Positions 1 through 48,548 of a DNA stretch of 48,548 nucleotides are shown piece by piece; position 1 is the first letter of the stretch; each line of letters starts with the position of its first letter. The stretch comes from a virus. Made by a program: the position numbers and the translations under genes. The notes under the pieces were generated by a model, which searched no databases, was not told the DNA's origin, and worked only from the letters and a program-made list of their open reading frames with translations. The stretch spans positions 1-48,548 of the IMG/VR virus record IMGVR_UViG_3300038548_000183, one strand, 5' to 3'.

Positions 1-2114
1 ACCCGGAAAGGCTGGTCGACGGGTCGCCGTTGTCGATGCGCGTTGTTATGGTCGTCCCTCTCCCGGCCGTCGAGGATCGTAATCCAGAATTTCTCGAGAG
101 GCGTATTCGTCCGGCGCTGGGTCTCGATCATCGTCTCGTTGAATGCCCAATTGATCGGCGCGGCGCTCTCGGTCCGAGCGATCGTTAAGGCTCTCGAGCC
201 CTTCATAAGATCGAATTCTTTTCTGATTTGGCCAGCTATGATTTGAGGCGAAGATCCATTCTCGACGCCGAGCGCGACGATACGCTGGACCCGGGCCTTC
301 GTTGTCGCGAGTACCTCGGCCATTTGCGAGGCCGCTTGGCGCTTCGCCCGCGACGCCGCTCGAGCCCGGATGAGATCGAAGTCGACCGCGATATCCAGGG
401 TCTCGGCCGCGAGGCTCCATCCCGCTTGGTGGCCGATCGTGTATCCGATGAAGGCCGCCGCGATCCATTCCTCGCTCGTACCGTCGACCGCGTCGTCGAG
501 CTCGTCTTTCGTAACCGTCGGGATCGAGAGCTCTCTCTTTACGAGGATCGGGCCCTCCGGCGTTTGCTTCTCCCGGAGATGGTCCGAGAGTAAATCGCCT
601 TCTTCGGGCTCGATGACGATCTTCGTCCAGTCTTTAAAATACTTCCGGCCCTGGAGTCGATCCGCATTGGCCAGGTAAGCGGCGACGACCTCCTTTTGCT
701 GTTTCGAAAAGAGCCGCCGGAATTCCGAGAGGAGCCGGCGCTCGAGAGGATCCTGCTTCGAGAGGAAGCGGAGCTCGCCGAGCTCATACATGGGATTCTC
801 AAAGAGATGGGATCCCTTCTCTTCGCCGTTGCTCCGAAGCCGGATCGTCTCTCGGCTCTCCGCCGGCGTCTCCAATTGCCCGGCCGGGATCCGCTCGACG
901 TTGGTCGGGATCAAGAAGACGTTTCCGTCGACCTGCTCTTCTTCGCCCAGGAGCCGGAGCCCCTGGTTAATCGTAATCATCCCGACCTTTATCATCTTCT
1001 CGACCTTGTCGAGGATAAAATCCTTATCTTCCTGGATCGGATTCTCATGCTTGAAAAGCGTATTTTCCAGGCCCCGGACCCGCGGGATAACGAAGGTATT
1101 TATACAAGTATCGATGCGCTCGAGGCGCGGCCAGATTACATTTCGTTGATACGTCCGCTCGTTACTCTCGGCGTTTGCCCGATTGACGTCTTCGACCAGG
1201 CCCTTCTTCGATTCCGGGACGCCATAGGAGCCGAAGACCTGTTGCCGCGTCATCTTGTCGATGCTCTCGAGGCCGATTTGCTCGAGGGTCAGGCCGAGAA
1301 GCTGGACCGTCGCCCCCTTGCCCATGACCGCGGGCTCGCCCGGCCGGCGGAGATGCCGGTCTTTCCATCGCTCGCCGATGAGAGTCGAATCCCTCGGCGT
1401 AAGCGTCTGGTCCGAGGTAATGACCAGGGGAGGAATCGCGTTATTCTTGAGCAGGCCGGCGCCGTACCCTCGCGCCTGCATATCGAGATCATGAGAGAGC
1501 GCGAAGGCTTCGACCGGGCTCGCTCCCGCCAGTGGCTCCGCCGGATGAGGATACCGGAAGAAGACCATATCGCGAGTCGGGATCGTCGTATTACTCGCGC
1601 CGGCCGCATTCGGGACCGAGACCCGCCATCCGGTAAGGCGCCCATTCTGGACGATCGGCTCCTCGACCCAATGGGGATAAATTACCTGCCATCCGATGAC
1701 CTCGTCGCTCTCCGGGCTCGCCGTAATGAGATTCCAATACGCCTCGCCCGTTAAATCGAGATGGAGGGTCGTAAGCTCGATGACGTCTCGAAACGTCATG
1801 ATATCGTTGGGCCGCAGGAAGAGCGGAGGGATTTCCTTAAACGGGACCTTCTCCGGCTCGTCTTCCGTCCCTCGGATCAAATGCCAAGGCGTCGCCCCGA
1901 CGTCCGTCGAGATCGTTGTCGTCGCCGCGTATACCCATCCGGCGAAGGCGCTCAATTGTTGCTCGGTCGTTTTGATCGGATGGAGATCGATCTCGGGATC
2001 CGGGAATCGAAAGGCGAAGGCTCCCGTCGCTCCCGGCCGCGGGAGAGGAAGCGGCGCCGCCTTTGTGATCGCGGTCGAGCCGAAGAGCTTGGCGATTGAT
2101 TCGGTGATTTTCAT
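1..2114 (-). CDS. Portal protein fused to a Mu F-like head morphogenesis domain (3' end outside window)
   Basis: Forms the dodecameric DNA entry channel of the head. One open frame starts at ATG 2114 and is still open at base 1 (704 codons visible). The first ~420 residues read as an HK97-type portal: WVYAATTTIS near residue 65, then the stem region. From about residue 600 a Mu gpF/SPP1 gp7-like domain follows, with ALTIARTESA and DGRERDDHNNAH, and is cut off mid-domain. Start and terminase stop overlap as ATGA. Portal-MuF fusions are known in siphophages. The order small terminase, large terminase, portal supports the call. The C-terminus and the downstream protease and capsid genes are not in the window. 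Confidence 0.9.
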   Translation of the reverse strand, partial: MKITESIAKLFGSTAITKAAPLPLPRPGATGAFAFRFPDPEIDLHPIKTTEQQLSAFAGWVYAATTTISTDVGATPWHLIRGTEDEPEKVPFKEIPPLFLRPNDIMTFRDVIELTTLHLDLTGEAYWNLITASPESDEVIGWQVIYPHWVEEPIVQNGRLTGWRVSVPNAAGASNTTIPTRDMVFFRYPHPAEPLAGASPVEAFALSHDLDMQARGYGAGLLKNNAIPPLVITSDQTLTPRDSTLIGERWKDRHLRRPGEPAVMGKGATVQLLGLTLEQIGLESIDKMTRQQVFGSYGVPESKKGLVEDVNRANAESNERTYQRNVIWPRLERIDTCINTFVIPRVRGLENTLFKHENPIQEDKDFILDKVEKMIKVGMITINQGLRLLGEEEQVDGNVFLIPTNVERIPAGQLETPAESRETIRLRSNGEEKGSHLFENPMYELGELRFLSKQDPLERRLLSEFRRLFSKQQKEVVAAYLANADRLQGRKYFKDWTKIVIEPEEGDLLSDHLREKQTPEGPILVKRELSIPTVTKDELDDAVDGTSEEWIAAAFIGYTIGHQAGWSLAAETLDIAVDFDLIRARAASRAKRQAASQMAEVLATTKARVQRIVALGVENGSSPQIIAGQIRKEFDLMKGSRALTIARTESAAPINWAFNETMIETQRRTNTPLEKFWITILDGRERDDHNNAHRQRRPVDQPFR

Positions 2115-3337
2115 ACGAATATCTGAACCGGGTCAAGAGAATTAAGCCGATGATATGCCAGGGCATAACCACAAACGCAGTCGTCGTGGAAGCCCTCGGG
2201 CGCCGAGTATCGGACGCCCGTCCGGGTATAAACGTATTCGAACATCTCGAGCTCAGCCTGGACCGGGACCTCCGGCGAGCTCTCGGGATATCCGACCTTC
2301 CGACTTTGGATCCCGACCGCGAGGCCCTCCATTAATTGCTGTTTTGATATTTGGGTAAACTTGAATCCATGAAAGTTATCCCGCCCTTCCGCCTGGAGAT
2401 CCTCGACGATCGGATCACCGACCCCCGTCGAGTCGACGTCGGCCTCGACCGTCCCGGTCTCCCGCAAGATAATCTCTTTCGTCTCTCTCCAGGTTTTCTG
2501 GAATCGTTGAAAGCGACACATGATCCCGGCCTCGTCCAGGCCGACGCCGACCGTCCAGTCGACGCTCTTCGCGAGATCCCATCCCCAGGCGACCGGCTTC
2601 CGCTCGCTCATCGGCTGGACGCAGGCCCGTATATGGTCAAGGCCGAAGGGATTTCCTTCGTCATCGGAAGCCTCGGCCAGGTAAAGCTCGTTATAAACCG
2701 CCTCCGGGAGATCCTCCCGGGCCCCTTCGATCTCCTCGAGCTCGAGTATGCCGGCCTCGACCGCATCGTAAGCCGTGATCTTGAAATGAGCCATGCCCGC
2801 GGCGCCGGCCTCGGCCTTCCGAGCCATCTTGTAAGCCCAATTCTTCCGCCCCTTGACGTTACCGATAACCCGGATCGGCCCGCGAGTCGCCGTCAGGGTC
2901 GTGCGGATCGCGAAGTATGCTTCTTCGCGCATCCTGGTCGCCTCATCCAAGACGACCGCGAAGACGTCTTCGCCGTATAGATTGTCCGGCTTCTCTCCGG
3001 TCTTGAAGACGATATTTACTTCGTTGACCAGGGTAAGAGTAAGCTCGGTATCGTTTTTCTTATACGGGAGGCCGCCGTCGGTCAGGAATCTTTTAAGCCG
3101 CCGGTATGCGACCTTCGCCTGGGGATAAACTGGCGCGACCCACCAAACATTTTGGCCGGCCTTGAGCCGGAAAGCCTGCTCGCAAATCCATACCAAGCAT
3201 CCGACCGTCTTCCCGCTCTTGGTCGAAGCCTCGATGATCGAGTACCGCTCGGGCGCGAAGATCGCTTCTTCCTGTTTCGGGTAAAGATATGGCCGGTCGT
3301 ACTGGACGACGACCTCACTTTGAGCCGCTCGACTCAT
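2111..3337 (-). CDS. terL: Terminase large subunit (ATPase-nuclease)
   Basis: Packaging motor: ATP-driven DNA translocation into the prohead and genome cleavage. 408 residues. The Walker A-like EASTKSGKT lies at residues 36-44 and Walker B VFAVVLDEAT ends with D131-E132. Motif III is TATRGPIRVIGN. The RNase H-like nuclease half shows acidic residues in WGWDLAKSVDW (D254), VDSTGVGDP (D302) and FHDDCVCG near the C-terminus. Length is usual for the compact terminase families. It overlaps the small subunit gene upstream by 23 nt and the portal by ATGA, so the three are probably translationally coupled. Confidence 0.93.
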   Translation of the reverse strand: MSRAAQSEVVVQYDRPYLYPKQEEAIFAPERYSIIEASTKSGKTVGCLVWICEQAFRLKAGQNVWWVAPVYPQAKVAYRRLKRFLTDGGLPYKKNDTELTLTLVNEVNIVFKTGEKPDNLYGEDVFAVVLDEATRMREEAYFAIRTTLTATRGPIRVIGNVKGRKNWAYKMARKAEAGAAGMAHFKITAYDAVEAGILELEEIEGAREDLPEAVYNELYLAEASDDEGNPFGLDHIRACVQPMSERKPVAWGWDLAKSVDWTVGVGLDEAGIMCRFQRFQKTWRETKEIILRETGTVEADVDSTGVGDPIVEDLQAEGRDNFHGFKFTQISKQQLMEGLAVGIQSRKVGYPESSPEVPVQAELEMFEYVYTRTGVRYSAPEGFHDDCVCGYALAYHRLNSLDPVQIFV

Positions 3338-3719
3338 CTTCTTTATGCTCTCCGTTTATGGCGATCGTAAAGCGGAAAGGCTGGCCGCCCGATAGAAGAT
3401 CCTGCTTATCGGATTGATTTAAATACTGTTTCCCGAGCCAGATAAGCATCGTCGTATTCTTCGCCTTGGCGACGGAGAATTGCCATTTCCGAAGAGACGT
3501 CCGTCCCTCCGCCCGGCCCTTCTCGTATGCCTCGAGGAAGGATCCGCCGGCCGCCTTGCGTCTCTCGATGGTCCGCTCCGATACTCCGATGACCAGGGCG
3601 ATCTCGTAATCCGTACACTGGATTTGCGCGAGGCTTTGTATCTGCTCGAGATCGATCTTCGCCCTCGGCCGCCCGTTGGCCTTGGCCTTTTTCTTTTGGG
3701 TCTTTCCTCTAGCCGCCAT
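3315..3719 (-). CDS. terS: Terminase small subunit
   Basis: DNA-recognition subunit of the packaging enzyme. 134 residues from ATG 3719; an in-frame ATG at 3776 would overlap the upstream gene by 68 nt and has no ribosome-binding site. A lysine-rich N-terminus (KTQKKKAKANGRP) is followed by a helix-turn-helix of the form DYEIALVIGVSERTIERRK, typical of small terminase subunits, then a basic, polar C-terminus. It sits directly before the large subunit and overlaps the methyltransferase gene by 11 nt. Confidence 0.85.
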   Translation of the reverse strand: MAARGKTQKKKAKANGRPRAKIDLEQIQSLAQIQCTDYEIALVIGVSERTIERRKAAGGSFLEAYEKGRAEGRTSLRKWQFSVAKAKNTTMLIWLGKQYLNQSDKQDLLSGGQPFRFTIAINGEHKEDESSGSK

Positions 3720-4884
3720 TTCTTCTCTCTCGCCTCTTAAAGTAAGCCCCGGGATCCGCCGCCCGGAGTTTCGCATATCGATCGATGATGACGTCGCAGT
3801 ATGCCGGGTCGATCTCCATCCCTCGACAATCCCGGCCCATGACCTCGGCGACCATGAGGGTCGACCCGCTCCCGAGAAAAGGATCGGCGATCACCTGGCC
3901 GGCCCTGGTATGGTTTGCGATCATCCTGGCGACCAGGGTCATCGGCTTTTGGGCCGGATGGGCCCGCCCGGCTCCCGGCGCCGTTACCTCGAAGACCGAG
4001 TCGGGATTCTCGCCGGCGAAGGTCCGCTTACCCGGGAGCGCCCCGTATAGGATGAGCTCATGGCGATAATTGTAATCGGTCCGGCCGTGAGTCGCCCGGT
4101 CTTGGATCCAGACCAGGGAATCTCGAAAGACGAAGCCCGAGGATCCGAAGCCCTCCAGGAAGTACGGGAGGCCCGGCCCGGCCGGCGCCATCATATAGCA
4201 GGCCGTCCCGGGATCCAGGTATCCGGCCAGGCCCGCGAGCGCCTCCTGGATCAAGACCGCGAGCTTCGGGCCCGAGACTTTTCTCCCTTTGTCGATCGGC
4301 GGCGGATCCGTCCAGATAACCGACGGCCTCGAGCCCTCCAGGAGGAGCTCGACGTCGGCCGCCTTGGTCGAATCTCCGCAAAGTAATACATGGCGCCCGA
4401 GGTGGAACAAATCGCCCCGCTTGGTCTTCGGCTTCGCCGGCGCCTCGCCTTGGTAATTGTCTTCCTTGACGTCGTCGGCGTCCGGCGTCCAGGTCATAAT
4501 ATCTTCGATCTCCTCCAGGTCGAAGCCGGTCATCTCCAGGTTAAAGTCGCCCGTATCGAGATCGAGGAGGAGCTCCGCCAGGCCCGCGAAGTCGAAGCTC
4601 GTCTCATCCTGGAGCCGATTGTCGGCGACGTTGTACGCCATCGCCATCTCGTCGTCGAGATCCAGGAGGATCGCCGGGACCTTCTTCATTCCGTGAAGGG
4701 TCGCGGCCTTGACCCGAGCATGGCCGGCGATGATCGTCCAGGAAGATTTTTGTACCAGGACCGGATTCGTAAAGCCGAAGAATTTGATCGAGTCGATGAG
4801 CTTTTTTATCGCCCGGTCAGGATGGACCCGAGGATTATATGGCGCGAATTTGAGCTTCTTGATCGGTACCTCGATAACGTCCAT
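3709..4884 (-). CDS. ParB/Srx-like domain fused to DNA methyltransferase
   Basis: 391 residues from ATG 4884, chosen because GAGAG lies 6-10 nt upstream; in-frame ATGs at 4890 and 4926 are alternatives. Residues 1-130 resemble the ParB/sulfiredoxin nuclease fold (VIEVPIKKLKFAPYNPR, then IIAGHARVKAA at 52-61). Residues 155-391 resemble an N6-adenine/N4-cytosine methyltransferase: the SAM site is ADPFLGSGST (333-342), preceded by HPAQKP. The catalytic motif, normally DPPY, reads DPPP at 193-196, so activity is uncertain. Such fusions are common beside phage terminases, where they may mark phage DNA. Role here is inferred. Confidence 0.82.
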   Translation of the reverse strand: MDVIEVPIKKLKFAPYNPRVHPDRAIKKLIDSIKFFGFTNPVLVQKSSWTIIAGHARVKAATLHGMKKVPAILLDLDDEMAMAYNVADNRLQDETSFDFAGLAELLLDLDTGDFNLEMTGFDLEEIEDIMTWTPDADDVKEDNYQGEAPAKPKTKRGDLFHLGRHVLLCGDSTKAADVELLLEGSRPSVIWTDPPPIDKGRKVSGPKLAVLIQEALAGLAGYLDPGTACYMMAPAGPGLPYFLEGFGSSGFVFRDSLVWIQDRATHGRTDYNYRHELILYGALPGKRTFAGENPDSVFEVTAPGAGRAHPAQKPMTLVARMIANHTRAGQVIADPFLGSGSTLMVAEVMGRDCRGMEIDPAYCDVIIDRYAKLRAADPGAYFKRRERRNGG

Positions 4885-4959
4885 ACGCATCTCTCGAATT
4901 TGCCAGGGCCCCGCCAGGACCAACAACGGCCCCGCGCTCCGATGATCGTTTTAAACCGA

Positions 4960-5127
4960 TTACTTTTTCGGCGAGACCCCGGCCGCCTTTGAAAGGTCGA
5001 GAGTAACCGACCCGACCATCTTCTCGGCCTCCCGCTCCTTGAGGAGCCGACCGATTTCTTCTTGATTAAATCGCCAGGTCCGGCCGTCGATCCTCTTCTG
5101 GAGTCGAGGCTTTTTCTTTTTCGACAA
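4960..5127 (-). CDS. Small basic hypothetical protein (TTG start)
   Basis: 55 residues, start TTG 5127 with a strong ribosome-binding site GGGAGG about 7 nt upstream; stop TAA at 4960. The protein begins with a lysine-rich run (SKKKKPRLQKR) followed by IDGRTWRFNQEEIGRLLKERE. No family recognised. It lies between the 5269-5676 gene and the methyltransferase on the same strand. The clear ribosome-binding site is the main support. Confidence 0.65.
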   Translation of the reverse strand: MSKKKKPRLQKRIDGRTWRFNQEEIGRLLKEREAEKMVGSVTLDLSKAAGVSPKK

Positions 5128-5272
5128 ACGATGACCTCCCAGGAAAATATTTGATCGCCAGGCGATACCGCTCGAGCTTTCCCTCGTAATGCAATCGGAT
5201 GGGAGTAAACCGAGGCCCGTCGAGGATAACGAAATCGCGCTGGGTCCGAGGAGATCCGCCTCTCGCCCCTAT
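5066..5272 (-). CDS. Possible small gene without a canonical start
   Basis: An open frame with plausible protein content (QRDFVILDGPRFTPIRLHYE, then LERYRLAIKYFPG) fills the gap between the 5269-5676 gene and the TTG gene at 5127. It ends at TAA 5066. No ATG, GTG or TTG lies near its beginning. The best site is ATA at 5272, overlapping the upstream TAG, with GAGG 7 nt before it; an internal TTG is the alternative. Unrecognised. Call rests on amino-acid composition only. Confidence 0.4.
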   Translation of the reverse strand: MGARGGSPRTQRDFVILDGPRFTPIRLHYEGKLERYRLAIKYFPGRSSFVEKEKASTPEEDRRPDLAI

Positions 5273-5676
5273 GAGTCGACCTCAGTAAAGACGCCCTTCC
5301 AAGGCTCGCGGACGACGAAGCGCCGGACGTGCCCGGACGGATCCATCTCCGCGGCGATGGCGCCCCATTGTTGCTCGTCGACCCCGAAGAGGCCATTTAA
5401 AAGCCCCAGGATCCCGATCTCATAAAGGAGTTTCTTATCTTCGGGATCGCATCCCGGCTCGAGGCCGACTTGGATCGAAGAATGCTTCGCGAGTTTCTCA
5501 TTACAGGCGGTCCGCGTCTGGATCAATTCGGTAATCGCGACGTCGTCGGCGTCGAGCGCCTGGTTAAGGAGCTCGACGACCTGGTCGACCGTAACCTCGT
5601 CTCGTTTCGGTATCATCTCGACCGGAGGATTTGCTCTCTTTACGAGCTCCGGCTTTGCGCCTCCTGGATTTCTCAT
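5269..5676 (-). CDS. Conserved-looking phage hypothetical protein
   Basis: 135 residues. Acidic and helical, with DQVVELLNQALDADDVAITELI followed by CNEKLAKHSSIQVG and GLLNGLFGVDEQQWGAIAAE. I recall proteins of this layout as unassigned genes in siphophage structural regions, but know no function. Starts at ATG 5676, overlapping the stop of the upstream baseplate-like gene as ATGA, so it is probably coupled to the fibre genes. Confidence 0.75.
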   Translation of the reverse strand: MRNPGGAKPELVKRANPPVEMIPKRDEVTVDQVVELLNQALDADDVAITELIQTRTACNEKLAKHSSIQVGLEPGCDPEDKKLLYEIGILGLLNGLFGVDEQQWGAIAAEMDPSGHVRRFVVREPWKGVFTEVDS

Positions 5677-5999
5677 ATCGGTTTTATAATATTCTCTCTC
5701 ACGACAAAGGCTTTCGGCTTCGTCGGTAAATTATCTCCCGCGGTAAATCGTACAAACGCCTGGATATCCCAGTCTCCAAACGGGACCATTTGATTTGGGA
5801 TCGTAAACATTTCGACCAGGCCGTCGGCGCCGGGAGGATTTACTTTGTCGGCCGTTGCTTCTATCGAGTCGACGTGAGGAGTCGAGAATCGGATCGTAAT
5901 AAGATCGGCGCCGGTAAGGTCGAGATTCGCGCCCTTCTCGTCGACCAATTGAATCAAAAACCGGACGCCGACCGACCCTTCTTGTACGATTACCGTCAT
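5673..5999 (-). CDS. BppU N-terminal-like (baseplate/fibre) protein
   Basis: 108 residues from ATG 5999, overlapping the stop of the giant fibre gene as ATGA. The sequence is beta-rich: an N-terminal strand, then FLIQLVDEKGANLDLTGA, TIRFSTPHVDSIEATA and GDWDIQAFVRF. This is the pattern of the immunoglobulin-like BppU N-terminal domain found in baseplate and fibre-connector proteins. Coupling to the fibre gene suggests it attaches to or caps that fibre. Family assignment is by pattern only. Confidence 0.6.
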   Translation of the reverse strand: MTVIVQEGSVGVRFLIQLVDEKGANLDLTGADLITIRFSTPHVDSIEATADKVNPPGADGLVEMFTIPNQMVPFGDWDIQAFVRFTAGDNLPTKPKAFVVRENIIKPI

Positions 6000-8900
6000 G
6001 GTATTTGTTCCCCGCTCCCTTCGATTTGAAGAGTAAACTTGACCTCTCGGACGACCTCCAGAGTAAAGCCTGCCTCTCGACAAGCGACCAAGGTAAAAGG
6101 CTGGATGATGATCCCATCGAAGCCCGTCGTCTTGACGACGTCCGCCGGCGCCTCATCGATGACCAGGCCGAGGGTATCGGCCGCAAAGAGAGCGTTAAAG
6201 ACCTGGGCGAATTCCGCAATCGAGAGCCCGAGAGTATCGGCCGCCTGTAAAGCGATGACCAGGCCGGCGGCCTGCTCGTCGATCGCCAGGTCGAGATCGT
6301 CCAGGGCCTCGAGGAAGACCGCGACCTGGGCCGCTTCGCCGAGCTCCAGGCCGACGATATCCGATCGGTTAAGAAAGCCGTCCAGGATCCGGGCCTCGTC
6401 GATCGTAAGACTTAAGAGATCGGCCGCCTGTATAGCGACGACGACCTGGCTTACTTCGTCGATCGCGAGATCCAGAAGGTCCGACGCCTCGATCGGTACC
6501 TGGACCGTCGCGACGTCAATGATCGCCAGGTCGAGATTATCCTCGGCGACCCCCTGGACGAAGATAACCGGAGCGCCCTCGACCAAGGCCAGATTTAAAG
6601 TATCGGCCCGTCGCAAAATCGCCAGGAGATCGGCCGCTTCCGCGATGGCCAGAGAGAGGGTATCGTTTGCGACGATACCGACGACGACCTGGCCGGCTCC
6701 CTCAATGATCGCCAGGTCGAGATCGTCCGCCGCCGTAACCTGGACGGCGACCTGGCCGGCGTCGTCGATCGCCAGATTTAAAACGTCCGATCGAGAAATC
6801 AGGACGAGAAGCTCGGCCGCGTCGTCAATTACAATTGACAGGGTATCGGATATTTCGAGCAGGGCGAGAAGCTCCGCGAGCTCCGCGAGAGCCAGGTCCA
6901 GGTCGTCGCTTGCCGTAATGCCGACGACGACCTCGCCGGCGTCGTCAATTGTAATTGACAAAGCATCGGAAGCCTCGAGCGCCGCGACGACCTGGGCGAC
7001 TTCCGCCAGGCTCAAATCCAAAGAGTCGAGTCGGCTGGCGGCGGCCCGCAGGTCGACGACCTCGTCGACAGTAAGCCCGGTCGTATCGATCGGATCGGCG
7101 GCCGCCAGGAGATCGGTTACTCCTTCGGCGATCGTCAAGGCGAGAGTTTCTTCGGCCGTTACTCCGACGTCGACCTGGGCCGCGGCCTCGACGATGGCCA
7201 GGGCCAGAGTATCGCTTGCTTCCTTTTCGACCAGGCCGGAGGCGACGACGACCGCGGCCTCTCCGATGGCCAGGTCCAGAGTATCCTCGGCCGTGATACC
7301 CGCGGCGACTATGCCGGCGGCCTCGGCGATGGCCAGGTCGATCGCGTCCGCGACCTCCGCCCGGACCTCGAGATCGACGGCTTCGAGAATTGCCAGGGCG
7401 AGAGTATCGGCCCGGTCGGCCTTCGCCAGGAGATCGCTTACTCCTTCGGAGATCGCCAGGGCGAGAGTTTCTTCGACGGTTAAGCCGACGTCGACCTGGG
7501 CCGGCCCTTCGACGATGGCCAGGTCGAGGGTATCCTCGGCGGTAATGCCGGCGGCGACCTGGGCCGCGGCCTCGACGATGGCGAGCTCGAGATCATCCTC
7601 GGCCGTTATACCCGCGACGACCTCGGCCGCCGCTTCGGCGATGGCCAGGGCCAGAGTATCGACCCGGTCGGCCTTCGCGAGAAGATCCGCCGCTCCTTCG
7701 GCGATCGTCAAGGCGAGAGTTTCTTCGGCGGTTAAGCCGGCGGCGACCTGGGTCGGCCCTTCGATGATCGCCAGGTCGAGGGTATCCTCGCCCGTAATGC
7801 CGGCGACGACCTGGGCCGCGGCCTCCGCGATCGCGAGCTCGAGAGTATCTTCGGCGGTCAAGCCGGCGGCGACCTGGGCCGCGGCCTCCGCGATCGCCAG
7901 GTCGAGGGTATCCTGGGCCGTCCCTTCGACGTCGATTGCCGGCGGGCCCTCCAGGATCGCCAGGCCGAGGGTATCCTCGGCCGCTCCTTCGACGTTAATC
8001 GTCGGCGGGCCCTCCAGGATAGCCAAGGCCAAGACGTCGTCGTCATCGACCATTACGGCCACCTGGGCGGCCGCTTCGTCGATCTCCAGACCAAGAGTAT
8101 CAAAGACATTCTTCTCGGTCGGGCCTGGCGACTCCGGCGTACCTTCTATTATGAAAGCATTGGGATCGCTTTGATTCTCGAATTCGGCAGCAAACCAAGC
8201 ATCTTCCCGGTCGACATCGGAGACCCGGACCTCGTCGATCGTTCCCTCAAAATGCTGCGTATCAGTCGATCCCCATCGGCCAATATCAATCCTTACAGGC
8301 GGACCGTTAAACGGTCCCTGGCTCCCGCTTGAGACTTCGGCCCCAGCGTTAAAGATTTTACTCGTATCGCCTGGCTGGTTACGGGTGACGGTTACATAAT
8401 TCCAGGATCCATTGACGACCTCGCCGGAGCCGCTGGTCAAATCGTCGGCAAAATAACCAAATCGAATCCTCCCATTGGTGAAAATTCTTATATGGATCGA
8501 CTCTTGGAAACTCTCCGCCGCGTGGATACTGAAAAAGACGTGCTCCGCGGGAGGGCTCGAAACTGGCTTGACCCAGGCCGAAATTACAAACGATTCATCT
8601 GTAAGATCCAAGCTCGGATTGTTTGCAATCGCGACGCTGTCATTGTTTCCGTCGAAATCCCAGGCCGAGCCTTGCAGACCTCCCCCGAAGGCCCCGGTTA
8701 CCAGGTCGGCCGCATTCATCCCGCCGGTCGGGTTACCGTCGTTATCCTCCAGTGTGCTATCAATCGCCCGGTCGCCGGAGCCCGCCGGATTCTCGTTAAG
8801 ATGCTGGACCATCTTAAAAGAATTGTCGCCGCCCTCGTCCCAAGTATCTTCTTTGCCAAAGGTCGCATCCTCGGCCGGTTGAGAGTCGGCGGCGACGGTC

Positions 8901-9232
8901 TCCCACCAAAGAAAAATATCGGTGTCGACCGATGAGCTTATGGATGGGACCTCGACCCAAATCTCGGCGACCCCATCGCCGGGAATGTCATCCGTAACGA
9001 AGGTGACGACCTCGCAGGCGATCCGATTAAGTCCCGCCTCGTCGGTGGAAAATCGTAAATCTCCTCCCCCATTTTGCGCGGGATGCAATCCGTCGGCGTC
9101 GAAGATTTCGTCGTTTCCTTGAGGCAGGGAAACCTCAGTTATAAGAACGGGAAAAAACGATAACCCGGCATCGACGAGGCTCGCCTGGATCGTGAGTTTA
9201 ACTCGCCTCTGGAAATCGCCTGGGAACGCCAT
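5996..9232 (-). CDS. Giant fibre/adhesin: DUF2341-like and LamG-like domains plus 32 short repeats
   Basis: 1,078 residues. Residues 1-130 resemble a DUF2341-type domain. Residues ~170-370 form a concanavalin/LamG-like sandwich (SAWDFDGNNDSVAIANNPSLD, WNYVTVTRN, GTIDEVRVSDV), a fold often used to bind glycans. Residues ~376-1036 are 32 tandem repeats of 20-24 residues with the core D-T-L-x-L-A-I-x-E-A/G; they are very acidic and poor in lysine. A short unique tail (LVACREAGFTLEVVREV) ends the protein. Likely a virion surface fibre or host-binding protein. The BppU-like gene follows by ATGA overlap. A membrane or secretion signal is not seen. Confidence 0.75.
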   Translation of the reverse strand: MAFPGDFQRRVKLTIQASLVDAGLSFFPVLITEVSLPQGNDEIFDADGLHPAQNGGGDLRFSTDEAGLNRIACEVVTFVTDDIPGDGVAEIWVEVPSISSSVDTDIFLWWETVAADSQPAEDATFGKEDTWDEGGDNSFKMVQHLNENPAGSGDRAIDSTLEDNDGNPTGGMNAADLVTGAFGGGLQGSAWDFDGNNDSVAIANNPSLDLTDESFVISAWVKPVSSPPAEHVFFSIHAAESFQESIHIRIFTNGRIRFGYFADDLTSGSGEVVNGSWNYVTVTRNQPGDTSKIFNAGAEVSSGSQGPFNGPPVRIDIGRWGSTDTQHFEGTIDEVRVSDVDREDAWFAAEFENQSDPNAFIIEGTPESPGPTEKNVFDTLGLEIDEAAAQVAVMVDDDDVLALAILEGPPTINVEGAAEDTLGLAILEGPPAIDVEGTAQDTLDLAIAEAAAQVAAGLTAEDTLELAIAEAAAQVVAGITGEDTLDLAIIEGPTQVAAGLTAEETLALTIAEGAADLLAKADRVDTLALAIAEAAAEVVAGITAEDDLELAIVEAAAQVAAGITAEDTLDLAIVEGPAQVDVGLTVEETLALAISEGVSDLLAKADRADTLALAILEAVDLEVRAEVADAIDLAIAEAAGIVAAGITAEDTLDLAIGEAAVVVASGLVEKEASDTLALAIVEAAAQVDVGVTAEETLALTIAEGVTDLLAAADPIDTTGLTVDEVVDLRAAASRLDSLDLSLAEVAQVVAALEASDALSITIDDAGEVVVGITASDDLDLALAELAELLALLEISDTLSIVIDDAAELLVLISRSDVLNLAIDDAGQVAVQVTAADDLDLAIIEGAGQVVVGIVANDTLSLAIAEAADLLAILRRADTLNLALVEGAPVIFVQGVAEDNLDLAIIDVATVQVPIEASDLLDLAIDEVSQVVVAIQAADLLSLTIDEARILDGFLNRSDIVGLELGEAAQVAVFLEALDDLDLAIDEQAAGLVIALQAADTLGLSIAEFAQVFNALFAADTLGLVIDEAPADVVKTTGFDGIIIQPFTLVACREAGFTLEVVREVKFTLQIEGSGEQIP
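6125..8107 (-). repeat. 32 tandem repeats of about 60-63 bp coding 20-24 residues
   Basis: In-frame tandem repeats inside the giant fibre gene. The amino-acid core A-x-D-T-L-x-L-A-I-x-E-A-A-x-x-V recurs every 20-21 residues, with one 24-residue unit containing VEKE. Upstream copies (about 7,300-8,000) are nearly identical at the DNA level; copies towards 6,200 have diverged. This suggests stepwise expansion by recombination or slippage. The regular hydrophobic spacing suggests a beta-solenoid or stalk. Confidence 0.9.
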
Positions 9233-9236
9233 AGCA

Positions 9237-9479
9237 TCAGCCCACCTGATTTGTAATCAAATCGATGTATGCCTGGACCGTTGGATTCGTCATAAGATTA
9301 TTGGCGGTCGCCATGAAATCCTTGTCCGATTGCGGAGCGTCGGAGTCGGCGTCGATCAATGTTTTTAAGGCGAGTACCTGCGTCTGAATTTGGGCAATCT
9401 GATTTTTCCCTGCGATCAATTGGGTCTCATGCTGGGCAAGCTGGGCCGCCCAACTGACTCGTTTTCTCAATACCTTCAC
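9237..9479 (-). CDS. Small coiled-coil protein
   Basis: 80 residues from GTG 9479, with AGGAG about 8 nt upstream. The middle (AQHETQLIAGKNQIAQIQTQVLALKTLIDAD) has heptad-like hydrophobic spacing, so an alpha-helical coiled coil is likely. Stop is 4 nt before the fibre start, suggesting co-translation. No family recognised; possibly a fibre accessory or chaperone by position. Confidence 0.72.
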   Translation of the reverse strand: MKVLRKRVSWAAQLAQHETQLIAGKNQIAQIQTQVLALKTLIDADSDAPQSDKDFMATANNLMTNPTVQAYIDLITNQVG

Positions 9480-9499
9480 GGTAAAAACTCCTCTCTCCC

Positions 9500-9549
9500 G
9501 ATAGAGTCAGCCCTTCTATCAGGGATCAAAAATCCTTGGGAATTCAAGG
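9500..9549 (-). terminator. Weak terminator-like hairpin and second hairpin before the 9479 gene
   Basis: On the minus strand CCTTG (9549-9545) pairs with CAAGG (9538-9534) and is followed by five Ts. A second hairpin GATAGA/TCTATC occupies 9500-9520 just upstream of the ribosome-binding site. The 5-bp stem is weak, so attenuation rather than full termination is plausible. Confidence 0.35.
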
Positions 9550-9553
9550 GCTC

Positions 9554-9943
9554 TTACGGATTGTCGACGGTGATCGTAACGGTAAGCTGGAAGCTCTGCG
9601 CCGCGGTCTTGGTCCCGAGGCTCTCGACCTTCCGGGAGAGCATGGTCTCATTCGCCAGAGCGTTAAAAATTCCCCATTCTTCCCAGGCGAAATTTGCCTC
9701 GGACGTACCGAAGAGGGCCCGGAATTCGATAATATTCGCGGCGCTCGGTACGTTGGGAAAGCTCACCTCCATCGGCCGGCGAAATTTATTACTCGCCGCC
9801 TGGAGATCGGTCTGGGCCTTGGCGAAGGCGGTCGAAGAATCGCCGACGCCGAGATGGGCGCTTGCGTTATCGAATTCGATAACCGACGAGCCGATAAGAT
9901 CCGTCGCGAAATGATCGCGACCAACATTGGTTAATGGACACAT
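9554..9943 (-). CDS. Structural-region hypothetical protein
   Basis: 129 residues; ATG 9943 preceded by AAGGAG at 9 nt spacing. Contains LIGSSVIEFDNASAHLGVGDSSTAFAKAQTDLQ, then beta-rich segments ending TAAQSFQLTVTITVDNP. I recall similar short proteins next to phage fibre genes, but have no assigned function. Position between fibre and small secreted genes suggests a virion or fibre component. Confidence 0.75.
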   Translation of the reverse strand: MCPLTNVGRDHFATDLIGSSVIEFDNASAHLGVGDSSTAFAKAQTDLQAASNKFRRPMEVSFPNVPSAANIIEFRALFGTSEANFAWEEWGIFNALANETMLSRKVESLGTKTAAQSFQLTVTITVDNP

Positions 9944-9945
9944 GG

Positions 9946-10161
9946 TTACGGTCTCCTTTCAGATTGTGCCGCGAGGATTTCTTCCCACGTTCGAAGAATG
10001 ATCCGAGTCCCATCGGGCCGGGTCAGGACGGTGTCGAGCTTGTCTCCCCCTTCGATAACTTCGAAAGGTACCTTACCGTCGCCCTCGACCTTCTCGCCGT
10101 TGAATTTTTCCAAGCGGAATTCCTCCCGAAATTTTACTCTCGGGAGCTCGTTAAACGTCAT
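9946..10161 (-). CDS. Hypothetical protein, 71 residues
   Basis: Starts at ATG 10161 after GGAGGAGAGAAGAAA. Charged and probably beta-rich: LPRVKFREEFRLEKF, DGKVPFEVIEGGDKLDTVL, GTRIILRTWEEI. Ends 3 nt before the next gene. No family recognised. Confidence 0.7.
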   Translation of the reverse strand: MTFNELPRVKFREEFRLEKFNGEKVEGDGKVPFEVIEGGDKLDTVLTRPDGTRIILRTWEEILAAQSERRP

Positions 10162-10204
10162 TTTCTTCTCTCCTCCGCGACCAGGCGGCCGCCGTTTCTA
10201 TCGG

Positions 10205-10345
10205 TTAAAGATACAAATAGAAAGCCCAGGCGCCGGCGGCGACCAGGGTTATCATGACGCCGTACCATACGGCGATAAATTCATCGAGGAAAAGTCGGGC
10301 CCAGGAGTACCGGACCCAGGCGCCGCCCCGCCATTCCCAAATCAG
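10205..10345 (-). CDS. Small membrane protein (likely CTG start)
   Basis: About 46 residues. The frame shows IWEWRGGAWVRYSWARLF and then a hydrophobic C-terminal helix FIAVWYGVMITLVAAGAWAFYLYL, i.e. one membrane segment. No ATG lies at the right place. CTG at 10345 overlaps the upstream TGA as CTGA, mirroring the ATGA couplings seen across this genome. Could be a holin-like or anchor protein; start is inferred. Confidence 0.5.
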   Translation of the reverse strand: MIWEWRGGAWVRYSWARLFLDEFIAVWYGVMITLVAAGAWAFYLYL

Positions 10346-10578
10346 ACCGGGCCCCGATCCAGACCGACCAGGACGGCGAGCTCCGGGAGATCGTCGCCGA
10401 AGATCCTCCGCAATTGGGAAACGCAGGATCGGACGCAAACCTGGCAGGTATCCATCGCCGGCGGAGTCTTGATTTTCGTAAGCCGGTATCGATCTCTTCC
10501 GCAAATCGTCGCCGCTCCCTCCGGCCGAGACGAGATGAGATGGAGCTTATGCCCGAATTTTGTCGTCGCCATTTTCAT
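10342..10578 (-). CDS. Hypothetical protein with Cys-x-x-Cys motifs
   Basis: 78 residues. Basic N-terminus (KMATTKFGHKLHLISSRPEG), a CGRDRYR segment, then MDTCQVCVRSCVSQLRRIFGDD, which may bind a metal. No clear ribosome-binding site at ATG 10578; the next ATG at 10572 is an alternative. Follows the fibronectin-like gene by 11 nt. Not recognised. Confidence 0.65.
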   Translation of the reverse strand: MKMATTKFGHKLHLISSRPEGAATICGRDRYRLTKIKTPPAMDTCQVCVRSCVSQLRRIFGDDLPELAVLVGLDRGPV

Positions 10579-10589
10579 GACGACGTATT

Positions 10590-11237
10590 TTATCGACTTT
10601 TTCCCTCGTAAACAACCGGGCCCGCTGGCTTCGATTCGTTGCCGGAATCGTTGACCGCGGTCACGTTGTAAAATCTCGGGCCGGCTCGGCCGGGATTGAC
10701 GTCTTTATATTCGGTCTCCCAAGTCTCGTCGAGGAGACCGCCGAGCTCGAGCTCCTGGGTCGATTTGTAAATCCGCCAGGCTTCGACCTGCTCGTCGAGC
10801 GCGGGCTCATCCCAATCGAGCCAGAGCGTCGCGCCCTGCTCCGTCCCTCGAAGGCTTCCAGGAGGCGCCGGAGCGTTTGGATTGAGCCATCGGACGTTAA
10901 GCTCGTTCGAGAATTGGCTCTCGAGATTGCTCGTATTTCTGGCCGTGACCCGATAAAAATAATCCTGGACGAAGACGATCGGCCCGGGCTCGGTCCAGTT
11001 GATAGGGTCCGGGCCCTGGCCGACGACCGCGACCTCGATAAAATTTCCGCAGAGCGCCGGCGTCGGCGTCGGATCGATGCATGGAGAATCGGATCGGAAG
11101 ACCCGATAATCGAGTACGTCGGTCTCCGGGCTTCGATCCCAATAAATGGGATCCCCGAAGTCGGCGACGAAGACCTGGCCGAAAGCGGGCCCGCCGGCCA
11201 GGATAAAAAACAGGAATAGAAAAATCGCTCTTCTCAT
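10590..11237 (-). CDS. Secreted protein with two fibronectin type III-like domains
   Basis: 215 residues. Starts with a signal peptide: RR, then a hydrophobic stretch (AIFLFLFFILAGGPAFG) and a likely cleavage after AFG. Two repeats follow with fibronectin III features, around residues 25-115 (DYRVFRSDSPC, YFYRVTARNTSN) and 120-215 (WLDWDEPALDEQVEAWRIYK, RFYNVTAVNDSG). Strong GGAGGAAAAA before ATG 11237. Secretion signals are unusual for a virion part; it may act at the host envelope. ATGA overlap with the upstream gene. Confidence 0.75.
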   Translation of the reverse strand: MRRAIFLFLFFILAGGPAFGQVFVADFGDPIYWDRSPETDVLDYRVFRSDSPCIDPTPTPALCGNFIEVAVVGQGPDPINWTEPGPIVFVQDYFYRVTARNTSNLESQFSNELNVRWLNPNAPAPPGSLRGTEQGATLWLDWDEPALDEQVEAWRIYKSTQELELGGLLDETWETEYKDVNPGRAGPRFYNVTAVNDSGNESKPAGPVVYEGKSR

Positions 11238-11629
11238 TTTTTCCTCCGTCGTCGGCGGCGGCGGGCCTTCTTATCCTCGTCCCGTACCGCCTCGTCTCGC
11301 CTCTCCTGCTCGGCCAATTGAAACGACCGGAGAAGGATCGCCGTCCGCACAAAGTCGAGATTGACGGCCGACCTCGGAGGCCGGCATCGGATCCCGCTCG
11401 ACGTCGAGCTCTTCCCGTTAAAGAGAGGCTTACTTACTCCCGGGATCCGGCGCCCGGACGTATGCCTTTGCTCTTCCTGGAATTCTTTAAATTGTAAATG
11501 AGAAATCGTAAAGGGTCGGCGCCGCAGGATTCCGAAGTCTCCGCCGGCGACCATCTCGAAGGCCGCCCTCCGCGAGAGCTTTGTAAAATTGCCATCTTCG
11601 GTTTGGAGTAAAGCCCAAGCTCTCGACAA
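11234..11629 (-). CDS. Basic hypothetical protein with poly-arginine tail
   Basis: 131 residues from TTG 11629; a frame-matched TTG at 11686 would lie inside the terminator hairpin and is less likely. Contains WALLQTEDGNFTKLSRRAAFEM, GILRRRPFTISHLQFKEFQ and a long basic end KKARRRRRRRKK. The tail suggests nucleic-acid or membrane interaction. Start choice uncertain. It is the first gene after the bidirectional terminator. Confidence 0.62.
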   Translation of the reverse strand: MSRAWALLQTEDGNFTKLSRRAAFEMVAGGDFGILRRRPFTISHLQFKEFQEEQRHTSGRRIPGVSKPLFNGKSSTSSGIRCRPPRSAVNLDFVRTAILLRSFQLAEQERRDEAVRDEDKKARRRRRRRKK

Positions 11630-11684
11630 TTCGCCCCCGGCCCCCTGGACCTCGGCCCCGGGCGATGACCCGGAGGGATCCAAC

Positions 11685-11716
11685 AAAAAAGGGACGGCGC
11701 GGAGGCCGTCCCTTTT
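11685..11716 (-). terminator. Strong, probably bidirectional, intrinsic terminator
   Basis: Perfect 8-bp stem GGGACGGC/GCCGTCCC (11691-11698 and 11705-11712) with a 6-nt loop, flanked by six As on one side and TTTT on the other, so it can end transcripts from either direction. It separates the small-gene operon (11739 onward) from the secreted/fibre genes. Confidence 0.85.
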
Positions 11717-11738
11717 AAGGATTAAACCTTGGGATCAG

Positions 11739-11960
11739 TTAAGCCCGGCGGGAAATTTGTTTTCTCGGTCTGCGGATCCGCCGACGTTTATCCTTGGATC
11801 CTTTCGGCCGGCCGCCCTTGGCTCCGTTGATTCGGTTTGCCTCGATGCGGGCCGGCGACATTACTCGCCCGGCTCGGCTCGCAGTATAGCGATTAATTAA
11901 TTTCGTCGCAATTCGTTTTTCACAATGCGGACATTTAAACGGGTCAATGGACTGTTTCAT
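11739..11960 (-). CDS. Small zinc-ribbon and AT-hook-like protein
   Basis: 73 residues. FKCPHCEKRIATK forms half of a zinc ribbon; the C-terminal part has GGRPKGSKDKRRR, an AT-hook-like basic patch. Probable DNA-binding protein. ATG 11960 follows AAAGGAGG at 6 nt, inside the end of the upstream gene. Last gene before the terminator. Confidence 0.75.
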   Translation of the reverse strand: MKQSIDPFKCPHCEKRIATKLINRYTASRAGRVMSPARIEANRINGAKGGRPKGSKDKRRRIRRPRKQISRRA

Positions 11961-12285
11961 CGCTTGCCTCCTTTAATCGATCGACCATCGCCGTCATTTG
12001 ATCGGCGACATATCCGAAGGCGGTCGCTCTTCCCATAAGATGATTCGCCGTCGGCGTCGCCTCGGCCGGAGTTTTTCCGACCATCTCCTTCTCGATCTCC
12101 TCGAGAGTATCGGCGATTTGCTCCGAGATGTTTTTCGTAAAGCCGCCGATCTCGGCGACGATGGCCATTAAGAATTTACCGACCTCGTCGGAGGCCGCGG
12201 CGTTTGCCTTCGCCTGGGTTATGGCCTGCTCGAAAAATTGCTCGAGGGTCAGGCCGGGAGCTTTAACTTCTTTCGTCTTATCCAT
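11944..12285 (-). CDS. Helical hypothetical protein
   Basis: 113 residues, almost wholly alpha-helical and acidic (LTLEQFFEQAITQAKANAAA, ISEQIADTLEEIEKEM). ATG 12285 with GAAGGAG upstream. Overlaps neighbours at both ends. Not recognised; possibly an oligomerising accessory protein. Confidence 0.7.
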   Translation of the reverse strand: MDKTKEVKAPGLTLEQFFEQAITQAKANAAASDEVGKFLMAIVAEIGGFTKNISEQIADTLEEIEKEMVGKTPAEATPTANHLMGRATAFGYVADQMTAMVDRLKEASDETVH

Positions 12286-12496
12286 TTGTCTTCTCCTTCG
12301 GTTTTATCGAGACGACCTTTAAGGGCTCGCCTCTCCATCGGACGACGTCGCCCGGTACCAGGTCCGACGCCTTGACCTCCTCGCCTTTCCGCTTGACCGT
12401 CATCGATTCGTAAAGCATGAGGAAGGCGTCCCGCCCTGGCCTTTGCTTATCTTTCCTCTCCAGGACGGCGATCTCGAGCATGACCTCCTCTCTCAT
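12278..12496 (-). CDS. Hypothetical protein with small beta-barrel-like C-terminus
   Basis: 72 residues. The C-terminal half (DLVPGDVVRWRGEPLKVVSIKP) resembles the strand-turn pattern of SH3/KOW-like barrels. ATGA overlap with the upstream gene and 8-nt overlap downstream. Function unknown. Confidence 0.7.
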   Translation of the reverse strand: MREEVMLEIAVLERKDKQRPGRDAFLMLYESMTVKRKGEEVKASDLVPGDVVRWRGEPLKVVSIKPKEKTNG

Positions 12497-12696
12497 TTGC
12501 CGGCGACGCCTTTGTAAAATCCGACCAGGGAATCCAAAACGGCCGGCTCGACGTAAATCCCATCGGTCGCGACGATCCCATCTTCGGCCGTGATCCAGAC
12601 GCCGAAGCCGTCGAAGGCCGCGTAAACTCCATCGCCGAGATACTGTTTCGGCCAGGCTTCCGGCCGATCCTTCGCCATCGTATGCCGGCCGCTCAT
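12493..12696 (-). CDS. Phage hypothetical protein (YLGDGVYA family pattern)
   Basis: 67 residues from ATG 12696, overlapping the upstream TGA as ATGA and preceded by AAGGAG. The core WPKQYLGDGVYAAFDGFGVW and IYVEPAVLDSLVGFYKGV is a pattern I recognise as a common unassigned phage protein. No function known. Confidence 0.75.
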   Translation of the reverse strand: MSGRHTMAKDRPEAWPKQYLGDGVYAAFDGFGVWITAEDGIVATDGIYVEPAVLDSLVGFYKGVAGK

Positions 12697-13142
12697 CGTC
12701 CCGAGCTCCTTCCGGTCTCTCTCGCGGATCCCCAGATACCCTTTACGCTTTGCCGGGCGAGCTCGGTCGTACCTTCTGGCGACCGGATCCCATCGAGCCA
12801 TTTTTCCTTTGGCATTTCGAGCCAGGCCGCGACCTTCTCCTTCGATCCCCAGCAATTACCCGGGATCTCGTTATGGCAATAGCAAACGATTTGCTGGATT
12901 ACGGGACCGTTTTCGCCGTCGGCCCGGGCGATCGCCTCCCGGAGATCATTCTCGAAGACCGCCATTAAGAAATGACCTTTTCGCTCATGCTCCAGGACGT
13001 ACCGATTAATCGCTCCCAGGATATCGTCGCGGATCAAATAGTAATCGCTCGGTCGTACCATCTTTTTCTCCTCTCGTTTCGGCGCCGGCGCCGGCGTCTT
13101 CGCCGGATCCGGGCCTGGGTTATCGCTTAAGTAAACGGGCAT
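12693..13142 (-). CDS. Hypothetical protein with conserved cysteine/histidine pair
   Basis: 149 residues. Two starts each have a strong ribosome-binding site: ATG 13142 (GGAGG at 8 nt, immediately after the upstream stop) and ATG 13061 (GAGGAG at 6 nt), so a shorter isoform of 122 residues is possible. Core: RPSDYYLIRDDILGAINRYV, FENDLREAIARADGENG, IQQIVCYCHNEIPGNCWGS. No family recognised. Confidence 0.7.
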   Translation of the reverse strand: MPVYLSDNPGPDPAKTPAPAPKREEKKMVRPSDYYLIRDDILGAINRYVLEHERKGHFLMAVFENDLREAIARADGENGPVIQQIVCYCHNEIPGNCWGSKEKVAAWLEMPKEKWLDGIRSPEGTTELARQSVKGIWGSARETGRSSGR

Positions 13143-14063
13143 TTAATTTTCCTCCAGAAATTCGGTTACCTCTTGCCATTGGTCGGCGGTCTTCTGGAGG
13201 AGGCTCCGGCCTTCTTCTTCCTTGGCCTGGGCCCGCCTCCAGAGATCCAGGTCGCGGATCCCATCGATGGCGACCTGGATAAGGTCGACCATGACGGCCG
13301 GCTCGAGCGCGTCGAGCTCCCAAGATTCATCGCCATACTCGGCGATGTATTCCGCCGCTCGAGAGTCGGTGACCTTGGCCGGATTCGGCGGAGGGTTATA
13401 CTGCTCGACCTGCGGCATATTAAGAGCGAGGCGCTGGACCTCGATCTCGGTCTCGGAGCCGAAGGAGAAGATCGCCATACGGTCGACCGTGTCCCGGGTC
13501 ATATCCTTACCGCTCGGATCGTGATCTCCCAAATGGAAGATGATCGGCCGGCCGCCGAGAGCTCCTCGGTCTTGGCGCATCATTCGCAGGGCCGCCGAAT
13601 GCATTTCCGATTGAGAATTGTATCCGCGACAAGAGAAATACGGGACGTCATTCTCGACGCATACGCCCTCGATGACGCCGACGAGAGCATCCTTTTCGAT
13701 CCAGACCTCCGGCCGATATTCCTGGTCGGCCCATTTGTCGATCTCGTATCCTTCCGCGGCCGACCGAATGATTTGGCCGGGCCCGGTCCAGTGAGAATTT
13801 CGCCGGACGTTTCGGGTCCGATCCTGGATCGCATCCCAATCGATGAGGCCGGCCAGGCGACCGTCCGAGACGATCGTCCCGAGCCTCTTATACGATCGAA
13901 ACGTATTCGGGATAAGGTCCCTCGCGACGAATTGGTAATACAATTGCCGGAGGGTCAAGACGAAGCCCTGGTCGGCGTATTCCTCGATGATGGAATTCGC
14001 CCGGGCGATGGTCGCCCGGACGTCGGTCGAAAAATTCTTATGGGTGTATAGAATCTTCGCCAT
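13143..14063 (-). CDS. Spo11/topoisomerase VI A-subunit-like TOPRIM protein
   Basis: 306 residues. A winged-helix-like start contains LTLRQLYYQFVARDLI (tyrosines 42-43), matching the R-x-x-Y-Y context of the catalytic tyrosine of Spo11/TopoVI-A. A TOPRIM domain follows: VWIEKDALVGVIEG with E123 and HLGDHDPSGKDMTRD with D180 and D182. No B subunit (GHKL ATPase) gene is present, so it would act alone, perhaps as a DNA-cleaving or nicking enzyme. Minimal A-subunit homologues are known in mobile elements; the assignment here is from motifs only. TAATG overlap with the upstream gene. Confidence 0.7.
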   Translation of the reverse strand: MAKILYTHKNFSTDVRATIARANSIIEEYADQGFVLTLRQLYYQFVARDLIPNTFRSYKRLGTIVSDGRLAGLIDWDAIQDRTRNVRRNSHWTGPGQIIRSAAEGYEIDKWADQEYRPEVWIEKDALVGVIEGVCVENDVPYFSCRGYNSQSEMHSAALRMMRQDRGALGGRPIIFHLGDHDPSGKDMTRDTVDRMAIFSFGSETEIEVQRLALNMPQVEQYNPPPNPAKVTDSRAAEYIAEYGDESWELDALEPAVMVDLIQVAIDGIRDLDLWRRAQAKEEEGRSLLQKTADQWQEVTEFLEEN

Positions 14064-14344
14064 TACTTGACCACCAATTTTTTCGAGAAGCTCGGCTTCG
14101 TGCTGGCCAAAACTTGCTTGGCGTATCCCTCGCCCTTCTCGCGGATTACGACGTCTTTCCAGGAGACCGAGCGCCGCTCGATGGTCTCGACCTTGGCGGT
14201 CCGCGGTCCGCTTTCGACCTTGGCGCCGGCCTCGATATCGAGGATAAGCTCTTGCTTTATTTGGAAATACTCCAATTTTAAGGCGTCCATTTTGTTGACC
14301 AGGGTCGTATACCTGGCGAGTTTTTTCTGGGTTACTTTTTGCAT
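14063..14344 (-). CDS. Hypothetical protein after promoter P1
   Basis: 93 residues from ATG 14344 (GAAGGAG at 7-8 nt). An in-frame leader ATG at 14383, at the predicted transcript start, adds 13 residues (MINRNKNNEGENK). N-terminal helix KKLARYTTLVNKMDALKLEYFQIKQELIL, then beta-like segments RTAKVETIERRSVSW. Unrecognised. First gene of the P1 transcript, which also carries the TopoVI-A-like gene. Confidence 0.7.
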   Translation of the reverse strand: MQKVTQKKLARYTTLVNKMDALKLEYFQIKQELILDIEAGAKVESGPRTAKVETIERRSVSWKDVVIREKGEGYAKQVLASTKPSFSKKLVVK

Positions 14345-14383
14345 TTTGTTTTCTCCTTCGTTGTTTTTGTTTCGGTTAATCAT

Positions 14384-14421
14384 CTATATACATAATACCC
14401 GACCGGCTCGCTTTTTGTCAA
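14384..14421 (-). promoter_or_regulatory. Promoter P1 of the nine-copy family
   Basis: Minus strand: TTGACA at 14421-14416, 18-bp spacer with GAGCCGGTCGGG, TATTAT at 14397-14392, then 8 bp to ATG 14383. An A-rich element (TCTTAAAAAG) lies upstream. It begins directly after the stop of the 14429-14680 gene. Confidence 0.85.
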
Positions 14422-14428
14422 GGTCTTT

Positions 14429-14680
14429 TTAAGATTTATTTTCGAGCTTCTCCCAGGCCCGGAAGCCGGCGGCCGAGACGACGATCCCGTCGGGATCATG
14501 GCGGTACTCCAGGAGGCCGCGGCGGAAGAGGCCCTCGGTCGATCGGAAATCGAGAGAGTCGATTACCATCGGATGGGCCGGCCCTTTGCTCTCTCCGTAA
14601 TACTTGCCGGCGACCTTCCGGGTCGCCCGTACCAGAATATCCAATTGATTCGCCTGGGCTCGAGTCATCGGCTTACGCAT
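14429..14680 (-). CDS. Small winged-helix-like hypothetical protein
   Basis: 83 residues. RAQANQLDILVRATRK, SLDFRSTEGLFRRGLLEYRHD and IVVSAAGFRAWEKLE resemble the helix/helix/wing pattern of small winged-helix proteins, so DNA binding is possible. GGGAGC lies about 9 nt before ATG 14680. Ends just before promoter P1. Confidence 0.65.
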   Translation of the reverse strand: MRKPMTRAQANQLDILVRATRKVAGKYYGESKGPAHPMVIDSLDFRSTEGLFRRGLLEYRHDPDGIVVSAAGFRAWEKLENKS

Positions 14681-14683
14681 TTC

Positions 14684-15076
14684 TTAAAGCTCCCTCGAAG
14701 AAACGACCTTGACCGAGACCGTCGTCCGGCCCGTACCGCGGCCGCCGTCTCGCATCGCGGTTACCAGGACGGTAAACTCTCGAGCGGGAAAATGCTCGCC
14801 GACCTTCCGGGCTCGGAAGGTCATCTCTTTACCGACGAGCTCGTCGGCTCCGACCAGGTAATCGAAGACGTTTCTCGTCGGCGAGGAGACCCGCATCTTA
14901 TTGGTGTTACCGTATGCCATTCCGTGACCGACGGCGAAGCCCATCGTCGCGCCGTTTTCGAAGTGAACCAGGTAAGCCGAGCTATTAAGCCGCGGCGCCG
15001 AATTGAATTCCTGGACCGTCCCGTCGGCGTACCGGCCGGCTTCGTTTTCGTTTGTGTTTTTCGTTGTTTCTCTCAT
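14684..15076 (-). CDS. Hypothetical protein, leaderless start (P2)
   Basis: 130 residues from ATG 15076. No ribosome-binding site lies before it; the ATG is 6 bp after the TATTAT box, so A of the ATG should be the first transcribed base. The N-terminus MRETTKNTNENEAG matches other members of the leader family. The body is beta-rich (SAYLVHFENGATMGFAV, NVFDYLVGADELVGKEMTF, REFTVLVTAMRD). Function unknown. Confidence 0.72.
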   Translation of the reverse strand: MRETTKNTNENEAGRYADGTVQEFNSAPRLNSSAYLVHFENGATMGFAVGHGMAYGNTNKMRVSSPTRNVFDYLVGADELVGKEMTFRARKVGEHFPAREFTVLVTAMRDGGRGTGRTTVSVKVVSSREL

Positions 15077-15142
15077 ACTTCTATAATACCCGACTGGCTC
15101 GGTTTTTGTCAAGGGAAATCGTACTTTTTTTACGATTTATTT
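15077..15142 (-). promoter_or_regulatory. Promoter P2 with A-rich upstream element
   Basis: TTGACA at 15112-15107, 18-bp spacer CCGAGCCAGTCGGG-type, TATTAT at 15088-15083, ATG after 6 bp. Upstream to 15142 is an AT-rich element in which AAATCGTA and TACGATTT form an 8-bp inverted repeat around seven bases (mostly A); this may also end the previous transcript. Confidence 0.85.
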
Positions 15143-15445
15143 TTAAGTGAATTCGACGCCCTCCTCCGACGCCGGCGGAGCCATGAGCTTTTTATAAAGG
15201 GCCTCCCGGATATAGTCGTCGATCCCGGTCACGTCTTCGTAATGGTAAAGCCCGGATCCGTACCGGCCTTCCTGCCAGGTCTTATGGTCGACGTCGACCA
15301 GGACGGACCGGACAGTCTTCTCGCCCCGCGGGCCCGAGTAAATTTGGATCGTACCGAAGCCGTCGTAATTCTCCGGCGCCTCGGTCTCCATCGCGACGTA
15401 TGTCCGCTCGAAGGTCCCGAGCTTTATCTCAATCTTGCTTATCAT
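15143..15445 (-). CDS. Hypothetical protein
   Basis: 100 residues; ATG 15445 with AAAGGAGAGACCAAA upstream, the same leader wording as the 16084 gene. Begins ISKIEIKLGTFERTYVAMET, later FGTIQIYSGPRGEKTVRS, then VDHKTWQEGRYGSGLYHYED. No family recognised. Confidence 0.72.
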   Translation of the reverse strand: MISKIEIKLGTFERTYVAMETEAPENYDGFGTIQIYSGPRGEKTVRSVLVDVDHKTWQEGRYGSGLYHYEDVTGIDDYIREALYKKLMAPPASEEGVEFT

Positions 15446-15465
15446 TTTGGTCTCTCCTTTTCGTC

Positions 15466-15484
15466 GGGCCGGAGCTCCCGGCCC
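15466..15484 (-). other. Intercistronic GC hairpin
   Basis: Perfect 7-bp stem GGGCCGG/CCGGCCC with a 5-nt loop, between the stop at 15489 and the ribosome-binding site of the 15445 gene. No T-tract follows on the minus strand, so it is not a classical terminator. Related hairpins occur at 16118, 19740 and 20315. Confidence 0.55.
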
Positions 15485-15488
15485 TGGT

Positions 15489-15734
15489 TTAAATTATCTC
15501 GACCCAGAAGACCGAGCCCGGCCCGGTGACCCCATTCCGAAAGACCTCTTTGATCTCCGTAAGGATCCAGGTCGTTACGTCGTACTTCGCCTCGAGTTTA
15601 TTCGCGGCCTCGAGCGCCTGGGCCCTGGTCGAGAATCGAAGAGAGCCGACCCGGCCGGCGATCTCCTTCCCGAGTACCGTCTTCCCTTCATGCGGTCCGC
15701 GGTCCAGGACCGCGGCCGGGAATTGTCTTTCCAT
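15489..15734 (-). CDS. Hypothetical protein
   Basis: 81 residues; the ATG overlaps the previous stop as TAATG. Contains LGKEIAGRVGSLRFSTRAQALEAANKLEAKYDVTTWILTE split over two helices with a beta segment, an alpha/beta pattern. Unrecognised; translated with the 15734-16084 gene. Confidence 0.7.
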   Translation of the reverse strand: MERQFPAAVLDRGPHEGKTVLGKEIAGRVGSLRFSTRAQALEAANKLEAKYDVTTWILTEIKEVFRNGVTGPGSVFWVEII

Positions 15735-16084
15735 TACTGGCCGGTCTTCTTCCGTCGCTCCGCCTGGGCTCCTCGCCGATAGCCGACTTTGAAAGATTCG
15801 TTACTCTCCCTCTCGAGCTTCTCGGTCTCGGTCTCGCCCAGGTCTTTATCGATCCCCAGGCGCTTGACGTAATCCCTTCGAAGCCTCTTATCCATTCGGA
15901 GGCCGACCCGGATCGCCTTCTTAATCTCCTCGAAGATGAAAGCCTCGCCGCCGTCGCCGTCCATATCTTCGGGATAAACTTTTATCCCGCGGACGTTGGC
16001 GCCGTTTAAGGCCGTGATTCTTACCTCGACCGAGAGCTCCTTTTCGAAAGGCGTCGGTCCAGGTTTGATTTTTTCGTTGCTCAT
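15734..16084 (-). CDS. Hypothetical protein, helical and charged
   Basis: 116 residues from ATG 16084 after AAAGGAGAGACCAAA. N-terminal beta part (ELSVEVRITALNGANVRGIKVY), acidic DMDGDGGEAFIFEEIKK, then a basic helical C-terminus (MDKRLRRDYVKRLG, GYRRGAQAERRKKTGQ). No family recognised. Confidence 0.7.
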   Translation of the reverse strand: MSNEKIKPGPTPFEKELSVEVRITALNGANVRGIKVYPEDMDGDGGEAFIFEEIKKAIRVGLRMDKRLRRDYVKRLGIDKDLGETETEKLERESNESFKVGYRRGAQAERRKKTGQ

Positions 16085-16117
16085 TTTGGTCTCTCCTTTT
16101 TCGTTGTATTGAGTTAA

Positions 16118-16140
16118 GCCCGGACGACCATCGCCCGGGC
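16118..16140 (-). other. Intercistronic GC hairpin
   Basis: GCCCGG (16118-16123) pairs with CCGGGC (16135-16140) around an 11-nt loop. It lies between the 16172 stop and the ribosome-binding site of the 16084 gene, with no T-tract. Confidence 0.5.
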
Positions 16141-16171
16141 CCTGGCGCCGCATCGGTCCGCGGCGATTTCG

Positions 16172-16372
16172 TTATTCGTCGCCGGCCGGATTAAAAGAAT
16201 GGCCGGCGGCGATGACCTTCCGATTCCGACCGACGACCTTTAATCCCTTGAGCCGTAAGACCCATTTGAGATCGTCCAGGTCGTTAAAAAGACGTTGATC
16301 GTCCAGGTCGATAATCGAGTCGCCCATCATGACGACGAAGCATTGATTTACCGGAAGAAATACGATATGCAT
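16172..16372 (-). CDS. Hypothetical protein after promoter P3
   Basis: 66 residues from ATG 16372, which has an excellent site AGGAGG at 7 nt. A leaderless in-frame ATG at 16441 (8 bp after the -10 box) would add 23 residues (MKETTKTKTETPAR...). Core: MHIVFLPVNQCFVVMMGDS, DLDDQRLFNDLDDLKWVLRL, KGLKVVGRNRKVI. Unrecognised. Confidence 0.7.
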   Translation of the reverse strand: MHIVFLPVNQCFVVMMGDSIIDLDDQRLFNDLDDLKWVLRLKGLKVVGRNRKVIAAGHSFNPAGDE

Positions 16373-16441
16373 TTCGAGCCTCCTATTTTGGCCGCGCATT
16401 CGAGCGGGCGTTTCGGTTTTGGTCTTCGTTGTTTCTTTCAT

Positions 16442-16479
16442 CTATATATAGAATACCAAACGCGCTCGGTTTATGTCAA
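16442..16479 (-). promoter_or_regulatory. Promoter P3 of the nine-copy family
   Basis: TTGACA at 16479-16474, 18-bp spacer beginning TAAACCGAGCGCG, TATTCT at 16455-16450, 8 bp to ATG 16441. An AT-rich element (AAAATAATTAAGATTTCC) lies directly upstream. Confidence 0.82.
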
Positions 16480-16547
16480 GGGAAATCTTAATTATTTTCA
16501 TTTTATTTTTTCGGCCTCCATCGATACGCCGAGGCCGGCGAAGACGA

Positions 16548-16784
16548 TCATCGGCCGGGCTCCTCATCGGGAAGAGCTCCGTAAGCTCCGCATCGAACGT
16601 GGTACCGAAGGATCTCCCAGCCGACCCGGCGGTCGTCGTAATACCGCTCGCCTTTTTCGATCCGGCCAGAGCATCGAGTCGGCCGGCCCCAAATTTTAAA
16701 GACTTCATGAGCATGGCAATCGTGAGATTTTCGAGCGGTCCGAATATCCAGGTCACCGACGCCGAGTAATTTCTCCGCCATCAT
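16548..16784 (-). CDS. Small zinc-binding-type protein
   Basis: 78 residues; ATG 16784 overlaps the upstream TGA as ATGA and follows GGGAG. Layout RTARKSHDCHAH, C-SGRIEKGERYYDD and RYHVRCGAYG suggests a Cys/His metal site of the type seen in small phage proteins; the plus-strand protein at 38412-38642 has a similar layout. Function unknown. Confidence 0.7.
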   Translation of the reverse strand: MMAEKLLGVGDLDIRTARKSHDCHAHEVFKIWGRPTRCSGRIEKGERYYDDRRVGWEILRYHVRCGAYGALPDEEPGR

Positions 16785-16978
16785 TGGCTCCCTTCTGCTT
16801 TTTGGATTTGTCGAAAAAGTGTAATCGCCTCGGCCTTCGATTCGCATCTTCGATCGGGTAAGCCGGGACCTCGCTCGAGGCGATACCGGCGAGAGCTCCG
16901 GCCGAATTCGGTCGTCGTAATCTCGACGACTTTGAGCCGGCCAGAGCGGGCGATAATCGATTGCTGGATTCGCATCAT
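16781..16978 (-). CDS. Hypothetical protein
   Basis: 65 residues; AAGGAGAAA immediately before ATG 16978. Beta-like VVEITTTEFGRSSRRYRLER and a C-terminal helix EAITLFRQIQKAE. Unrecognised; coupled by ATGA to the zinc protein. Confidence 0.68.
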   Translation of the reverse strand: MMRIQQSIIARSGRLKVVEITTTEFGRSSRRYRLERGPGLPDRRCESKAEAITLFRQIQKAEGSQ

Positions 16979-16985
16979 TTTCTCC

Positions 16986-17312
16986 TTATGCGAATTCGGC
17001 GAAGAGAGGATTCCGGGCCTCGCCGACCTGGCTTAAGAGGCTCGCCCATCCGCCATCGTTGCATCCCGCAAACGATCGACGATTCCATTCGGTCTTGACC
17101 TGGTCGGAAGGATGGGTCGTAAACCAAAAATCCTCGTTTACCGCGTCGACCTGGAAAGGGCCGAAGGCGGTATTTAAAACGGCGACGGCGCCGGCCTGGA
17201 GGCGACCGCGAAAGCGATCCATCTCGTCGGCCAGGGCCCCGCGGACCGCGACCATTCTCTCGTCGCGAGCCTTATCGGCCTCGCGCTTTTCTCGTCTCTC
17301 TTCTCTCGTCAT
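16986..17312 (-). CDS. Hypothetical protein
   Basis: 108 residues from ATG 17312 (GAGGAGAAAATGCC upstream). GTG 17348, overlapping the previous stop as GTGA, is an alternative that adds 12 residues. Charged helix TREERREKREADKARDERM, then AFGPFQVDAVNEDFWFTTHPSDQ. No family recognised. Confidence 0.68.
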   Translation of the reverse strand: MTREERREKREADKARDERMVAVRGALADEMDRFRGRLQAGAVAVLNTAFGPFQVDAVNEDFWFTTHPSDQVKTEWNRRSFAGCNDGGWASLLSQVGEARNPLFAEFA

Positions 17313-17344
17313 GGCATTTTCTCCTCTCGAAGTTTTGCCGGCTC

Positions 17345-17542
17345 TCACCATGAGCGCCGACCCGCGGCCCATTCGGCCTCGAATGTTTCTCGCATCTCCC
17401 GCCATCCCCATGATTCGGGAAAGGTCGCTCGGGTCGTTTCGGCGTCGAGCTCCTTATGCGTCATCCATCTTTCATCTTCGGCGCTCCAGGTCAGGCCCTC
17501 GGTCGCCGCGTTCGTTTCGGTCATCGTTGTTTCGTTACTCAT
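17345..17542 (-). CDS. Leaderless small acidic protein (P4)
   Basis: 65 residues from ATG 17542, 6 bp after the -10 box and without a ribosome-binding site. Starts MSNETTMTETNAATEG, a leader-family variant; the body has WSAEDERWMTHKELDAE and WREMRETFEAEW. Tryptophan-rich and acidic; unrecognised. Confidence 0.65.
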   Translation of the reverse strand: MSNETTMTETNAATEGLTWSAEDERWMTHKELDAETTRATFPESWGWREMRETFEAEWAAGRRSW

Positions 17543-17608
17543 ATATACAGTATAAGCGAAGGCGCTGGGTTATGTCAAGTGAAATCGTAATTATTTTCGA
17601 TTTATTTT
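17543..17608 (-). promoter_or_regulatory. Promoter P4 with A-rich upstream element
   Basis: TTGACA at 17578-17573, 18-bp spacer TAACCCAGCGCCTTCGCT, TATACT at 17554-17549, 6 bp to ATG. The upstream element contains AAATCG and CGATTT as an inverted repeat. The spacer is the most divergent in its second half. Confidence 0.82.
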
Positions 17609-18022
17609 TTACGAGTAATCGATCAAGTCGGCGGCGGCCTGGACGTCGCCGGCGGCGGCGGCGGACCTTAAGCCTCGATGCCGGTCGGCCTCGAGGCGAT
17701 TTACCTCGACGGCCTTCTCGACCAGGCGAGAGAAATAAGCCTTGGCGCCTTTCGAAGTCTTGAAAAATTTGACGGTATACCGGCCGCTCCGTTTCCAGGT
17801 CGAGCCCTTGACGCGGCCGCGGGTCATATCCTTAATCGCATCTTCGACGAAGAGGCCAGGGCCGACCGCAAATTTAAATCCCTTGACCAGGCCGAGCCGG
17901 TCGTAAGATTTCAGGAGCCGGCTCTTAAGGATCGCCGGAGCCATCCCGGTATTTATGCATCCGTAAAAGTCGGGACCGACGAAGAATTTTCCGAGCGGTA
18001 ATCTGACGGGTAATTTTTTCAT
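17609..18022 (-). CDS. Hypothetical basic protein
   Basis: 137 residues from ATG 18022 (AAAGGAAAAACCGAA upstream). Contains LGKFFVGPDFYGCINTG, KGFKFAVGPGLFVEDAIKDM, SGRYTVKFFKTSKGAKAYF and an alanine-rich end. Unrecognised. Confidence 0.68.
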   Translation of the reverse strand: MKKLPVRLPLGKFFVGPDFYGCINTGMAPAILKSRLLKSYDRLGLVKGFKFAVGPGLFVEDAIKDMTRGRVKGSTWKRSGRYTVKFFKTSKGAKAYFSRLVEKAVEVNRLEADRHRGLRSAAAAGDVQAAADLIDYS

Positions 18023-18052
18023 TTCGGTTTTTCCTTTCGTTGGGGATCTCAA

Positions 18053-18319
18053 TTAAAAAACTTCGAAGGCGGGCGCCGTCCATTCCATCATCATCGAGTC
18101 ATCGGACTGGCGGACGATGCGGGCCCGGGAAATGTAAGGGATAAATCCGAGGCCGTCGCCGACGTGGGAATTCACTCCGCCAGGGCGGAAGGATTCATTT
18201 AAATGCCGGACGTGAGCCTCGAGGCGGGCGGTCGTCGCTTGGCCTTTCCAGGCGGCGGCGGTCATATTGGTATTGCTGTGAAACTCGATCCGATATTTCG
18301 GTGTAAAAGATTTTCCCAT
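18053..18319 (-). CDS. Hypothetical protein
   Basis: 88 residues from ATG 18319, preceded by GGAGCAACGAA that overlaps the stop of the 31-residue leader gene, so the two should be coupled. KYRIEFHSNTNMTAAAWKG, ARLEAHVRHLNESF, then beta-like ARIVRQSDDSMMMEWT. Unrecognised. Confidence 0.68.
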   Translation of the reverse strand: MGKSFTPKYRIEFHSNTNMTAAAWKGQATTARLEAHVRHLNESFRPGGVNSHVGDGLGFIPYISRARIVRQSDDSMMMEWTAPAFEVF

Positions 18320-18330
18320 TTCGTTGCTCC

Positions 18331-18426
18331 TTAAAAGATGATGAAGGTCGCGACCTGCATCGCCATGCTCCAAAAGGAAGCCGGCGCCGCGATCGCTTGG
18401 TTGATGTTTTTGATTACGTTTATCAT
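18331..18426 (-). CDS. Leaderless 31-residue peptide (P5)
   Basis: ATG 18426 lies 8 bp after the -10 box with no ribosome-binding site; stop TAA 18331. The peptide starts MINVIKNINQAIAAP and ends hydrophobic (SMAMQVATFIIF), possibly membrane-associated. It may be a leader that couples translation of the 18319 gene. Too short for family assignment. Confidence 0.5.
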   Translation of the reverse strand: MINVIKNINQAIAAPASFWSMAMQVATFIIF

Positions 18427-18480
18427 CTATATATATAATACCCGACGCGCTGGGTACTTGTCAAGGGAAATCGTACTTTT
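18427..18480 (-). promoter_or_regulatory. Promoter P5 of the nine-copy family
   Basis: TTGACA at 18464-18459, 18-bp spacer AGTACCCAGCGCGTCGGG, TATTAT at 18440-18435, 8 bp to ATG 18426. Upstream GTACGATTTCCC and long A-runs. Confidence 0.85.
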
Positions 18481-18493
18481 TTTCACTTTTTTT

Positions 18494-18709
18494 TTATTTC
18501 TTTTCTGGCCTCCTCCCGAGGTATTTCTCGGCCTTCTCGTAATCGATAAACGGATGGCGAAGGAGGATGATCCCTCGCTCGATTACCAGGCGCTCGAGCT
18601 CCGCGTAACCTTGGCAAATCGGCGACCCGTCGGCCCGATGGATCCATCCGCCGACCCGGCCGACGAGACCATGATGCTTTTTTAAATATCCCATGAGGCC
18701 GGCGGTCAT
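18494..18709 (-). CDS. Hypothetical protein
   Basis: 71 residues, ATGA overlap with the upstream gene. YLKKHHGLVGRVGGWIHRADG, CQGYAELERLVIERGIILL, then HPFIDYEKAEKYLG. Alpha/beta-like; unrecognised. Confidence 0.68.
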   Translation of the reverse strand: MTAGLMGYLKKHHGLVGRVGGWIHRADGSPICQGYAELERLVIERGIILLRHPFIDYEKAEKYLGRRPEKK

Positions 18710-18978
18710 GATTTTTTTACCTCATCGACCTGGGCGCCGGCGACGTCGCGATTTTCTTTCGTCCATATCATCCGAAATTCTTTCGTCACGACCTCAATCG
18801 GAAGGCTCTCGGTATAAAGCCGGGTATCCAATTGCTGGCGGACCAGGGCCTTAATTTTTTCGCCCAGGTCGAGATTATCCAGGGCCTCGACCGTATACGT
18901 CATCTCTTCGTTTCTCCGAGCCTCGCGAGCGTTGTCTGGGATTCGGATCGTCAATTTAATTTCGAGCATCTTAAGCAT
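18706..18978 (-). CDS. Hypothetical protein
   Basis: 90 residues; AAAGGAGAGAAAA before ATG 18978. N-terminal strand LEIKLTIRIPDNA, amphipathic middle EALDNLDLGEKIKALVRQQL, and IEVVTKEFRMIWTKENRD. Unrecognised; 8-nt overlap with the upstream gene. Confidence 0.7.
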   Translation of the reverse strand: MLKMLEIKLTIRIPDNAREARRNEEMTYTVEALDNLDLGEKIKALVRQQLDTRLYTESLPIEVVTKEFRMIWTKENRDVAGAQVDEVKKS

Positions 18979-19297
18979 TTTTCTCTCCTTTGTTTTTGGG
19001 AATGACCGCCAGGACCGAGTCGCAAAAATTGCCGGTCTTGGTCTCGGAGCATCGCGGGCATTTTCCGTTTACGTTTTCGAAGGATCGATGACCGCAAGTA
19101 AACTCGGAGATGAGCCTCGCTTCCTTCTGGGAGGCGATGAGCTCGACCGAGATCATATGGGCCTTACTCATATCCCCATCTCCGAATCGATTGACCCGGA
19201 AGCCGACGACGACGTCGAAGTCGAGGATCCGGGCCTCGCCCTTTTTCAAAAACCAAAAGGAGCGGCCGGTCGTTTCTGTTATGCGAAAAAATTTCAT
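18971..19297 (-). CDS. Hypothetical zinc-finger-like protein
   Basis: 108 residues; GAGGTCAACC before ATG 19297. Beta-rich N-terminus (FFRITETTGRSFWFLKKGEA), then FTCGHRSFENVNGKCPRCSE, a likely C-x-H...C-x-x-C zinc site near residues 68-83. Unrecognised. Confidence 0.7.
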   Translation of the reverse strand: MKFFRITETTGRSFWFLKKGEARILDFDVVVGFRVNRFGDGDMSKAHMISVELIASQKEARLISEFTCGHRSFENVNGKCPRCSETKTGNFCDSVLAVIPKNKGEKNA

Positions 19298-19307
19298 GGT
19301 TGACCTC

Positions 19308-19625
19308 TTAAGAAATGTAAGCGATTACTTCGAAGCGGCCGGAAGTCATCCGATACCAGGAGAGCGCCAGGACGAATTTCGTCGCCTCGAGGAGCTCGTC
19401 GGATCCGATCCCTTCATGATAGACGCCGACGTCAAAGAGACATTGGGCTTCGTCGCCGCAGAGCATCCCGGACCAAAGGGTCTTATCTTCCTGGATCAAA
19501 GCGAGGCCGTGATCTCGGAGGATGCGGTCGATACTCTCGAGCGGGATCCGGTCGTAATAAATCGGAGCGAGGAAGGTCGAGATGGCTTTATTCATTGAGC
19601 GTCGAAGGGCCGGTTTGTTTTTCAT
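19308..19625 (-). CDS. Hypothetical protein after promoter P6
   Basis: 105 residues from ATG 19625 (AAAGGAGAAAACGAA). The leaderless in-frame ATG 19655 adds MRETTKGENE, so both forms can be made from one mRNA. LDRIL-type helices, ALIQEDKTLWSGMLCGDEAQ, YHEGIGSDELLEATKFVLAL. Unrecognised. Confidence 0.7.
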   Translation of the reverse strand: MKNKPALRRSMNKAISTFLAPIYYDRIPLESIDRILRDHGLALIQEDKTLWSGMLCGDEAQCLFDVGVYHEGIGSDELLEATKFVLALSWYRMTSGRFEVIAYIS

Positions 19626-19655
19626 TTCGTTTTCTCCTTTGGTTGTTTCTCTCAT

Positions 19656-19722
19656 CTATATATATAATACCCGACGCGCTCGGTTTGTGTCAAGTAAAAT
19701 CGTATCTTTTTTCACTTTTTTT
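19656..19722 (-). promoter_or_regulatory. Promoter P6 with A-rich upstream element
   Basis: TTGACA at 19693-19688, 18-bp spacer CAAACCGAGCGCGTCGGG, TATTAT at 19669-19664, 8 bp to ATG 19655. Upstream GATACGATTTTAC preceded by AAAAAAAAGTGAAAAAA. Confidence 0.87.
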
Positions 19723-19739
19723 TAAGGGCCCCAGGAGGC

Positions 19740-19768
19740 CCCGCGGCCGGAGAATTCCAGGCCGCGGG
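19740..19768 (-). other. Strong GC hairpin after the 19778 gene
   Basis: Perfect 9-bp stem CCCGCGGCC/GGCCGCGGG with an 11-nt loop, 10 nt after the stop of the 19778-20293 gene. A second GC-rich fold and then A-runs follow; no T-tract on the minus strand. Possibly a terminator of another type or an mRNA-stabilising end. Confidence 0.55.
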
Positions 19769-19777
19769 AGGAGGGTA

Positions 19778-20293
19778 TTATTTCGGGATCCCGATCCCGC
19801 CGATGACGAAGAAGACTTCTCGGTCGCCGCAGGTCCCGGGCTCGACGTCATCCTCGCGGACCATCCCGGCCTTGACCATATCGCCGATGAGCTTCCAGTG
19901 AGAAGACCCGACGATCCGGCCGTCTTCGAAATGCTTGACCGTGATCGTCTGGCCGGCCAGGTAAAACTCGCGGATCATGATCGGCCGCATTCCGGGAGCG
20001 TAACCGTCATGGGCCCGGACCTGCTCGACCTCATACTGGAGCCGGGCGGTCTTCTTCTCGGCCGGCCCGAGATCCCGAGGGACGTATCCGGCCATCCGGC
20101 CGAAGCCGATATCGATGGTAAGCGGTACGGCGAAGGTCCAGTTTCGGATCGTCGTATCGATCTCGACGAATATCGTCATGGTCTTATTCTCGAATCGCTC
20201 TCTCCATTTCGCATCTTTCATCTTAATGAAGGCTTCGATCCGATCCATTTCCCGTTGTAATTCTCCGTGATTTTCGAATTCCAATTTTTTCAT
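19778..20293 (-). CDS. Hypothetical protein, 171 residues
   Basis: ATG 20293 after GAAGGAGAAAACGAA. N-terminal helix (EFENHGELQREMDRIEAFI), then beta-rich segments MTIFVEIDTTIRNWTFAVP, MIREFYLAGQTITVKHFEDG and a C-terminal VFFVIGGIGIPK. No family recognised. Last gene of the P7 transcript before the hairpin. Confidence 0.7.
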   Translation of the reverse strand: MKKLEFENHGELQREMDRIEAFIKMKDAKWRERFENKTMTIFVEIDTTIRNWTFAVPLTIDIGFGRMAGYVPRDLGPAEKKTARLQYEVEQVRAHDGYAPGMRPIMIREFYLAGQTITVKHFEDGRIVGSSHWKLIGDMVKAGMVREDDVEPGTCGDREVFFVIGGIGIPK

Positions 20294-20314
20294 TTCGTTT
20301 TCTCCTTCGTTGGC

Positions 20315-20334
20315 GGCGCCGGATCGCCGGCGCC
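20315..20334 (-). other. Intercistronic GC hairpin
   Basis: Perfect 8-bp stem GGCGCCGG/CCGGCGCC with a tetraloop, between the 20345 stop and the ribosome-binding site of the 20293 gene. No T-tract. Confidence 0.55.
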
Positions 20335-20344
20335 TGGTTTGTGT

Positions 20345-20626
20345 TTACTTGGCGTCGATGAATCCGCGGACGGTCCCGGTAAATTTTTCGTAAGAGGCTC
20401 GGCCGAAATCGTTGAAAGCCTCGATCGTGACGAAGCGCGTCCCGCCGTGACCTTCGTACTTGGAAGAGATGGCGATCTCGTCGACGTTGATCTCGCGACC
20501 GTCGTCCATTTGGATCTCGACATGGTCGCCCCATCGGTCGCTTTTCAATTCGGTGATCGTCCCGAAGCCCTCGTCGTTTGCCATATCGCCGGTGTAATAA
20601 ATGCGAAGACCTGTTTCCAATTTCAT
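20345..20626 (-). CDS. Hypothetical protein after promoter P7
   Basis: 93 residues from ATG 20626 (GAAGGAGAAAACGAG); the leader ATG 20671 is in frame and adds 15 residues (MLNVIENKNNEGENE). Beta-rich: MKLETGLRIYYTGDMAN, GFGTITELKSDRWGDHVEIQMDDG-type segments, FVTIEAFNDFG. Small barrel-like fold possible; unrecognised. Confidence 0.7.
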   Translation of the reverse strand: MKLETGLRIYYTGDMANDEGFGTITELKSDRWGDHVEIQMDDGREINVDEIAISSKYEGHGGTRFVTIEAFNDFGRASYEKFTGTVRGFIDAK

Positions 20627-20671
20627 CTCGTTTTCTCCTTCGTTGTTTTTGTTTTCGATTACGTTTAACAT

Positions 20672-20755
20672 CTATCTATATAATACCCGACCCGCTGGGT
20701 TATGTCAAGGGAAATCGTATCTTTTTTCGATTTATTTTCACTTTTTTTTAAGGGT
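20672..20755 (-). promoter_or_regulatory. Promoter P7 with long A-rich upstream element
   Basis: TTGACA at 20708-20703, spacer of 17 bp here (TAACCCAGCGGGTCGGG), TATTAT at 20685-20680, 8 bp to ATG 20671. Upstream GATACGATTTCCC, AAATCGAAAAAA and AAAAAAAAGTG. Confidence 0.85.
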
Positions 20756-20800
20756 CTTAAACGGGCCCAGGAGAGGCAGGAAGGGATCGGGCAGGCCAGA

Positions 20801-21379
20801 CTATGCGGTCGGCTTCCAAAGCGGCGAGATCACCATCCTGGCGGTCGCGAATCGGTCTTGACGTAATTCCCGAAGGAGCCATTTCTTTTGGATGATCGTC
20901 GCCTCCGAGTCGACCTCAATATAAAACGGGATATCATTCGGCGTATATGAATACAGGAGCTCGACGATTGGGAGATCCTGGTCGGTACGGACCCGGCAAG
21001 AAATCGCGATCTCATGGCGGGCGAACCAAAGCGATTGAATCGAATGATTAAAAGCCTCGGGATTCTGGAGGCCGGACGGCGTCAGGAATCGAATTACGAC
21101 GACGTCCAGGGCCTCGAGCCAGTCCGGGAAGATGGCGGTATGCTCGACGTCGACGATCCGGCAAAGGCGCCGGCCTTTCGCCCTGGCCAGGCGGATAAAA
21201 TTTACCAGGTCCGCATCGATCGGGCCGGCCAGATTTACGAGGGTCGAATCCCGGACGGTCTCGGTCGTCTTGACGAATCCCTGGATTTGATTTTGCAGGC
21301 CGTTGAGCTCGGAAAGGTCGACCATCCTCCGGCCGAGAAGCGGCGTCGCCTGGGAAAAATATACGTCCGTAATTTTCAT
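20801..21379 (-). CDS. Unidentified 192-residue protein, alpha/beta
   Basis: ATG 21379 with GAGGTAACCC. Alternating strands and helices: LVNLAGPIDADLVNFIRLAR, RRLCRIVDVEHTAIFPDWLE, ALDVVVIRFLTPSG, HEIAISCRVRTDQDLPIVEL, IPFYIEVDSEATI. The order resembles part of a TIM-type barrel such as the later half of radical SAM proteins, but no catalytic motif or CxxxCxxC is present. I cannot name it. An intrinsic terminator sits directly before its ribosome-binding site. Confidence 0.68.
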   Translation of the reverse strand: MKITDVYFSQATPLLGRRMVDLSELNGLQNQIQGFVKTTETVRDSTLVNLAGPIDADLVNFIRLARAKGRRLCRIVDVEHTAIFPDWLEALDVVVIRFLTPSGLQNPEAFNHSIQSLWFARHEIAISCRVRTDQDLPIVELLYSYTPNDIPFYIEVDSEATIIQKKWLLRELRQDRFATARMVISPLWKPTA

Positions 21380-21395
21380 GGGTTACCTCGAGAGG

Positions 21396-21427
21396 AAATA
21401 AAAGCGGCCGGCGGGAATGCCGGCCGC
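21396..21427 (-). terminator. Intrinsic terminator / attenuator before the 21379 gene
   Basis: Perfect 9-bp stem GCGGCCGGC/GCCGGCCGC (21404-21412, 21419-21427), 6-nt loop, followed on the minus strand by TTTTATTT. The tract runs into the ribosome-binding site of the next gene, so it could attenuate that gene at the end of the replication operon. Confidence 0.8.
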
Positions 21428-21489
21428 TCCAGAAAGAAGCTCTCTCTCGGCCAGGCAGGAGGCCAAGAAAAAGACCCCGGTAAATAATA

Positions 21490-21690
21490 TCATATATTTT
21501 TGATTCTCTTCCCCATCTTGAGAAGGTCGTCGACCTCCGGGTCGCTCTCCATTTGTGCCAGGTTTTCGTATCTCTGCTCGATGATATCCTTCGGGCCGGC
21601 GCCGTCAAAATTAACCGTTACCTTCCCCCTGAATCCCTCCCGGGAGAGTTTCAATATCCGACCCATCAGGCGTATAAAGTTTTTTTCCAT
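21490..21690 (-). CDS. Hypothetical small protein
   Basis: Up to 66 residues. ATG 21690 overlaps the nuclease gene by 80 nt and has no clear ribosome-binding site; ATG 21666 and TTG 21654 are shorter alternatives. LSREGFRGKVTVNFDGAGP, IIEQRYENLAQMESDPEVDD. Unrecognised. Confidence 0.5.
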   Translation of the reverse strand: MEKNFIRLMGRILKLSREGFRGKVTVNFDGAGPKDIIEQRYENLAQMESDPEVDDLLKMGKRIKNI

Positions 21691-22033
21691 CGGCGGCCGG
21701 GATATGGCGGACGACCTTCGCCTTTCCTTCCGTCCCTATTTGTATCATTTGCCATTCGAAATACGGAAATAAATCGGCCGCCATTTTGAATTTCAAGACG
21801 GAATCTTCCCGGGTATACGGTCCCTTGATCTCGACGACCCGGAAGGATGGGCCCAGCAAAACGACCAGGAAGTCGGGAGTATAAACCATCGCCCGGGATC
21901 CCGGCCGGCGGCCGCGGGTAAGCGTCAGGGTCAGGCGCTCGAAATACCAGGCGACGACCCGGCCTTCCATCTCCTCCTTCTTGAGGTACCAGGCGAAAGC
22001 CTGCTCGGCCTTCGTCATCTTCCCTTTGGTCAT
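21611..22033 (-). CDS. Probable PD-(D/E)XK nuclease (DUF1064-like)
   Basis: 140 residues. The motif YTPDFLVVLLG followed by FRVVEIKGPYTRED gives D and E-x-K in the order typical of PD-(D/E)XK nucleases, and the segment KFKMAADLFPYFEWQMIQ follows. The layout matches DUF1064-type phage proteins, believed to be junction or recombination nucleases. ATG 22033 follows the previous TGA directly with GGGAGGG upstream. It belongs to the replication/recombination operon. Confidence 0.7.
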   Translation of the reverse strand: MTKGKMTKAEQAFAWYLKKEEMEGRVVAWYFERLTLTLTRGRRPGSRAMVYTPDFLVVLLGPSFRVVEIKGPYTREDSVLKFKMAADLFPYFEWQMIQIGTEGKAKVVRHIPAADGKKLYTPDGSDIETLPGGIQGEGNG

Positions 22034-22201
22034 TCATTCCCTCCCGGTGATCGTGTTATAAATTGCGACCAGGACGACGCCGACAATCGCCCCGCCGATA
22101 ACCGCGATCTCCGGCGCCCCGTCTCGCCATGCCTGCCAGGCGACGGCGGCGACCATCGAACAAATCGCGAGATTTCCCAGGACGACCCAGGTCTTACTCA
22201 T
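22034..22201 (-). CDS. Small two-helix membrane protein
   Basis: 55 residues, ATG 22201 overlapping the upstream stop as ATGA. Two hydrophobic segments: WVVLGNLAICSMVAAVAW and AVIGGAIVGVVLVAIYN, separated by QAWRDGAPEI. Function unknown; small membrane proteins embedded in replication operons may act in exclusion or membrane targeting. Confidence 0.65.
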   Translation of the reverse strand: MSKTWVVLGNLAICSMVAAVAWQAWRDGAPEIAVIGGAIVGVVLVAIYNTITGRE

Positions 22202-22509
22202 GGCGCCTCGCCCTCCAGGAAGCCGGCGAGCCAGGATCCCCAGATAAGCGCGAGCCTGGTCGCGTTGAGATTATTCTCGTCGTACCATTGTTGCTCGCCG
22301 ATATTGTGAATCGACCGCGGGCCCTCCCGGTGACATTCGACGCAGAGCGGAATCACGGCCCATTTATTGGCGCCGACTCTTCGCGGAAGCCGGTCGCCGG
22401 TTTTGTTTGAGAAGAGAAGACCGATATGCGAGACCTCGACCCAGCCTTTCCCGCATCCGATACAAGGCTTCTCGGCGATCCATCCGTACCATTTTTTTAA
22501 TTGAGTCAT
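22198..22509 (-). CDS. HNH-like / DUF968-like zinc nuclease
   Basis: 103 residues from ATG 22509 (ATGA overlap). Cys pairs and histidines are placed as in zinc HNH-type phage recombination nucleases: KPCIGCGKGWVEVSHIG, then WAVIPLCVECHREGPRSIHN, IGEQQWYDENN, ending in a helix ALIWGSWLAGF. The DUF968 family has this shape. Likely processes recombination or replication intermediates; active residues not proven. Confidence 0.65.
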   Translation of the reverse strand: MTQLKKWYGWIAEKPCIGCGKGWVEVSHIGLLFSNKTGDRLPRRVGANKWAVIPLCVECHREGPRSIHNIGEQQWYDENNLNATRLALIWGSWLAGFLEGEAP

Positions 22510-22706
22510 ACGTCCCTCGCGCAATCGCATGGGTAAAGCCCGCAGACCTCGCAAGGCGCCTTCGCCTGGGCCCGCTTGACCTCGCCGTCTTTCCAGTGTG
22601 TGACGTGAAGACCTCGGGAGCATTCGAAACATACGCCGTCGGTCGTCGCGCTCGGGCAATCGCATTCTTCGCAGGAGCATTTAATCAAATACTTCGGGCG
22701 GGTCAT
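22506..22706 (-). CDS. Cysteine-rich small protein
   Basis: 66 residues with ten cysteines: IKCSCEECDCPS, GVCFECSRGLH, APCEVCGLYPCDCARD. Two or three zinc sites are likely. Located between the HNH-like gene and another CxxC protein. Unrecognised. Confidence 0.7.
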   Translation of the reverse strand: MTRPKYLIKCSCEECDCPSATTDGVCFECSRGLHVTHWKDGEVKRAQAKAPCEVCGLYPCDCARDV

Positions 22707-22887
22707 TTTCTCCCTCCTCGTCGATCAATTTTTTAAAGCCCTCATTTATCGCCAGAAACGAGCCCTCGGCGATGGCCTTCTCCAGGACGTCGCCATCTAT
22801 CATTTCGCAGACCTGGCAAATAATCGGTACCGGCTTCTCCTCCGGGATAATCATCGATCGGCCGCAAAGTACGCAAAAGGATCTCAT
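22681..22887 (-). CDS. Small CxxC zinc protein
   Basis: 68 residues. Two CxxC knuckles (FCVLCGRSM at 4-12 and IICQVCEMI at 23-31) then an acidic helical tail. Overlaps the next gene by 26 nt and the previous by ATGA. Function unknown. Confidence 0.7.
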   Translation of the reverse strand: MRSFCVLCGRSMIIPEEKPVPIICQVCEMIDGDVLEKAIAEGSFLAINEGFKKLIDEEGENDPPEVFD

Positions 22888-23099
22888 CCGCTCGCCCTCC
22901 GGTGTAAAATATCCAGGTCGTATTTTTCTCTCATCGCCAGGACCGCGTCGATTTGCTTCTCCGAGAATCCGTAATCGACCTCGCCGAAATGCTCGAGCAT
23001 ATCTTCGTAAAAGCCTTGCTCCCAGGTCGTCATCATCTCGGCCTCGTAAATGACCTCGAGCTCCTCCATCGCCGGCCGGAAATTCTCGAGCTCTCTCAT
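22884..23099 (-). CDS. Hypothetical acidic helical protein
   Basis: 71 residues; ATGA overlaps at both ends. Acidic helices (MEELEVIYEAEMMTTWEQGF, FSEKQIDAVLAMREKY). Co-translated with the primase. Unrecognised. Confidence 0.7.
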   Translation of the reverse strand: MRELENFRPAMEELEVIYEAEMMTTWEQGFYEDMLEHFGEVDYGFSEKQIDAVLAMREKYDLDILHRRASG

Positions 23100-24049
23100 A
23101 CTCGTCTCGTCGCGTGACCGTTGAGGAAGTCGAGGTAATCCCCCAGGATCGGCGGCGCCTCGACGAAGACCTGGAAGTAATCCTCTCTCGTCGCGAGCCG
23201 ATTCGCCAGGAGATAAGCGGCCTTCTGGCCGGCGTAATTTTTGTCCGCGTCCGCGTAAATATGTAATTGGATCGGCGGAGGCTCCGGCAATTTAAACGAG
23301 GCGAGGCCGCTCGAATTCATGGCCGACCAGCAAGGCGTCCCATACATTTGTCGGACCGCGATCGCGGTCTCGATCCCTTCCGCGACGGCGAGGCATCCGT
23401 CGCCTCCCTTAAGGGTCAGGCGGATCGCTCCGCCGGCGATCGTCCGGGCGATTTTTCTCTGCTTCTTCGGCGCCGGGATCCTGGCCTTTTGGTAATACCC
23501 GTCGAGCTCCTCGAGAAACGTGATATGGATCCCGGACCGCTCGCCTCGGAAGTCTTGGATCTCGGCGACCATCGCCTGGTATTTCCTCTTCGAGTCTCCG
23601 TCGAAGATCCCAGGATGGTATCGAAGGGATCCCGGAGCGCCGGCGAGCCCTCGGCGAAGGAGGTATTTACAGACCGGGTTATCCTTCGTTTCGATCTTCT
23701 TCGATTCCTGCCAGATTTTCTCGGCCGCCTTCCCGGCCTTGGCCGTATCCTGGCCGGCGCCGTTGTCGAGAGGGATCCGATTAAGCCCGAGGATCCCCTC
23801 GATTTCCTTGGCGACCTCGCCGAAGTTTCTTCCGGTAAATCTCATGGCCAGGTCGAAGCCGGATCCGCCTCCGCATTGGTTACAAATATACATCCCCTTA
23901 TCTTCGAAATTGGTATAACGGAATCGGTCGACGCCGTTACAAAACGGGCAAGGCTGGTGCTTTCCATTGAGGAGCTCGCCGTCAATCCCGAGGGTCGTCA
24001 GGATCCCATACCATCGACCGCGGGCGAGCTCTTTAACATCTTCTCTCAA
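23096..24049 (-). CDS. DNA primase with zinc finger and TOPRIM domain
   Basis: Makes RNA primers for DNA replication. 317 residues. Zinc ribbon with C34-P-F-C37 and C56-N-Q-C59, as in bacterial and phage primases. TOPRIM domain in the C-terminal half: CLAVAEGIETAIAVRQMYG and LHIYADADKNYAGQKAA supply the glutamate and the D-x-D. Follows the helicase by ATGA overlap, so primase and helicase are made together. No replicative DnaB-type helicase is seen elsewhere. Confidence 0.87.
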   Translation of the reverse strand: MREDVKELARGRWYGILTTLGIDGELLNGKHQPCPFCNGVDRFRYTNFEDKGMYICNQCGGGSGFDLAMRFTGRNFGEVAKEIEGILGLNRIPLDNGAGQDTAKAGKAAEKIWQESKKIETKDNPVCKYLLRRGLAGAPGSLRYHPGIFDGDSKRKYQAMVAEIQDFRGERSGIHITFLEELDGYYQKARIPAPKKQRKIARTIAGGAIRLTLKGGDGCLAVAEGIETAIAVRQMYGTPCWSAMNSSGLASFKLPEPPPIQLHIYADADKNYAGQKAAYLLANRLATREDYFQVFVEAPPILGDYLDFLNGHATRRV

Positions 24050-25689
24050 TCTTTCATTCTCTCCATTCTGTAAAGCTCCGAGACCGTCGGCGCTGTATCC
24101 TCGAGCGGCTCCTCCTCCTGGCGGTATCCCTTGGCGTCGGATGGCCGATCGGTCGACTTCTTCTCGGTCGCGGCTTTTTTCCTGGCGTACTTAATCATGA
24201 GATGGCGGACGAATCCCAGGACCTCGGGACCAGGCGGAAGCGGCCGATCTCCGAATCGGCTCGCAGGCCATACGCCGAATTTTTTTCGGTAAGTATGGGC
24301 GATCCATCCATCCCGAAATCCTCGATCGATCGCGACCCCGCGAAGCTGTTGATACCAGGATTCTTTTTCGTCCATCGAATAGCTGGCGGCCGCCGGCATC
24401 CGCTTTTTCTTGACCTCGATGAGCTCGCCTTTTATCCAAGCGTACTCTTCGCCCTGCTTCTTCGGAGCCCATCCGCATTTTGGGCATTCGGCCAGGCCCT
24501 CGAAAACGTATCGGCATTCCGGGCAGGTAATCGGCTTGCTCTTTTTCGTCTTGGTTTTTGCGATGGCGTCGCGGACCTTCCGGGTCGCGTCGAGATCCCA
24601 GGGGATCGGCTCGTCGACGAATCCATGCTCGTAAATTACGCCCGCGTGATCGATCAAAAGAGAGTCGGTTTTATCCTGCCAAGGCCGGAGGGTCCGGCCG
24701 GCCATTTGCATATAAAGCCCGATCGATTTCGTCGGCCTGGCGATGACACAGCAAGAGACCGGCGGGCAATCCCAGCCCTCGGTCAAGACCATACAATTCG
24801 AAACGATCGTTATCGATCCATCCCAGAGATCCGAGAGGATCTTCTCTCGCTCGTCGAGCGGCGTCTCGCCGTCAAGATGGGCGGCCCGGACGCCGGCCTT
24901 CTGGAATTCCTCGGCGATATGGATCGAATGCTTTACGCCGGCGGCGAAGATGACGGTCTGGCGGCCCTCGGCCAGGCGGGCCCAATTCTCGACGATGGAT
25001 CCGACGAGCGGCTTCTTATCCATCCGCTCCGCCAGTTGATTCTCGGCATAGTCTCCCATCCGCATTTTGACGCCGGTCAGGTCCGGCGCCGACGGCGCGT
25101 AATACCTTACCGGGACGAGGAAGCCCAAGGCCGTGAGCTCCGAGACGGGCGGGCAGGAGATCATCGAGTCGTATATTTCGCCCAGCCCTCGGCCGTCTCC
25201 CCTGCATGGCGTCGCCGTCAGGCCCAGGACGGTCGCCTCGGGATATGCGTCGATTAAATGCCGGTACGTTTTGGAGAGGGATCGGTGACATTCGTCCAGG
25301 ACGATAAGGTCGGTCGGCGGGAGATGCATCCGAGTTTTTTTAATCGCCCGGGCCCATAAGGTTTGGATCGAAGCGACCTGGACCTTCTGCATTATCCGAC
25401 CTTGGCGGCCGGCCATTATGATACCGTGATCGACCCCGAAGCGGTCGAGCTTGTCCGAGCATTGGTCGATAAGCTCCCGGCGATGCGCGAGGAATAAAAC
25501 GTACTTCCCTTTCGCGACCGCATTCTTCATAATCTCGGCCGCGATAATCGTCTTCCCGGATCCCGTCCCGGCCTGGAGAAGGAGCCGACGATTTCCGCCT
25601 CGGAATGATTCGCGGAGATCCTCGACGGCCTTGGTCTGATAATCTCGAAGCTCGATTTTCTCGGTCGGCAATTGGTCGAATAATCTCAT
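24046..25689 (-). CDS. DEAD/DEAH-type superfamily 2 helicase with zinc ribbon
   Basis: 547 residues from ATG 25689, overlapping the upstream stop as ATGA. Motifs: Q-like LRDYQTKAV, Walker A AGTGSGKT (40-47), DECH (132-135), TATPCRG (about 156), motif VI QMAGRTLRPW. A CPECR...CPKCGW zinc ribbon lies near residues 385-405, and a helical C-terminus follows. Typical phage replication or recombination helicase related to type III restriction/UvsW-like proteins. Gene order annealing protein, helicase, primase supports this role. Confidence 0.87.
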   Translation of the reverse strand: MRLFDQLPTEKIELRDYQTKAVEDLRESFRGGNRRLLLQAGTGSGKTIIAAEIMKNAVAKGKYVLFLAHRRELIDQCSDKLDRFGVDHGIIMAGRQGRIMQKVQVASIQTLWARAIKKTRMHLPPTDLIVLDECHRSLSKTYRHLIDAYPEATVLGLTATPCRGDGRGLGEIYDSMISCPPVSELTALGFLVPVRYYAPSAPDLTGVKMRMGDYAENQLAERMDKKPLVGSIVENWARLAEGRQTVIFAAGVKHSIHIAEEFQKAGVRAAHLDGETPLDEREKILSDLWDGSITIVSNCMVLTEGWDCPPVSCCVIARPTKSIGLYMQMAGRTLRPWQDKTDSLLIDHAGVIYEHGFVDEPIPWDLDATRKVRDAIAKTKTKKSKPITCPECRYVFEGLAECPKCGWAPKKQGEEYAWIKGELIEVKKKRMPAAASYSMDEKESWYQQLRGVAIDRGFRDGWIAHTYRKKFGVWPASRFGDRPLPPGPEVLGFVRHLMIKYARKKAATEKKSTDRPSDAKGYRQEEEPLEDTAPTVSELYRMERMKD

Positions 25690-26009
25690 TGGATCAAGGT
25701 CGAAACGAGCGGGCCCCATTTGTTATCCATCCGATTGACGACGCCCTCACAATGGTCGACGGCCTTCTGGATCGTCTTCTCGTCGGCCTGGCCAGTCCCG
25801 AGCATCTTACCCAGGACCGATTTAATTTGGTCGCTCGAGAGCTTGCTCCCGTAAAACGACCAAATCAAGATGACGACCTCGTCTTCGCGCATCGGCCGGA
25901 CCCGGTACCGATGGCTCTCTCCAAGAGTCGGCCAGTGAAACTCGATCACGACGAAGAAACGCCGGAAGGTTTTTTTAACGATGGCGCGGAGCCAGGCCAG
26001 GCGGTACAA
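25686..26009 (-). CDS. Hypothetical protein upstream of helicase
   Basis: 107 residues from TTG 26009 (AGGG 4 nt upstream), overlapping the initiator-like gene by 35 nt; GTG further in is an alternative. FVVIEFHWPTLGESHRYRVR, EVVILIWSFYGSKLSSDQI, QKAVDHCEGVVNRMDNKWG. ATGA coupling to the helicase suggests a replication accessory role. Unrecognised. Confidence 0.58.
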   Translation of the reverse strand: MYRLAWLRAIVKKTFRRFFVVIEFHWPTLGESHRYRVRPMREDEVVILIWSFYGSKLSSDQIKSVLGKMLGTGQADEKTIQKAVDHCEGVVNRMDNKWGPLVSTLIQ

Positions 26010-26448
26010 GTATCCCTCGCTTTCGGCAAAAGGCGACGCAGGTCTTCCGCATCGCGACCTCGATCTTCGCCGGCGGCGCCGCGGCCCGGATGATCCTCGG
26101 CCATCCTCGGGTAACCGTCGGCGGCCAGGCCGCATGACGTAAGAAATTGACGAAAAAAATCGAGACGAGGCCCTCGGTCTTGAGCATGATAATACGCCGG
26201 CGCCGGAGAGAGTTAAGTACGTCGCGGATTTCCGACCCCTTAATCGGAGATCGGCCGACCCATCGATTCGAGTTTTGCTTATTCGAATTGATTTCGACCC
26301 GGACCTCTTCCAGATCGATCGCGATATAGCCGACGTTGGTCATCTCTTCTCGGGTCAGGAGATGGAGCATTACAAATTTCTCCATCCAGTGGCATCTCTT
26401 GATTTTCTCATCTTCCCAGAAGGCCGTCGAGATGGTCGCGAATCTCAT
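25975..26448 (-). CDS. Replication-initiator-like protein (N-terminal winged-helix type)
   Basis: 157 residues. The first 110 match the usual opening of phage replication initiators: FATISTAFWEDEKIKR, CHWMEKFVMLHLLTREEM, NVGYIAIDLEEV, IRDVLNSLRRRRIIML. This is a winged-helix pattern. The C-terminal third is basic and proline-rich and has no match I know; a different frame there also reads open, so a frameshift cannot be ruled out. TGATG overlap with the Gp157-like gene. Confidence 0.6.
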   Translation of the reverse strand: MRFATISTAFWEDEKIKRCHWMEKFVMLHLLTREEMTNVGYIAIDLEEVRVEINSNKQNSNRWVGRSPIKGSEIRDVLNSLRRRRIIMLKTEGLVSIFFVNFLRHAAWPPTVTRGWPRIIRAAAPPAKIEVAMRKTCVAFCRKRGILVPPGLAPRHR

Positions 26449-27014
26449 CAGGATACCGCCAGGCGCTCCGAAACGACGACCGAGAATTTACAGCCGGAGA
26501 GCTCGACGTTATATACTCCGACCTCGGCCGGGATCCCTTTCGACGCCTTCATGATCGCCAGGACGACCTTCTTATCGAGGCGCCGCTCCTCCGGGATTAT
26601 CCGTATAAATTTCCTCGGGACCTTCTCGACCTCGACGTCCGTATCGATCCTCGGGATTCCGATCCGGGCCCGCGTGATCGTAAACTTTTCCGTATGGATT
26701 TTCTTCTCGCCGAGCGCCTGCATCTCGGCCAGGAGATACCGCTCGATATTGTCCGCGGCCCTGGTCTTCTTGGCGGCCATCTCCGAGAGCTCTCGCGTCT
26801 CCGCTTTCAAGGCGCCGGCCTGGCTTTTCATGCGTCGCGCAAATAGGACGATCCGCTCGGCCTTGACCTTTCGATTCTCCGTATATTTCGCCAGGTCCGC
26901 CTCGAGCTCCGGCGTAAGCTCTCCGCCAGATTCTTCGAGCTCGAGGAAGATATCGACCAGGCGGTCGCTCGTCTCCCGAAGGCTTACCATCTCTTCGTCT
27001 TTTTTCTTTGCCAT
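26448..27014 (-). CDS. Siphovirus Gp157-like protein
   Basis: 188 residues. An N-terminal long helix (SLRETSDRLVDIFLELEESG, RIVLFARRMKSQAGALKAET) and the central IERYLLAEMQALGEKKIHTEKFTI motif are characteristic of the Gp157 family. The beta-rich C-terminus has VGVYNVELSGCKFSVV. Function unclear; members often lie beside recombination genes, as here. AGGAGG before ATG 27014. Confidence 0.82.
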   Translation of the reverse strand: MAKKKDEEMVSLRETSDRLVDIFLELEESGGELTPELEADLAKYTENRKVKAERIVLFARRMKSQAGALKAETRELSEMAAKKTRAADNIERYLLAEMQALGEKKIHTEKFTITRARIGIPRIDTDVEVEKVPRKFIRIIPEERRLDKKVVLAIMKASKGIPAEVGVYNVELSGCKFSVVVSERLAVS

Positions 27015-27031
27015 TCTCTTCTCTCCTCCTT

Positions 27032-27838
27032 TTAAAATGGGATATCGTCATCGTCCATTGGCTCTTCTCTTGGATGCTGGTCGGGCTCATGGCCTGGCTT
27101 ATCGGGCTCGCCTTCTTCTCCCTTCTCTTCGGCGTCCAGGGCCTCCTTCTGCTTCGCGGTAAATGCTTGGATTTGTTTCTTCGCCTCGGCGATTATCCTC
27201 CCGGCCGCGGCCTGGCTTCCGCCGTCGTCGATCATTTTCGCGATCCATTTCTTTACCTCTTCGTCGAGGCGCTCGTCGCCCTTGAATTTCGCGAGCTCTT
27301 TAACTTGGCCTGGAGTAATGCGAAGACCTTGGTCGCCGGCCGGCGGCTCGATCTCGACGTCGTCGCCAGTCGAGACGAGGAAGGTCTTATATAAAAAATA
27401 CTTCATGGCTCCGGTCATCGCCTTATAAATTCCTTTGTCTCCGCGATTCCCTTTACTATCCGCGTCGCGGCCGGCGCCCCATACCGTCGTCGTAATCGGC
27501 TCGCCGAAATCGCATCCGAGGGTAAACGTGCATCGGACCAGGGTTATACAATTCTCGGCGAGGATGACCTCCTCGGCGCCGAAGATTAAAGAGATACCTT
27601 CGTCCGCCAGCATGGGCCGGATTTGCTCGGTCAATGTGTCTTCTTTAACGTAATCGTATTCGTGGAAATCGTTACGTCCCTCCTTCGGAATCATCTCGAT
27701 TTTTGCCAGGACCCGGGCGAGACGAGGATATAAATCTTCTCTCGGTTTGCGGGCCGCCGGCGCCTTCGATTCCGCCTTCGGCGTCGGACCTGGGTCTCCT
27801 TTTTTCTGGGTCTCTTCTTTCTGTTTTTTGTTGGTCAT
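27032..27838 (-). CDS. ERF-family single-strand annealing protein with SSB-like tail
   Basis: 268 residues. Promotes annealing of complementary DNA strands in recombination. Core of the ERF family: LYPRLARVLAKIEMIPKEGR, FHEYDYVKEDTLTEQIRP, GDKGIYKAMTGAMKYFLYKT, LVSTGDDVE. The C-terminus is acidic and ends DDDDIPF, like the tail of single-strand binding proteins that recruits partner proteins. First gene of the replication operon, downstream of the control region. Confidence 0.87.
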   Translation of the reverse strand: MTNKKQKEETQKKGDPGPTPKAESKAPAARKPREDLYPRLARVLAKIEMIPKEGRNDFHEYDYVKEDTLTEQIRPMLADEGISLIFGAEEVILAENCITLVRCTFTLGCDFGEPITTTVWGAGRDADSKGNRGDKGIYKAMTGAMKYFLYKTFLVSTGDDVEIEPPAGDQGLRITPGQVKELAKFKGDERLDEEVKKWIAKMIDDGGSQAAAGRIIAEAKKQIQAFTAKQKEALDAEEKGEEGEPDKPGHEPDQHPREEPMDDDDIPF

Positions 27839-27948
27839 GTTGATTTTGGTCGCTCCTTTCGGTTATATTAATAGCAACGGCTCGCGGGGTTTTTCGGTCC
27901 CTCGGCCGGCGATCGATTTCGATTGGTCGTGTTTTCTTTTCGTTGTTT

Positions 27949-27983
27949 GAGGCGGGTCTTGGTCGGCTCGCCTCTTTTTTTTT
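27949..27983 (+). terminator. Plus-strand intrinsic terminator
   Basis: GAGGCG (27949-27954) pairs with CGCCTC (27969-27974), followed by nine Ts. It points rightwards, towards the control region, although neighbouring genes run leftwards; it would stop antisense transcripts leaving the ERF operon. Confidence 0.7.
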
Positions 27984-28574
27984 ACCTCCCCTTGTCCCTG
28001 GAGAAGGTCCCGCCTTCGATTATCGCGCCGCGATATTTGGGATCCGGCGGCGCCGGATCATGAAGACGAGACCATCGGGCCCCGCGAGATTTTCCTGGAC
28101 ACGCTCCCGCTCATCCGTTGGTCGAAGTAACGAAAGAGATACCTCTCGCGAAGCCTGATTTTATTTCTGGCGAGGTTACCCCGGGCCCCGTATCTCTCGC
28201 CGGGATCGATTACCTTTTCCGACCGACGGCCCTTCGCATCGATCCTTTCCCTTCGAGAAGATTCGCCCGGCTTACTCGAACCAGGCGCCGCCATCTGCCG
28301 AGAGACGCCCTTCCCATCCTTGCGGACGAATGCCAGAAATTGGGCCTGGCTTCTCCGGCGGCAAAATACCAAAACGCCGGAGTAGATTATGCGGATGGGA
28401 TTTATCGGACCCGGCCAGGATCGGACGGGAAATATTCGGGAGGATTGTCGCTTGGTCGGTTTTGATCTTTTCGATGTTTCCATTTCTGGGATCGTATCAT
28501 TTCGGCTTCGTGGATCCAAGAGCTTTCGGTGTAAATTTTTAAGATCCGGGCGGGCCGGCTTTTATCTCGCGCAT

Positions 28575-28648
28575 ACGTTATCGGATAAGAGTCCGATCCG
28601 AATTTAAAATTCTTCTCCTGGGAGGGTCTTCTCCGAATCCGATAACGT
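28575..28648. repeat. 12-bp perfect inverted repeat
   Basis: ACGTTATCGGAT at 28575-28586 and ATCCGATAACGT at 28637-28648, 50 bp apart. The left arm extends into the 11-bp palindrome TTATCGGATAA. The pair lies just downstream of the 28659-28664 -10 box on the minus strand, as expected for regulator sites or an RNA stem. Confidence 0.75.
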
Positions 28649-28658
28649 GCGTAAGAAT

Positions 28659-28688
28659 ATAATACCTCTTATTGAGCGGGCCTTGATA
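28659..28688 (-). promoter_or_regulatory. Possible operator-controlled promoter
   Basis: Minus-strand TATTAT at 28664-28659 matches the -10 box of the nine-copy family. At 18-bp spacing the -35 position reads TATCAA, a poor match, and coincides with the first GATAG-type palindrome. This fits a promoter blocked or activated by a factor at those sites; no clear gene start follows. Confidence 0.4.
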
Positions 28689-28777
28689 GGGTATCGAAAA
28701 GGGATAGGCTATATGGTTTTAAAAAAGGATAGGGTACCCTTTTTTGATAGGCTATCGAAAAAAACCGATAGGCTATC
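28685..28777. repeat. Five-copy palindromic operator-like array
   Basis: Copies of GATAGGCTATC (palindrome GATAG-G-CTATC) at 28685, 28703, 28728, 28746 and 28767; the last two are perfect, the others have one or two changes. Start-to-start distances are 18, 25, 18 and 21 bp. Runs of A/T lie between copies. Such arrays are typical of repressor/activator operators or origin iterons. Confidence 0.8.
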
Positions 28778-28865
28778 GAGGCGGGACGTAATTCGGCCGG
28801 AAGTATTGGAGGGTCAGGTATTTGTGGGGATTGAGGAAGGAGGGAATAACCCGGCGCGTATGGGT

Positions 28866-28884
28866 CATCGTAAATTTTACGATG
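28866..28884. repeat. Perfect 19-bp palindrome
   Basis: CATCGTAAA-T-TTTACGATG. The half-site (C)ATCGTAAAAT recurs at about 28922 and 29049 as single copies. Possible binding site or cruciform; function unknown. Confidence 0.7.
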
Positions 28885-29000
28885 GCTATTTTGGGCTTTT
28901 TTACCGTCGGGTTATAAAGCGATCGTAAAAATAAAATCCTCGTAAGCCGTTGATCGCGTGAGGGTTACGGCTGCAAAAAGGGGGAGATTTATTTTCGTCG

Positions 29001-29028
29001 TAAAATAAAACCCGCCCGGTCGGGTTAA
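29001..29028 (-). terminator. Strong intrinsic terminator after lysis segment
   Basis: On the minus strand AACCCG (29026-29021) pairs with CGGGTT (29014-29009), followed by TTTTATTTTA. It ends the long structural/lysis transcript about 50 nt after the 29081 stop. Confidence 0.85.
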
Positions 29029-29080
29029 TTCGTAAACCGTTTCGGGACCATCGTAAAATCCTGGCGCCTTTTCGGGCCTG

Positions 29081-29377
29081 TTATTCGCCGTCGGCCGGCG
29101 GATCGATGAGGCTCGGATCTTCGGATTCGGACGTCTCGGGCGTTTCGGAAATCCCGGGTAAGGTCGGAGAGGATCCGGCCGGCGGGAGATGCTCATGGAG
29201 TCGGATCTTACTCCAGTCGAGAGGCTCGCCCGTCTCCTCTTTATAGAGATCATCGAGAGCTCGAGCGGCGTCCATAATAAAGTCGGCGGTCTTGATGACG
29301 GTCCCGCCTCCCGAGCCCATGTGAGAGGCTCCGATTTTAAATCCGGCCTCGATCAAAATTAAAAGTAAGGGATTCAT
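29081..29377 (-). CDS. Hypothetical protein, hydrophobic N-terminus
   Basis: 98 residues; GGAGGCCCTTAA before ATG 29377. N-terminal hydrophobic stretch (NPLLLILIEAGFKIGASHMG) may be a membrane segment. Then TADFIMDAARALDDLYKEET and an acidic proline/serine-rich tail. Last gene before the terminator; possibly part of lysis or a virion-anchored protein. Unrecognised. Confidence 0.68.
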   Translation of the reverse strand: MNPLLLILIEAGFKIGASHMGSGGGTVIKTADFIMDAARALDDLYKEETGEPLDWSKIRLHEHLPPAGSSPTLPGISETPETSESEDPSLIDPPADGE

Positions 29378-29746
29378 TTAAGGGCCTCCTCTTTGAAACA
29401 TTTTCGAGATCATATCGTCCAGGTCGAAGAGCAGGTCGACGAGCTCCTGGGCGGCCTCCTCGTCGTCTCCTGCATCGATTAAGGCGACGTAAGCATCGGC
29501 CGAGACCTTGGCCAGGTTATGGGCGTCGATTAATCCGTCGACGATCGGCCGCATAAATTCGGGAAGCGTCCCGGCCGCGTTACTGGCCTCGGCGGTCGAG
29601 ATCATTCTCTCCGATACGAGCAGGGTATTATATGCTCGCTCCTCGAGAGGCGTCCGAGCATTCGGCCGGTAAATCGTTAAAGGATTCCGGCCGGCGCATC
29701 CGGCCAGGATAAAAACCAAAAGCAAAAGCGGCGTTATTCTTCTCAT
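29378..29746 (-). CDS. Lipoprotein (possible outer-membrane spanin or exclusion protein)
   Basis: 122 residues. MRRITPLLLLVFILAGCAG is a classical lipoprotein signal with lipobox LAGC. The mature part is helical (LLVSERMISTAEASNAAG, AAQELVDLLFDLDDMISKMF). Beside a holin-like gene, an outer-membrane lipoprotein could be a spanin partner, though the usual proline-rich short form is not seen. Suggests a host with an outer membrane. Confidence 0.7.
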   Translation of the reverse strand: MRRITPLLLLVFILAGCAGRNPLTIYRPNARTPLEERAYNTLLVSERMISTAEASNAAGTLPEFMRPIVDGLIDAHNLAKVSADAYVALIDAGDDEEAAQELVDLLFDLDDMISKMFQRGGP

Positions 29747-29749
29747 ATT

Positions 29750-29974
29750 TTACTCTCCTCCGAGCCATTCCGGGAGAGGATGCTTCGACAAAAACAAAGC
29801 GGCGCCGAGACCTCCCGAAACAAGCGCAACGATCCCGACATTCGCCAGGCCGTCCGCGATGTTAAAGGTTTGCGGGTCGACGATCATTACGGTAATCGTT
29901 GTCGCGCCGCCCTGGATAAAAGCCCCGATAAGACCCCGGGCCCATTTACCGACGGGCCCCCAAAAATTTGCCAT
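29750..29974 (-). CDS. Holin-like membrane protein
   Basis: 74 residues, AAAAGGAGGAAGCG before the ATG. Two hydrophobic stretches, ARGLIGAFIQGGATTITVMIV and ANVGIVALVSGGLGAALFL, then SKHPLPEWLGGE, an ending I associate with phage holin-like proteins. Would form lesions in the inner membrane at lysis. Neighbours (lipoprotein, DUF5675 protein) support lysis. Confidence 0.65.
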   Translation of the reverse strand: MANFWGPVGKWARGLIGAFIQGGATTITVMIVDPQTFNIADGLANVGIVALVSGGLGAALFLSKHPLPEWLGGE

Positions 29975-29986
29975 CGCTTCCTCCTT

Positions 29987-30697
29987 TTACCAATTCCCGA
30001 CGTTGAGGAATAAGTCTCGCGGCCTTGGTCGCCGGCCGAGGATCCTCTCCATTGATTCGTATAGGTCCGCCCGCTCTTCGATCTCCTGGCCGGCTCGCCG
30101 CTTGGCTTCTCCATTCATCGCCTCGAGACGCTCGTCGATCCGGCGGTTGACCTCCTCCGCCCCGATATACCTGGTCTCGACCTCGACCCCATACTCCCGA
30201 AGAATATCATCGAATCGGCTCGAGTATTTCCGCCGGCCTTTTTGGGATCGCTTCGCCCCCGATGACGACCCGATAAAGGATCTCGCATTTCGACCCAGGC
30301 GGAGCTCCGACGCCGGGACGATCGCCAGGTCGGATAAGGGCCGCGCATAATGGAAGTCTGGCCGGCCGTCCGTATTCTTCTGGATCCTCATCTTCGCCAG
30401 CCGATTTAATTCCAGTCGGACGGATTTACTTTCGCGCCATCTCTCCGTCGCCGGGATCCTGGGCCGCCGTCGCCGGCGTCGACCGGATCGGAGAAACGAG
30501 ACCATATCCTCCTCGGCGAGGCCCTTCTCTTTGACCTCGGCCCGCAATTGCTCGACGGCCAGGCGGATGACCGGGACGACCGGGACGACCTCCTCGGCTC
30601 GGTCGACGACCGGGTCGAGATCATCCTCGGCCAGGTCGACGATTACCTGGCGCCCGGTAATGGATCCCTTGCTCGGAATATACTCTCGAGTCTTCGT
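29987..30697 (-). CDS. Hypothetical protein, possible ACG start
   Basis: About 236 residues. The frame is open from inside the upstream gene, but no ATG, GTG or TTG lies near 30,700. ACG 30697 sits 6 nt after a perfect AAGGAGG, so a non-standard start or a sequencing error is likely. Segment SITGRQVIVDLAEDDLD resembles ITGQNVIIDLAQ of the 31697-32449 protein. The rest is charged and helical (RRRRRRPRIP, FDDILREYGVEVETRYIGAEE). Not recognised; possibly a virion component. Confidence 0.6.
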   Translation of the reverse strand, partial: TKTREYIPSKGSITGRQVIVDLAEDDLDPVVDRAEEVVPVVPVIRLAVEQLRAEVKEKGLAEEDMVSFLRSGRRRRRRPRIPATERWRESKSVRLELNRLAKMRIQKNTDGRPDFHYARPLSDLAIVPASELRLGRNARSFIGSSSGAKRSQKGRRKYSSRFDDILREYGVEVETRYIGAEEVNRRIDERLEAMNGEAKRRAGQEIEERADLYESMERILGRRPRPRDLFLNVGNW

Positions 30698-30708
30698 CTT
30701 TGCCCTCC

Positions 30709-31221
30709 TTATTTTTCGATGATAACAGGCTCGAGCCCGACGTCGATCTCGCTCTCGGTAACCTCCAGAGCTTCGCCCGCTCGCCGGCTCAATCGCATAA
30801 GAATATCGGCGTCGTCCCGAAACGATCGCTCTTCGATCTTGACCTTTACGCGGACGTCTCCCGGGTCGGTGTAATTGGTAACCCATACTTCCTGGCCTGG
30901 CCGGAATCGCAGAGCGAGAGATTTCGTATTTACGGCCGCCGTGAGCTCGTCGCCCGTCGTGCGGACCTGGGCGATCCCGGTCAACATTTTCAAGTATGCG
31001 AGATCCTCCTGGATTTGCTTAAGTTGATCTTCCTCGGTTTTATTGTGAAGAGCCGAGGCCGCGATCATGGCGGTAATTTGCGCCTCGTTTTCCCTTGACC
31101 TCTCGACGGATCCCCAGATTTCGGATCCCCAGGCAAAGGCGGCGCCGCCGGATCCGGTCCCGACCAGGAGCCAGATTAAAATCCGAAGCCAAGCGGTCTC
31201 CCAAAGTTTATTTAAAAACAT
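30709..31221 (-). CDS. Membrane-anchored coiled-coil protein (possible inner spanin)
   Basis: 170 residues. One N-terminal membrane helix (WLRILIWLLVGTGSGGAAFAW), then a periplasmic helical region (NEAQITAMIAASALHNKTEEDQL) and a beta-rich end (VRVKVKIEERSF, EIDVGLEPVIIEK). The topology fits an inner-membrane spanin or another envelope protein. GGAGGGCCCGCG before ATG. Confidence 0.6.
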   Translation of the reverse strand: MFLNKLWETAWLRILIWLLVGTGSGGAAFAWGSEIWGSVERSRENEAQITAMIAASALHNKTEEDQLKQIQEDLAYLKMLTGIAQVRTTGDELTAAVNTKSLALRFRPGQEVWVTNYTDPGDVRVKVKIEERSFRDDADILMRLSRRAGEALEVTESEIDVGLEPVIIEK

Positions 31222-31232
31222 CGCGGGCCCTC

Positions 31233-31697
31233 CTATATGAAATCGCGGACGGTAAGGTCGACAAAGGAATCGCGAATCGCTCTCGCAATCGGCGGATAAA
31301 TTCGCTCGTAAGCCTGGCGGGATTGCATGAGATTATCGGAGCCAGGCGAGACGAAATTCGTCCGAGGCATATCGCCGACCAAGATACAGCCGTCCGTATG
31401 GTCATCGTTGTTTCCGGTGTGAAAATAAATCCATTTGAAATTTTCGACCTCCGGGATCCAGAGCATACCTTTATGGAAAGAATACCTCTTCGCGTAAATC
31501 CCGTCGAGCTTGCCGGCGGTCCGCAGGCGAAGCCGATACGTCCCGGCCGGGATCCGAGTCTCGCCGAATTTCTTGATGGCTCTCTCCTCGTCTTCGAGGG
31601 TAAAGCATAAGAAGAGGAGAGGGTCCGAATTCCCTCGACGTAAAAGCCCGAGGGTATCCTCCGCCGAATTGCTGAAACGGTCCAGGTAAAGAAGCAT
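31233..31697 (-). CDS. DUF5675-like protein, probable cell-wall hydrolase
   Basis: 154 residues. CFTLEDEER, IPAGTYRLRLR, HKGMLWIPEV and IYFHTGNNDDHTDGCILVGD match the DUF5675 pattern, with histidine and cysteine placed like the H...C motif of L,D-transpeptidase folds. Such proteins replace endolysins in many phages. Its place next to holin-like and envelope proteins supports a lysis role. TGATG overlap with the upstream fibre gene. Confidence 0.72.
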   Translation of the reverse strand: MLLYLDRFSNSAEDTLGLLRRGNSDPLLFLCFTLEDEERAIKKFGETRIPAGTYRLRLRTAGKLDGIYAKRYSFHKGMLWIPEVENFKWIYFHTGNNDDHTDGCILVGDMPRTNFVSPGSDNLMQSRQAYERIYPPIARAIRDSFVDLTVRDFI

Positions 31698-32449
31698 CAG
31701 GCGGCCATCGTTATAACGTAATTGGTCTGGACGACCTCGCCGGTCGTCTTCGTTACGACGAGCCAGACGTCGCCGGCGGAAGAGTAAGCCGTATGGCCGC
31801 TCGAGTCTTCTCCATCGAGAGAGAATTCGTCGGCGTCGATAACCGTGATAACGAAGTCGCGGTCGTTTACTTCGGTCATCCCGACGACGTTGTCGATATG
31901 GATCTCGTCGCCGGTCGCCAGGTCATGATTTACCGACGTCGTTACGACGGCCGGATTTGCCTGGGTAATATTTGAGATCGAGAGCTTCTTAAATAGAGCA
32001 TGGGTGACCAGGTCGCCATTATCAAATTTGAGACCGATCTCGGAGATTCTTCCGACGGCCTCCAGAGAGAGCCAGACGACCGCGGCCTTTACGAGAGAGA
32101 GCCCCGCAGAGTCGGGAGTAATATCGTCATCGATCCAAAGGTCGATATCTTTCGAGTCGAGCTCGGCCTCGAGGATCGTATCGGTATCGAGCGGATCCGA
32201 GAGCCCGGACCCGACCGCGATTTGCTCGATTTGTCTTACCGAGCCCTGGATCGCCCGCCAGATTTTTATGAGCTCGATTTGCGCCAGGTCGATAATGACA
32301 TTCTGGCCGGTAATGAGCCGGCCGGAAGGCGTCCAGATTTGCCCGTCCGGCCTCCATATCGTCCCTGGCGGGATCTTCTCCGGCGTCTTGATGTTGATCT
32401 TATACTTCTGGACCTCGAAGCCCCATCCGATCCTCGCCATATCTCGCAT
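31697..32449 (-). CDS. Tail fibre-like protein with FCCH-type beta domain
   Basis: 250 residues. The C-terminal third has TTSVNHDLATGDEIHIDNVVGM-type and TVIDADEFSLDG segments, the pattern of the small beta domain shared by many phage fibres and ubiquitin-activating enzymes. The N-terminus contains WRPDGQIWTPSGRLITGQNVIIDLA. Predicted virion surface protein. GGAGG lies 5 nt before ATG 32449. Confidence 0.7.
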   Translation of the reverse strand: MRDMARIGWGFEVQKYKINIKTPEKIPPGTIWRPDGQIWTPSGRLITGQNVIIDLAQIELIKIWRAIQGSVRQIEQIAVGSGLSDPLDTDTILEAELDSKDIDLWIDDDITPDSAGLSLVKAAVVWLSLEAVGRISEIGLKFDNGDLVTHALFKKLSISNITQANPAVVTTSVNHDLATGDEIHIDNVVGMTEVNDRDFVITVIDADEFSLDGEDSSGHTAYSSAGDVWLVVTKTTGEVVQTNYVITMAA

Positions 32450-32461
32450 CTATTCCTCCGC

Positions 32462-32842
32462 TCAAAAAGAAAAAAGTTGTAATTGGATCTCCATTGTGAC
32501 CCCAAAAAATGCCCTTACCCCGGCCATCGCCACGGAAACCCGGTCGCCTTTTTTGAAATTGAAAGGTATATATTTGACGTGCCCCGTATCGTCAAATTCC
32601 AAACCGCCTCCGCTGGTAAATCCACAAAAGGATTTCCATTTTCTCTCCTCCTGATCCAACGGCCCGATCCCGATCTCTATATTGCCATCATCGTGTCCGC
32701 TTGTGGGAATCCAAAACCAAGAGATCATCGCCCACCTCGTATCGAATTCCACCACGTCGATTAACTCCTGCCACGGTCCCGGATTGTTCCTCGGAGGAAA
32801 CCCATTCCCGACGATAAGTTTTGGAGATAATTGTTGGCTCAT
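32462..32842 (-). CDS. Fibre-associated beta-sandwich protein (single domain)
   Basis: 126 residues from ATG 32842 (ATGA overlap). GPWQELIDVVEFDTRWAMIS, GNIEIGIGPLDQEE, YIPFNFKKGDRVSVAMAGV. It aligns by eye with both halves of the neighbouring 297-residue protein, so it is a third copy of the same domain. Probably a fibre or decoration protein. Confidence 0.7.
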   Translation of the reverse strand: MSQQLSPKLIVGNGFPPRNNPGPWQELIDVVEFDTRWAMISWFWIPTSGHDDGNIEIGIGPLDQEERKWKSFCGFTSGGGLEFDDTGHVKYIPFNFKKGDRVSVAMAGVRAFFGVTMEIQLQLFSF

Positions 32843-33732
32843 GGATTCCCCCAAAACGTCGCGGCAATCTTGAAGTCAATAAAATTCAAAACAGGATTTG
32901 CATTAACTTCTCTGAATACGGCGCCCCTGATCCAAACCGAGTCGCCCTTTTCCCAAGGGATCGGAAAATTCATAACGTCCGCCATGACTGAAACATGGAT
33001 GCCACCAAATCCTCCGCCCAAGCTCGTAAAGCCGACGTCGATTAACTCCGGCAAATTTGGCGGGGAGCCCTCCCCTGGTTGGACCGCCCCCAATTGCCAT
33101 CGCGCATTGAGCGTTGGATTCTGAATTGCGTCCGCACAAATCGAGAGCCAAGAGGCATTAAAACCGAGCCCCTCATTCGGTGTCGTCATCTCATACCAAA
33201 GGCCCAGGAGATTATCCCCAGGAAACCGAACGCCGGCCGGCGTCGTCGGCGCGTTTATGAATCCTCCGACCGGCTGGAAAAGAACGGTCGTGGAGAGATG
33301 GACCGTCGCCGGCCGGACCGGCTGGAATTGGTCGCTTACGGTCAAGAATAAAAGGATCTCCTGGATGCCCACCGCGCCCGTTACTTTTCTGCATCTCGCC
33401 CACAATTGATCCCCGGCCGAGAGCTTTAACGGGAAGGAGTAATTACAATTCGTCCCGCGGCCGCCGCCCGTTGAGCGGGCGTAAAATTTCATCGGGCCCC
33501 AGACAGTCTCGGCCGGCGGCGACGTCGGCCCGACCCCGATCTCCACGTCATGCTGAGTACCAATAAGTAAATCGACCCCCATCACCAACAAGGCCCAGGA
33601 GGAATCAAAAGTAATCGGATGGGTCGCCTGATTAACGCCCATAAATAAAGCCGTCCAGGGACCGAAAACTCCGACCGCTGAATCCGATGGAATTTCCACC
33701 TTCGACGATCCCGAGCTTTTAATTTCTGCCAT
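32839..33732 (-). CDS. Fibre-associated protein with two beta-sandwich domains
   Basis: 297 residues. Two copies of one domain: residues ~20-150 (GPWTALFMGV, HDVEIGVGPTSPPAETVWGP, FPLKLSAGDQLWARCRKVTG) and ~160-297 (LGLWYEMTTPNEGLGFNASW, PIPWEKGDSVWIRGAVFREV). With the following gene this makes three tandem copies. GGAGTTAATCG before the ATG. Likely a distal tail or fibre component. Confidence 0.72.
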   Translation of the reverse strand: MAEIKSSGSSKVEIPSDSAVGVFGPWTALFMGVNQATHPITFDSSWALLVMGVDLLIGTQHDVEIGVGPTSPPAETVWGPMKFYARSTGGGRGTNCNYSFPLKLSAGDQLWARCRKVTGAVGIQEILLFLTVSDQFQPVRPATVHLSTTVLFQPVGGFINAPTTPAGVRFPGDNLLGLWYEMTTPNEGLGFNASWLSICADAIQNPTLNARWQLGAVQPGEGSPPNLPELIDVGFTSLGGGFGGIHVSVMADVMNFPIPWEKGDSVWIRGAVFREVNANPVLNFIDFKIAATFWGNP

Positions 33733-33735
33733 CGA

Positions 33736-36700
33736 TTAACTCCAGAAAGTGAGATCGCCTAGCCAGTCGTGCGTTTGAGGTGCGCTCTCGGCTGGGCCGT
33801 CTTGGTTGTCTCTCGCCCTGACGAAGACCCGGTCGTCTTTTTGCCATCCTTCATACGGGAAGGAGTATTGCCTCGAGCTCCGACCATCGACCCCCTGCTG
33901 GTCTGTAATGATTGCGATCCCCTCCAGGACGGGCTCGACCTGGCCCGGGACGCCCCTCCCGAAATCCAGGATCCCGATCGTGGGAACCGGGACGCCTGGA
34001 AAGCCCCCGAATCCATTGGCGACCTCGATCGTAATCCACTTCGGAGTAAATGGCAGGACGACCGGATTTGGGAATCCGGTCACAGGCTCTTGACCCCCCA
34101 ATGGAGGCCGCCCGGTGAGCTCAAGCCAAAAGCCGTTTTCGAAGAGCCCATCGGCCGCAACGACTGGAAAGAAAAATTCGAGGCTCGTCGAATTGGTAAG
34201 CCCCAGGACCGGAGGCTCGACCCGAGCGACCGCGAAGACCCGGAGCTCTTTCGAGTCGGTCCGAAATTCTGTTTTCTGTATGAGGAATTCCCTATTCTCG
34301 TATCCTCGGCCGGAGGGATCCAGGCCCGAATAATTGGTGACGCCGATAAGCTCGGCGAGCTCGACGTCGGCCGTCCGACGATGGCCTGGTATGGTCATGA
34401 CGATGCGGAAAGATCCGGGATTTGAGAACTGTAAGAAATCCCTCGCGACCCGGTCGGCGACGAAATCATCGCGGACGAAAAAGAGCTTAAGGTCTTTACT
34501 CTCGACCCGTTGGAGAGAATCGACCGCGGCGTCGTCCCGGACATTTAAAAGGCCCTGCCAGGACTGCTCGGAAAACATACGGATATACTGGAGCTTGACC
34601 TCGTTAATGATCGGCCTCGCGAGCGAATGCGTCTCGCTTCGGACGTAAATATCCTGGACGTCGTCGAGGATAGTCCGGTCTGGATTCGAGCCGGCGATAT
34701 AGCGGATCGTAATCCGGCCGTCTTTGTTGGTAAAGAGGAAGATTCCGAAAGACCTGGTCATCCTGGCCAGGGCCTCCCGGTGATTCATCCGTTGAGTGAT
34801 CGCTCCATCGCAAAAGAAGCCGGGCGCCGGCCCTCCGGTCGCGACCTCGGCCATGATCTCGCCGGCGAAGTCGAAGCCGATAAGGTCGAGCTCCGTCCCG
34901 GGATCCCGTCCCGCGATTCTTGTCAGGTATAGGAGGATCGCCTCCGCAGGATTTCGGACCGGCGTCCCGAATTGGTCGCCCGTATCGGTCATCCCTTCGC
35001 CATCCCATCGGACCTCGAAGCCGTCGGCCTGGCCAGTCCCGAAAACGACGTGCGTAAAAATATAATCGATCCCGTCGATGGTCTTGGCGACCTCGACAAT
35101 CGAGAAGCCTCCGACCTGCTCGATAAAGGATTGATCCGGCTCCGGCCTCGCGTCAGGATCTTTAATAAAGATTCGGATCGGACCATGCGGGATAGGATGC
35201 TGGGCGAGATTAAAGGTCGTCGAGTCGAGGCGTACCGCATTCATTGAGCCGGTGACGTCGAGGCCCGTCGAGTCGAGGATCCCGAAGACGATCGGCGAAA
35301 AGATTTCCGTCTCGTCGAATCGGCCCTCGGTCCGCTGGCGGATATTTCTCGCGAAGACCGGGTCGGGCGTGAAATTCTCCCGGGTCAAAAGGTCGGGAAG
35401 TTTCTCCTGTAAAAACTTAAAAGTATTATCCGAGACCCGGAGCTTCGCCAGGCCCGGCGGGAAAGTCGCGTGTACGATGGTCCCGGTATATGCGATTTGA
35501 AAAATTGCCTCGCTCTCTCCTTCGCCTCCGATCTTGATGACGACCTCGCGATTCTGCGGAGGCGTCTCCGACATAAGCCGGCGGAGCTCGCCATCCGTAT
35601 CGACGATCGTGAGCTCGGCGTCGCCGATTTGAGCGAGGCCCGAAGGTACCTGGATCGATCGAATAATCGAGCCGAAAGACTTGACCTTCCCGACATACAT
35701 ACGGGTCGGATGGCGGATCCCTTTCGCGGCCCGGTAAAGCGTCCCGCCAGTAAGTTTAATCTCGGCGATAATCAAGGTCTTGGCGACCGAGACCGGGCCC
35801 TCGATAAACGAAGGCAGGGCTTCGCCCGTCAGGACGATCGCGTCGCCTGGGTCATTCTCGACGGCCACAAATGGGATAACGGAGCCGAATTCGGCGAAAT
35901 CTCCCAAGGCGACGGCGTCGAAGCCCGTCAGGATCCCGCCCGGTTGCTCCAGGCGCTCCGCCAGGCCCTCGTCGATAGTCAGGCCGGCCGTATCGGCCGC
36001 GGCCTTGGCGACGTCAATTGTCGACGTCTCGGGATCGGTCGCCAGGTCGATCGTATCGGTACCGACGATTTCCGTCGGCGGCGCCGGCGTCGCGTTTCTT
36101 ATCTCGATCCCAATTACGGCCATCGCCGCCGCGGCGCCGTTATGGCTCGCGTCGATCGTCGGAGGTATCGGCGGGTCGACCCGAAATTGAGCCTGGAGGC
36201 TCAGGCCGCCAGGCTCCTCGACGATCTCGGTAAATCCCGAGCCTGGCGTAAAATTGACATTACCGTGGACCCCAAATCCGCCGACGGCCGCATTCGCGGG
36301 ATCCCCAAAAATGGCCAGGGTCGCGGCAAGAGAGGTTACGGAGTCCGCGACATTGGTCTCGACCTGGACGATAGCGCCGGAGCCGTCGGTCCCGGAGGTA
36401 TCCATATTGTCGAATTCGACGATCGCCCAAAGGCCATCGCTCGCCCCCGACGAGAAGGTAATCGCGAGCCCGCCGGTCGAAGGCGAGGGATCCAGGGCCC
36501 GAAAAACAGCGAGGACCGATCGCTCGGTCCCATCGCCCGCGGATTTCTGATACTGGACCTCGGCGATTTTTACCCAGGTCAGGCCGGCGCCGGTGACCGA
36601 GACCACGGTCATATTTTCATTCTGGAAATTGTCGGCGCCGGAGATAAATGCCAGGATTAATTTATCCGCCCCTGGAGAAATCGAGGCCGTATTATAAACG

Positions 36701-36756
36701 ATATGATTCGCGGGATCATAAGCCGAGGTTAATAAGGTTTGAGTGATATCGGGCAT
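33736..36756 (-). CDS. Large tail-tip/baseplate hub protein
   Basis: 1,006 residues. Residues 1-230 form a domain shared with the 38863-39600 protein (both end IRNATPAPP or LRNATPAPP). Residues ~235-300 hold two units like those of the giant fibre repeat (TDTIDLATDPETS, ADTAGLTIDEGLAERL). The remainder (YRAAKGIRHPTRMYVGKVKS, GFFCDGAITQRMNHREALAR, RSFGIFLFTNKDGRITIRYI, SETHSLARPIINEVKLQYI) resembles tail-associated hub proteins of siphophages. It follows the tape measure module, as expected for a tail-tip protein. Specific enzymatic motifs are not seen. Confidence 0.75.
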   Translation of the reverse strand: MPDITQTLLTSAYDPANHIVYNTASISPGADKLILAFISGADNFQNENMTVVSVTGAGLTWVKIAEVQYQKSAGDGTERSVLAVFRALDPSPSTGGLAITFSSGASDGLWAIVEFDNMDTSGTDGSGAIVQVETNVADSVTSLAATLAIFGDPANAAVGGFGVHGNVNFTPGSGFTEIVEEPGGLSLQAQFRVDPPIPPTIDASHNGAAAAMAVIGIEIRNATPAPPTEIVGTDTIDLATDPETSTIDVAKAAADTAGLTIDEGLAERLEQPGGILTGFDAVALGDFAEFGSVIPFVAVENDPGDAIVLTGEALPSFIEGPVSVAKTLIIAEIKLTGGTLYRAAKGIRHPTRMYVGKVKSFGSIIRSIQVPSGLAQIGDAELTIVDTDGELRRLMSETPPQNREVVIKIGGEGESEAIFQIAYTGTIVHATFPPGLAKLRVSDNTFKFLQEKLPDLLTRENFTPDPVFARNIRQRTEGRFDETEIFSPIVFGILDSTGLDVTGSMNAVRLDSTTFNLAQHPIPHGPIRIFIKDPDARPEPDQSFIEQVGGFSIVEVAKTIDGIDYIFTHVVFGTGQADGFEVRWDGEGMTDTGDQFGTPVRNPAEAILLYLTRIAGRDPGTELDLIGFDFAGEIMAEVATGGPAPGFFCDGAITQRMNHREALARMTRSFGIFLFTNKDGRITIRYIAGSNPDRTILDDVQDIYVRSETHSLARPIINEVKLQYIRMFSEQSWQGLLNVRDDAAVDSLQRVESKDLKLFFVRDDFVADRVARDFLQFSNPGSFRIVMTIPGHRRTADVELAELIGVTNYSGLDPSGRGYENREFLIQKTEFRTDSKELRVFAVARVEPPVLGLTNSTSLEFFFPVVAADGLFENGFWLELTGRPPLGGQEPVTGFPNPVVLPFTPKWITIEVANGFGGFPGVPVPTIGILDFGRGVPGQVEPVLEGIAIITDQQGVDGRSSRQYSFPYEGWQKDDRVFVRARDNQDGPAESAPQTHDWLGDLTFWS

Positions 36757-36759
36757 ATC

Positions 36760-37494
36760 TTAAAGCTCGATCTCGGCGCCGAGACCCTCCTCGATTAAAG
36801 TCACGGCCCATTCGAAGACCGGATCGGGCGCCGGCTCGCTCTCCTCTCGAGGATTAAAGCCGGCCGTCTCGATCGAGACGAAGAGGCTCTCGACCGGGTC
36901 CGCCTGGGAATCGTTTTCGATCCAGACAAACGGATCGATCGATCCCGAGACGCCCTTCCAGAATGCCAGAAATTGGGCCCGCTCCGATTCCGGGAAGCGG
37001 AAAGAATAATCGCGCCGCTCGAGCTCGAATAATTCCAAGGCGTACCGCTTTCCTCGATTCGTCCGCTCTTGGATTGTCTCTTGCTGGATCCCGGGAGTAA
37101 ATCCGAATTGTATCCCGCGAGGGAGTACCGTCCGCCGGCCGACGACGAGCTCGCCGATTTGGGTCAGGGCCGAGTTACTATCGAGGATTTCAATCGAGAG
37201 AAATCGAAAGGTCTGGAGGGTCGGCTTCGAGACGATATTCTTCGCCCGGTAAGCCGGCGTATCGACGATCGTCGTCGGAGGAGAGGAGGCTCCGACCTTG
37301 ACCGTGATCGTCGCGACCGGGTCGAAATTATGGTTACCGATAAAGATCGTATCGAAGGTCCGAGGCGTCAGGAAATCGATCTCGATGGTCCCGCCGTTGA
37401 GGGAATTAAAACGAAAAGGCGCCGAGTAATCGCCGTCGATAAGATTCTCTTTTGGGAAGGTCGGGTCTTCGGACGTGACCGTAATAAGCGACAT
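36760..37494 (-). CDS. Distal tail-like protein
   Basis: 244 residues from ATG 37494. Begins SLITVTSEDPTFPKENLIDGD and TIEIDFLTPRTFDTIFIGNHN, a discoidin-like beta domain opening; later GKRYALELFELERRDYSFRFPESERAQFLAFW resembles distal tail/tail-assembly proteins. Lies between the tail genes and the hub protein. The start abuts the plus-strand P8 promoter region. Confidence 0.68.
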   Translation of the reverse strand: MSLITVTSEDPTFPKENLIDGDYSAPFRFNSLNGGTIEIDFLTPRTFDTIFIGNHNFDPVATITVKVGASSPPTTIVDTPAYRAKNIVSKPTLQTFRFLSIEILDSNSALTQIGELVVGRRTVLPRGIQFGFTPGIQQETIQERTNRGKRYALELFELERRDYSFRFPESERAQFLAFWKGVSGSIDPFVWIENDSQADPVESLFVSIETAGFNPREESEPAPDPVFEWAVTLIEEGLGAEIEL

Positions 37495-37499
37495 ATTTT

Positions 37500-37572
37500 G
37501 GCCTCGAAAATAAATCGAAAAAAGATACGATTTTGCTTGACAATAACCGAGCGAGTCGGGTATTATAGTAAT
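37500..37572 (+). promoter_or_regulatory. Promoter P8 (plus strand) of the nine-copy family
   Basis: TTGACA at 37537-37542, 18-bp spacer ATAACCGAGCGAGTCGGG, TATTAT at 37561-37566, 6 bp to ATG 37573. Upstream AAATAAATCGAAAAAAGATACGATTTTGC, split over the element, matches the minus-strand copies P6 and P7. Confidence 0.87.
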
Positions 37573-37788
37573 ATGATTAAAACAACGAAGACCCACGATG
37601 TTTGGATTAACGAAAACGAAATCGATCCCAGAGACGAAATCCTCGAGGAGCTCCGAGTAAGCCTGGTCGAGGAAGGGATCGTAATCCCGACCGACGACGA
37701 TTTTAATAACCCCGCCGTTAATACCGCGATGCTCCGCCGCCGCGACTTCGACGTCAATAACGGCCCGCTCGCCTGCGAGATCAAGTAA
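37573..37788 (+). CDS. Leaderless small acidic protein (P8)
   Basis: 71 residues. ATG 37573 is the predicted first transcribed base and has no ribosome-binding site. Starts MIKTTKTHDVWINENEID, the leader-family wording; the rest is acidic (DEILEELRVSLVEEGIVIP). Opens a five-gene plus-strand block within the minus-strand tail operon. Unrecognised. Confidence 0.68.
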   Translation: MIKTTKTHDVWINENEIDPRDEILEELRVSLVEEGIVIPTDDDFNNPAVNTAMLRRRDFDVNNGPLACEIK

Positions 37789-37808
37789 GAAAAAAAGGAG
37801 AAAACGAA

Positions 37809-38006
37809 ATGACCTTCGAAGATGAATACGCGGACCGAAAAGAAATCCCGATGACCATCGAAAACGACGAAGAAGTTATCTTCGTCAAATGCTGGGAATG
37901 CGAAGGCTCCGGCATTTACTCCAAGGCGACCCGATGGGAGCCCGCCGATAAATGCGACGCCTGCGAAGGGAATGGCGGTTACGAAAAAGTCGTCAAATCC
38001 GAGTAA
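37809..38006 (+). CDS. DnaJ-type zinc-finger protein
   Basis: 65 residues; AAAGGAGAAAACGAA before ATG 37809. Two C-x-x-C-x-G-x-G modules, CWECEGSGIY and CDACEGNGGY, as in the zinc centre of DnaJ. Acidic N-terminus. May bind a partner or peptide; function unknown. Confidence 0.72.
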   Translation: MTFEDEYADRKEIPMTIENDEEVIFVKCWECEGSGIYSKATRWEPADKCDACEGNGGYEKVVKSE

Positions 38007-38074
38007 AAATAAAAATGAAAAAAGATCGGTTTTTACTTGACTATAACCCAGCAAGTCGGGTATTCTATATATAG
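38001..38074 (+). promoter_or_regulatory. Promoter P9 (plus strand) of the nine-copy family
   Basis: TTGACT at 38037-38042, 18-bp spacer ATAACCCAGCAAGTCGGG, TATTCT at 38061-38066, 8 bp to an ATG at 38075. A-rich upstream element (AAAAATAAAAATGAAAAAAG). Confidence 0.83.
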
Positions 38075-38122
38075 ATGAAACGAACAACGAAAACCGAAAC
38101 AACGAAAAGGAGCAAAACGACC

Positions 38123-38401
38123 ATGAGAGTTATTACGATCAACAAAGCGAACTGGACCGGCGAAGAGATCAAGGTCCGAATCAAAAACGACGGATCTTTC
38201 GAAGTGTACGGTTATGATTTCCGCCTGGTCATCGACGGCGCTCTCGGCGATACCTTCAACGTCTGGGGAGAAGATAAAGAGTTTCCCGTATGCAAGGGAT
38301 ACAATTTCGAAGGTACCTGGATGGCCATCTCGGGCGATTACTCCCGCGAAGATTCCGACGCCTTCGTCGCCGCCATCCAATTACTTTGCAACATCATCTA
38401 G
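38123..38401 (+). CDS. Hypothetical protein after promoter P9
   Basis: 92 residues from ATG 38123 (AAAAGGAG at 10 nt). The in-frame leader ATG 38075 adds 16 residues (MKRTTKTETTKRSKTT). Beta-rich: VITINKANWTGEEIKVRIKN, GSFEVYGYDFRLVIDGALGD; ends with a helix. Unrecognised. Confidence 0.7.
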   Translation: MRVITINKANWTGEEIKVRIKNDGSFEVYGYDFRLVIDGALGDTFNVWGEDKEFPVCKGYNFEGTWMAISGDYSREDSDAFVAAIQLLCNII

Positions 38402-38411
38402 GAGCGGCGAA

Positions 38412-38642
38412 ATGGAATACTTTACAAGCACCTATCGAAAACTTGGCCGGCGCCGGAAGCGGTGCCGAGCCTGCTCCCGCCTCATCCAAGACGGCGAGCT
38501 CGCGACCTTTCGAAAAATCGAAGGCTCCCGCGATACCTCGAACGCAATCCAGGGCCGAGGCCAAATCGTACCCTTTACGAAATGGCTCCCTTTCCATGCG
38601 CCCTGCTTCGACGAGTCTTACCCGGGAGAGCTCAATCGATGA
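38412..38642 (+). CDS. Small zinc-binding-type protein
   Basis: 76 residues; AGGAGCGGCGAA before ATG 38412, starting 10 nt after the previous stop. KRCRACSRLIQDGELATFRK and FHAPCFDESYPG give a Cys/His layout like the 16548-16784 protein, suggesting the two are distant relatives. Function unknown. Confidence 0.7.
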   Translation: MEYFTSTYRKLGRRRKRCRACSRLIQDGELATFRKIEGSRDTSNAIQGRGQIVPFTKWLPFHAPCFDESYPGELNR

Positions 38643-38866
38643 GCCGGGTAAAAGAGATCGCCTTTCGGACCGAGCGCGACGGCCCTTACCGGACCTTTAT
38701 CGCCGAGGGATATCTCGATACGGCGGATCGGCCCTTTACCTTTTACCTGGGAGGCCGGACCGGCCGGACCTGGAAGAATGCATACTCGATCGACGCCGGC
38801 TTCTCCGAGAAGGAGGAGCGGACGATCTCCCGGGCAATTTGGAAGGAGGATAATCGAGATGATTAA
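38639..38866 (+). CDS. Hypothetical protein, end of plus-strand island
   Basis: 75 residues; ATGA overlap with the previous gene. VKEIAFRTERDGPYRTFIAE, FTFYLGGRTGRTWKNAYSID, FSEKEERTISRAIWKED. Its TAA overlaps the TAA of the convergent minus-strand gene (TTAA at 38863-38866). Unrecognised. Confidence 0.68.
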   Translation: MSRVKEIAFRTERDGPYRTFIAEGYLDTADRPFTFYLGGRTGRTWKNAYSIDAGFSEKEERTISRAIWKEDNRDD

Positions 38867-39600
38867 GTAATAAGATTCCCAGACAAAAACGCCGGCCGGC
38901 CCTGGACCTGGGCGGCCCCTTCCGGCGGCGCCGGCGTCGCGTTTCGAAGCTCGAGCGCGACGATAACGAAGGTCGGGTCGGAGCTCACAATAAAATCAAC
39001 GGCCGGTAAAACGACTTGCGACATTTCCAAATAATGACCTCCGCCCTCGCCCGTCGGATTATTTATCAGGGTTACAAATCCGATCCCCGGAGATACCGAC
39101 ATATTCGGCTCCGCATATCCCAAGATCCCGATTTGAGAATTCGCGAGATCCTCGCCGGCCGGGACGGCCAGAGATGGATTAAGGCCCGAGCTCGAAGCGA
39201 TCTCGACCTGGCCAGGCGTCCCGACGATCGCATTTACTCCCAGATTTCCGATATCGGTATTCGAGAATTCGAATACCGTGATCGACTGGCGGAGCATGGT
39301 ACGGTTATATCCGACCGAAGTCGTCCCGGTCGTCGGCGCCTGGGTCAGGCCACGGAAGACCGAGAGCCGGGCCCGGTCGACCCCGCCATGCTCGTAAAGT
39401 ATGCTCGCGAGCAGGGACCAAGAGACCCCATTCCCGATGACCGCCGGGATAATCGGCGGAGGCGAGACCGCGACCTGGACGCCATTCGTTACGAGGATGA
39501 TCGTCTTATTTACGGGAGGCGTATAAGTATCTGTAAACCAAATGCCGGAGTCGGATCCGCCTTCGCTGACGTTCAAAAGTAAAGGGACGATATCGGGCAT
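38863..39600 (-). CDS. Tail protein sharing the hub protein's N-terminal domain
   Basis: 245 residues; start overlaps the tape measure stop as TAATG. MPDI opening, NGVSWSLLASILYEHGGVDR, SITVFEFSNTDIGNLG, and VIVALELRNATPAPP align by eye with residues 1-230 of the 1,006-residue hub protein. Probably a tail-tip ring or decoration part. Beta-rich throughout. Confidence 0.72.
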   Translation of the reverse strand: MPDIVPLLLNVSEGGSDSGIWFTDTYTPPVNKTIILVTNGVQVAVSPPPIIPAVIGNGVSWSLLASILYEHGGVDRARLSVFRGLTQAPTTGTTSVGYNRTMLRQSITVFEFSNTDIGNLGVNAIVGTPGQVEIASSSGLNPSLAVPAGEDLANSQIGILGYAEPNMSVSPGIGFVTLINNPTGEGGGHYLEMSQVVLPAVDFIVSSDPTFVIVALELRNATPAPPEGAAQVQGRPAFLSGNLIT

Positions 39601-42600
39601 TATTCTCCTACTCCCTTCTGCGCCGATCCGACGACCTCGAGCATTTGCTCCTGACGCCGGAGGAAGAGCTCCTCGATAAAGGCGTCGCCGCCATCGCCGG
39701 CCAGGAATTCCCGGAAGGTCGCCGAGTCGAGCGCCTGGATATTGATCGTAATCGACCCGCCCGGGATCCCGCCGCCTGGGAGGAGGCCCTCCTCTTCCGC
39801 ATCGACCGTGGTCAAGGCCGTAAGCGAATCGACGATTTCCTGGAGCTTCTCGACCAAGAGCTCGAATCCCTCGCCGAAGGTCTGGATAAGCATATCCAGG
39901 CGATCGATAAAGACGTCGCCCAATTGCTCGGCGGTACGGACGCCCGGGCCCTCTTCCTCGGCCAATTCCTCGGCGCTCTTGACGGTGAAAGCCTCGGCCC
40001 CGCCGACCGAGCGGATCCCGCCCTCGCCGAAAATCTCGATAAATCTCTTATTGAATGCTTCGAAATCCCCTTCGGCGGCGGCGGCCGCTTCGGCCGAGAG
40101 ATCGAAAACCTGGCCGAATGCCTCGAGATTTGCGAAGGAGGCGATAAGCTCGTCGACCGAGCCGGTCGCCTGGGCCGCCGGAAGGAGGATATCCCGGAAG
40201 GCGAGCGGGCTCGCCAGGATATCCTTACGAATAGGCTTAAATTGCTCCTCAGAGAGCCCCAGGCCCTCGGTAAAGCCCGTAAGGGTATCCTTGGATACCT
40301 CGACGCCGAAGTCTCGCATAACCTCCTTTACGCCCGCTTCCAGAGGTGTTTTCGTAAAGAGCTTAAAGGCGCCGAAGATCGCGAGGCCGATTCCCACGAT
40401 GGCGCCCGTAATCGGATTCGTCAGGAGCGGAGCCAATTTTGAGAAGGCCGTCCCGATTGTCGAGCCGATCGATTTAAACGTACCGCCGATATTGAGGCCG
40501 CCGAGCAGACCTCCGGCCGGGCCCTTTGCGCCGGCGAGCTTTGAAAAGATCGTATCGGCCAGGTTTGAGGCGAAGCGTTGCCCGATCTTGAGGATGGGCT
40601 TAAAGATCGACCCGGCGAAAAGAGAGAGCATCGTCCGGCCCAGATTTTTGACCGTATCGAGGAGGCTATTCGCCAGGCCCTTAAAGGAGAAATCCATCGT
40701 CTGGATTGATTTTAAGAAATTCCCCAGGACGTCGCCGATCGCATTATTCCAGGATTCCCGAAAGTCGTCGGCGAGCTCGATATTCCGCTTCTTCGCCTCC
40801 GAGTCCGCGATAAATGCCTTGGTATTTTTGCCGAGCTCGACCCCGAAGAGCTTGGCGCTTTTCGCCGCCGCCGAGATCCTGGTCCCAAATTTCGCGGTGA
40901 TTCTCTCGGCCGATACTCCGAGGCTCGCGTAATCGGCGATCTCGCGCTCGAGCTTATTGATTTCGTCGCCGGCCTCCTTCGTTTCTTTGTCGAGCTCCTT
41001 CTGGGTCTTCGCGAGGCGTAAGACGTCTTGAGCCGCGGCGTCCGCGGGCCCGCTCAGGCTCTTAAGCCGGCCTTCGAAATCCCGGACCGCGAGGCTTAAT
41101 TGCGGGATCGCCTGGCCGGCGAGAAGGCTCGAGATTCCGAGCGTCTTGATTTCCGCATTCGCCAGTCTTAAAGCCTGGACCGCCGCCTGGAGATCGGGCG
41201 GAAGTTTCTCGATCTCGATATCCATCGCCGCGAAGAGCCGAGCGGCGCCGTCTGCTTTCAGGCCGGCCGCCTCGATTTGGTCCGCGAAGGCGAGCGCGAA
41301 TTCTGCGGCCGACGTCCCGGCCTCCTTGGCCAGGTTAAATTGAGCCGTCAGATTTCGGAAAGGCTGGAGAGAATTCTTCGTTGATTCGGCCGCGAGCTTC
41401 TGGGCCTTGGCCAGGCGCTCGGCCGACTTGGCCGCCGCTTCCGCCTGCTTCTCGGAGGCCGCCGCCGCCGCCGACTGCTCGGCCGCCAGGGCCTCCGTTG
41501 CCTCGGCCGCTTCTCTCTCGACCCGGGCGAGATTCTCGAGCTCCTCCGCGGTCGGCTGGGCCTGCTCCTGGATATCTTTCATTTTCAGGCCGACGAGCTC
41601 GAGGCCGTTTCGAAAGCTCTCCAGGTCTTGGGTCTCTTGGAATCTTGCGAAGAGCTCGTCGAGGCTCTCTCCGATATCAGGCGGGAAGAGATCGCCGGCC
41701 GCCGCCTGGCGGAGAGCGTTAAAGGATCCGAGTACCGAGGTACTCATATCTTGAGCGTCGCGGGAGACCTGGGCCGAAATGTCCGCGAAATCCTGGGCCG
41801 CCGAGGCAAATTCTGCGACCTTGAACGCGGCGAAGCCGAAGACAAAAACCGTCGAGAGAGCGATCGCCAGGGTCGCGAGGATGGGCAGGAGGCCCGAGAG
41901 GATTCCGCCGAAGGTAAGCATCGCCCCGCCGCCGGCCGCGGCGCCGGCTCCCAAGGCCGCGGCGGCCAAGACGAGAGATCCGATACCCGAGACGATGGGC
42001 CCGACGATAAGGAGGATCGGCCCGAGAGCGGCCAGGAGTCCGCCGACCGCCAGGATGACCTTTTGCATTGGCGTGGAGAGATTCCCGAAGCTCTCGGCGA
42101 GGGAGCCGACGAGCTTGAGAAAAGATTGTAAGGCTGGAATTACGTCGGAGATGACGATGGGAAGGAGCTTCGTCCCGAGCTCGGTTACGATCGCGGAGAG
42201 GGACGTCTTAAGCTGGCGGAAGAGAAAGTCGGCTTCCTGCCTGGTCCGCTCGAAGCCCTCGTCGACGATCCCGAGCGAGTCGGCGATCTTCTCGGTATTC
42301 TCGGCGAAGATATCGGCCTGGGATCCGGTGACCGCCAGGATGCCCGAAAGGGCCCGGAGATTCGGGAAGACTTCGGCGACCTGGATCCCGGCATCCCGGA
42401 GCCGCTTCGTCAGGTCGAGGAAGGCCGCCGCGAGACCTTTTTCCTTTACGCTTTGCCGCAATTGATCGACGGAGAAATTGATCTTATCGAGCGCCTCGAC
42501 CGTCGGGCCCGAAGGCGTCTTCGCGAGTATTTGCAGGGCCGACCGGAGGGACGTCACGGCCTCTTCGGCCGAAACGCCGACCCGGGTAAAGGTCGCGATA

Positions 42601-43235
42601 AATCCGCCGACCTCGGCGAAGGTAATGCCCGTCTCCGCGGCGATCCCCAGGACACGGCCGAGGGATCCGGCGAGCTCCGAGGCTTCGAGATTTCCCTCTC
42701 GGACCGTCGCGACGAGGATATCGGTCGCTCGAGCGGCGTCCAGGTTTTCGATTCCGTATGCGTTGACCGCCGACGTAACCGCCCTGGCGATCTCCGCCGT
42801 ATCTCCGAGGCCGATCGCCGACGCCTTGGCCGCCTGCGTCAAAATATTCATGGCCTCCGAGCCACGCTGGCCGGCCGAGGTAATGACGAAGAGCGCCTTC
42901 GCGAGCTCTTGCGGACCGACCGCGGCCGTCTTTGAGAGCGCGAGTACCTCCGTCGAGAGACCTTTTACTCGCTCCGCCGAGAGCCCGACCAAGGTCTCGA
43001 TCTTCGTCATTTCCCGAGAGAAGTCGCTCCCAAATTTGACCGCGGCGCCGGCGGCCGCGATAAGCGGGAGGGTCAGGCCGATGGACAAAGACCTTCCGAC
43101 CTGCGTAAAGCCCGACCCGATCGTCTGGAGGGATCGGCCGAGTTTTTGCTGGGCCCCGGAAATATCCTTTTGGAACGTCCCGAAATTCGCCCGTATATCG
43201 ACAAAGGCTTCGCCGATTTGTCCGAAATCAGCCAT
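39600..43235 (-). CDS. Tail tape measure protein
   Basis: Sets tail length and occupies the tail tube. 1,211 residues. The N-terminus matches the PhageMin/TP901 tape-measure core: FGTFQKDISGAQQKLGRSLQ, FGSDFSREMTKIETLVGLSA, ALFVITSAGQRGSEAMNILT, ARATDILVATVREGNLEASE. Hydrophobic segments near 370-460 (LLAALGPILLIVGPIVSGIG) and a long alanine-rich coiled coil at about 560-620 follow. Overlaps the T chaperone frame by 8 nt. The longest gene in the window. Confidence 0.93.
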   Translation of the reverse strand: MADFGQIGEAFVDIRANFGTFQKDISGAQQKLGRSLQTIGSGFTQVGRSLSIGLTLPLIAAAGAAVKFGSDFSREMTKIETLVGLSAERVKGLSTEVLALSKTAAVGPQELAKALFVITSAGQRGSEAMNILTQAAKASAIGLGDTAEIARAVTSAVNAYGIENLDAARATDILVATVREGNLEASELAGSLGRVLGIAAETGITFAEVGGFIATFTRVGVSAEEAVTSLRSALQILAKTPSGPTVEALDKINFSVDQLRQSVKEKGLAAAFLDLTKRLRDAGIQVAEVFPNLRALSGILAVTGSQADIFAENTEKIADSLGIVDEGFERTRQEADFLFRQLKTSLSAIVTELGTKLLPIVISDVIPALQSFLKLVGSLAESFGNLSTPMQKVILAVGGLLAALGPILLIVGPIVSGIGSLVLAAAALGAGAAAGGGAMLTFGGILSGLLPILATLAIALSTVFVFGFAAFKVAEFASAAQDFADISAQVSRDAQDMSTSVLGSFNALRQAAAGDLFPPDIGESLDELFARFQETQDLESFRNGLELVGLKMKDIQEQAQPTAEELENLARVEREAAEATEALAAEQSAAAAASEKQAEAAAKSAERLAKAQKLAAESTKNSLQPFRNLTAQFNLAKEAGTSAAEFALAFADQIEAAGLKADGAARLFAAMDIEIEKLPPDLQAAVQALRLANAEIKTLGISSLLAGQAIPQLSLAVRDFEGRLKSLSGPADAAAQDVLRLAKTQKELDKETKEAGDEINKLEREIADYASLGVSAERITAKFGTRISAAAKSAKLFGVELGKNTKAFIADSEAKKRNIELADDFRESWNNAIGDVLGNFLKSIQTMDFSFKGLANSLLDTVKNLGRTMLSLFAGSIFKPILKIGQRFASNLADTIFSKLAGAKGPAGGLLGGLNIGGTFKSIGSTIGTAFSKLAPLLTNPITGAIVGIGLAIFGAFKLFTKTPLEAGVKEVMRDFGVEVSKDTLTGFTEGLGLSEEQFKPIRKDILASPLAFRDILLPAAQATGSVDELIASFANLEAFGQVFDLSAEAAAAAEGDFEAFNKRFIEIFGEGGIRSVGGAEAFTVKSAEELAEEEGPGVRTAEQLGDVFIDRLDMLIQTFGEGFELLVEKLQEIVDSLTALTTVDAEEEGLLPGGGIPGGSITINIQALDSATFREFLAGDGGDAFIEELFLRRQEQMLEVVGSAQKGVGE

Positions 43236-43596
43236 CGGATCCTTCCCTCTTGAGATTTAAATCGCCCGTCATCTCTTCGACCAGGTCTTTAAATTCCGCC
43301 TTCGCCTGGTCGACCGTCTTCTTATCCGGCCGTCCGCTCTTGGCGCCCATCCTGGAGAGGATCGTCCGAAGAGCCGGCATCCGTTTCGACCGTTGCCAGG
43401 CCGCGCTCATATATGCGGCCGAGACCGCCGATTGCTGGGATAGCTGGGTCCGATAGACGAAGCCGTCGACCTGGAGCATGACGTCGCGAAGGGACGAATC
43501 CCAAAACTCCGCCGGCGCCAGGCCGCATTTTACCGACCAGGTTAAGAGCTTTTCGAGGTACGCCGAGAAGTCTTCGATTTTTTCTTTCGGGCCGCT
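43228..43596 (-). CDS. Tail assembly chaperone, T part (made by -1 frameshift from G)
   Basis: 122 residues in the -1 frame relative to G, entered at the A9 run and ending at 43228. It reads KEKIEDFSAYLEKLLTWSVK, GLAPAEFWDSSLRDVMLQVD, VSAAYMSAAWQRSKRM, then a charged end, the usual second half of G-T chaperones. It has no start of its own except a late ATG 43479. Fusion helps assemble the tape measure with tail tube subunits. Confidence 0.82.
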   Translation of the reverse strand, partial: SGPKEKIEDFSAYLEKLLTWSVKCGLAPAEFWDSSLRDVMLQVDGFVYRTQLSQQSAVSAAYMSAAWQRSKRMPALRTILSRMGAKSGRPDKKTVDQAKAEFKDLVEEMTGDLNLKREGSDG

Positions 43597-44030
43597 TTTT
43601 TTTTCTTACCGGCGCCGTTACCCGGCGCGTCGATCTCGACGCCCATCGCGGTCGGGAAGTAAGCCGAGAAGCATTCGGCGAGCGGCGTCTGTACGCCTGG
43701 GATCCCGCCGCAATCGGTCAAGATATCCGACGTCTCTTCGAGGGTATAGGGAAGGGTCCGCGTCTTGAATTTCGACCGGAAGCCCTCCAGGCCGGCAAGA
43801 AGAAGCGCGAGGATCTCGGTCATACCGACCTCGAGAGCCAGGGCGTCGATCGCCTGCTCCCGCTCCGCCGCCTTCTTCTTGCTTATCGCCTCGCTCGCCC
43901 GTCCGACGTGCTGAAATAGCTTCGTCAGGCGGAGGCCCGTCTCCTGCTCCATCACCATTATCGAAAGATTTGTGATTAAGATCGGATAGTTTCGAGTCCG
44001 CCCTTTCAAGACGAATTGAGGTATGCCCAT
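43542..44030 (-). CDS. Tail assembly chaperone, G part
   Basis: 162 residues in the zero frame; AAAAGGAGCG before ATG 44030. Helical middle (ERLAIDALALEVGMTEILALL-like), TLEETSDILTDCGGIPGV, AECFSAYFPTAMGVEID, and a lysine-rich end created by the slippery A-runs. Lies between tail tube and tape measure, the conserved position for this gene. Confidence 0.82.
   Translation of the reverse strand: MGIPQFVLKGRTRNYPILITNLSIMVMEQETGLRLTKLFQHVGRASEAISKKKAAEREQAIDALALEVGMTEILALLLAGLEGFRSKFKTRTLPYTLEETSDILTDCGGIPGVQTPLAECFSAYFPTAMGVEIDAPGNGAGKKKKAARKKKSKTSRRTSKSS
43579..43604 (-). other. Programmed -1 frameshift site
   Basis: On the minus strand nine As (43604-43596) precede GCGGCC; the zero frame reads AAG-AAA-AAA-AAA-GCG, and a -1 slip gives AGC-GGC-CCG, the T frame. 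A second run of six As at 43583-43578 offers the same shift. Downstream GC-rich sequence could form the stimulating structure. Confidence 0.8.
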
Positions 44031-44051
44031 CGATTACGCTCCTTTTCAGGT

Positions 44052-44462
44052 TTACGGACTGACGACGACCCAGGCACCGGAGAGACGGAAGGCCAGGGAA
44101 ACGAGCCCCGCATCCTGGTCGGGAAAGGTCTCCGACCGCGTCTCGATAAATGCCGTCGCGTCTTCAATGTCCGCGCCCTGGAATCGCCGGCGGATGGTAA
44201 TAGCGGTCCCATTCCGACTGGCGTCTTTCAAGGCCAAGTAACCGGCGTCTCCATTGATAAAGAGCATATCGAGAGCGACCGTCTGGGTCAGGCGACCCAT
44301 TAAGACCTCTTCGATCCGCCCCGTATCTTTCGAGGATACGTCGATCAAGTTATTCGATTCGTCGAAGGTTACGTCGCGCTGGCCGGCCGCAATTACGAAG
44401 CTCGGCGAGGAGACCCCGACGTCGACGAGGATTAAAACATCAGCACCATTAATTCCGCTCAT
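44052..44462 (-). CDS. Major tail tube protein
   Basis: 136 residues from ATG 44462 with AAAAGGAGAAAAG. SGINGADVLILVDVG, QRDVTFDESNNLIDVSSKD, GYLALKDASRNGTAITIRRR, ETFPDQDAGLVSLAFRLSGAW is the standard TP901-type tail tube pattern. Hexamers stack to form the tube. Preceded by a 150-bp gap, the largest in the tail operon, suggesting strong own translation control. Confidence 0.88.
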   Translation of the reverse strand: MSGINGADVLILVDVGVSSPSFVIAAGQRDVTFDESNNLIDVSSKDTGRIEEVLMGRLTQTVALDMLFINGDAGYLALKDASRNGTAITIRRRFQGADIEDATAFIETRSETFPDQDAGLVSLAFRLSGAWVVVSP

Positions 44463-44525
44463 GTGCTTTTCTCCTTTTATGAGAATTGAAAAAGGCCGCC
44501 CGAATTGGTCGGCTCGTATAAGTCT

Positions 44526-44556
44526 GGGCCGCTCAAAGGACTGGAGAGAGCGGCCC
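44526..44556 (-). other. Hairpin in the gap before the tail tube gene
   Basis: Perfect 9-bp stem GGGCCGCTC/GAGCGGCCC with a 13-nt loop and no T-tract. Sits in the 153-bp gap 44463-44615 with no coding sequence; may stabilise or set the 5' end of the tail tube mRNA. Confidence 0.5.
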
Positions 44557-44615
44557 AGGATTGACCCCGGAGGAGGAGAGAAGAGAGTCTCGCCCGAGGC
44601 CAAAGTCGAAAAATT

Positions 44616-45035
44616 TTATGGTTGATAAACGAAGGAGACCGTTACGATTCTCGCCGTGACCTCGCCCTCGCTCGGTCCGACCCGCGGGCCCGAGGCGGCG
44701 GTCCGCATATTGCTGGTCCCGATGGCCAAGGTCGATCGATGGAGAAGGTCGCGGACCCGATTCGCGATTTCCATGACGGCGTCTTCGTCTCCGGTGTCAT
44801 CGGCGACGATCCAAATATCCCGAGTCACGTCCCGGCATACGACCTCTTTATCGCTCGAGTCGGCCTCGACGTCCGAGACGTCTCCGTATGTCCAGATATA
44901 GGGCCGCTTGGCGTCAGGAGGTACCGTTTTCCCGGTGAAGATGGCCAGCCCTGCGTCGAACGGAGCCAAGAGGCCCGCCAGTACACTATCGGCCGATAAA
45001 GCCGCGTAAATCGCGATCGTCGTGATATCCGACAT
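44616..45035 (-). CDS. Tail terminator/completion protein (DUF3168-like)
   Basis: 139 residues. Opening TTIAIYAALSADSVLAGLL, PYIWTYGDVSDVEADSSD, VTRDIWIVADDTGDEDAVME, IANRVRDLLHR and a C-terminal VTVSFVY match the DUF3168/gp17-type tail completion family that caps the tail tube at the neck. Position just before the tail tube agrees. Confidence 0.8.
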   Translation of the reverse strand: MSDITTIAIYAALSADSVLAGLLAPFDAGLAIFTGKTVPPDAKRPYIWTYGDVSDVEADSSDKEVVCRDVTRDIWIVADDTGDEDAVMEIANRVRDLLHRSTLAIGTSNMRTAASGPRVGPSEGEVTARIVTVSFVYQP

Positions 45036-45038
45036 TTC

Positions 45039-45437
45039 TTAAGGATCCTTCGCGACGCCGACGCCGATCGGCGCCCGAGCCATTACGACCCGCCAGTACG
45101 GCCGCGGGCCCTGGTTGATATTCCGCCCGAGCGCGTCGGTCCCGACGAAGCCGAATTCGAGGCGCCTCGAGTAAGGTACGTTGGTAAAGATCCGAAGCGA
45201 GACCGCGAAGATGCTGGTCTTTATTTTAAATTCGAAGCCCTTTTGTAATTTGGTCGTCCGCTTATGCGGAGATTCTCCGACCCGGCTCGCCGGCGGGTAA
45301 GGCGTATTGAGGATCCGCTCCAGGTCGGCGATGATGAAGACGGCCAAGGTCTTCATATTAAAGGCGATAAGTTTTTTTACCTTCCGGGTAAACGCCGCCT
45401 CCCGGATCTTTAACTCGAGTTTCGCTCGAGGCGCCAT
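45039..45437 (-). CDS. HK97 gp10-like neck protein
   Basis: 132 residues. NTPYPPASRVGESPHKRTTKL, GFEFKIKTSIFAVSLRIFTN, YSRRLEFGF, PRPYWRVVM are the hallmarks of the HK97 gp10/minor tail family joining head and tail. Tight spacing with both neighbours. Confidence 0.82.
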   Translation of the reverse strand: MAPRAKLELKIREAAFTRKVKKLIAFNMKTLAVFIIADLERILNTPYPPASRVGESPHKRTTKLQKGFEFKIKTSIFAVSLRIFTNVPYSRRLEFGFVGTDALGRNINQGPRPYWRVVMARAPIGVGVAKDP

Positions 45438-45438
45438 A

Positions 45439-45768
45439 TCATCCCTCTTGGATCTCCTCGACCATGACCTTATGATAAATGGGGATCGATGGCTCGATCC
45501 GTTTTACTCGGACGTGAAAGGTCCGGGCCCCGAAAATAATCTTATCGCCGATCCTGACGTCGACCCCCGCATCGAAGTAAATCGCATGGGAGACCCGGCT
45601 CTCTTCCTTCCCGAGTACCGCCAGGTCTTTCGCCGTTACTGGATTGACCCGGCCGATGACGACCGCGGCGCTCGAGTAAACCTCGTCGAATCCGCCATGA
45701 CCATTATCGACCGGCGCCGATCTTTGGATATCGAGCGAATGGATTAAAAGATGGCCGATCGATCGCAT
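45439..45768 (-). CDS. Head-tail stopper/joining protein
   Basis: 109 residues from ATG 45768 (TAATG overlap, GGAGAAAACGGTA). HLLIHSLDIQRSAPVDNG, GFDEVYSSAAVVIGRVNPVT, SRVSHAIYFDAGVDVRIGDK and IIFGARTFHVRVKRI match the head-closure family (HK97 gp9/SPP1 gp16-like). Completes the neck block. Confidence 0.75.
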   Translation of the reverse strand: MRSIGHLLIHSLDIQRSAPVDNGHGGFDEVYSSAAVVIGRVNPVTAKDLAVLGKEESRVSHAIYFDAGVDVRIGDKIIFGARTFHVRVKRIEPSIPIYHKVMVEEIQEG

Positions 45769-46418
45769 TACCGTTTTCTCCAGTATTCCTGGACCCAATC
45801 GCCGAAAATTTCCGTCGGCCTCGGCCGGCCGTGAAAGCAAACGACGTGCGCCGTCGGCGGGAAGACCCCGCGCTCCCGACAGTGAATTTTATACGAGACG
45901 AATTGGTCCGGGTATTCGTCTTGCCAGAAACGGATCCAGGACGGCGGGACCAGCATCTTTATAAAATCCTGGTCGCTCCGATATTTCGAGATGAAGGTCC
46001 GCGGCGACGCCTTAAAGGTCTCGTATATTTGGCCGAGGCTTCCGGCCGTCCATCCCATTATCCCGGTACCCCATCCGGCCTGGAGGCGATAGAAGTCGCG
46101 GAGCAAGACCAGGTCGCAATCGATCGTCCCGGAAAGGTGACTGACGTCCCGGACGACGATCGTATCCAGGTCGAAGTATAGGACCGGCTCGCCCTTCTGG
46201 AAAAGGTCCGGCCGGAAGAGCTCGATCTTCGCCCACCATCCCGGCCAGGTATGCTCGAGCGGCCGCCAGTCGATCCAGGATCCGCCGACTTTGAGATCGG
46301 TTAAACATACGAAGCGATGAGGCTCTCGGATCTTTTCGAAACAAGACCTCTCGAGCTTCTCGACCCAGGTCGCATCGAAGTCTCCGCCGGACCGCAGGAC
46401 GGCCGCGACCGTCAACAT
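45768..46418 (-). CDS. Glycosyltransferase-like protein with D-x-D motif
   Basis: 216 residues from ATG 46418 (46433 is an alternative). MLTVAAVLRSGGDFDATWVE, WWAKIELFRPDLFQKGEPVL, YFDLDTIVVRDVSHL with the D-x-D metal site, then SDQDFIKMLVPPS and VVCFHGRPRPTEI. The layout fits GT-A fold transferases related to family 8. May glycosylate a virion or host surface component; substrate unknown. Confidence 0.7.
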   Translation of the reverse strand: MLTVAAVLRSGGDFDATWVEKLERSCFEKIREPHRFVCLTDLKVGGSWIDWRPLEHTWPGWWAKIELFRPDLFQKGEPVLYFDLDTIVVRDVSHLSGTIDCDLVLLRDFYRLQAGWGTGIMGWTAGSLGQIYETFKASPRTFISKYRSDQDFIKMLVPPSWIRFWQDEYPDQFVSYKIHCRERGVFPPTAHVVCFHGRPRPTEIFGDWVQEYWRKR

Positions 46419-46720
46419 TTCCGCTCGAGCCATTTCTCCAGGCGCCGGAGCCCGCCCTCGAGCCATTCGACCAGGCGAAAGATCCCGGCCGCCTCCAGGA
46501 TATCCTCGCCGAGCTCGCGGACCTGGCGCCGGAGCTCCTCCATTTGGTACGCGAAGGTCCCGGGCGGAGGCCCTGGCCATGCCTCGAGAAGGCGCCCGTC
46601 GCTGGGATCGTATCCGGTCTCGAAGAGGATCCGCCATCTCTTACACTCCCGGCAATATACCGAGACGCCCTCGCGGCCAAATTCCCATCGGGTATCGATA
46701 TGGCGATGGGCCTGCTTCAT
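46412..46720 (-). CDS. Hypothetical CxxC protein
   Basis: 102 residues from ATG 46720, ATGA overlap with the upstream nuclease-like gene. WEFGREGVSVYCRECKRWRI suggests half a zinc site; the C-terminus is a long helix (YQMEELRRQVREL, RRLEKWLERKC). Unrecognised. Confidence 0.65.
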   Translation of the reverse strand: MKQAHRHIDTRWEFGREGVSVYCRECKRWRILFETGYDPSDGRLLEAWPGPPPGTFAYQMEELRRQVRELGEDILEAAGIFRLVEWLEGGLRRLEKWLERKC

Positions 46721-47406
46721 CCGGTCGCCGCCTTCCGCCTGGCCATCCAACAAGGCCCGCAAAGCTGGCCGGTCATAAATCCATTCCAGTGATTACAGTC
46801 GACGCATTTCTGGCCGGCCAGGAAGACCGCCGTCGGCGTAAGCTCCTCGATCGGGATCCAAAGCAAGTCTTCCGAGACCGTCATCTCCCGGCCGCCGCCG
46901 ATCTTGATTACGTCGCCCTTCTTCTGCTCCCGGCAATTATCCTTAAAATCTCGCTTCGAGATCATCCCGAATTGTATGACCTCATGAGTCGGGACGATGA
47001 AGCGCGAGAAGACGTAAGCCGTAACCTTGGGATTGCGGACCTGGTACGCCTTGACGTTACAAGCATAGTCGAGGAGAGGCTCGCAGTCGGCCGTTTGATT
47101 CATGCATTTAACATCGATCCCATGAGGCGCGATATAAAACTCGACCTCATCGTACCGGCCCGGATCGTGATCCCATTCTCGATCGATGCCGCGGGCCTCG
47201 AGCCATCGGTCGAAGACCTCCTCGGCGAGCGGTCCGATCCAGGTCTCCCGGGTCATCGCCTCATCGCGGCGCCGGCCGGCCTCGCTCTTCTGGACCGCGT
47301 CCCGGGTCGCCTGGAAAGCCTGGGCCTTGGCGATCATCTCATCCGAAGCGATCTCGCGATGCCAGTCGACGCCTTGCGTATGCCAGAGCGTATTTACGTT
47401 GACCAT
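46717..47406 (-). CDS. Possible restriction-type nuclease with zinc ribbon
   Basis: 229 residues from ATG 47406; ATG 47436 overlapping the sulfotransferase is an alternative, and neither has a clear ribosome-binding site. Helical N-terminus (ATRDAVQKSEAGRRRDEAM), then DEVEFYIAPHGIDVKCMN, which can be read as a PD-(D/E)XK-type D...D-x-K site, and VTAYVFSRFIVPTHEV. C-terminal CVDCNHWNGF...CGPCW is a zinc ribbon. DNA-cleaving role is inferred. Confidence 0.5.
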   Translation of the reverse strand: MVNVNTLWHTQGVDWHREIASDEMIAKAQAFQATRDAVQKSEAGRRRDEAMTRETWIGPLAEEVFDRWLEARGIDREWDHDPGRYDEVEFYIAPHGIDVKCMNQTADCEPLLDYACNVKAYQVRNPKVTAYVFSRFIVPTHEVIQFGMISKRDFKDNCREQKKGDVIKIGGGREMTVSEDLLWIPIEELTPTAVFLAGQKCVDCNHWNGFMTGQLCGPCWMARRKAATG

Positions 47407-47423
47407 AAATCGATCGGTTAAGA

Positions 47424-48155
47424 CTATCCCCACCATTGGAGATTTTGATACCCGAGCTCTTCCAAGAATGGTCGAAGCTGTAAGCCCTTGCTTACCAGGT
47501 AATTATAACCGTTTTCAGATATCCCCTTTCGTAATGCATTGGCCGCTCCGGCCTTGTACGCATCTTTGAGCCGGTACGGGCCGGCGTCGTTATCATGGAT
47601 CGGCGCCGCGACCCATCCGAGAGCCGGCCGCCGATCGGTAAGCCCGAGATCCTTTTCGACGCCGAGAAGATGCTCGGTCGCCCATTCCGGCGTCAGGCGA
47701 TCCCAGCATACGAAACGAACGTGACCAAATTTCTTGATCGTCTCGAAGCTCCCGGCCAAGGCGACCCAGGTATCGACCAAGACCTTCGGCGAGAAGACCT
47801 CGGGCCCGCCATTGATCCGGCCGTCCCGCTCCGCCCATTTCTGATAGGTGACCAGGCTCGCGAGCGGATCGCGGATCGGGATTAAGGTCGGCGTCGTCGC
47901 CAGCATTATCATTTGATGGGCCGCGATCCGATCCAGGTCCGACCGCGGATCCCGGTCGATATGCTCATGGTAAAGCATGAGCGGGTCGAAATGCTCTCGG
48001 TACTCTCCGCTCTCGACCTTATGGACGACCTCCTGGCCGGCGAGCGTTTCATGCGCGTGGGCCTTCTGGACGAATCCCTTTAAGTCTCGATGCGCGTTAA
48101 GCCATGAGAGGCTCGTCCAGGTCCCGGTATGGTGGATACTTAAGCAATAAATCAT
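47424..48155 (-). CDS. Sulfotransferase-like protein (copy 1)
   Basis: 243 residues from ATG 48155 (ATGA overlap). MIYCLSIHHTGTWTSLSWLN is a P-loop-like 5'-phosphosulfate loop (GTWTS), and TLIPIRDPLASLVTYQKWAE at residues 90-109 is the 3'-phosphate motif. The C-terminal third (GPYRLKDAYKAG, ENGYNYLVSKGLQLRPFLEE, ending NLQWWG) is shared with the adjacent copy. Would transfer sulfate from PAPS to a sugar or lipid; substrate unknown. Confidence 0.7.
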   Translation of the reverse strand: MIYCLSIHHTGTWTSLSWLNAHRDLKGFVQKAHAHETLAGQEVVHKVESGEYREHFDPLMLYHEHIDRDPRSDLDRIAAHQMIMLATTPTLIPIRDPLASLVTYQKWAERDGRINGGPEVFSPKVLVDTWVALAGSFETIKKFGHVRFVCWDRLTPEWATEHLLGVEKDLGLTDRRPALGWVAAPIHDNDAGPYRLKDAYKAGAANALRKGISENGYNYLVSKGLQLRPFLEELGYQNLQWWG

Positions 48156-48548
48156 GACCACCAAAGGAGATCGCGGTATCCTCGCCGCTCGAGAAACGGC
48201 CGGAGGAGATCCTCCGATTCGATCAAATGCTCGAGGCCGCAGAGCTCCGAGAGGCCGGCCAAGTCTCCCGCCCGGTATGCATCCTTGAGCGGATAATCGC
48301 CCGACGTATTGAGCTTCGGAAGCCCCGCTCGAGATGGCCGCGGATCCCGGAGGCCGAGCTCCTGGGCGGTATCCCAGAGTCGGGCCGCTCGCTCCTCGAG
48401 GCTCCCGAAGGTATCCCAGGCCAGATAATGGGCCCGCCCGAGTCGCTCCTCGCTCTCGGCGAGCATGATCCATCGATCAACGATATCGGTCGCCGGCCGG
48501 AAGCGGAAGGTATCGATTTGGCCGGTATCCTCCGCCCGCCGTTGGTAA
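48152..48548 (-). CDS. Sulfotransferase-like protein (copy 2, 5' end outside window)
   Basis: About 131 visible residues, open at the right edge. FRPATDIVDRWIMLAESEER, AHYLAWDTFGSLEERAARLW, GDYPLKDAYRAGDLAGLSEL and the end FLERRGYRDLLWWS align by eye with the last ~130 residues of copy 1. Its nucleotide-binding half lies beyond the window. A tandem duplication is the simplest explanation. Confidence 0.65.
   Translation of the reverse strand, partial: YQRRAEDTGQIDTFRFRPATDIVDRWIMLAESEERLGRAHYLAWDTFGSLEERAARLWDTAQELGLRDPRPSRAGLPKLNTSGDYPLKDAYRAGDLAGLSELCGLEHLIESEDLLRPFLERRGYRDLLWWS

Follow-up and report, generated by a model that had tools for sequence, protein, structure and literature searches.

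Nine promoters with a conserved spacer

Does conservation of the spacer between the -35 and -10 boxes of a set of phage promoters imply a dedicated regulator? The question is raised by a 48,548-base virus record from IMG/VR, analysed here over its whole length (the window), in which nine near-identical promoter-like sites are found on both strands. A first-pass annotation had reasoned that ordinary promoters lack conserved spacers, so that a regulator or an operator inside each promoter is implied, and that one signal could switch all of the small early genes. Early regions are home to most of the uncharacterised small genes with which phages take over their hosts, and a promoter family that contains the start codon would be an objective marker for them, including those for which gene callers based on Shine-Dalgarno (SD) sequences pick the wrong start.

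The window encodes a terminase, a tape-measure protein, a tail completion protein, a primase, a helicase and an Erf-type annealing protein, as well as a ParB-methyltransferase fusion. Distant relatives of the structural and replication genes occur on viral contigs. A terminase-based host assignment found no relative in 84,980 genomes. One contig (L061) is ~91% identical to the window across positions 1-6112, the only part that it overlaps, and extends ~3.2 kb beyond the left end of the window; the record is therefore a fragment.

All nine sites are present at the coordinates and on the strands first reported. Each is listed here as a cassette of promoter and start codon, with the genes that follow.

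Cassette 1, 14360..14451, minus strand: -35 box 14421-14416, 18-bp spacer, -10 box 14397-14392, ATG 14383; upstream block diverged; followed by ORF 14063-14383, with a second in-frame SD-preceded ATG 39 nt downstream, and the topoisomerase-like gene 13143-14063, both minus strand
Cassette 2, 15053..15142, minus strand: -35 box 15112-15107, -10 box 15088-15083, ATG 15076; followed by ORF 14684-15076 (130 aa, minus strand), which lacks an SD-preceded start
Cassette 3, 16418..16509, minus strand: -35 box 16479-16474, -10 box 16455-16450 (TATTCT), ATG 16441; followed by ORF 16172-16441 (minus strand), with an in-frame SD-preceded ATG 69 nt downstream
Cassette 4, 17519..17608, minus strand: -35 box 17578-17573, -10 box 17554-17549 (TATACT), ATG 17542; the most diverged spacer; followed by ORF 17345-17542 (minus strand), which lacks an SD-preceded start
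Cassette 5, 18403..18494, minus strand: -35 box 18464-18459, -10 box 18440-18435, ATG 18426; followed by a 31-aa ORF and then the SD-led ORF 18053-18320, both minus strand
Cassette 6, 19632..19723, minus strand: -35 box 19693-19688, -10 box 19669-19664, ATG 19655; followed by ORF 19308-19655 (minus strand), with an in-frame SD-preceded ATG 30 nt downstream
Cassette 7, 20648..20738, minus strand: -35 box 20708-20703, 17-bp spacer, -10 box 20685-20680, ATG 20671; followed by ORF 20345-20671 (minus strand), with an in-frame SD-preceded ATG 45 nt downstream that corresponds to the start of a homologue in phage Mx1
Cassette 8, 37507..37596, plus strand: -35 box 37537-37542, -10 box 37561-37566, ATG 37573; followed by ORF 37573-37788 (71 aa, plus strand), which lacks an SD-preceded start
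Cassette 9, 38007..38098, plus strand: -35 box 38037-38042 (TTGACT), -10 box 38061-38066 (TATTCT), ATG 38075; followed by ORF 38075-38401 (plus strand), with an in-frame SD-preceded ATG 48 nt downstream

The sites are close to uniform. The -35 box, given as TTGACA throughout, has that sequence in eight sites and is TTGACT at 38037; eight sites have an 18-bp spacer and 20672 one of 17 bp; and the -10 box is TATTAT in six, TATTCT in two (16442 and 38037) and TATACT in one (17543). All nine have A-tracts at about -66 to -47. In most sites the spacer core (A)ACCnAGCnnGTCGGG is readily recognised, but three deviate: 14384 has AGCGAGCCGGTCGGG, 16442 has GTTTGG for GTCGGG, and 17543 retains only the left half. 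The upstream block had been written in an idealised form, 'GATACGATTTCCC'; its part ACGATTT is exact in six sites and absent at 14384, while 16442 has AAGATTT instead and 38037 has CGGTTTT.

These nine sites are set apart from the rest of the window. With a two-block matrix built from them, the sites score 39.5-60 bits, compared to 9.7 for the best non-overlapping match elsewhere in the window and 15.5 for the best place in 20 Markov genomes. Because this matrix was trained on the nine sites themselves, we also took all sigma70-like sites of the window and grouped them according to how similar their spacers and upstream regions were, making no use of the motif; one cluster emerged, and it consisted of exactly these nine sites and nothing else. 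Similar clusters were nearly absent from ~60 other phage loci analysed by the same untrained method. Equal abundance of the spacer block elsewhere had been named as grounds for rejecting the regulator idea; instead, all seven copies of the 8-mer GTCGGGTA in the window fall inside these nine sites. The phage is uncultured, and the nine sites are probably strong promoters.

The start codon lies at a fixed place in the cassette

In all nine sites, an in-frame ATG that opens an ORF lies 6 or 8 bp after the end of the -10 box, and a window-wide search for complete arrangements of -35 box, -10 box and ATG returned these nine alone. With this geometry, transcripts would be expected to begin at the ATG or 2 nt before it, and thus to be leaderless or nearly so. 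Leaderless bacterial genes have a TANNNT box ~12 bp before the start (PMC3160421), and the -10 box here is likewise 12 or 14 bp before the ATG in each of the nine. Downstream of the first ATG the sequence is enriched in A and CA, which is again a likeness to leaderless genes, in which CA repeats or CA-rich sequence near the start enhance translation (PMC9031893). Both the fixed ATG and the conserved A/C-rich sequence that follows it had been overlooked in the first-pass annotation. The start codon thus appears to be part of the promoter, and its fixed position at the predicted transcription start in nine of nine sites is an unusual feature; such a cassette would provide a portable module of promoter plus start.

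Unlike known leaderless genes (PMC3160421; PMC9031893), five of the nine ORFs also have a second, SD-led ATG 30-69 nt downstream, and all five are in frame with the first (chance 0.004). The ATG at the start site might then belong to a conserved initial transcribed sequence or act as an AUG that loads ribosomes, with most of the proteins beginning at the downstream ATG. The only homologue of the 20345-20671 product in a named phage, a protein of Mx1 with 35% identity, has its start exactly where the second ATG lies, and translation of this protein may therefore not begin at the first ATG. Among the other genes of the window phage, most (28 of 38) are SD-led, and T4-like contigs often have an ATG near the transcription start whose frame continues into an SD-led start or overlaps one. 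However, the ORFs of the sites at 15077, 17543 and 37537 (14684-15076, 17345-17542 and 37573-37788) have no SD-preceded start at all, while their reading frames have positive coding scores, and the invariable frame of the double starts also speaks against this reading. Downstream initiation of most of these proteins is thus a possibility to be taken seriously, although we lean against it; in the five double-start ORFs, the first ATG may give an N-terminal extension or may only load ribosomes.

A probable family of host-sigma70 promoters

The conserved unit is much larger than the spacer. Mean pairwise identity among the nine sites reaches 0.69 in the spacer, with 0.68 for the 30 bp upstream of the -35 box and 0.61 for the 24 nt that begin with the ATG, and falls to 0.29 further upstream and 0.31 further downstream, compared to 0.26 for random sequence. 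High identity inside and near-random identity outside define a repeated unit from about -66 to +26 (~90 bp), which matches the footprint of RNA polymerase, and spacer conservation is no higher than that elsewhere in the unit.

We consider it probable, with appreciable room for doubt, that the nine sites form a phage-private family of strong host-sigma70 promoter-plus-start-codon cassettes with leaderless or nearly leaderless transcripts. The sites would be copies of one ~90 bp cassette private to this phage lineage, all of them read by the main sigma70 RNA polymerase of the host. The A-tract region (a probable UP element, ~-66 to -47), ACGATTTnnC, TTGACA, an 18-bp spacer with a GC-rich core and TATTAT would together make a very strong promoter, from which the RNA would start at the ATG or 2 nt before it and continue into the A/C-rich stretch. 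Each promoter would head a short operon of small genes; with one such promoter per operon, the small genes could be expressed jointly on entry without any phage factor. Conservation would then reflect polymerase contacts together with the shared descent of the copies. A-rich, UP-like sequence is present above the -35 box, but not at the spacing of the E. coli UP consensus; in the canonical UP element the A-tracts are closer to the -35 box than in these nine sites. A search for terminators between the operons gave no clear excess over shuffled sequence.

Private phage promoter families read by the host sigma70 polymerase are already known. T4-type early promoters have a consensus that extends beyond the -35 and -10 boxes and compete well for host sigma70 polymerase (PMC2988021), and the early-promoter variant is particular to each T4-like phage (PMC1524935). 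Since T4-type promoters conserve extra sequence in this way, spacer conservation alone is no proof of a regulator, and the premise that ordinary promoters lack such conservation is not supported. The window promoters share with the T4-type sets (PMC2988021, PMC1524935) their private, near-identical and apparently strong character, their place before small early genes, A-rich UP-like sequence, conservation that reaches beyond the two boxes and, as we infer here, use of the host polymerase. They differ in that the T4 -35 box is of the GTTTAC type (PMC1524935) rather than TTGACA and in that the promoter adjoins the start codon here; the first 50 kb of T4 contain no CGATTTnnCTTGAC block. The gene set of the window, with its Erf annealing protein, tail completion protein gp17, primase and tape-measure protein, is not T4-like, and therefore its promoters would work like a T4-type early set without being one.

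Copying, an operator, or a phage polymerase

The private, near-identical nature of the sites is also typical of phage-specific promoters that the host holoenzyme alone does not serve. We regard this as very improbable, since the hexamers are near the sigma70 consensus at a spacing of 17-18 bp and a scan of window proteins turned up neither a sigma factor nor an RNA polymerase, although the record is a fragment. Another account holds that the spacer is conserved merely through recent duplication or gene conversion, with no selection upon it. The repeated unit is sharp-ended, leader types (MRETTK and MxNVI) and discriminators occur in mixed combinations among the cassettes, as expected from recombination, and the spacer deviations of all nine sites fit a uniform model (P = 0.13). 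When the outlier 17543 is omitted, however, the spacer deviations are non-uniform (P = 0.005). Those of the upstream 30 bp are non-uniform too (P = 0.004), and several columns vary between sites beside invariant neighbours. This unevenness makes selection on particular spacer positions likely, and we consider copying alone somewhat unlikely.

The same unevenness is not obviously explained by polymerase contacts and is thus a point against the host-sigma70 reading that we prefer. It bears instead on the suggestion that the spacer core, perhaps along with the ACGATTT block, is an operator through which a phage or host regulator switches all nine promoters, much as repressors of phages act on repeated sites: the deviations cluster in few columns, and a repressor bound to the GC-rich core between the -35 and -10 boxes would block polymerase. 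As it was originally argued, a discrete operator does not follow from the spacer, because conservation spans the whole polymerase footprint and reaches the same level beyond the spacer, the spacer lacks a significant dyad even at the best fixed centre (P = 0.13), and the window has no stand-alone copies of the spacer block or the cassette. Nor, in this fragmentary record with mostly uncharacterised early proteins, did ~60 scanned proteins include a confident DNA-binding regulator, repressor, sigma factor or RNA polymerase, or any integrase or lysogeny gene. The small zinc or winged-helix proteins put forward as candidate regulators could not be recognised as such, with no more than a weak, below-cutoff zinc-ribbon-like match at 37809-38006.

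A missing dyad is not fatal to an operator, since asymmetric operators exist in the stoperators of Cluster A mycobacteriophages (PMC9283540). Stoperators are bound by one protein, and early lytic promoters are among the targets of the repressor (PMC9283540). Stoperators of the L5 type resemble the window sites in being repeated, asymmetric and phage-specific, but they are genome-wide and bound by an immunity repressor, while the window lacks stand-alone sites and the scanned proteins included no recognised repressor.

A further parallel is found in Myxococcus phage Mx1 (OR576727.2), which has ~22 TTGAC-N17-TA promoters before small genes in 50 kb. GATC occurs in 22 of 22 of these spacers (background 0.038), resembling a spacer-embedded binding site, and in 20 of the 22 it is part of AGATCC or GGATCT, with both orientations represented and the position varying. 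Like the window phage, Mx1 thus has repeated promoters before small genes whose spacers contain a conserved motif, and the two share one early-protein homologue. Mx1 differs in that its motif occurs in either orientation, its leaders are SD-led and its spacers share no sequence with those of the window, whereas the spacer block in the window has a single orientation and a fixed distance to the -10 box. Freedom of orientation points to a protein or methylation site in Mx1 rather than to polymerase contacts. Mx1 is an independent example of a phage promoter family with a conserved spacer motif, which makes an operator in the window more plausible from the outset without demonstrating one; the parallel also makes the role of a conserved spacer testable in a cultured phage.

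Non-uniform spacer columns and the Mx1 motifs are the reasons why the operator of the first-pass annotation is possible; we nevertheless judge it unlikely that such an operator switches all nine sites. By sequence the nine are genuine promoters, common to many small genes on both strands, and joint switching of these genes is likely, so that this part of the earlier proposal stands while the regulator is not supported as argued. Still more speculative, and in our estimate quite improbable, is that the spacer core is the site of a non-HTH regulator, of phage or host, that controls the nine leaderless operons as a single switch, and that such spacer-embedded operators (GTCGGG here, RGATCY in Mx1) are a general, undescribed wiring of many small early phage genes to one signal.

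Searches for related promoters

The cassette was not found among 2.9 million viral contigs, in which the spacer pattern had a single match, on an unrelated contig; a search of viral contigs with the -10/ATG pattern likewise did not find it and returned one AT-rich unrelated contig. The records of 15 relatives contained no cassette, de novo promoter clustering in relatives found none, and no homologues of the early genes were present in the relative loci that we fetched. BLAST of the cassette against named phages gave no match, as did two sample early proteins, and a text search of the literature for the block found no mention.

The upstream block at first appeared to be widespread, with matches in 66 viral contigs versus 4 for the reversed block, and in Clostridia 8 versus 0. 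However, a T-matched control, GCATTT, gave 7 matches in the same Clostridia compared to 8. Most of the enrichment is thus due to a T-run beside the -35 box, and we dropped the claim that ACGATTT is a general promoter element. The layout that is truly shared, after this control, is that with one marine family: contigs L101, L107, L109, L137 and L152 (GC 34-40%), selected by the upstream block and termed T4-like from inspection of their proteins rather than from a database search, each have several TACGATTTnnC-TTGACA-N17-TATTAT promoters. Apart from this layout, these contigs resemble the window in having a conserved spacer end (GTATGG there) and, in many cases, an ATG near the transcription start. 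They differ in having a 17-bp spacer with a TGn extended -10 box and a different spacer sequence, and in being AT-rich genomes with mostly SD-led starts. In L101, the ATG of a DNA polymerase-like gene lies 6 nt past the -10 box.

Spacer motifs in Mx1 and starts close to -10 boxes in marine contigs

In the analysed part of Myxococcus phage Mx1 (OR576727.2, record positions 60001-110000), there are 22 TTGAC-N17-TA promoters ahead of small genes on the minus strand, at about 10-49 kb of this locus. GATC occurs in the spacer of every one of them (22/22), compared to 3.8% of random 17-mers, and 20 of the 22 spacers carry AGATCC or GGATCT, in either orientation. The motif may serve as an operator or as a switch that responds to methylation; the literature searched held no paper on this subject.

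In two marine T4-like contigs, an ORF starts 6 nt after the -10 box, and thus both ORFs are probably leaderless:

L101, site at 7912-7950: DNA polymerase-like ORF
L137, site at 11265, minus: zinc-binding, primase-like ORF

Other features of the window

Several window genes are preceded by a recurrent Shine-Dalgarno leader, (AACGA)AGGAGAAAACGAAATG, which looks like a second standard module beside the promoter cassette and in some cases is joined directly to it. These and three further features are:

20310-20296, 20640-20626, 14358-14344, 37796-37809, plus others: Shine-Dalgarno leader
21430-21401, minus: strong hairpin of 12 pairs with a T-rich tail, resembling an intrinsic terminator
3709-4926, minus: fusion of a DNA methyltransferase with a ParB-like domain (phrog_498, E 5e-103)
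31697-32449, minus: above-cutoff match to Pfam E1_FCCH (PF16190)

The hairpin sits immediately upstream of the small-gene region. The methyltransferase fusion might act on phage promoter DNA. The E1_FCCH family name is unexpected in a phage, and the product is a probable structural protein.

Within the minus-strand structural-gene block lies a 1.3-kb plus-strand island (37507-38866) of two cassettes and five small genes, which resembles a moron in its placement among opposite-strand structural genes. Its genes have the same promoters as those of the 14-21 kb region.
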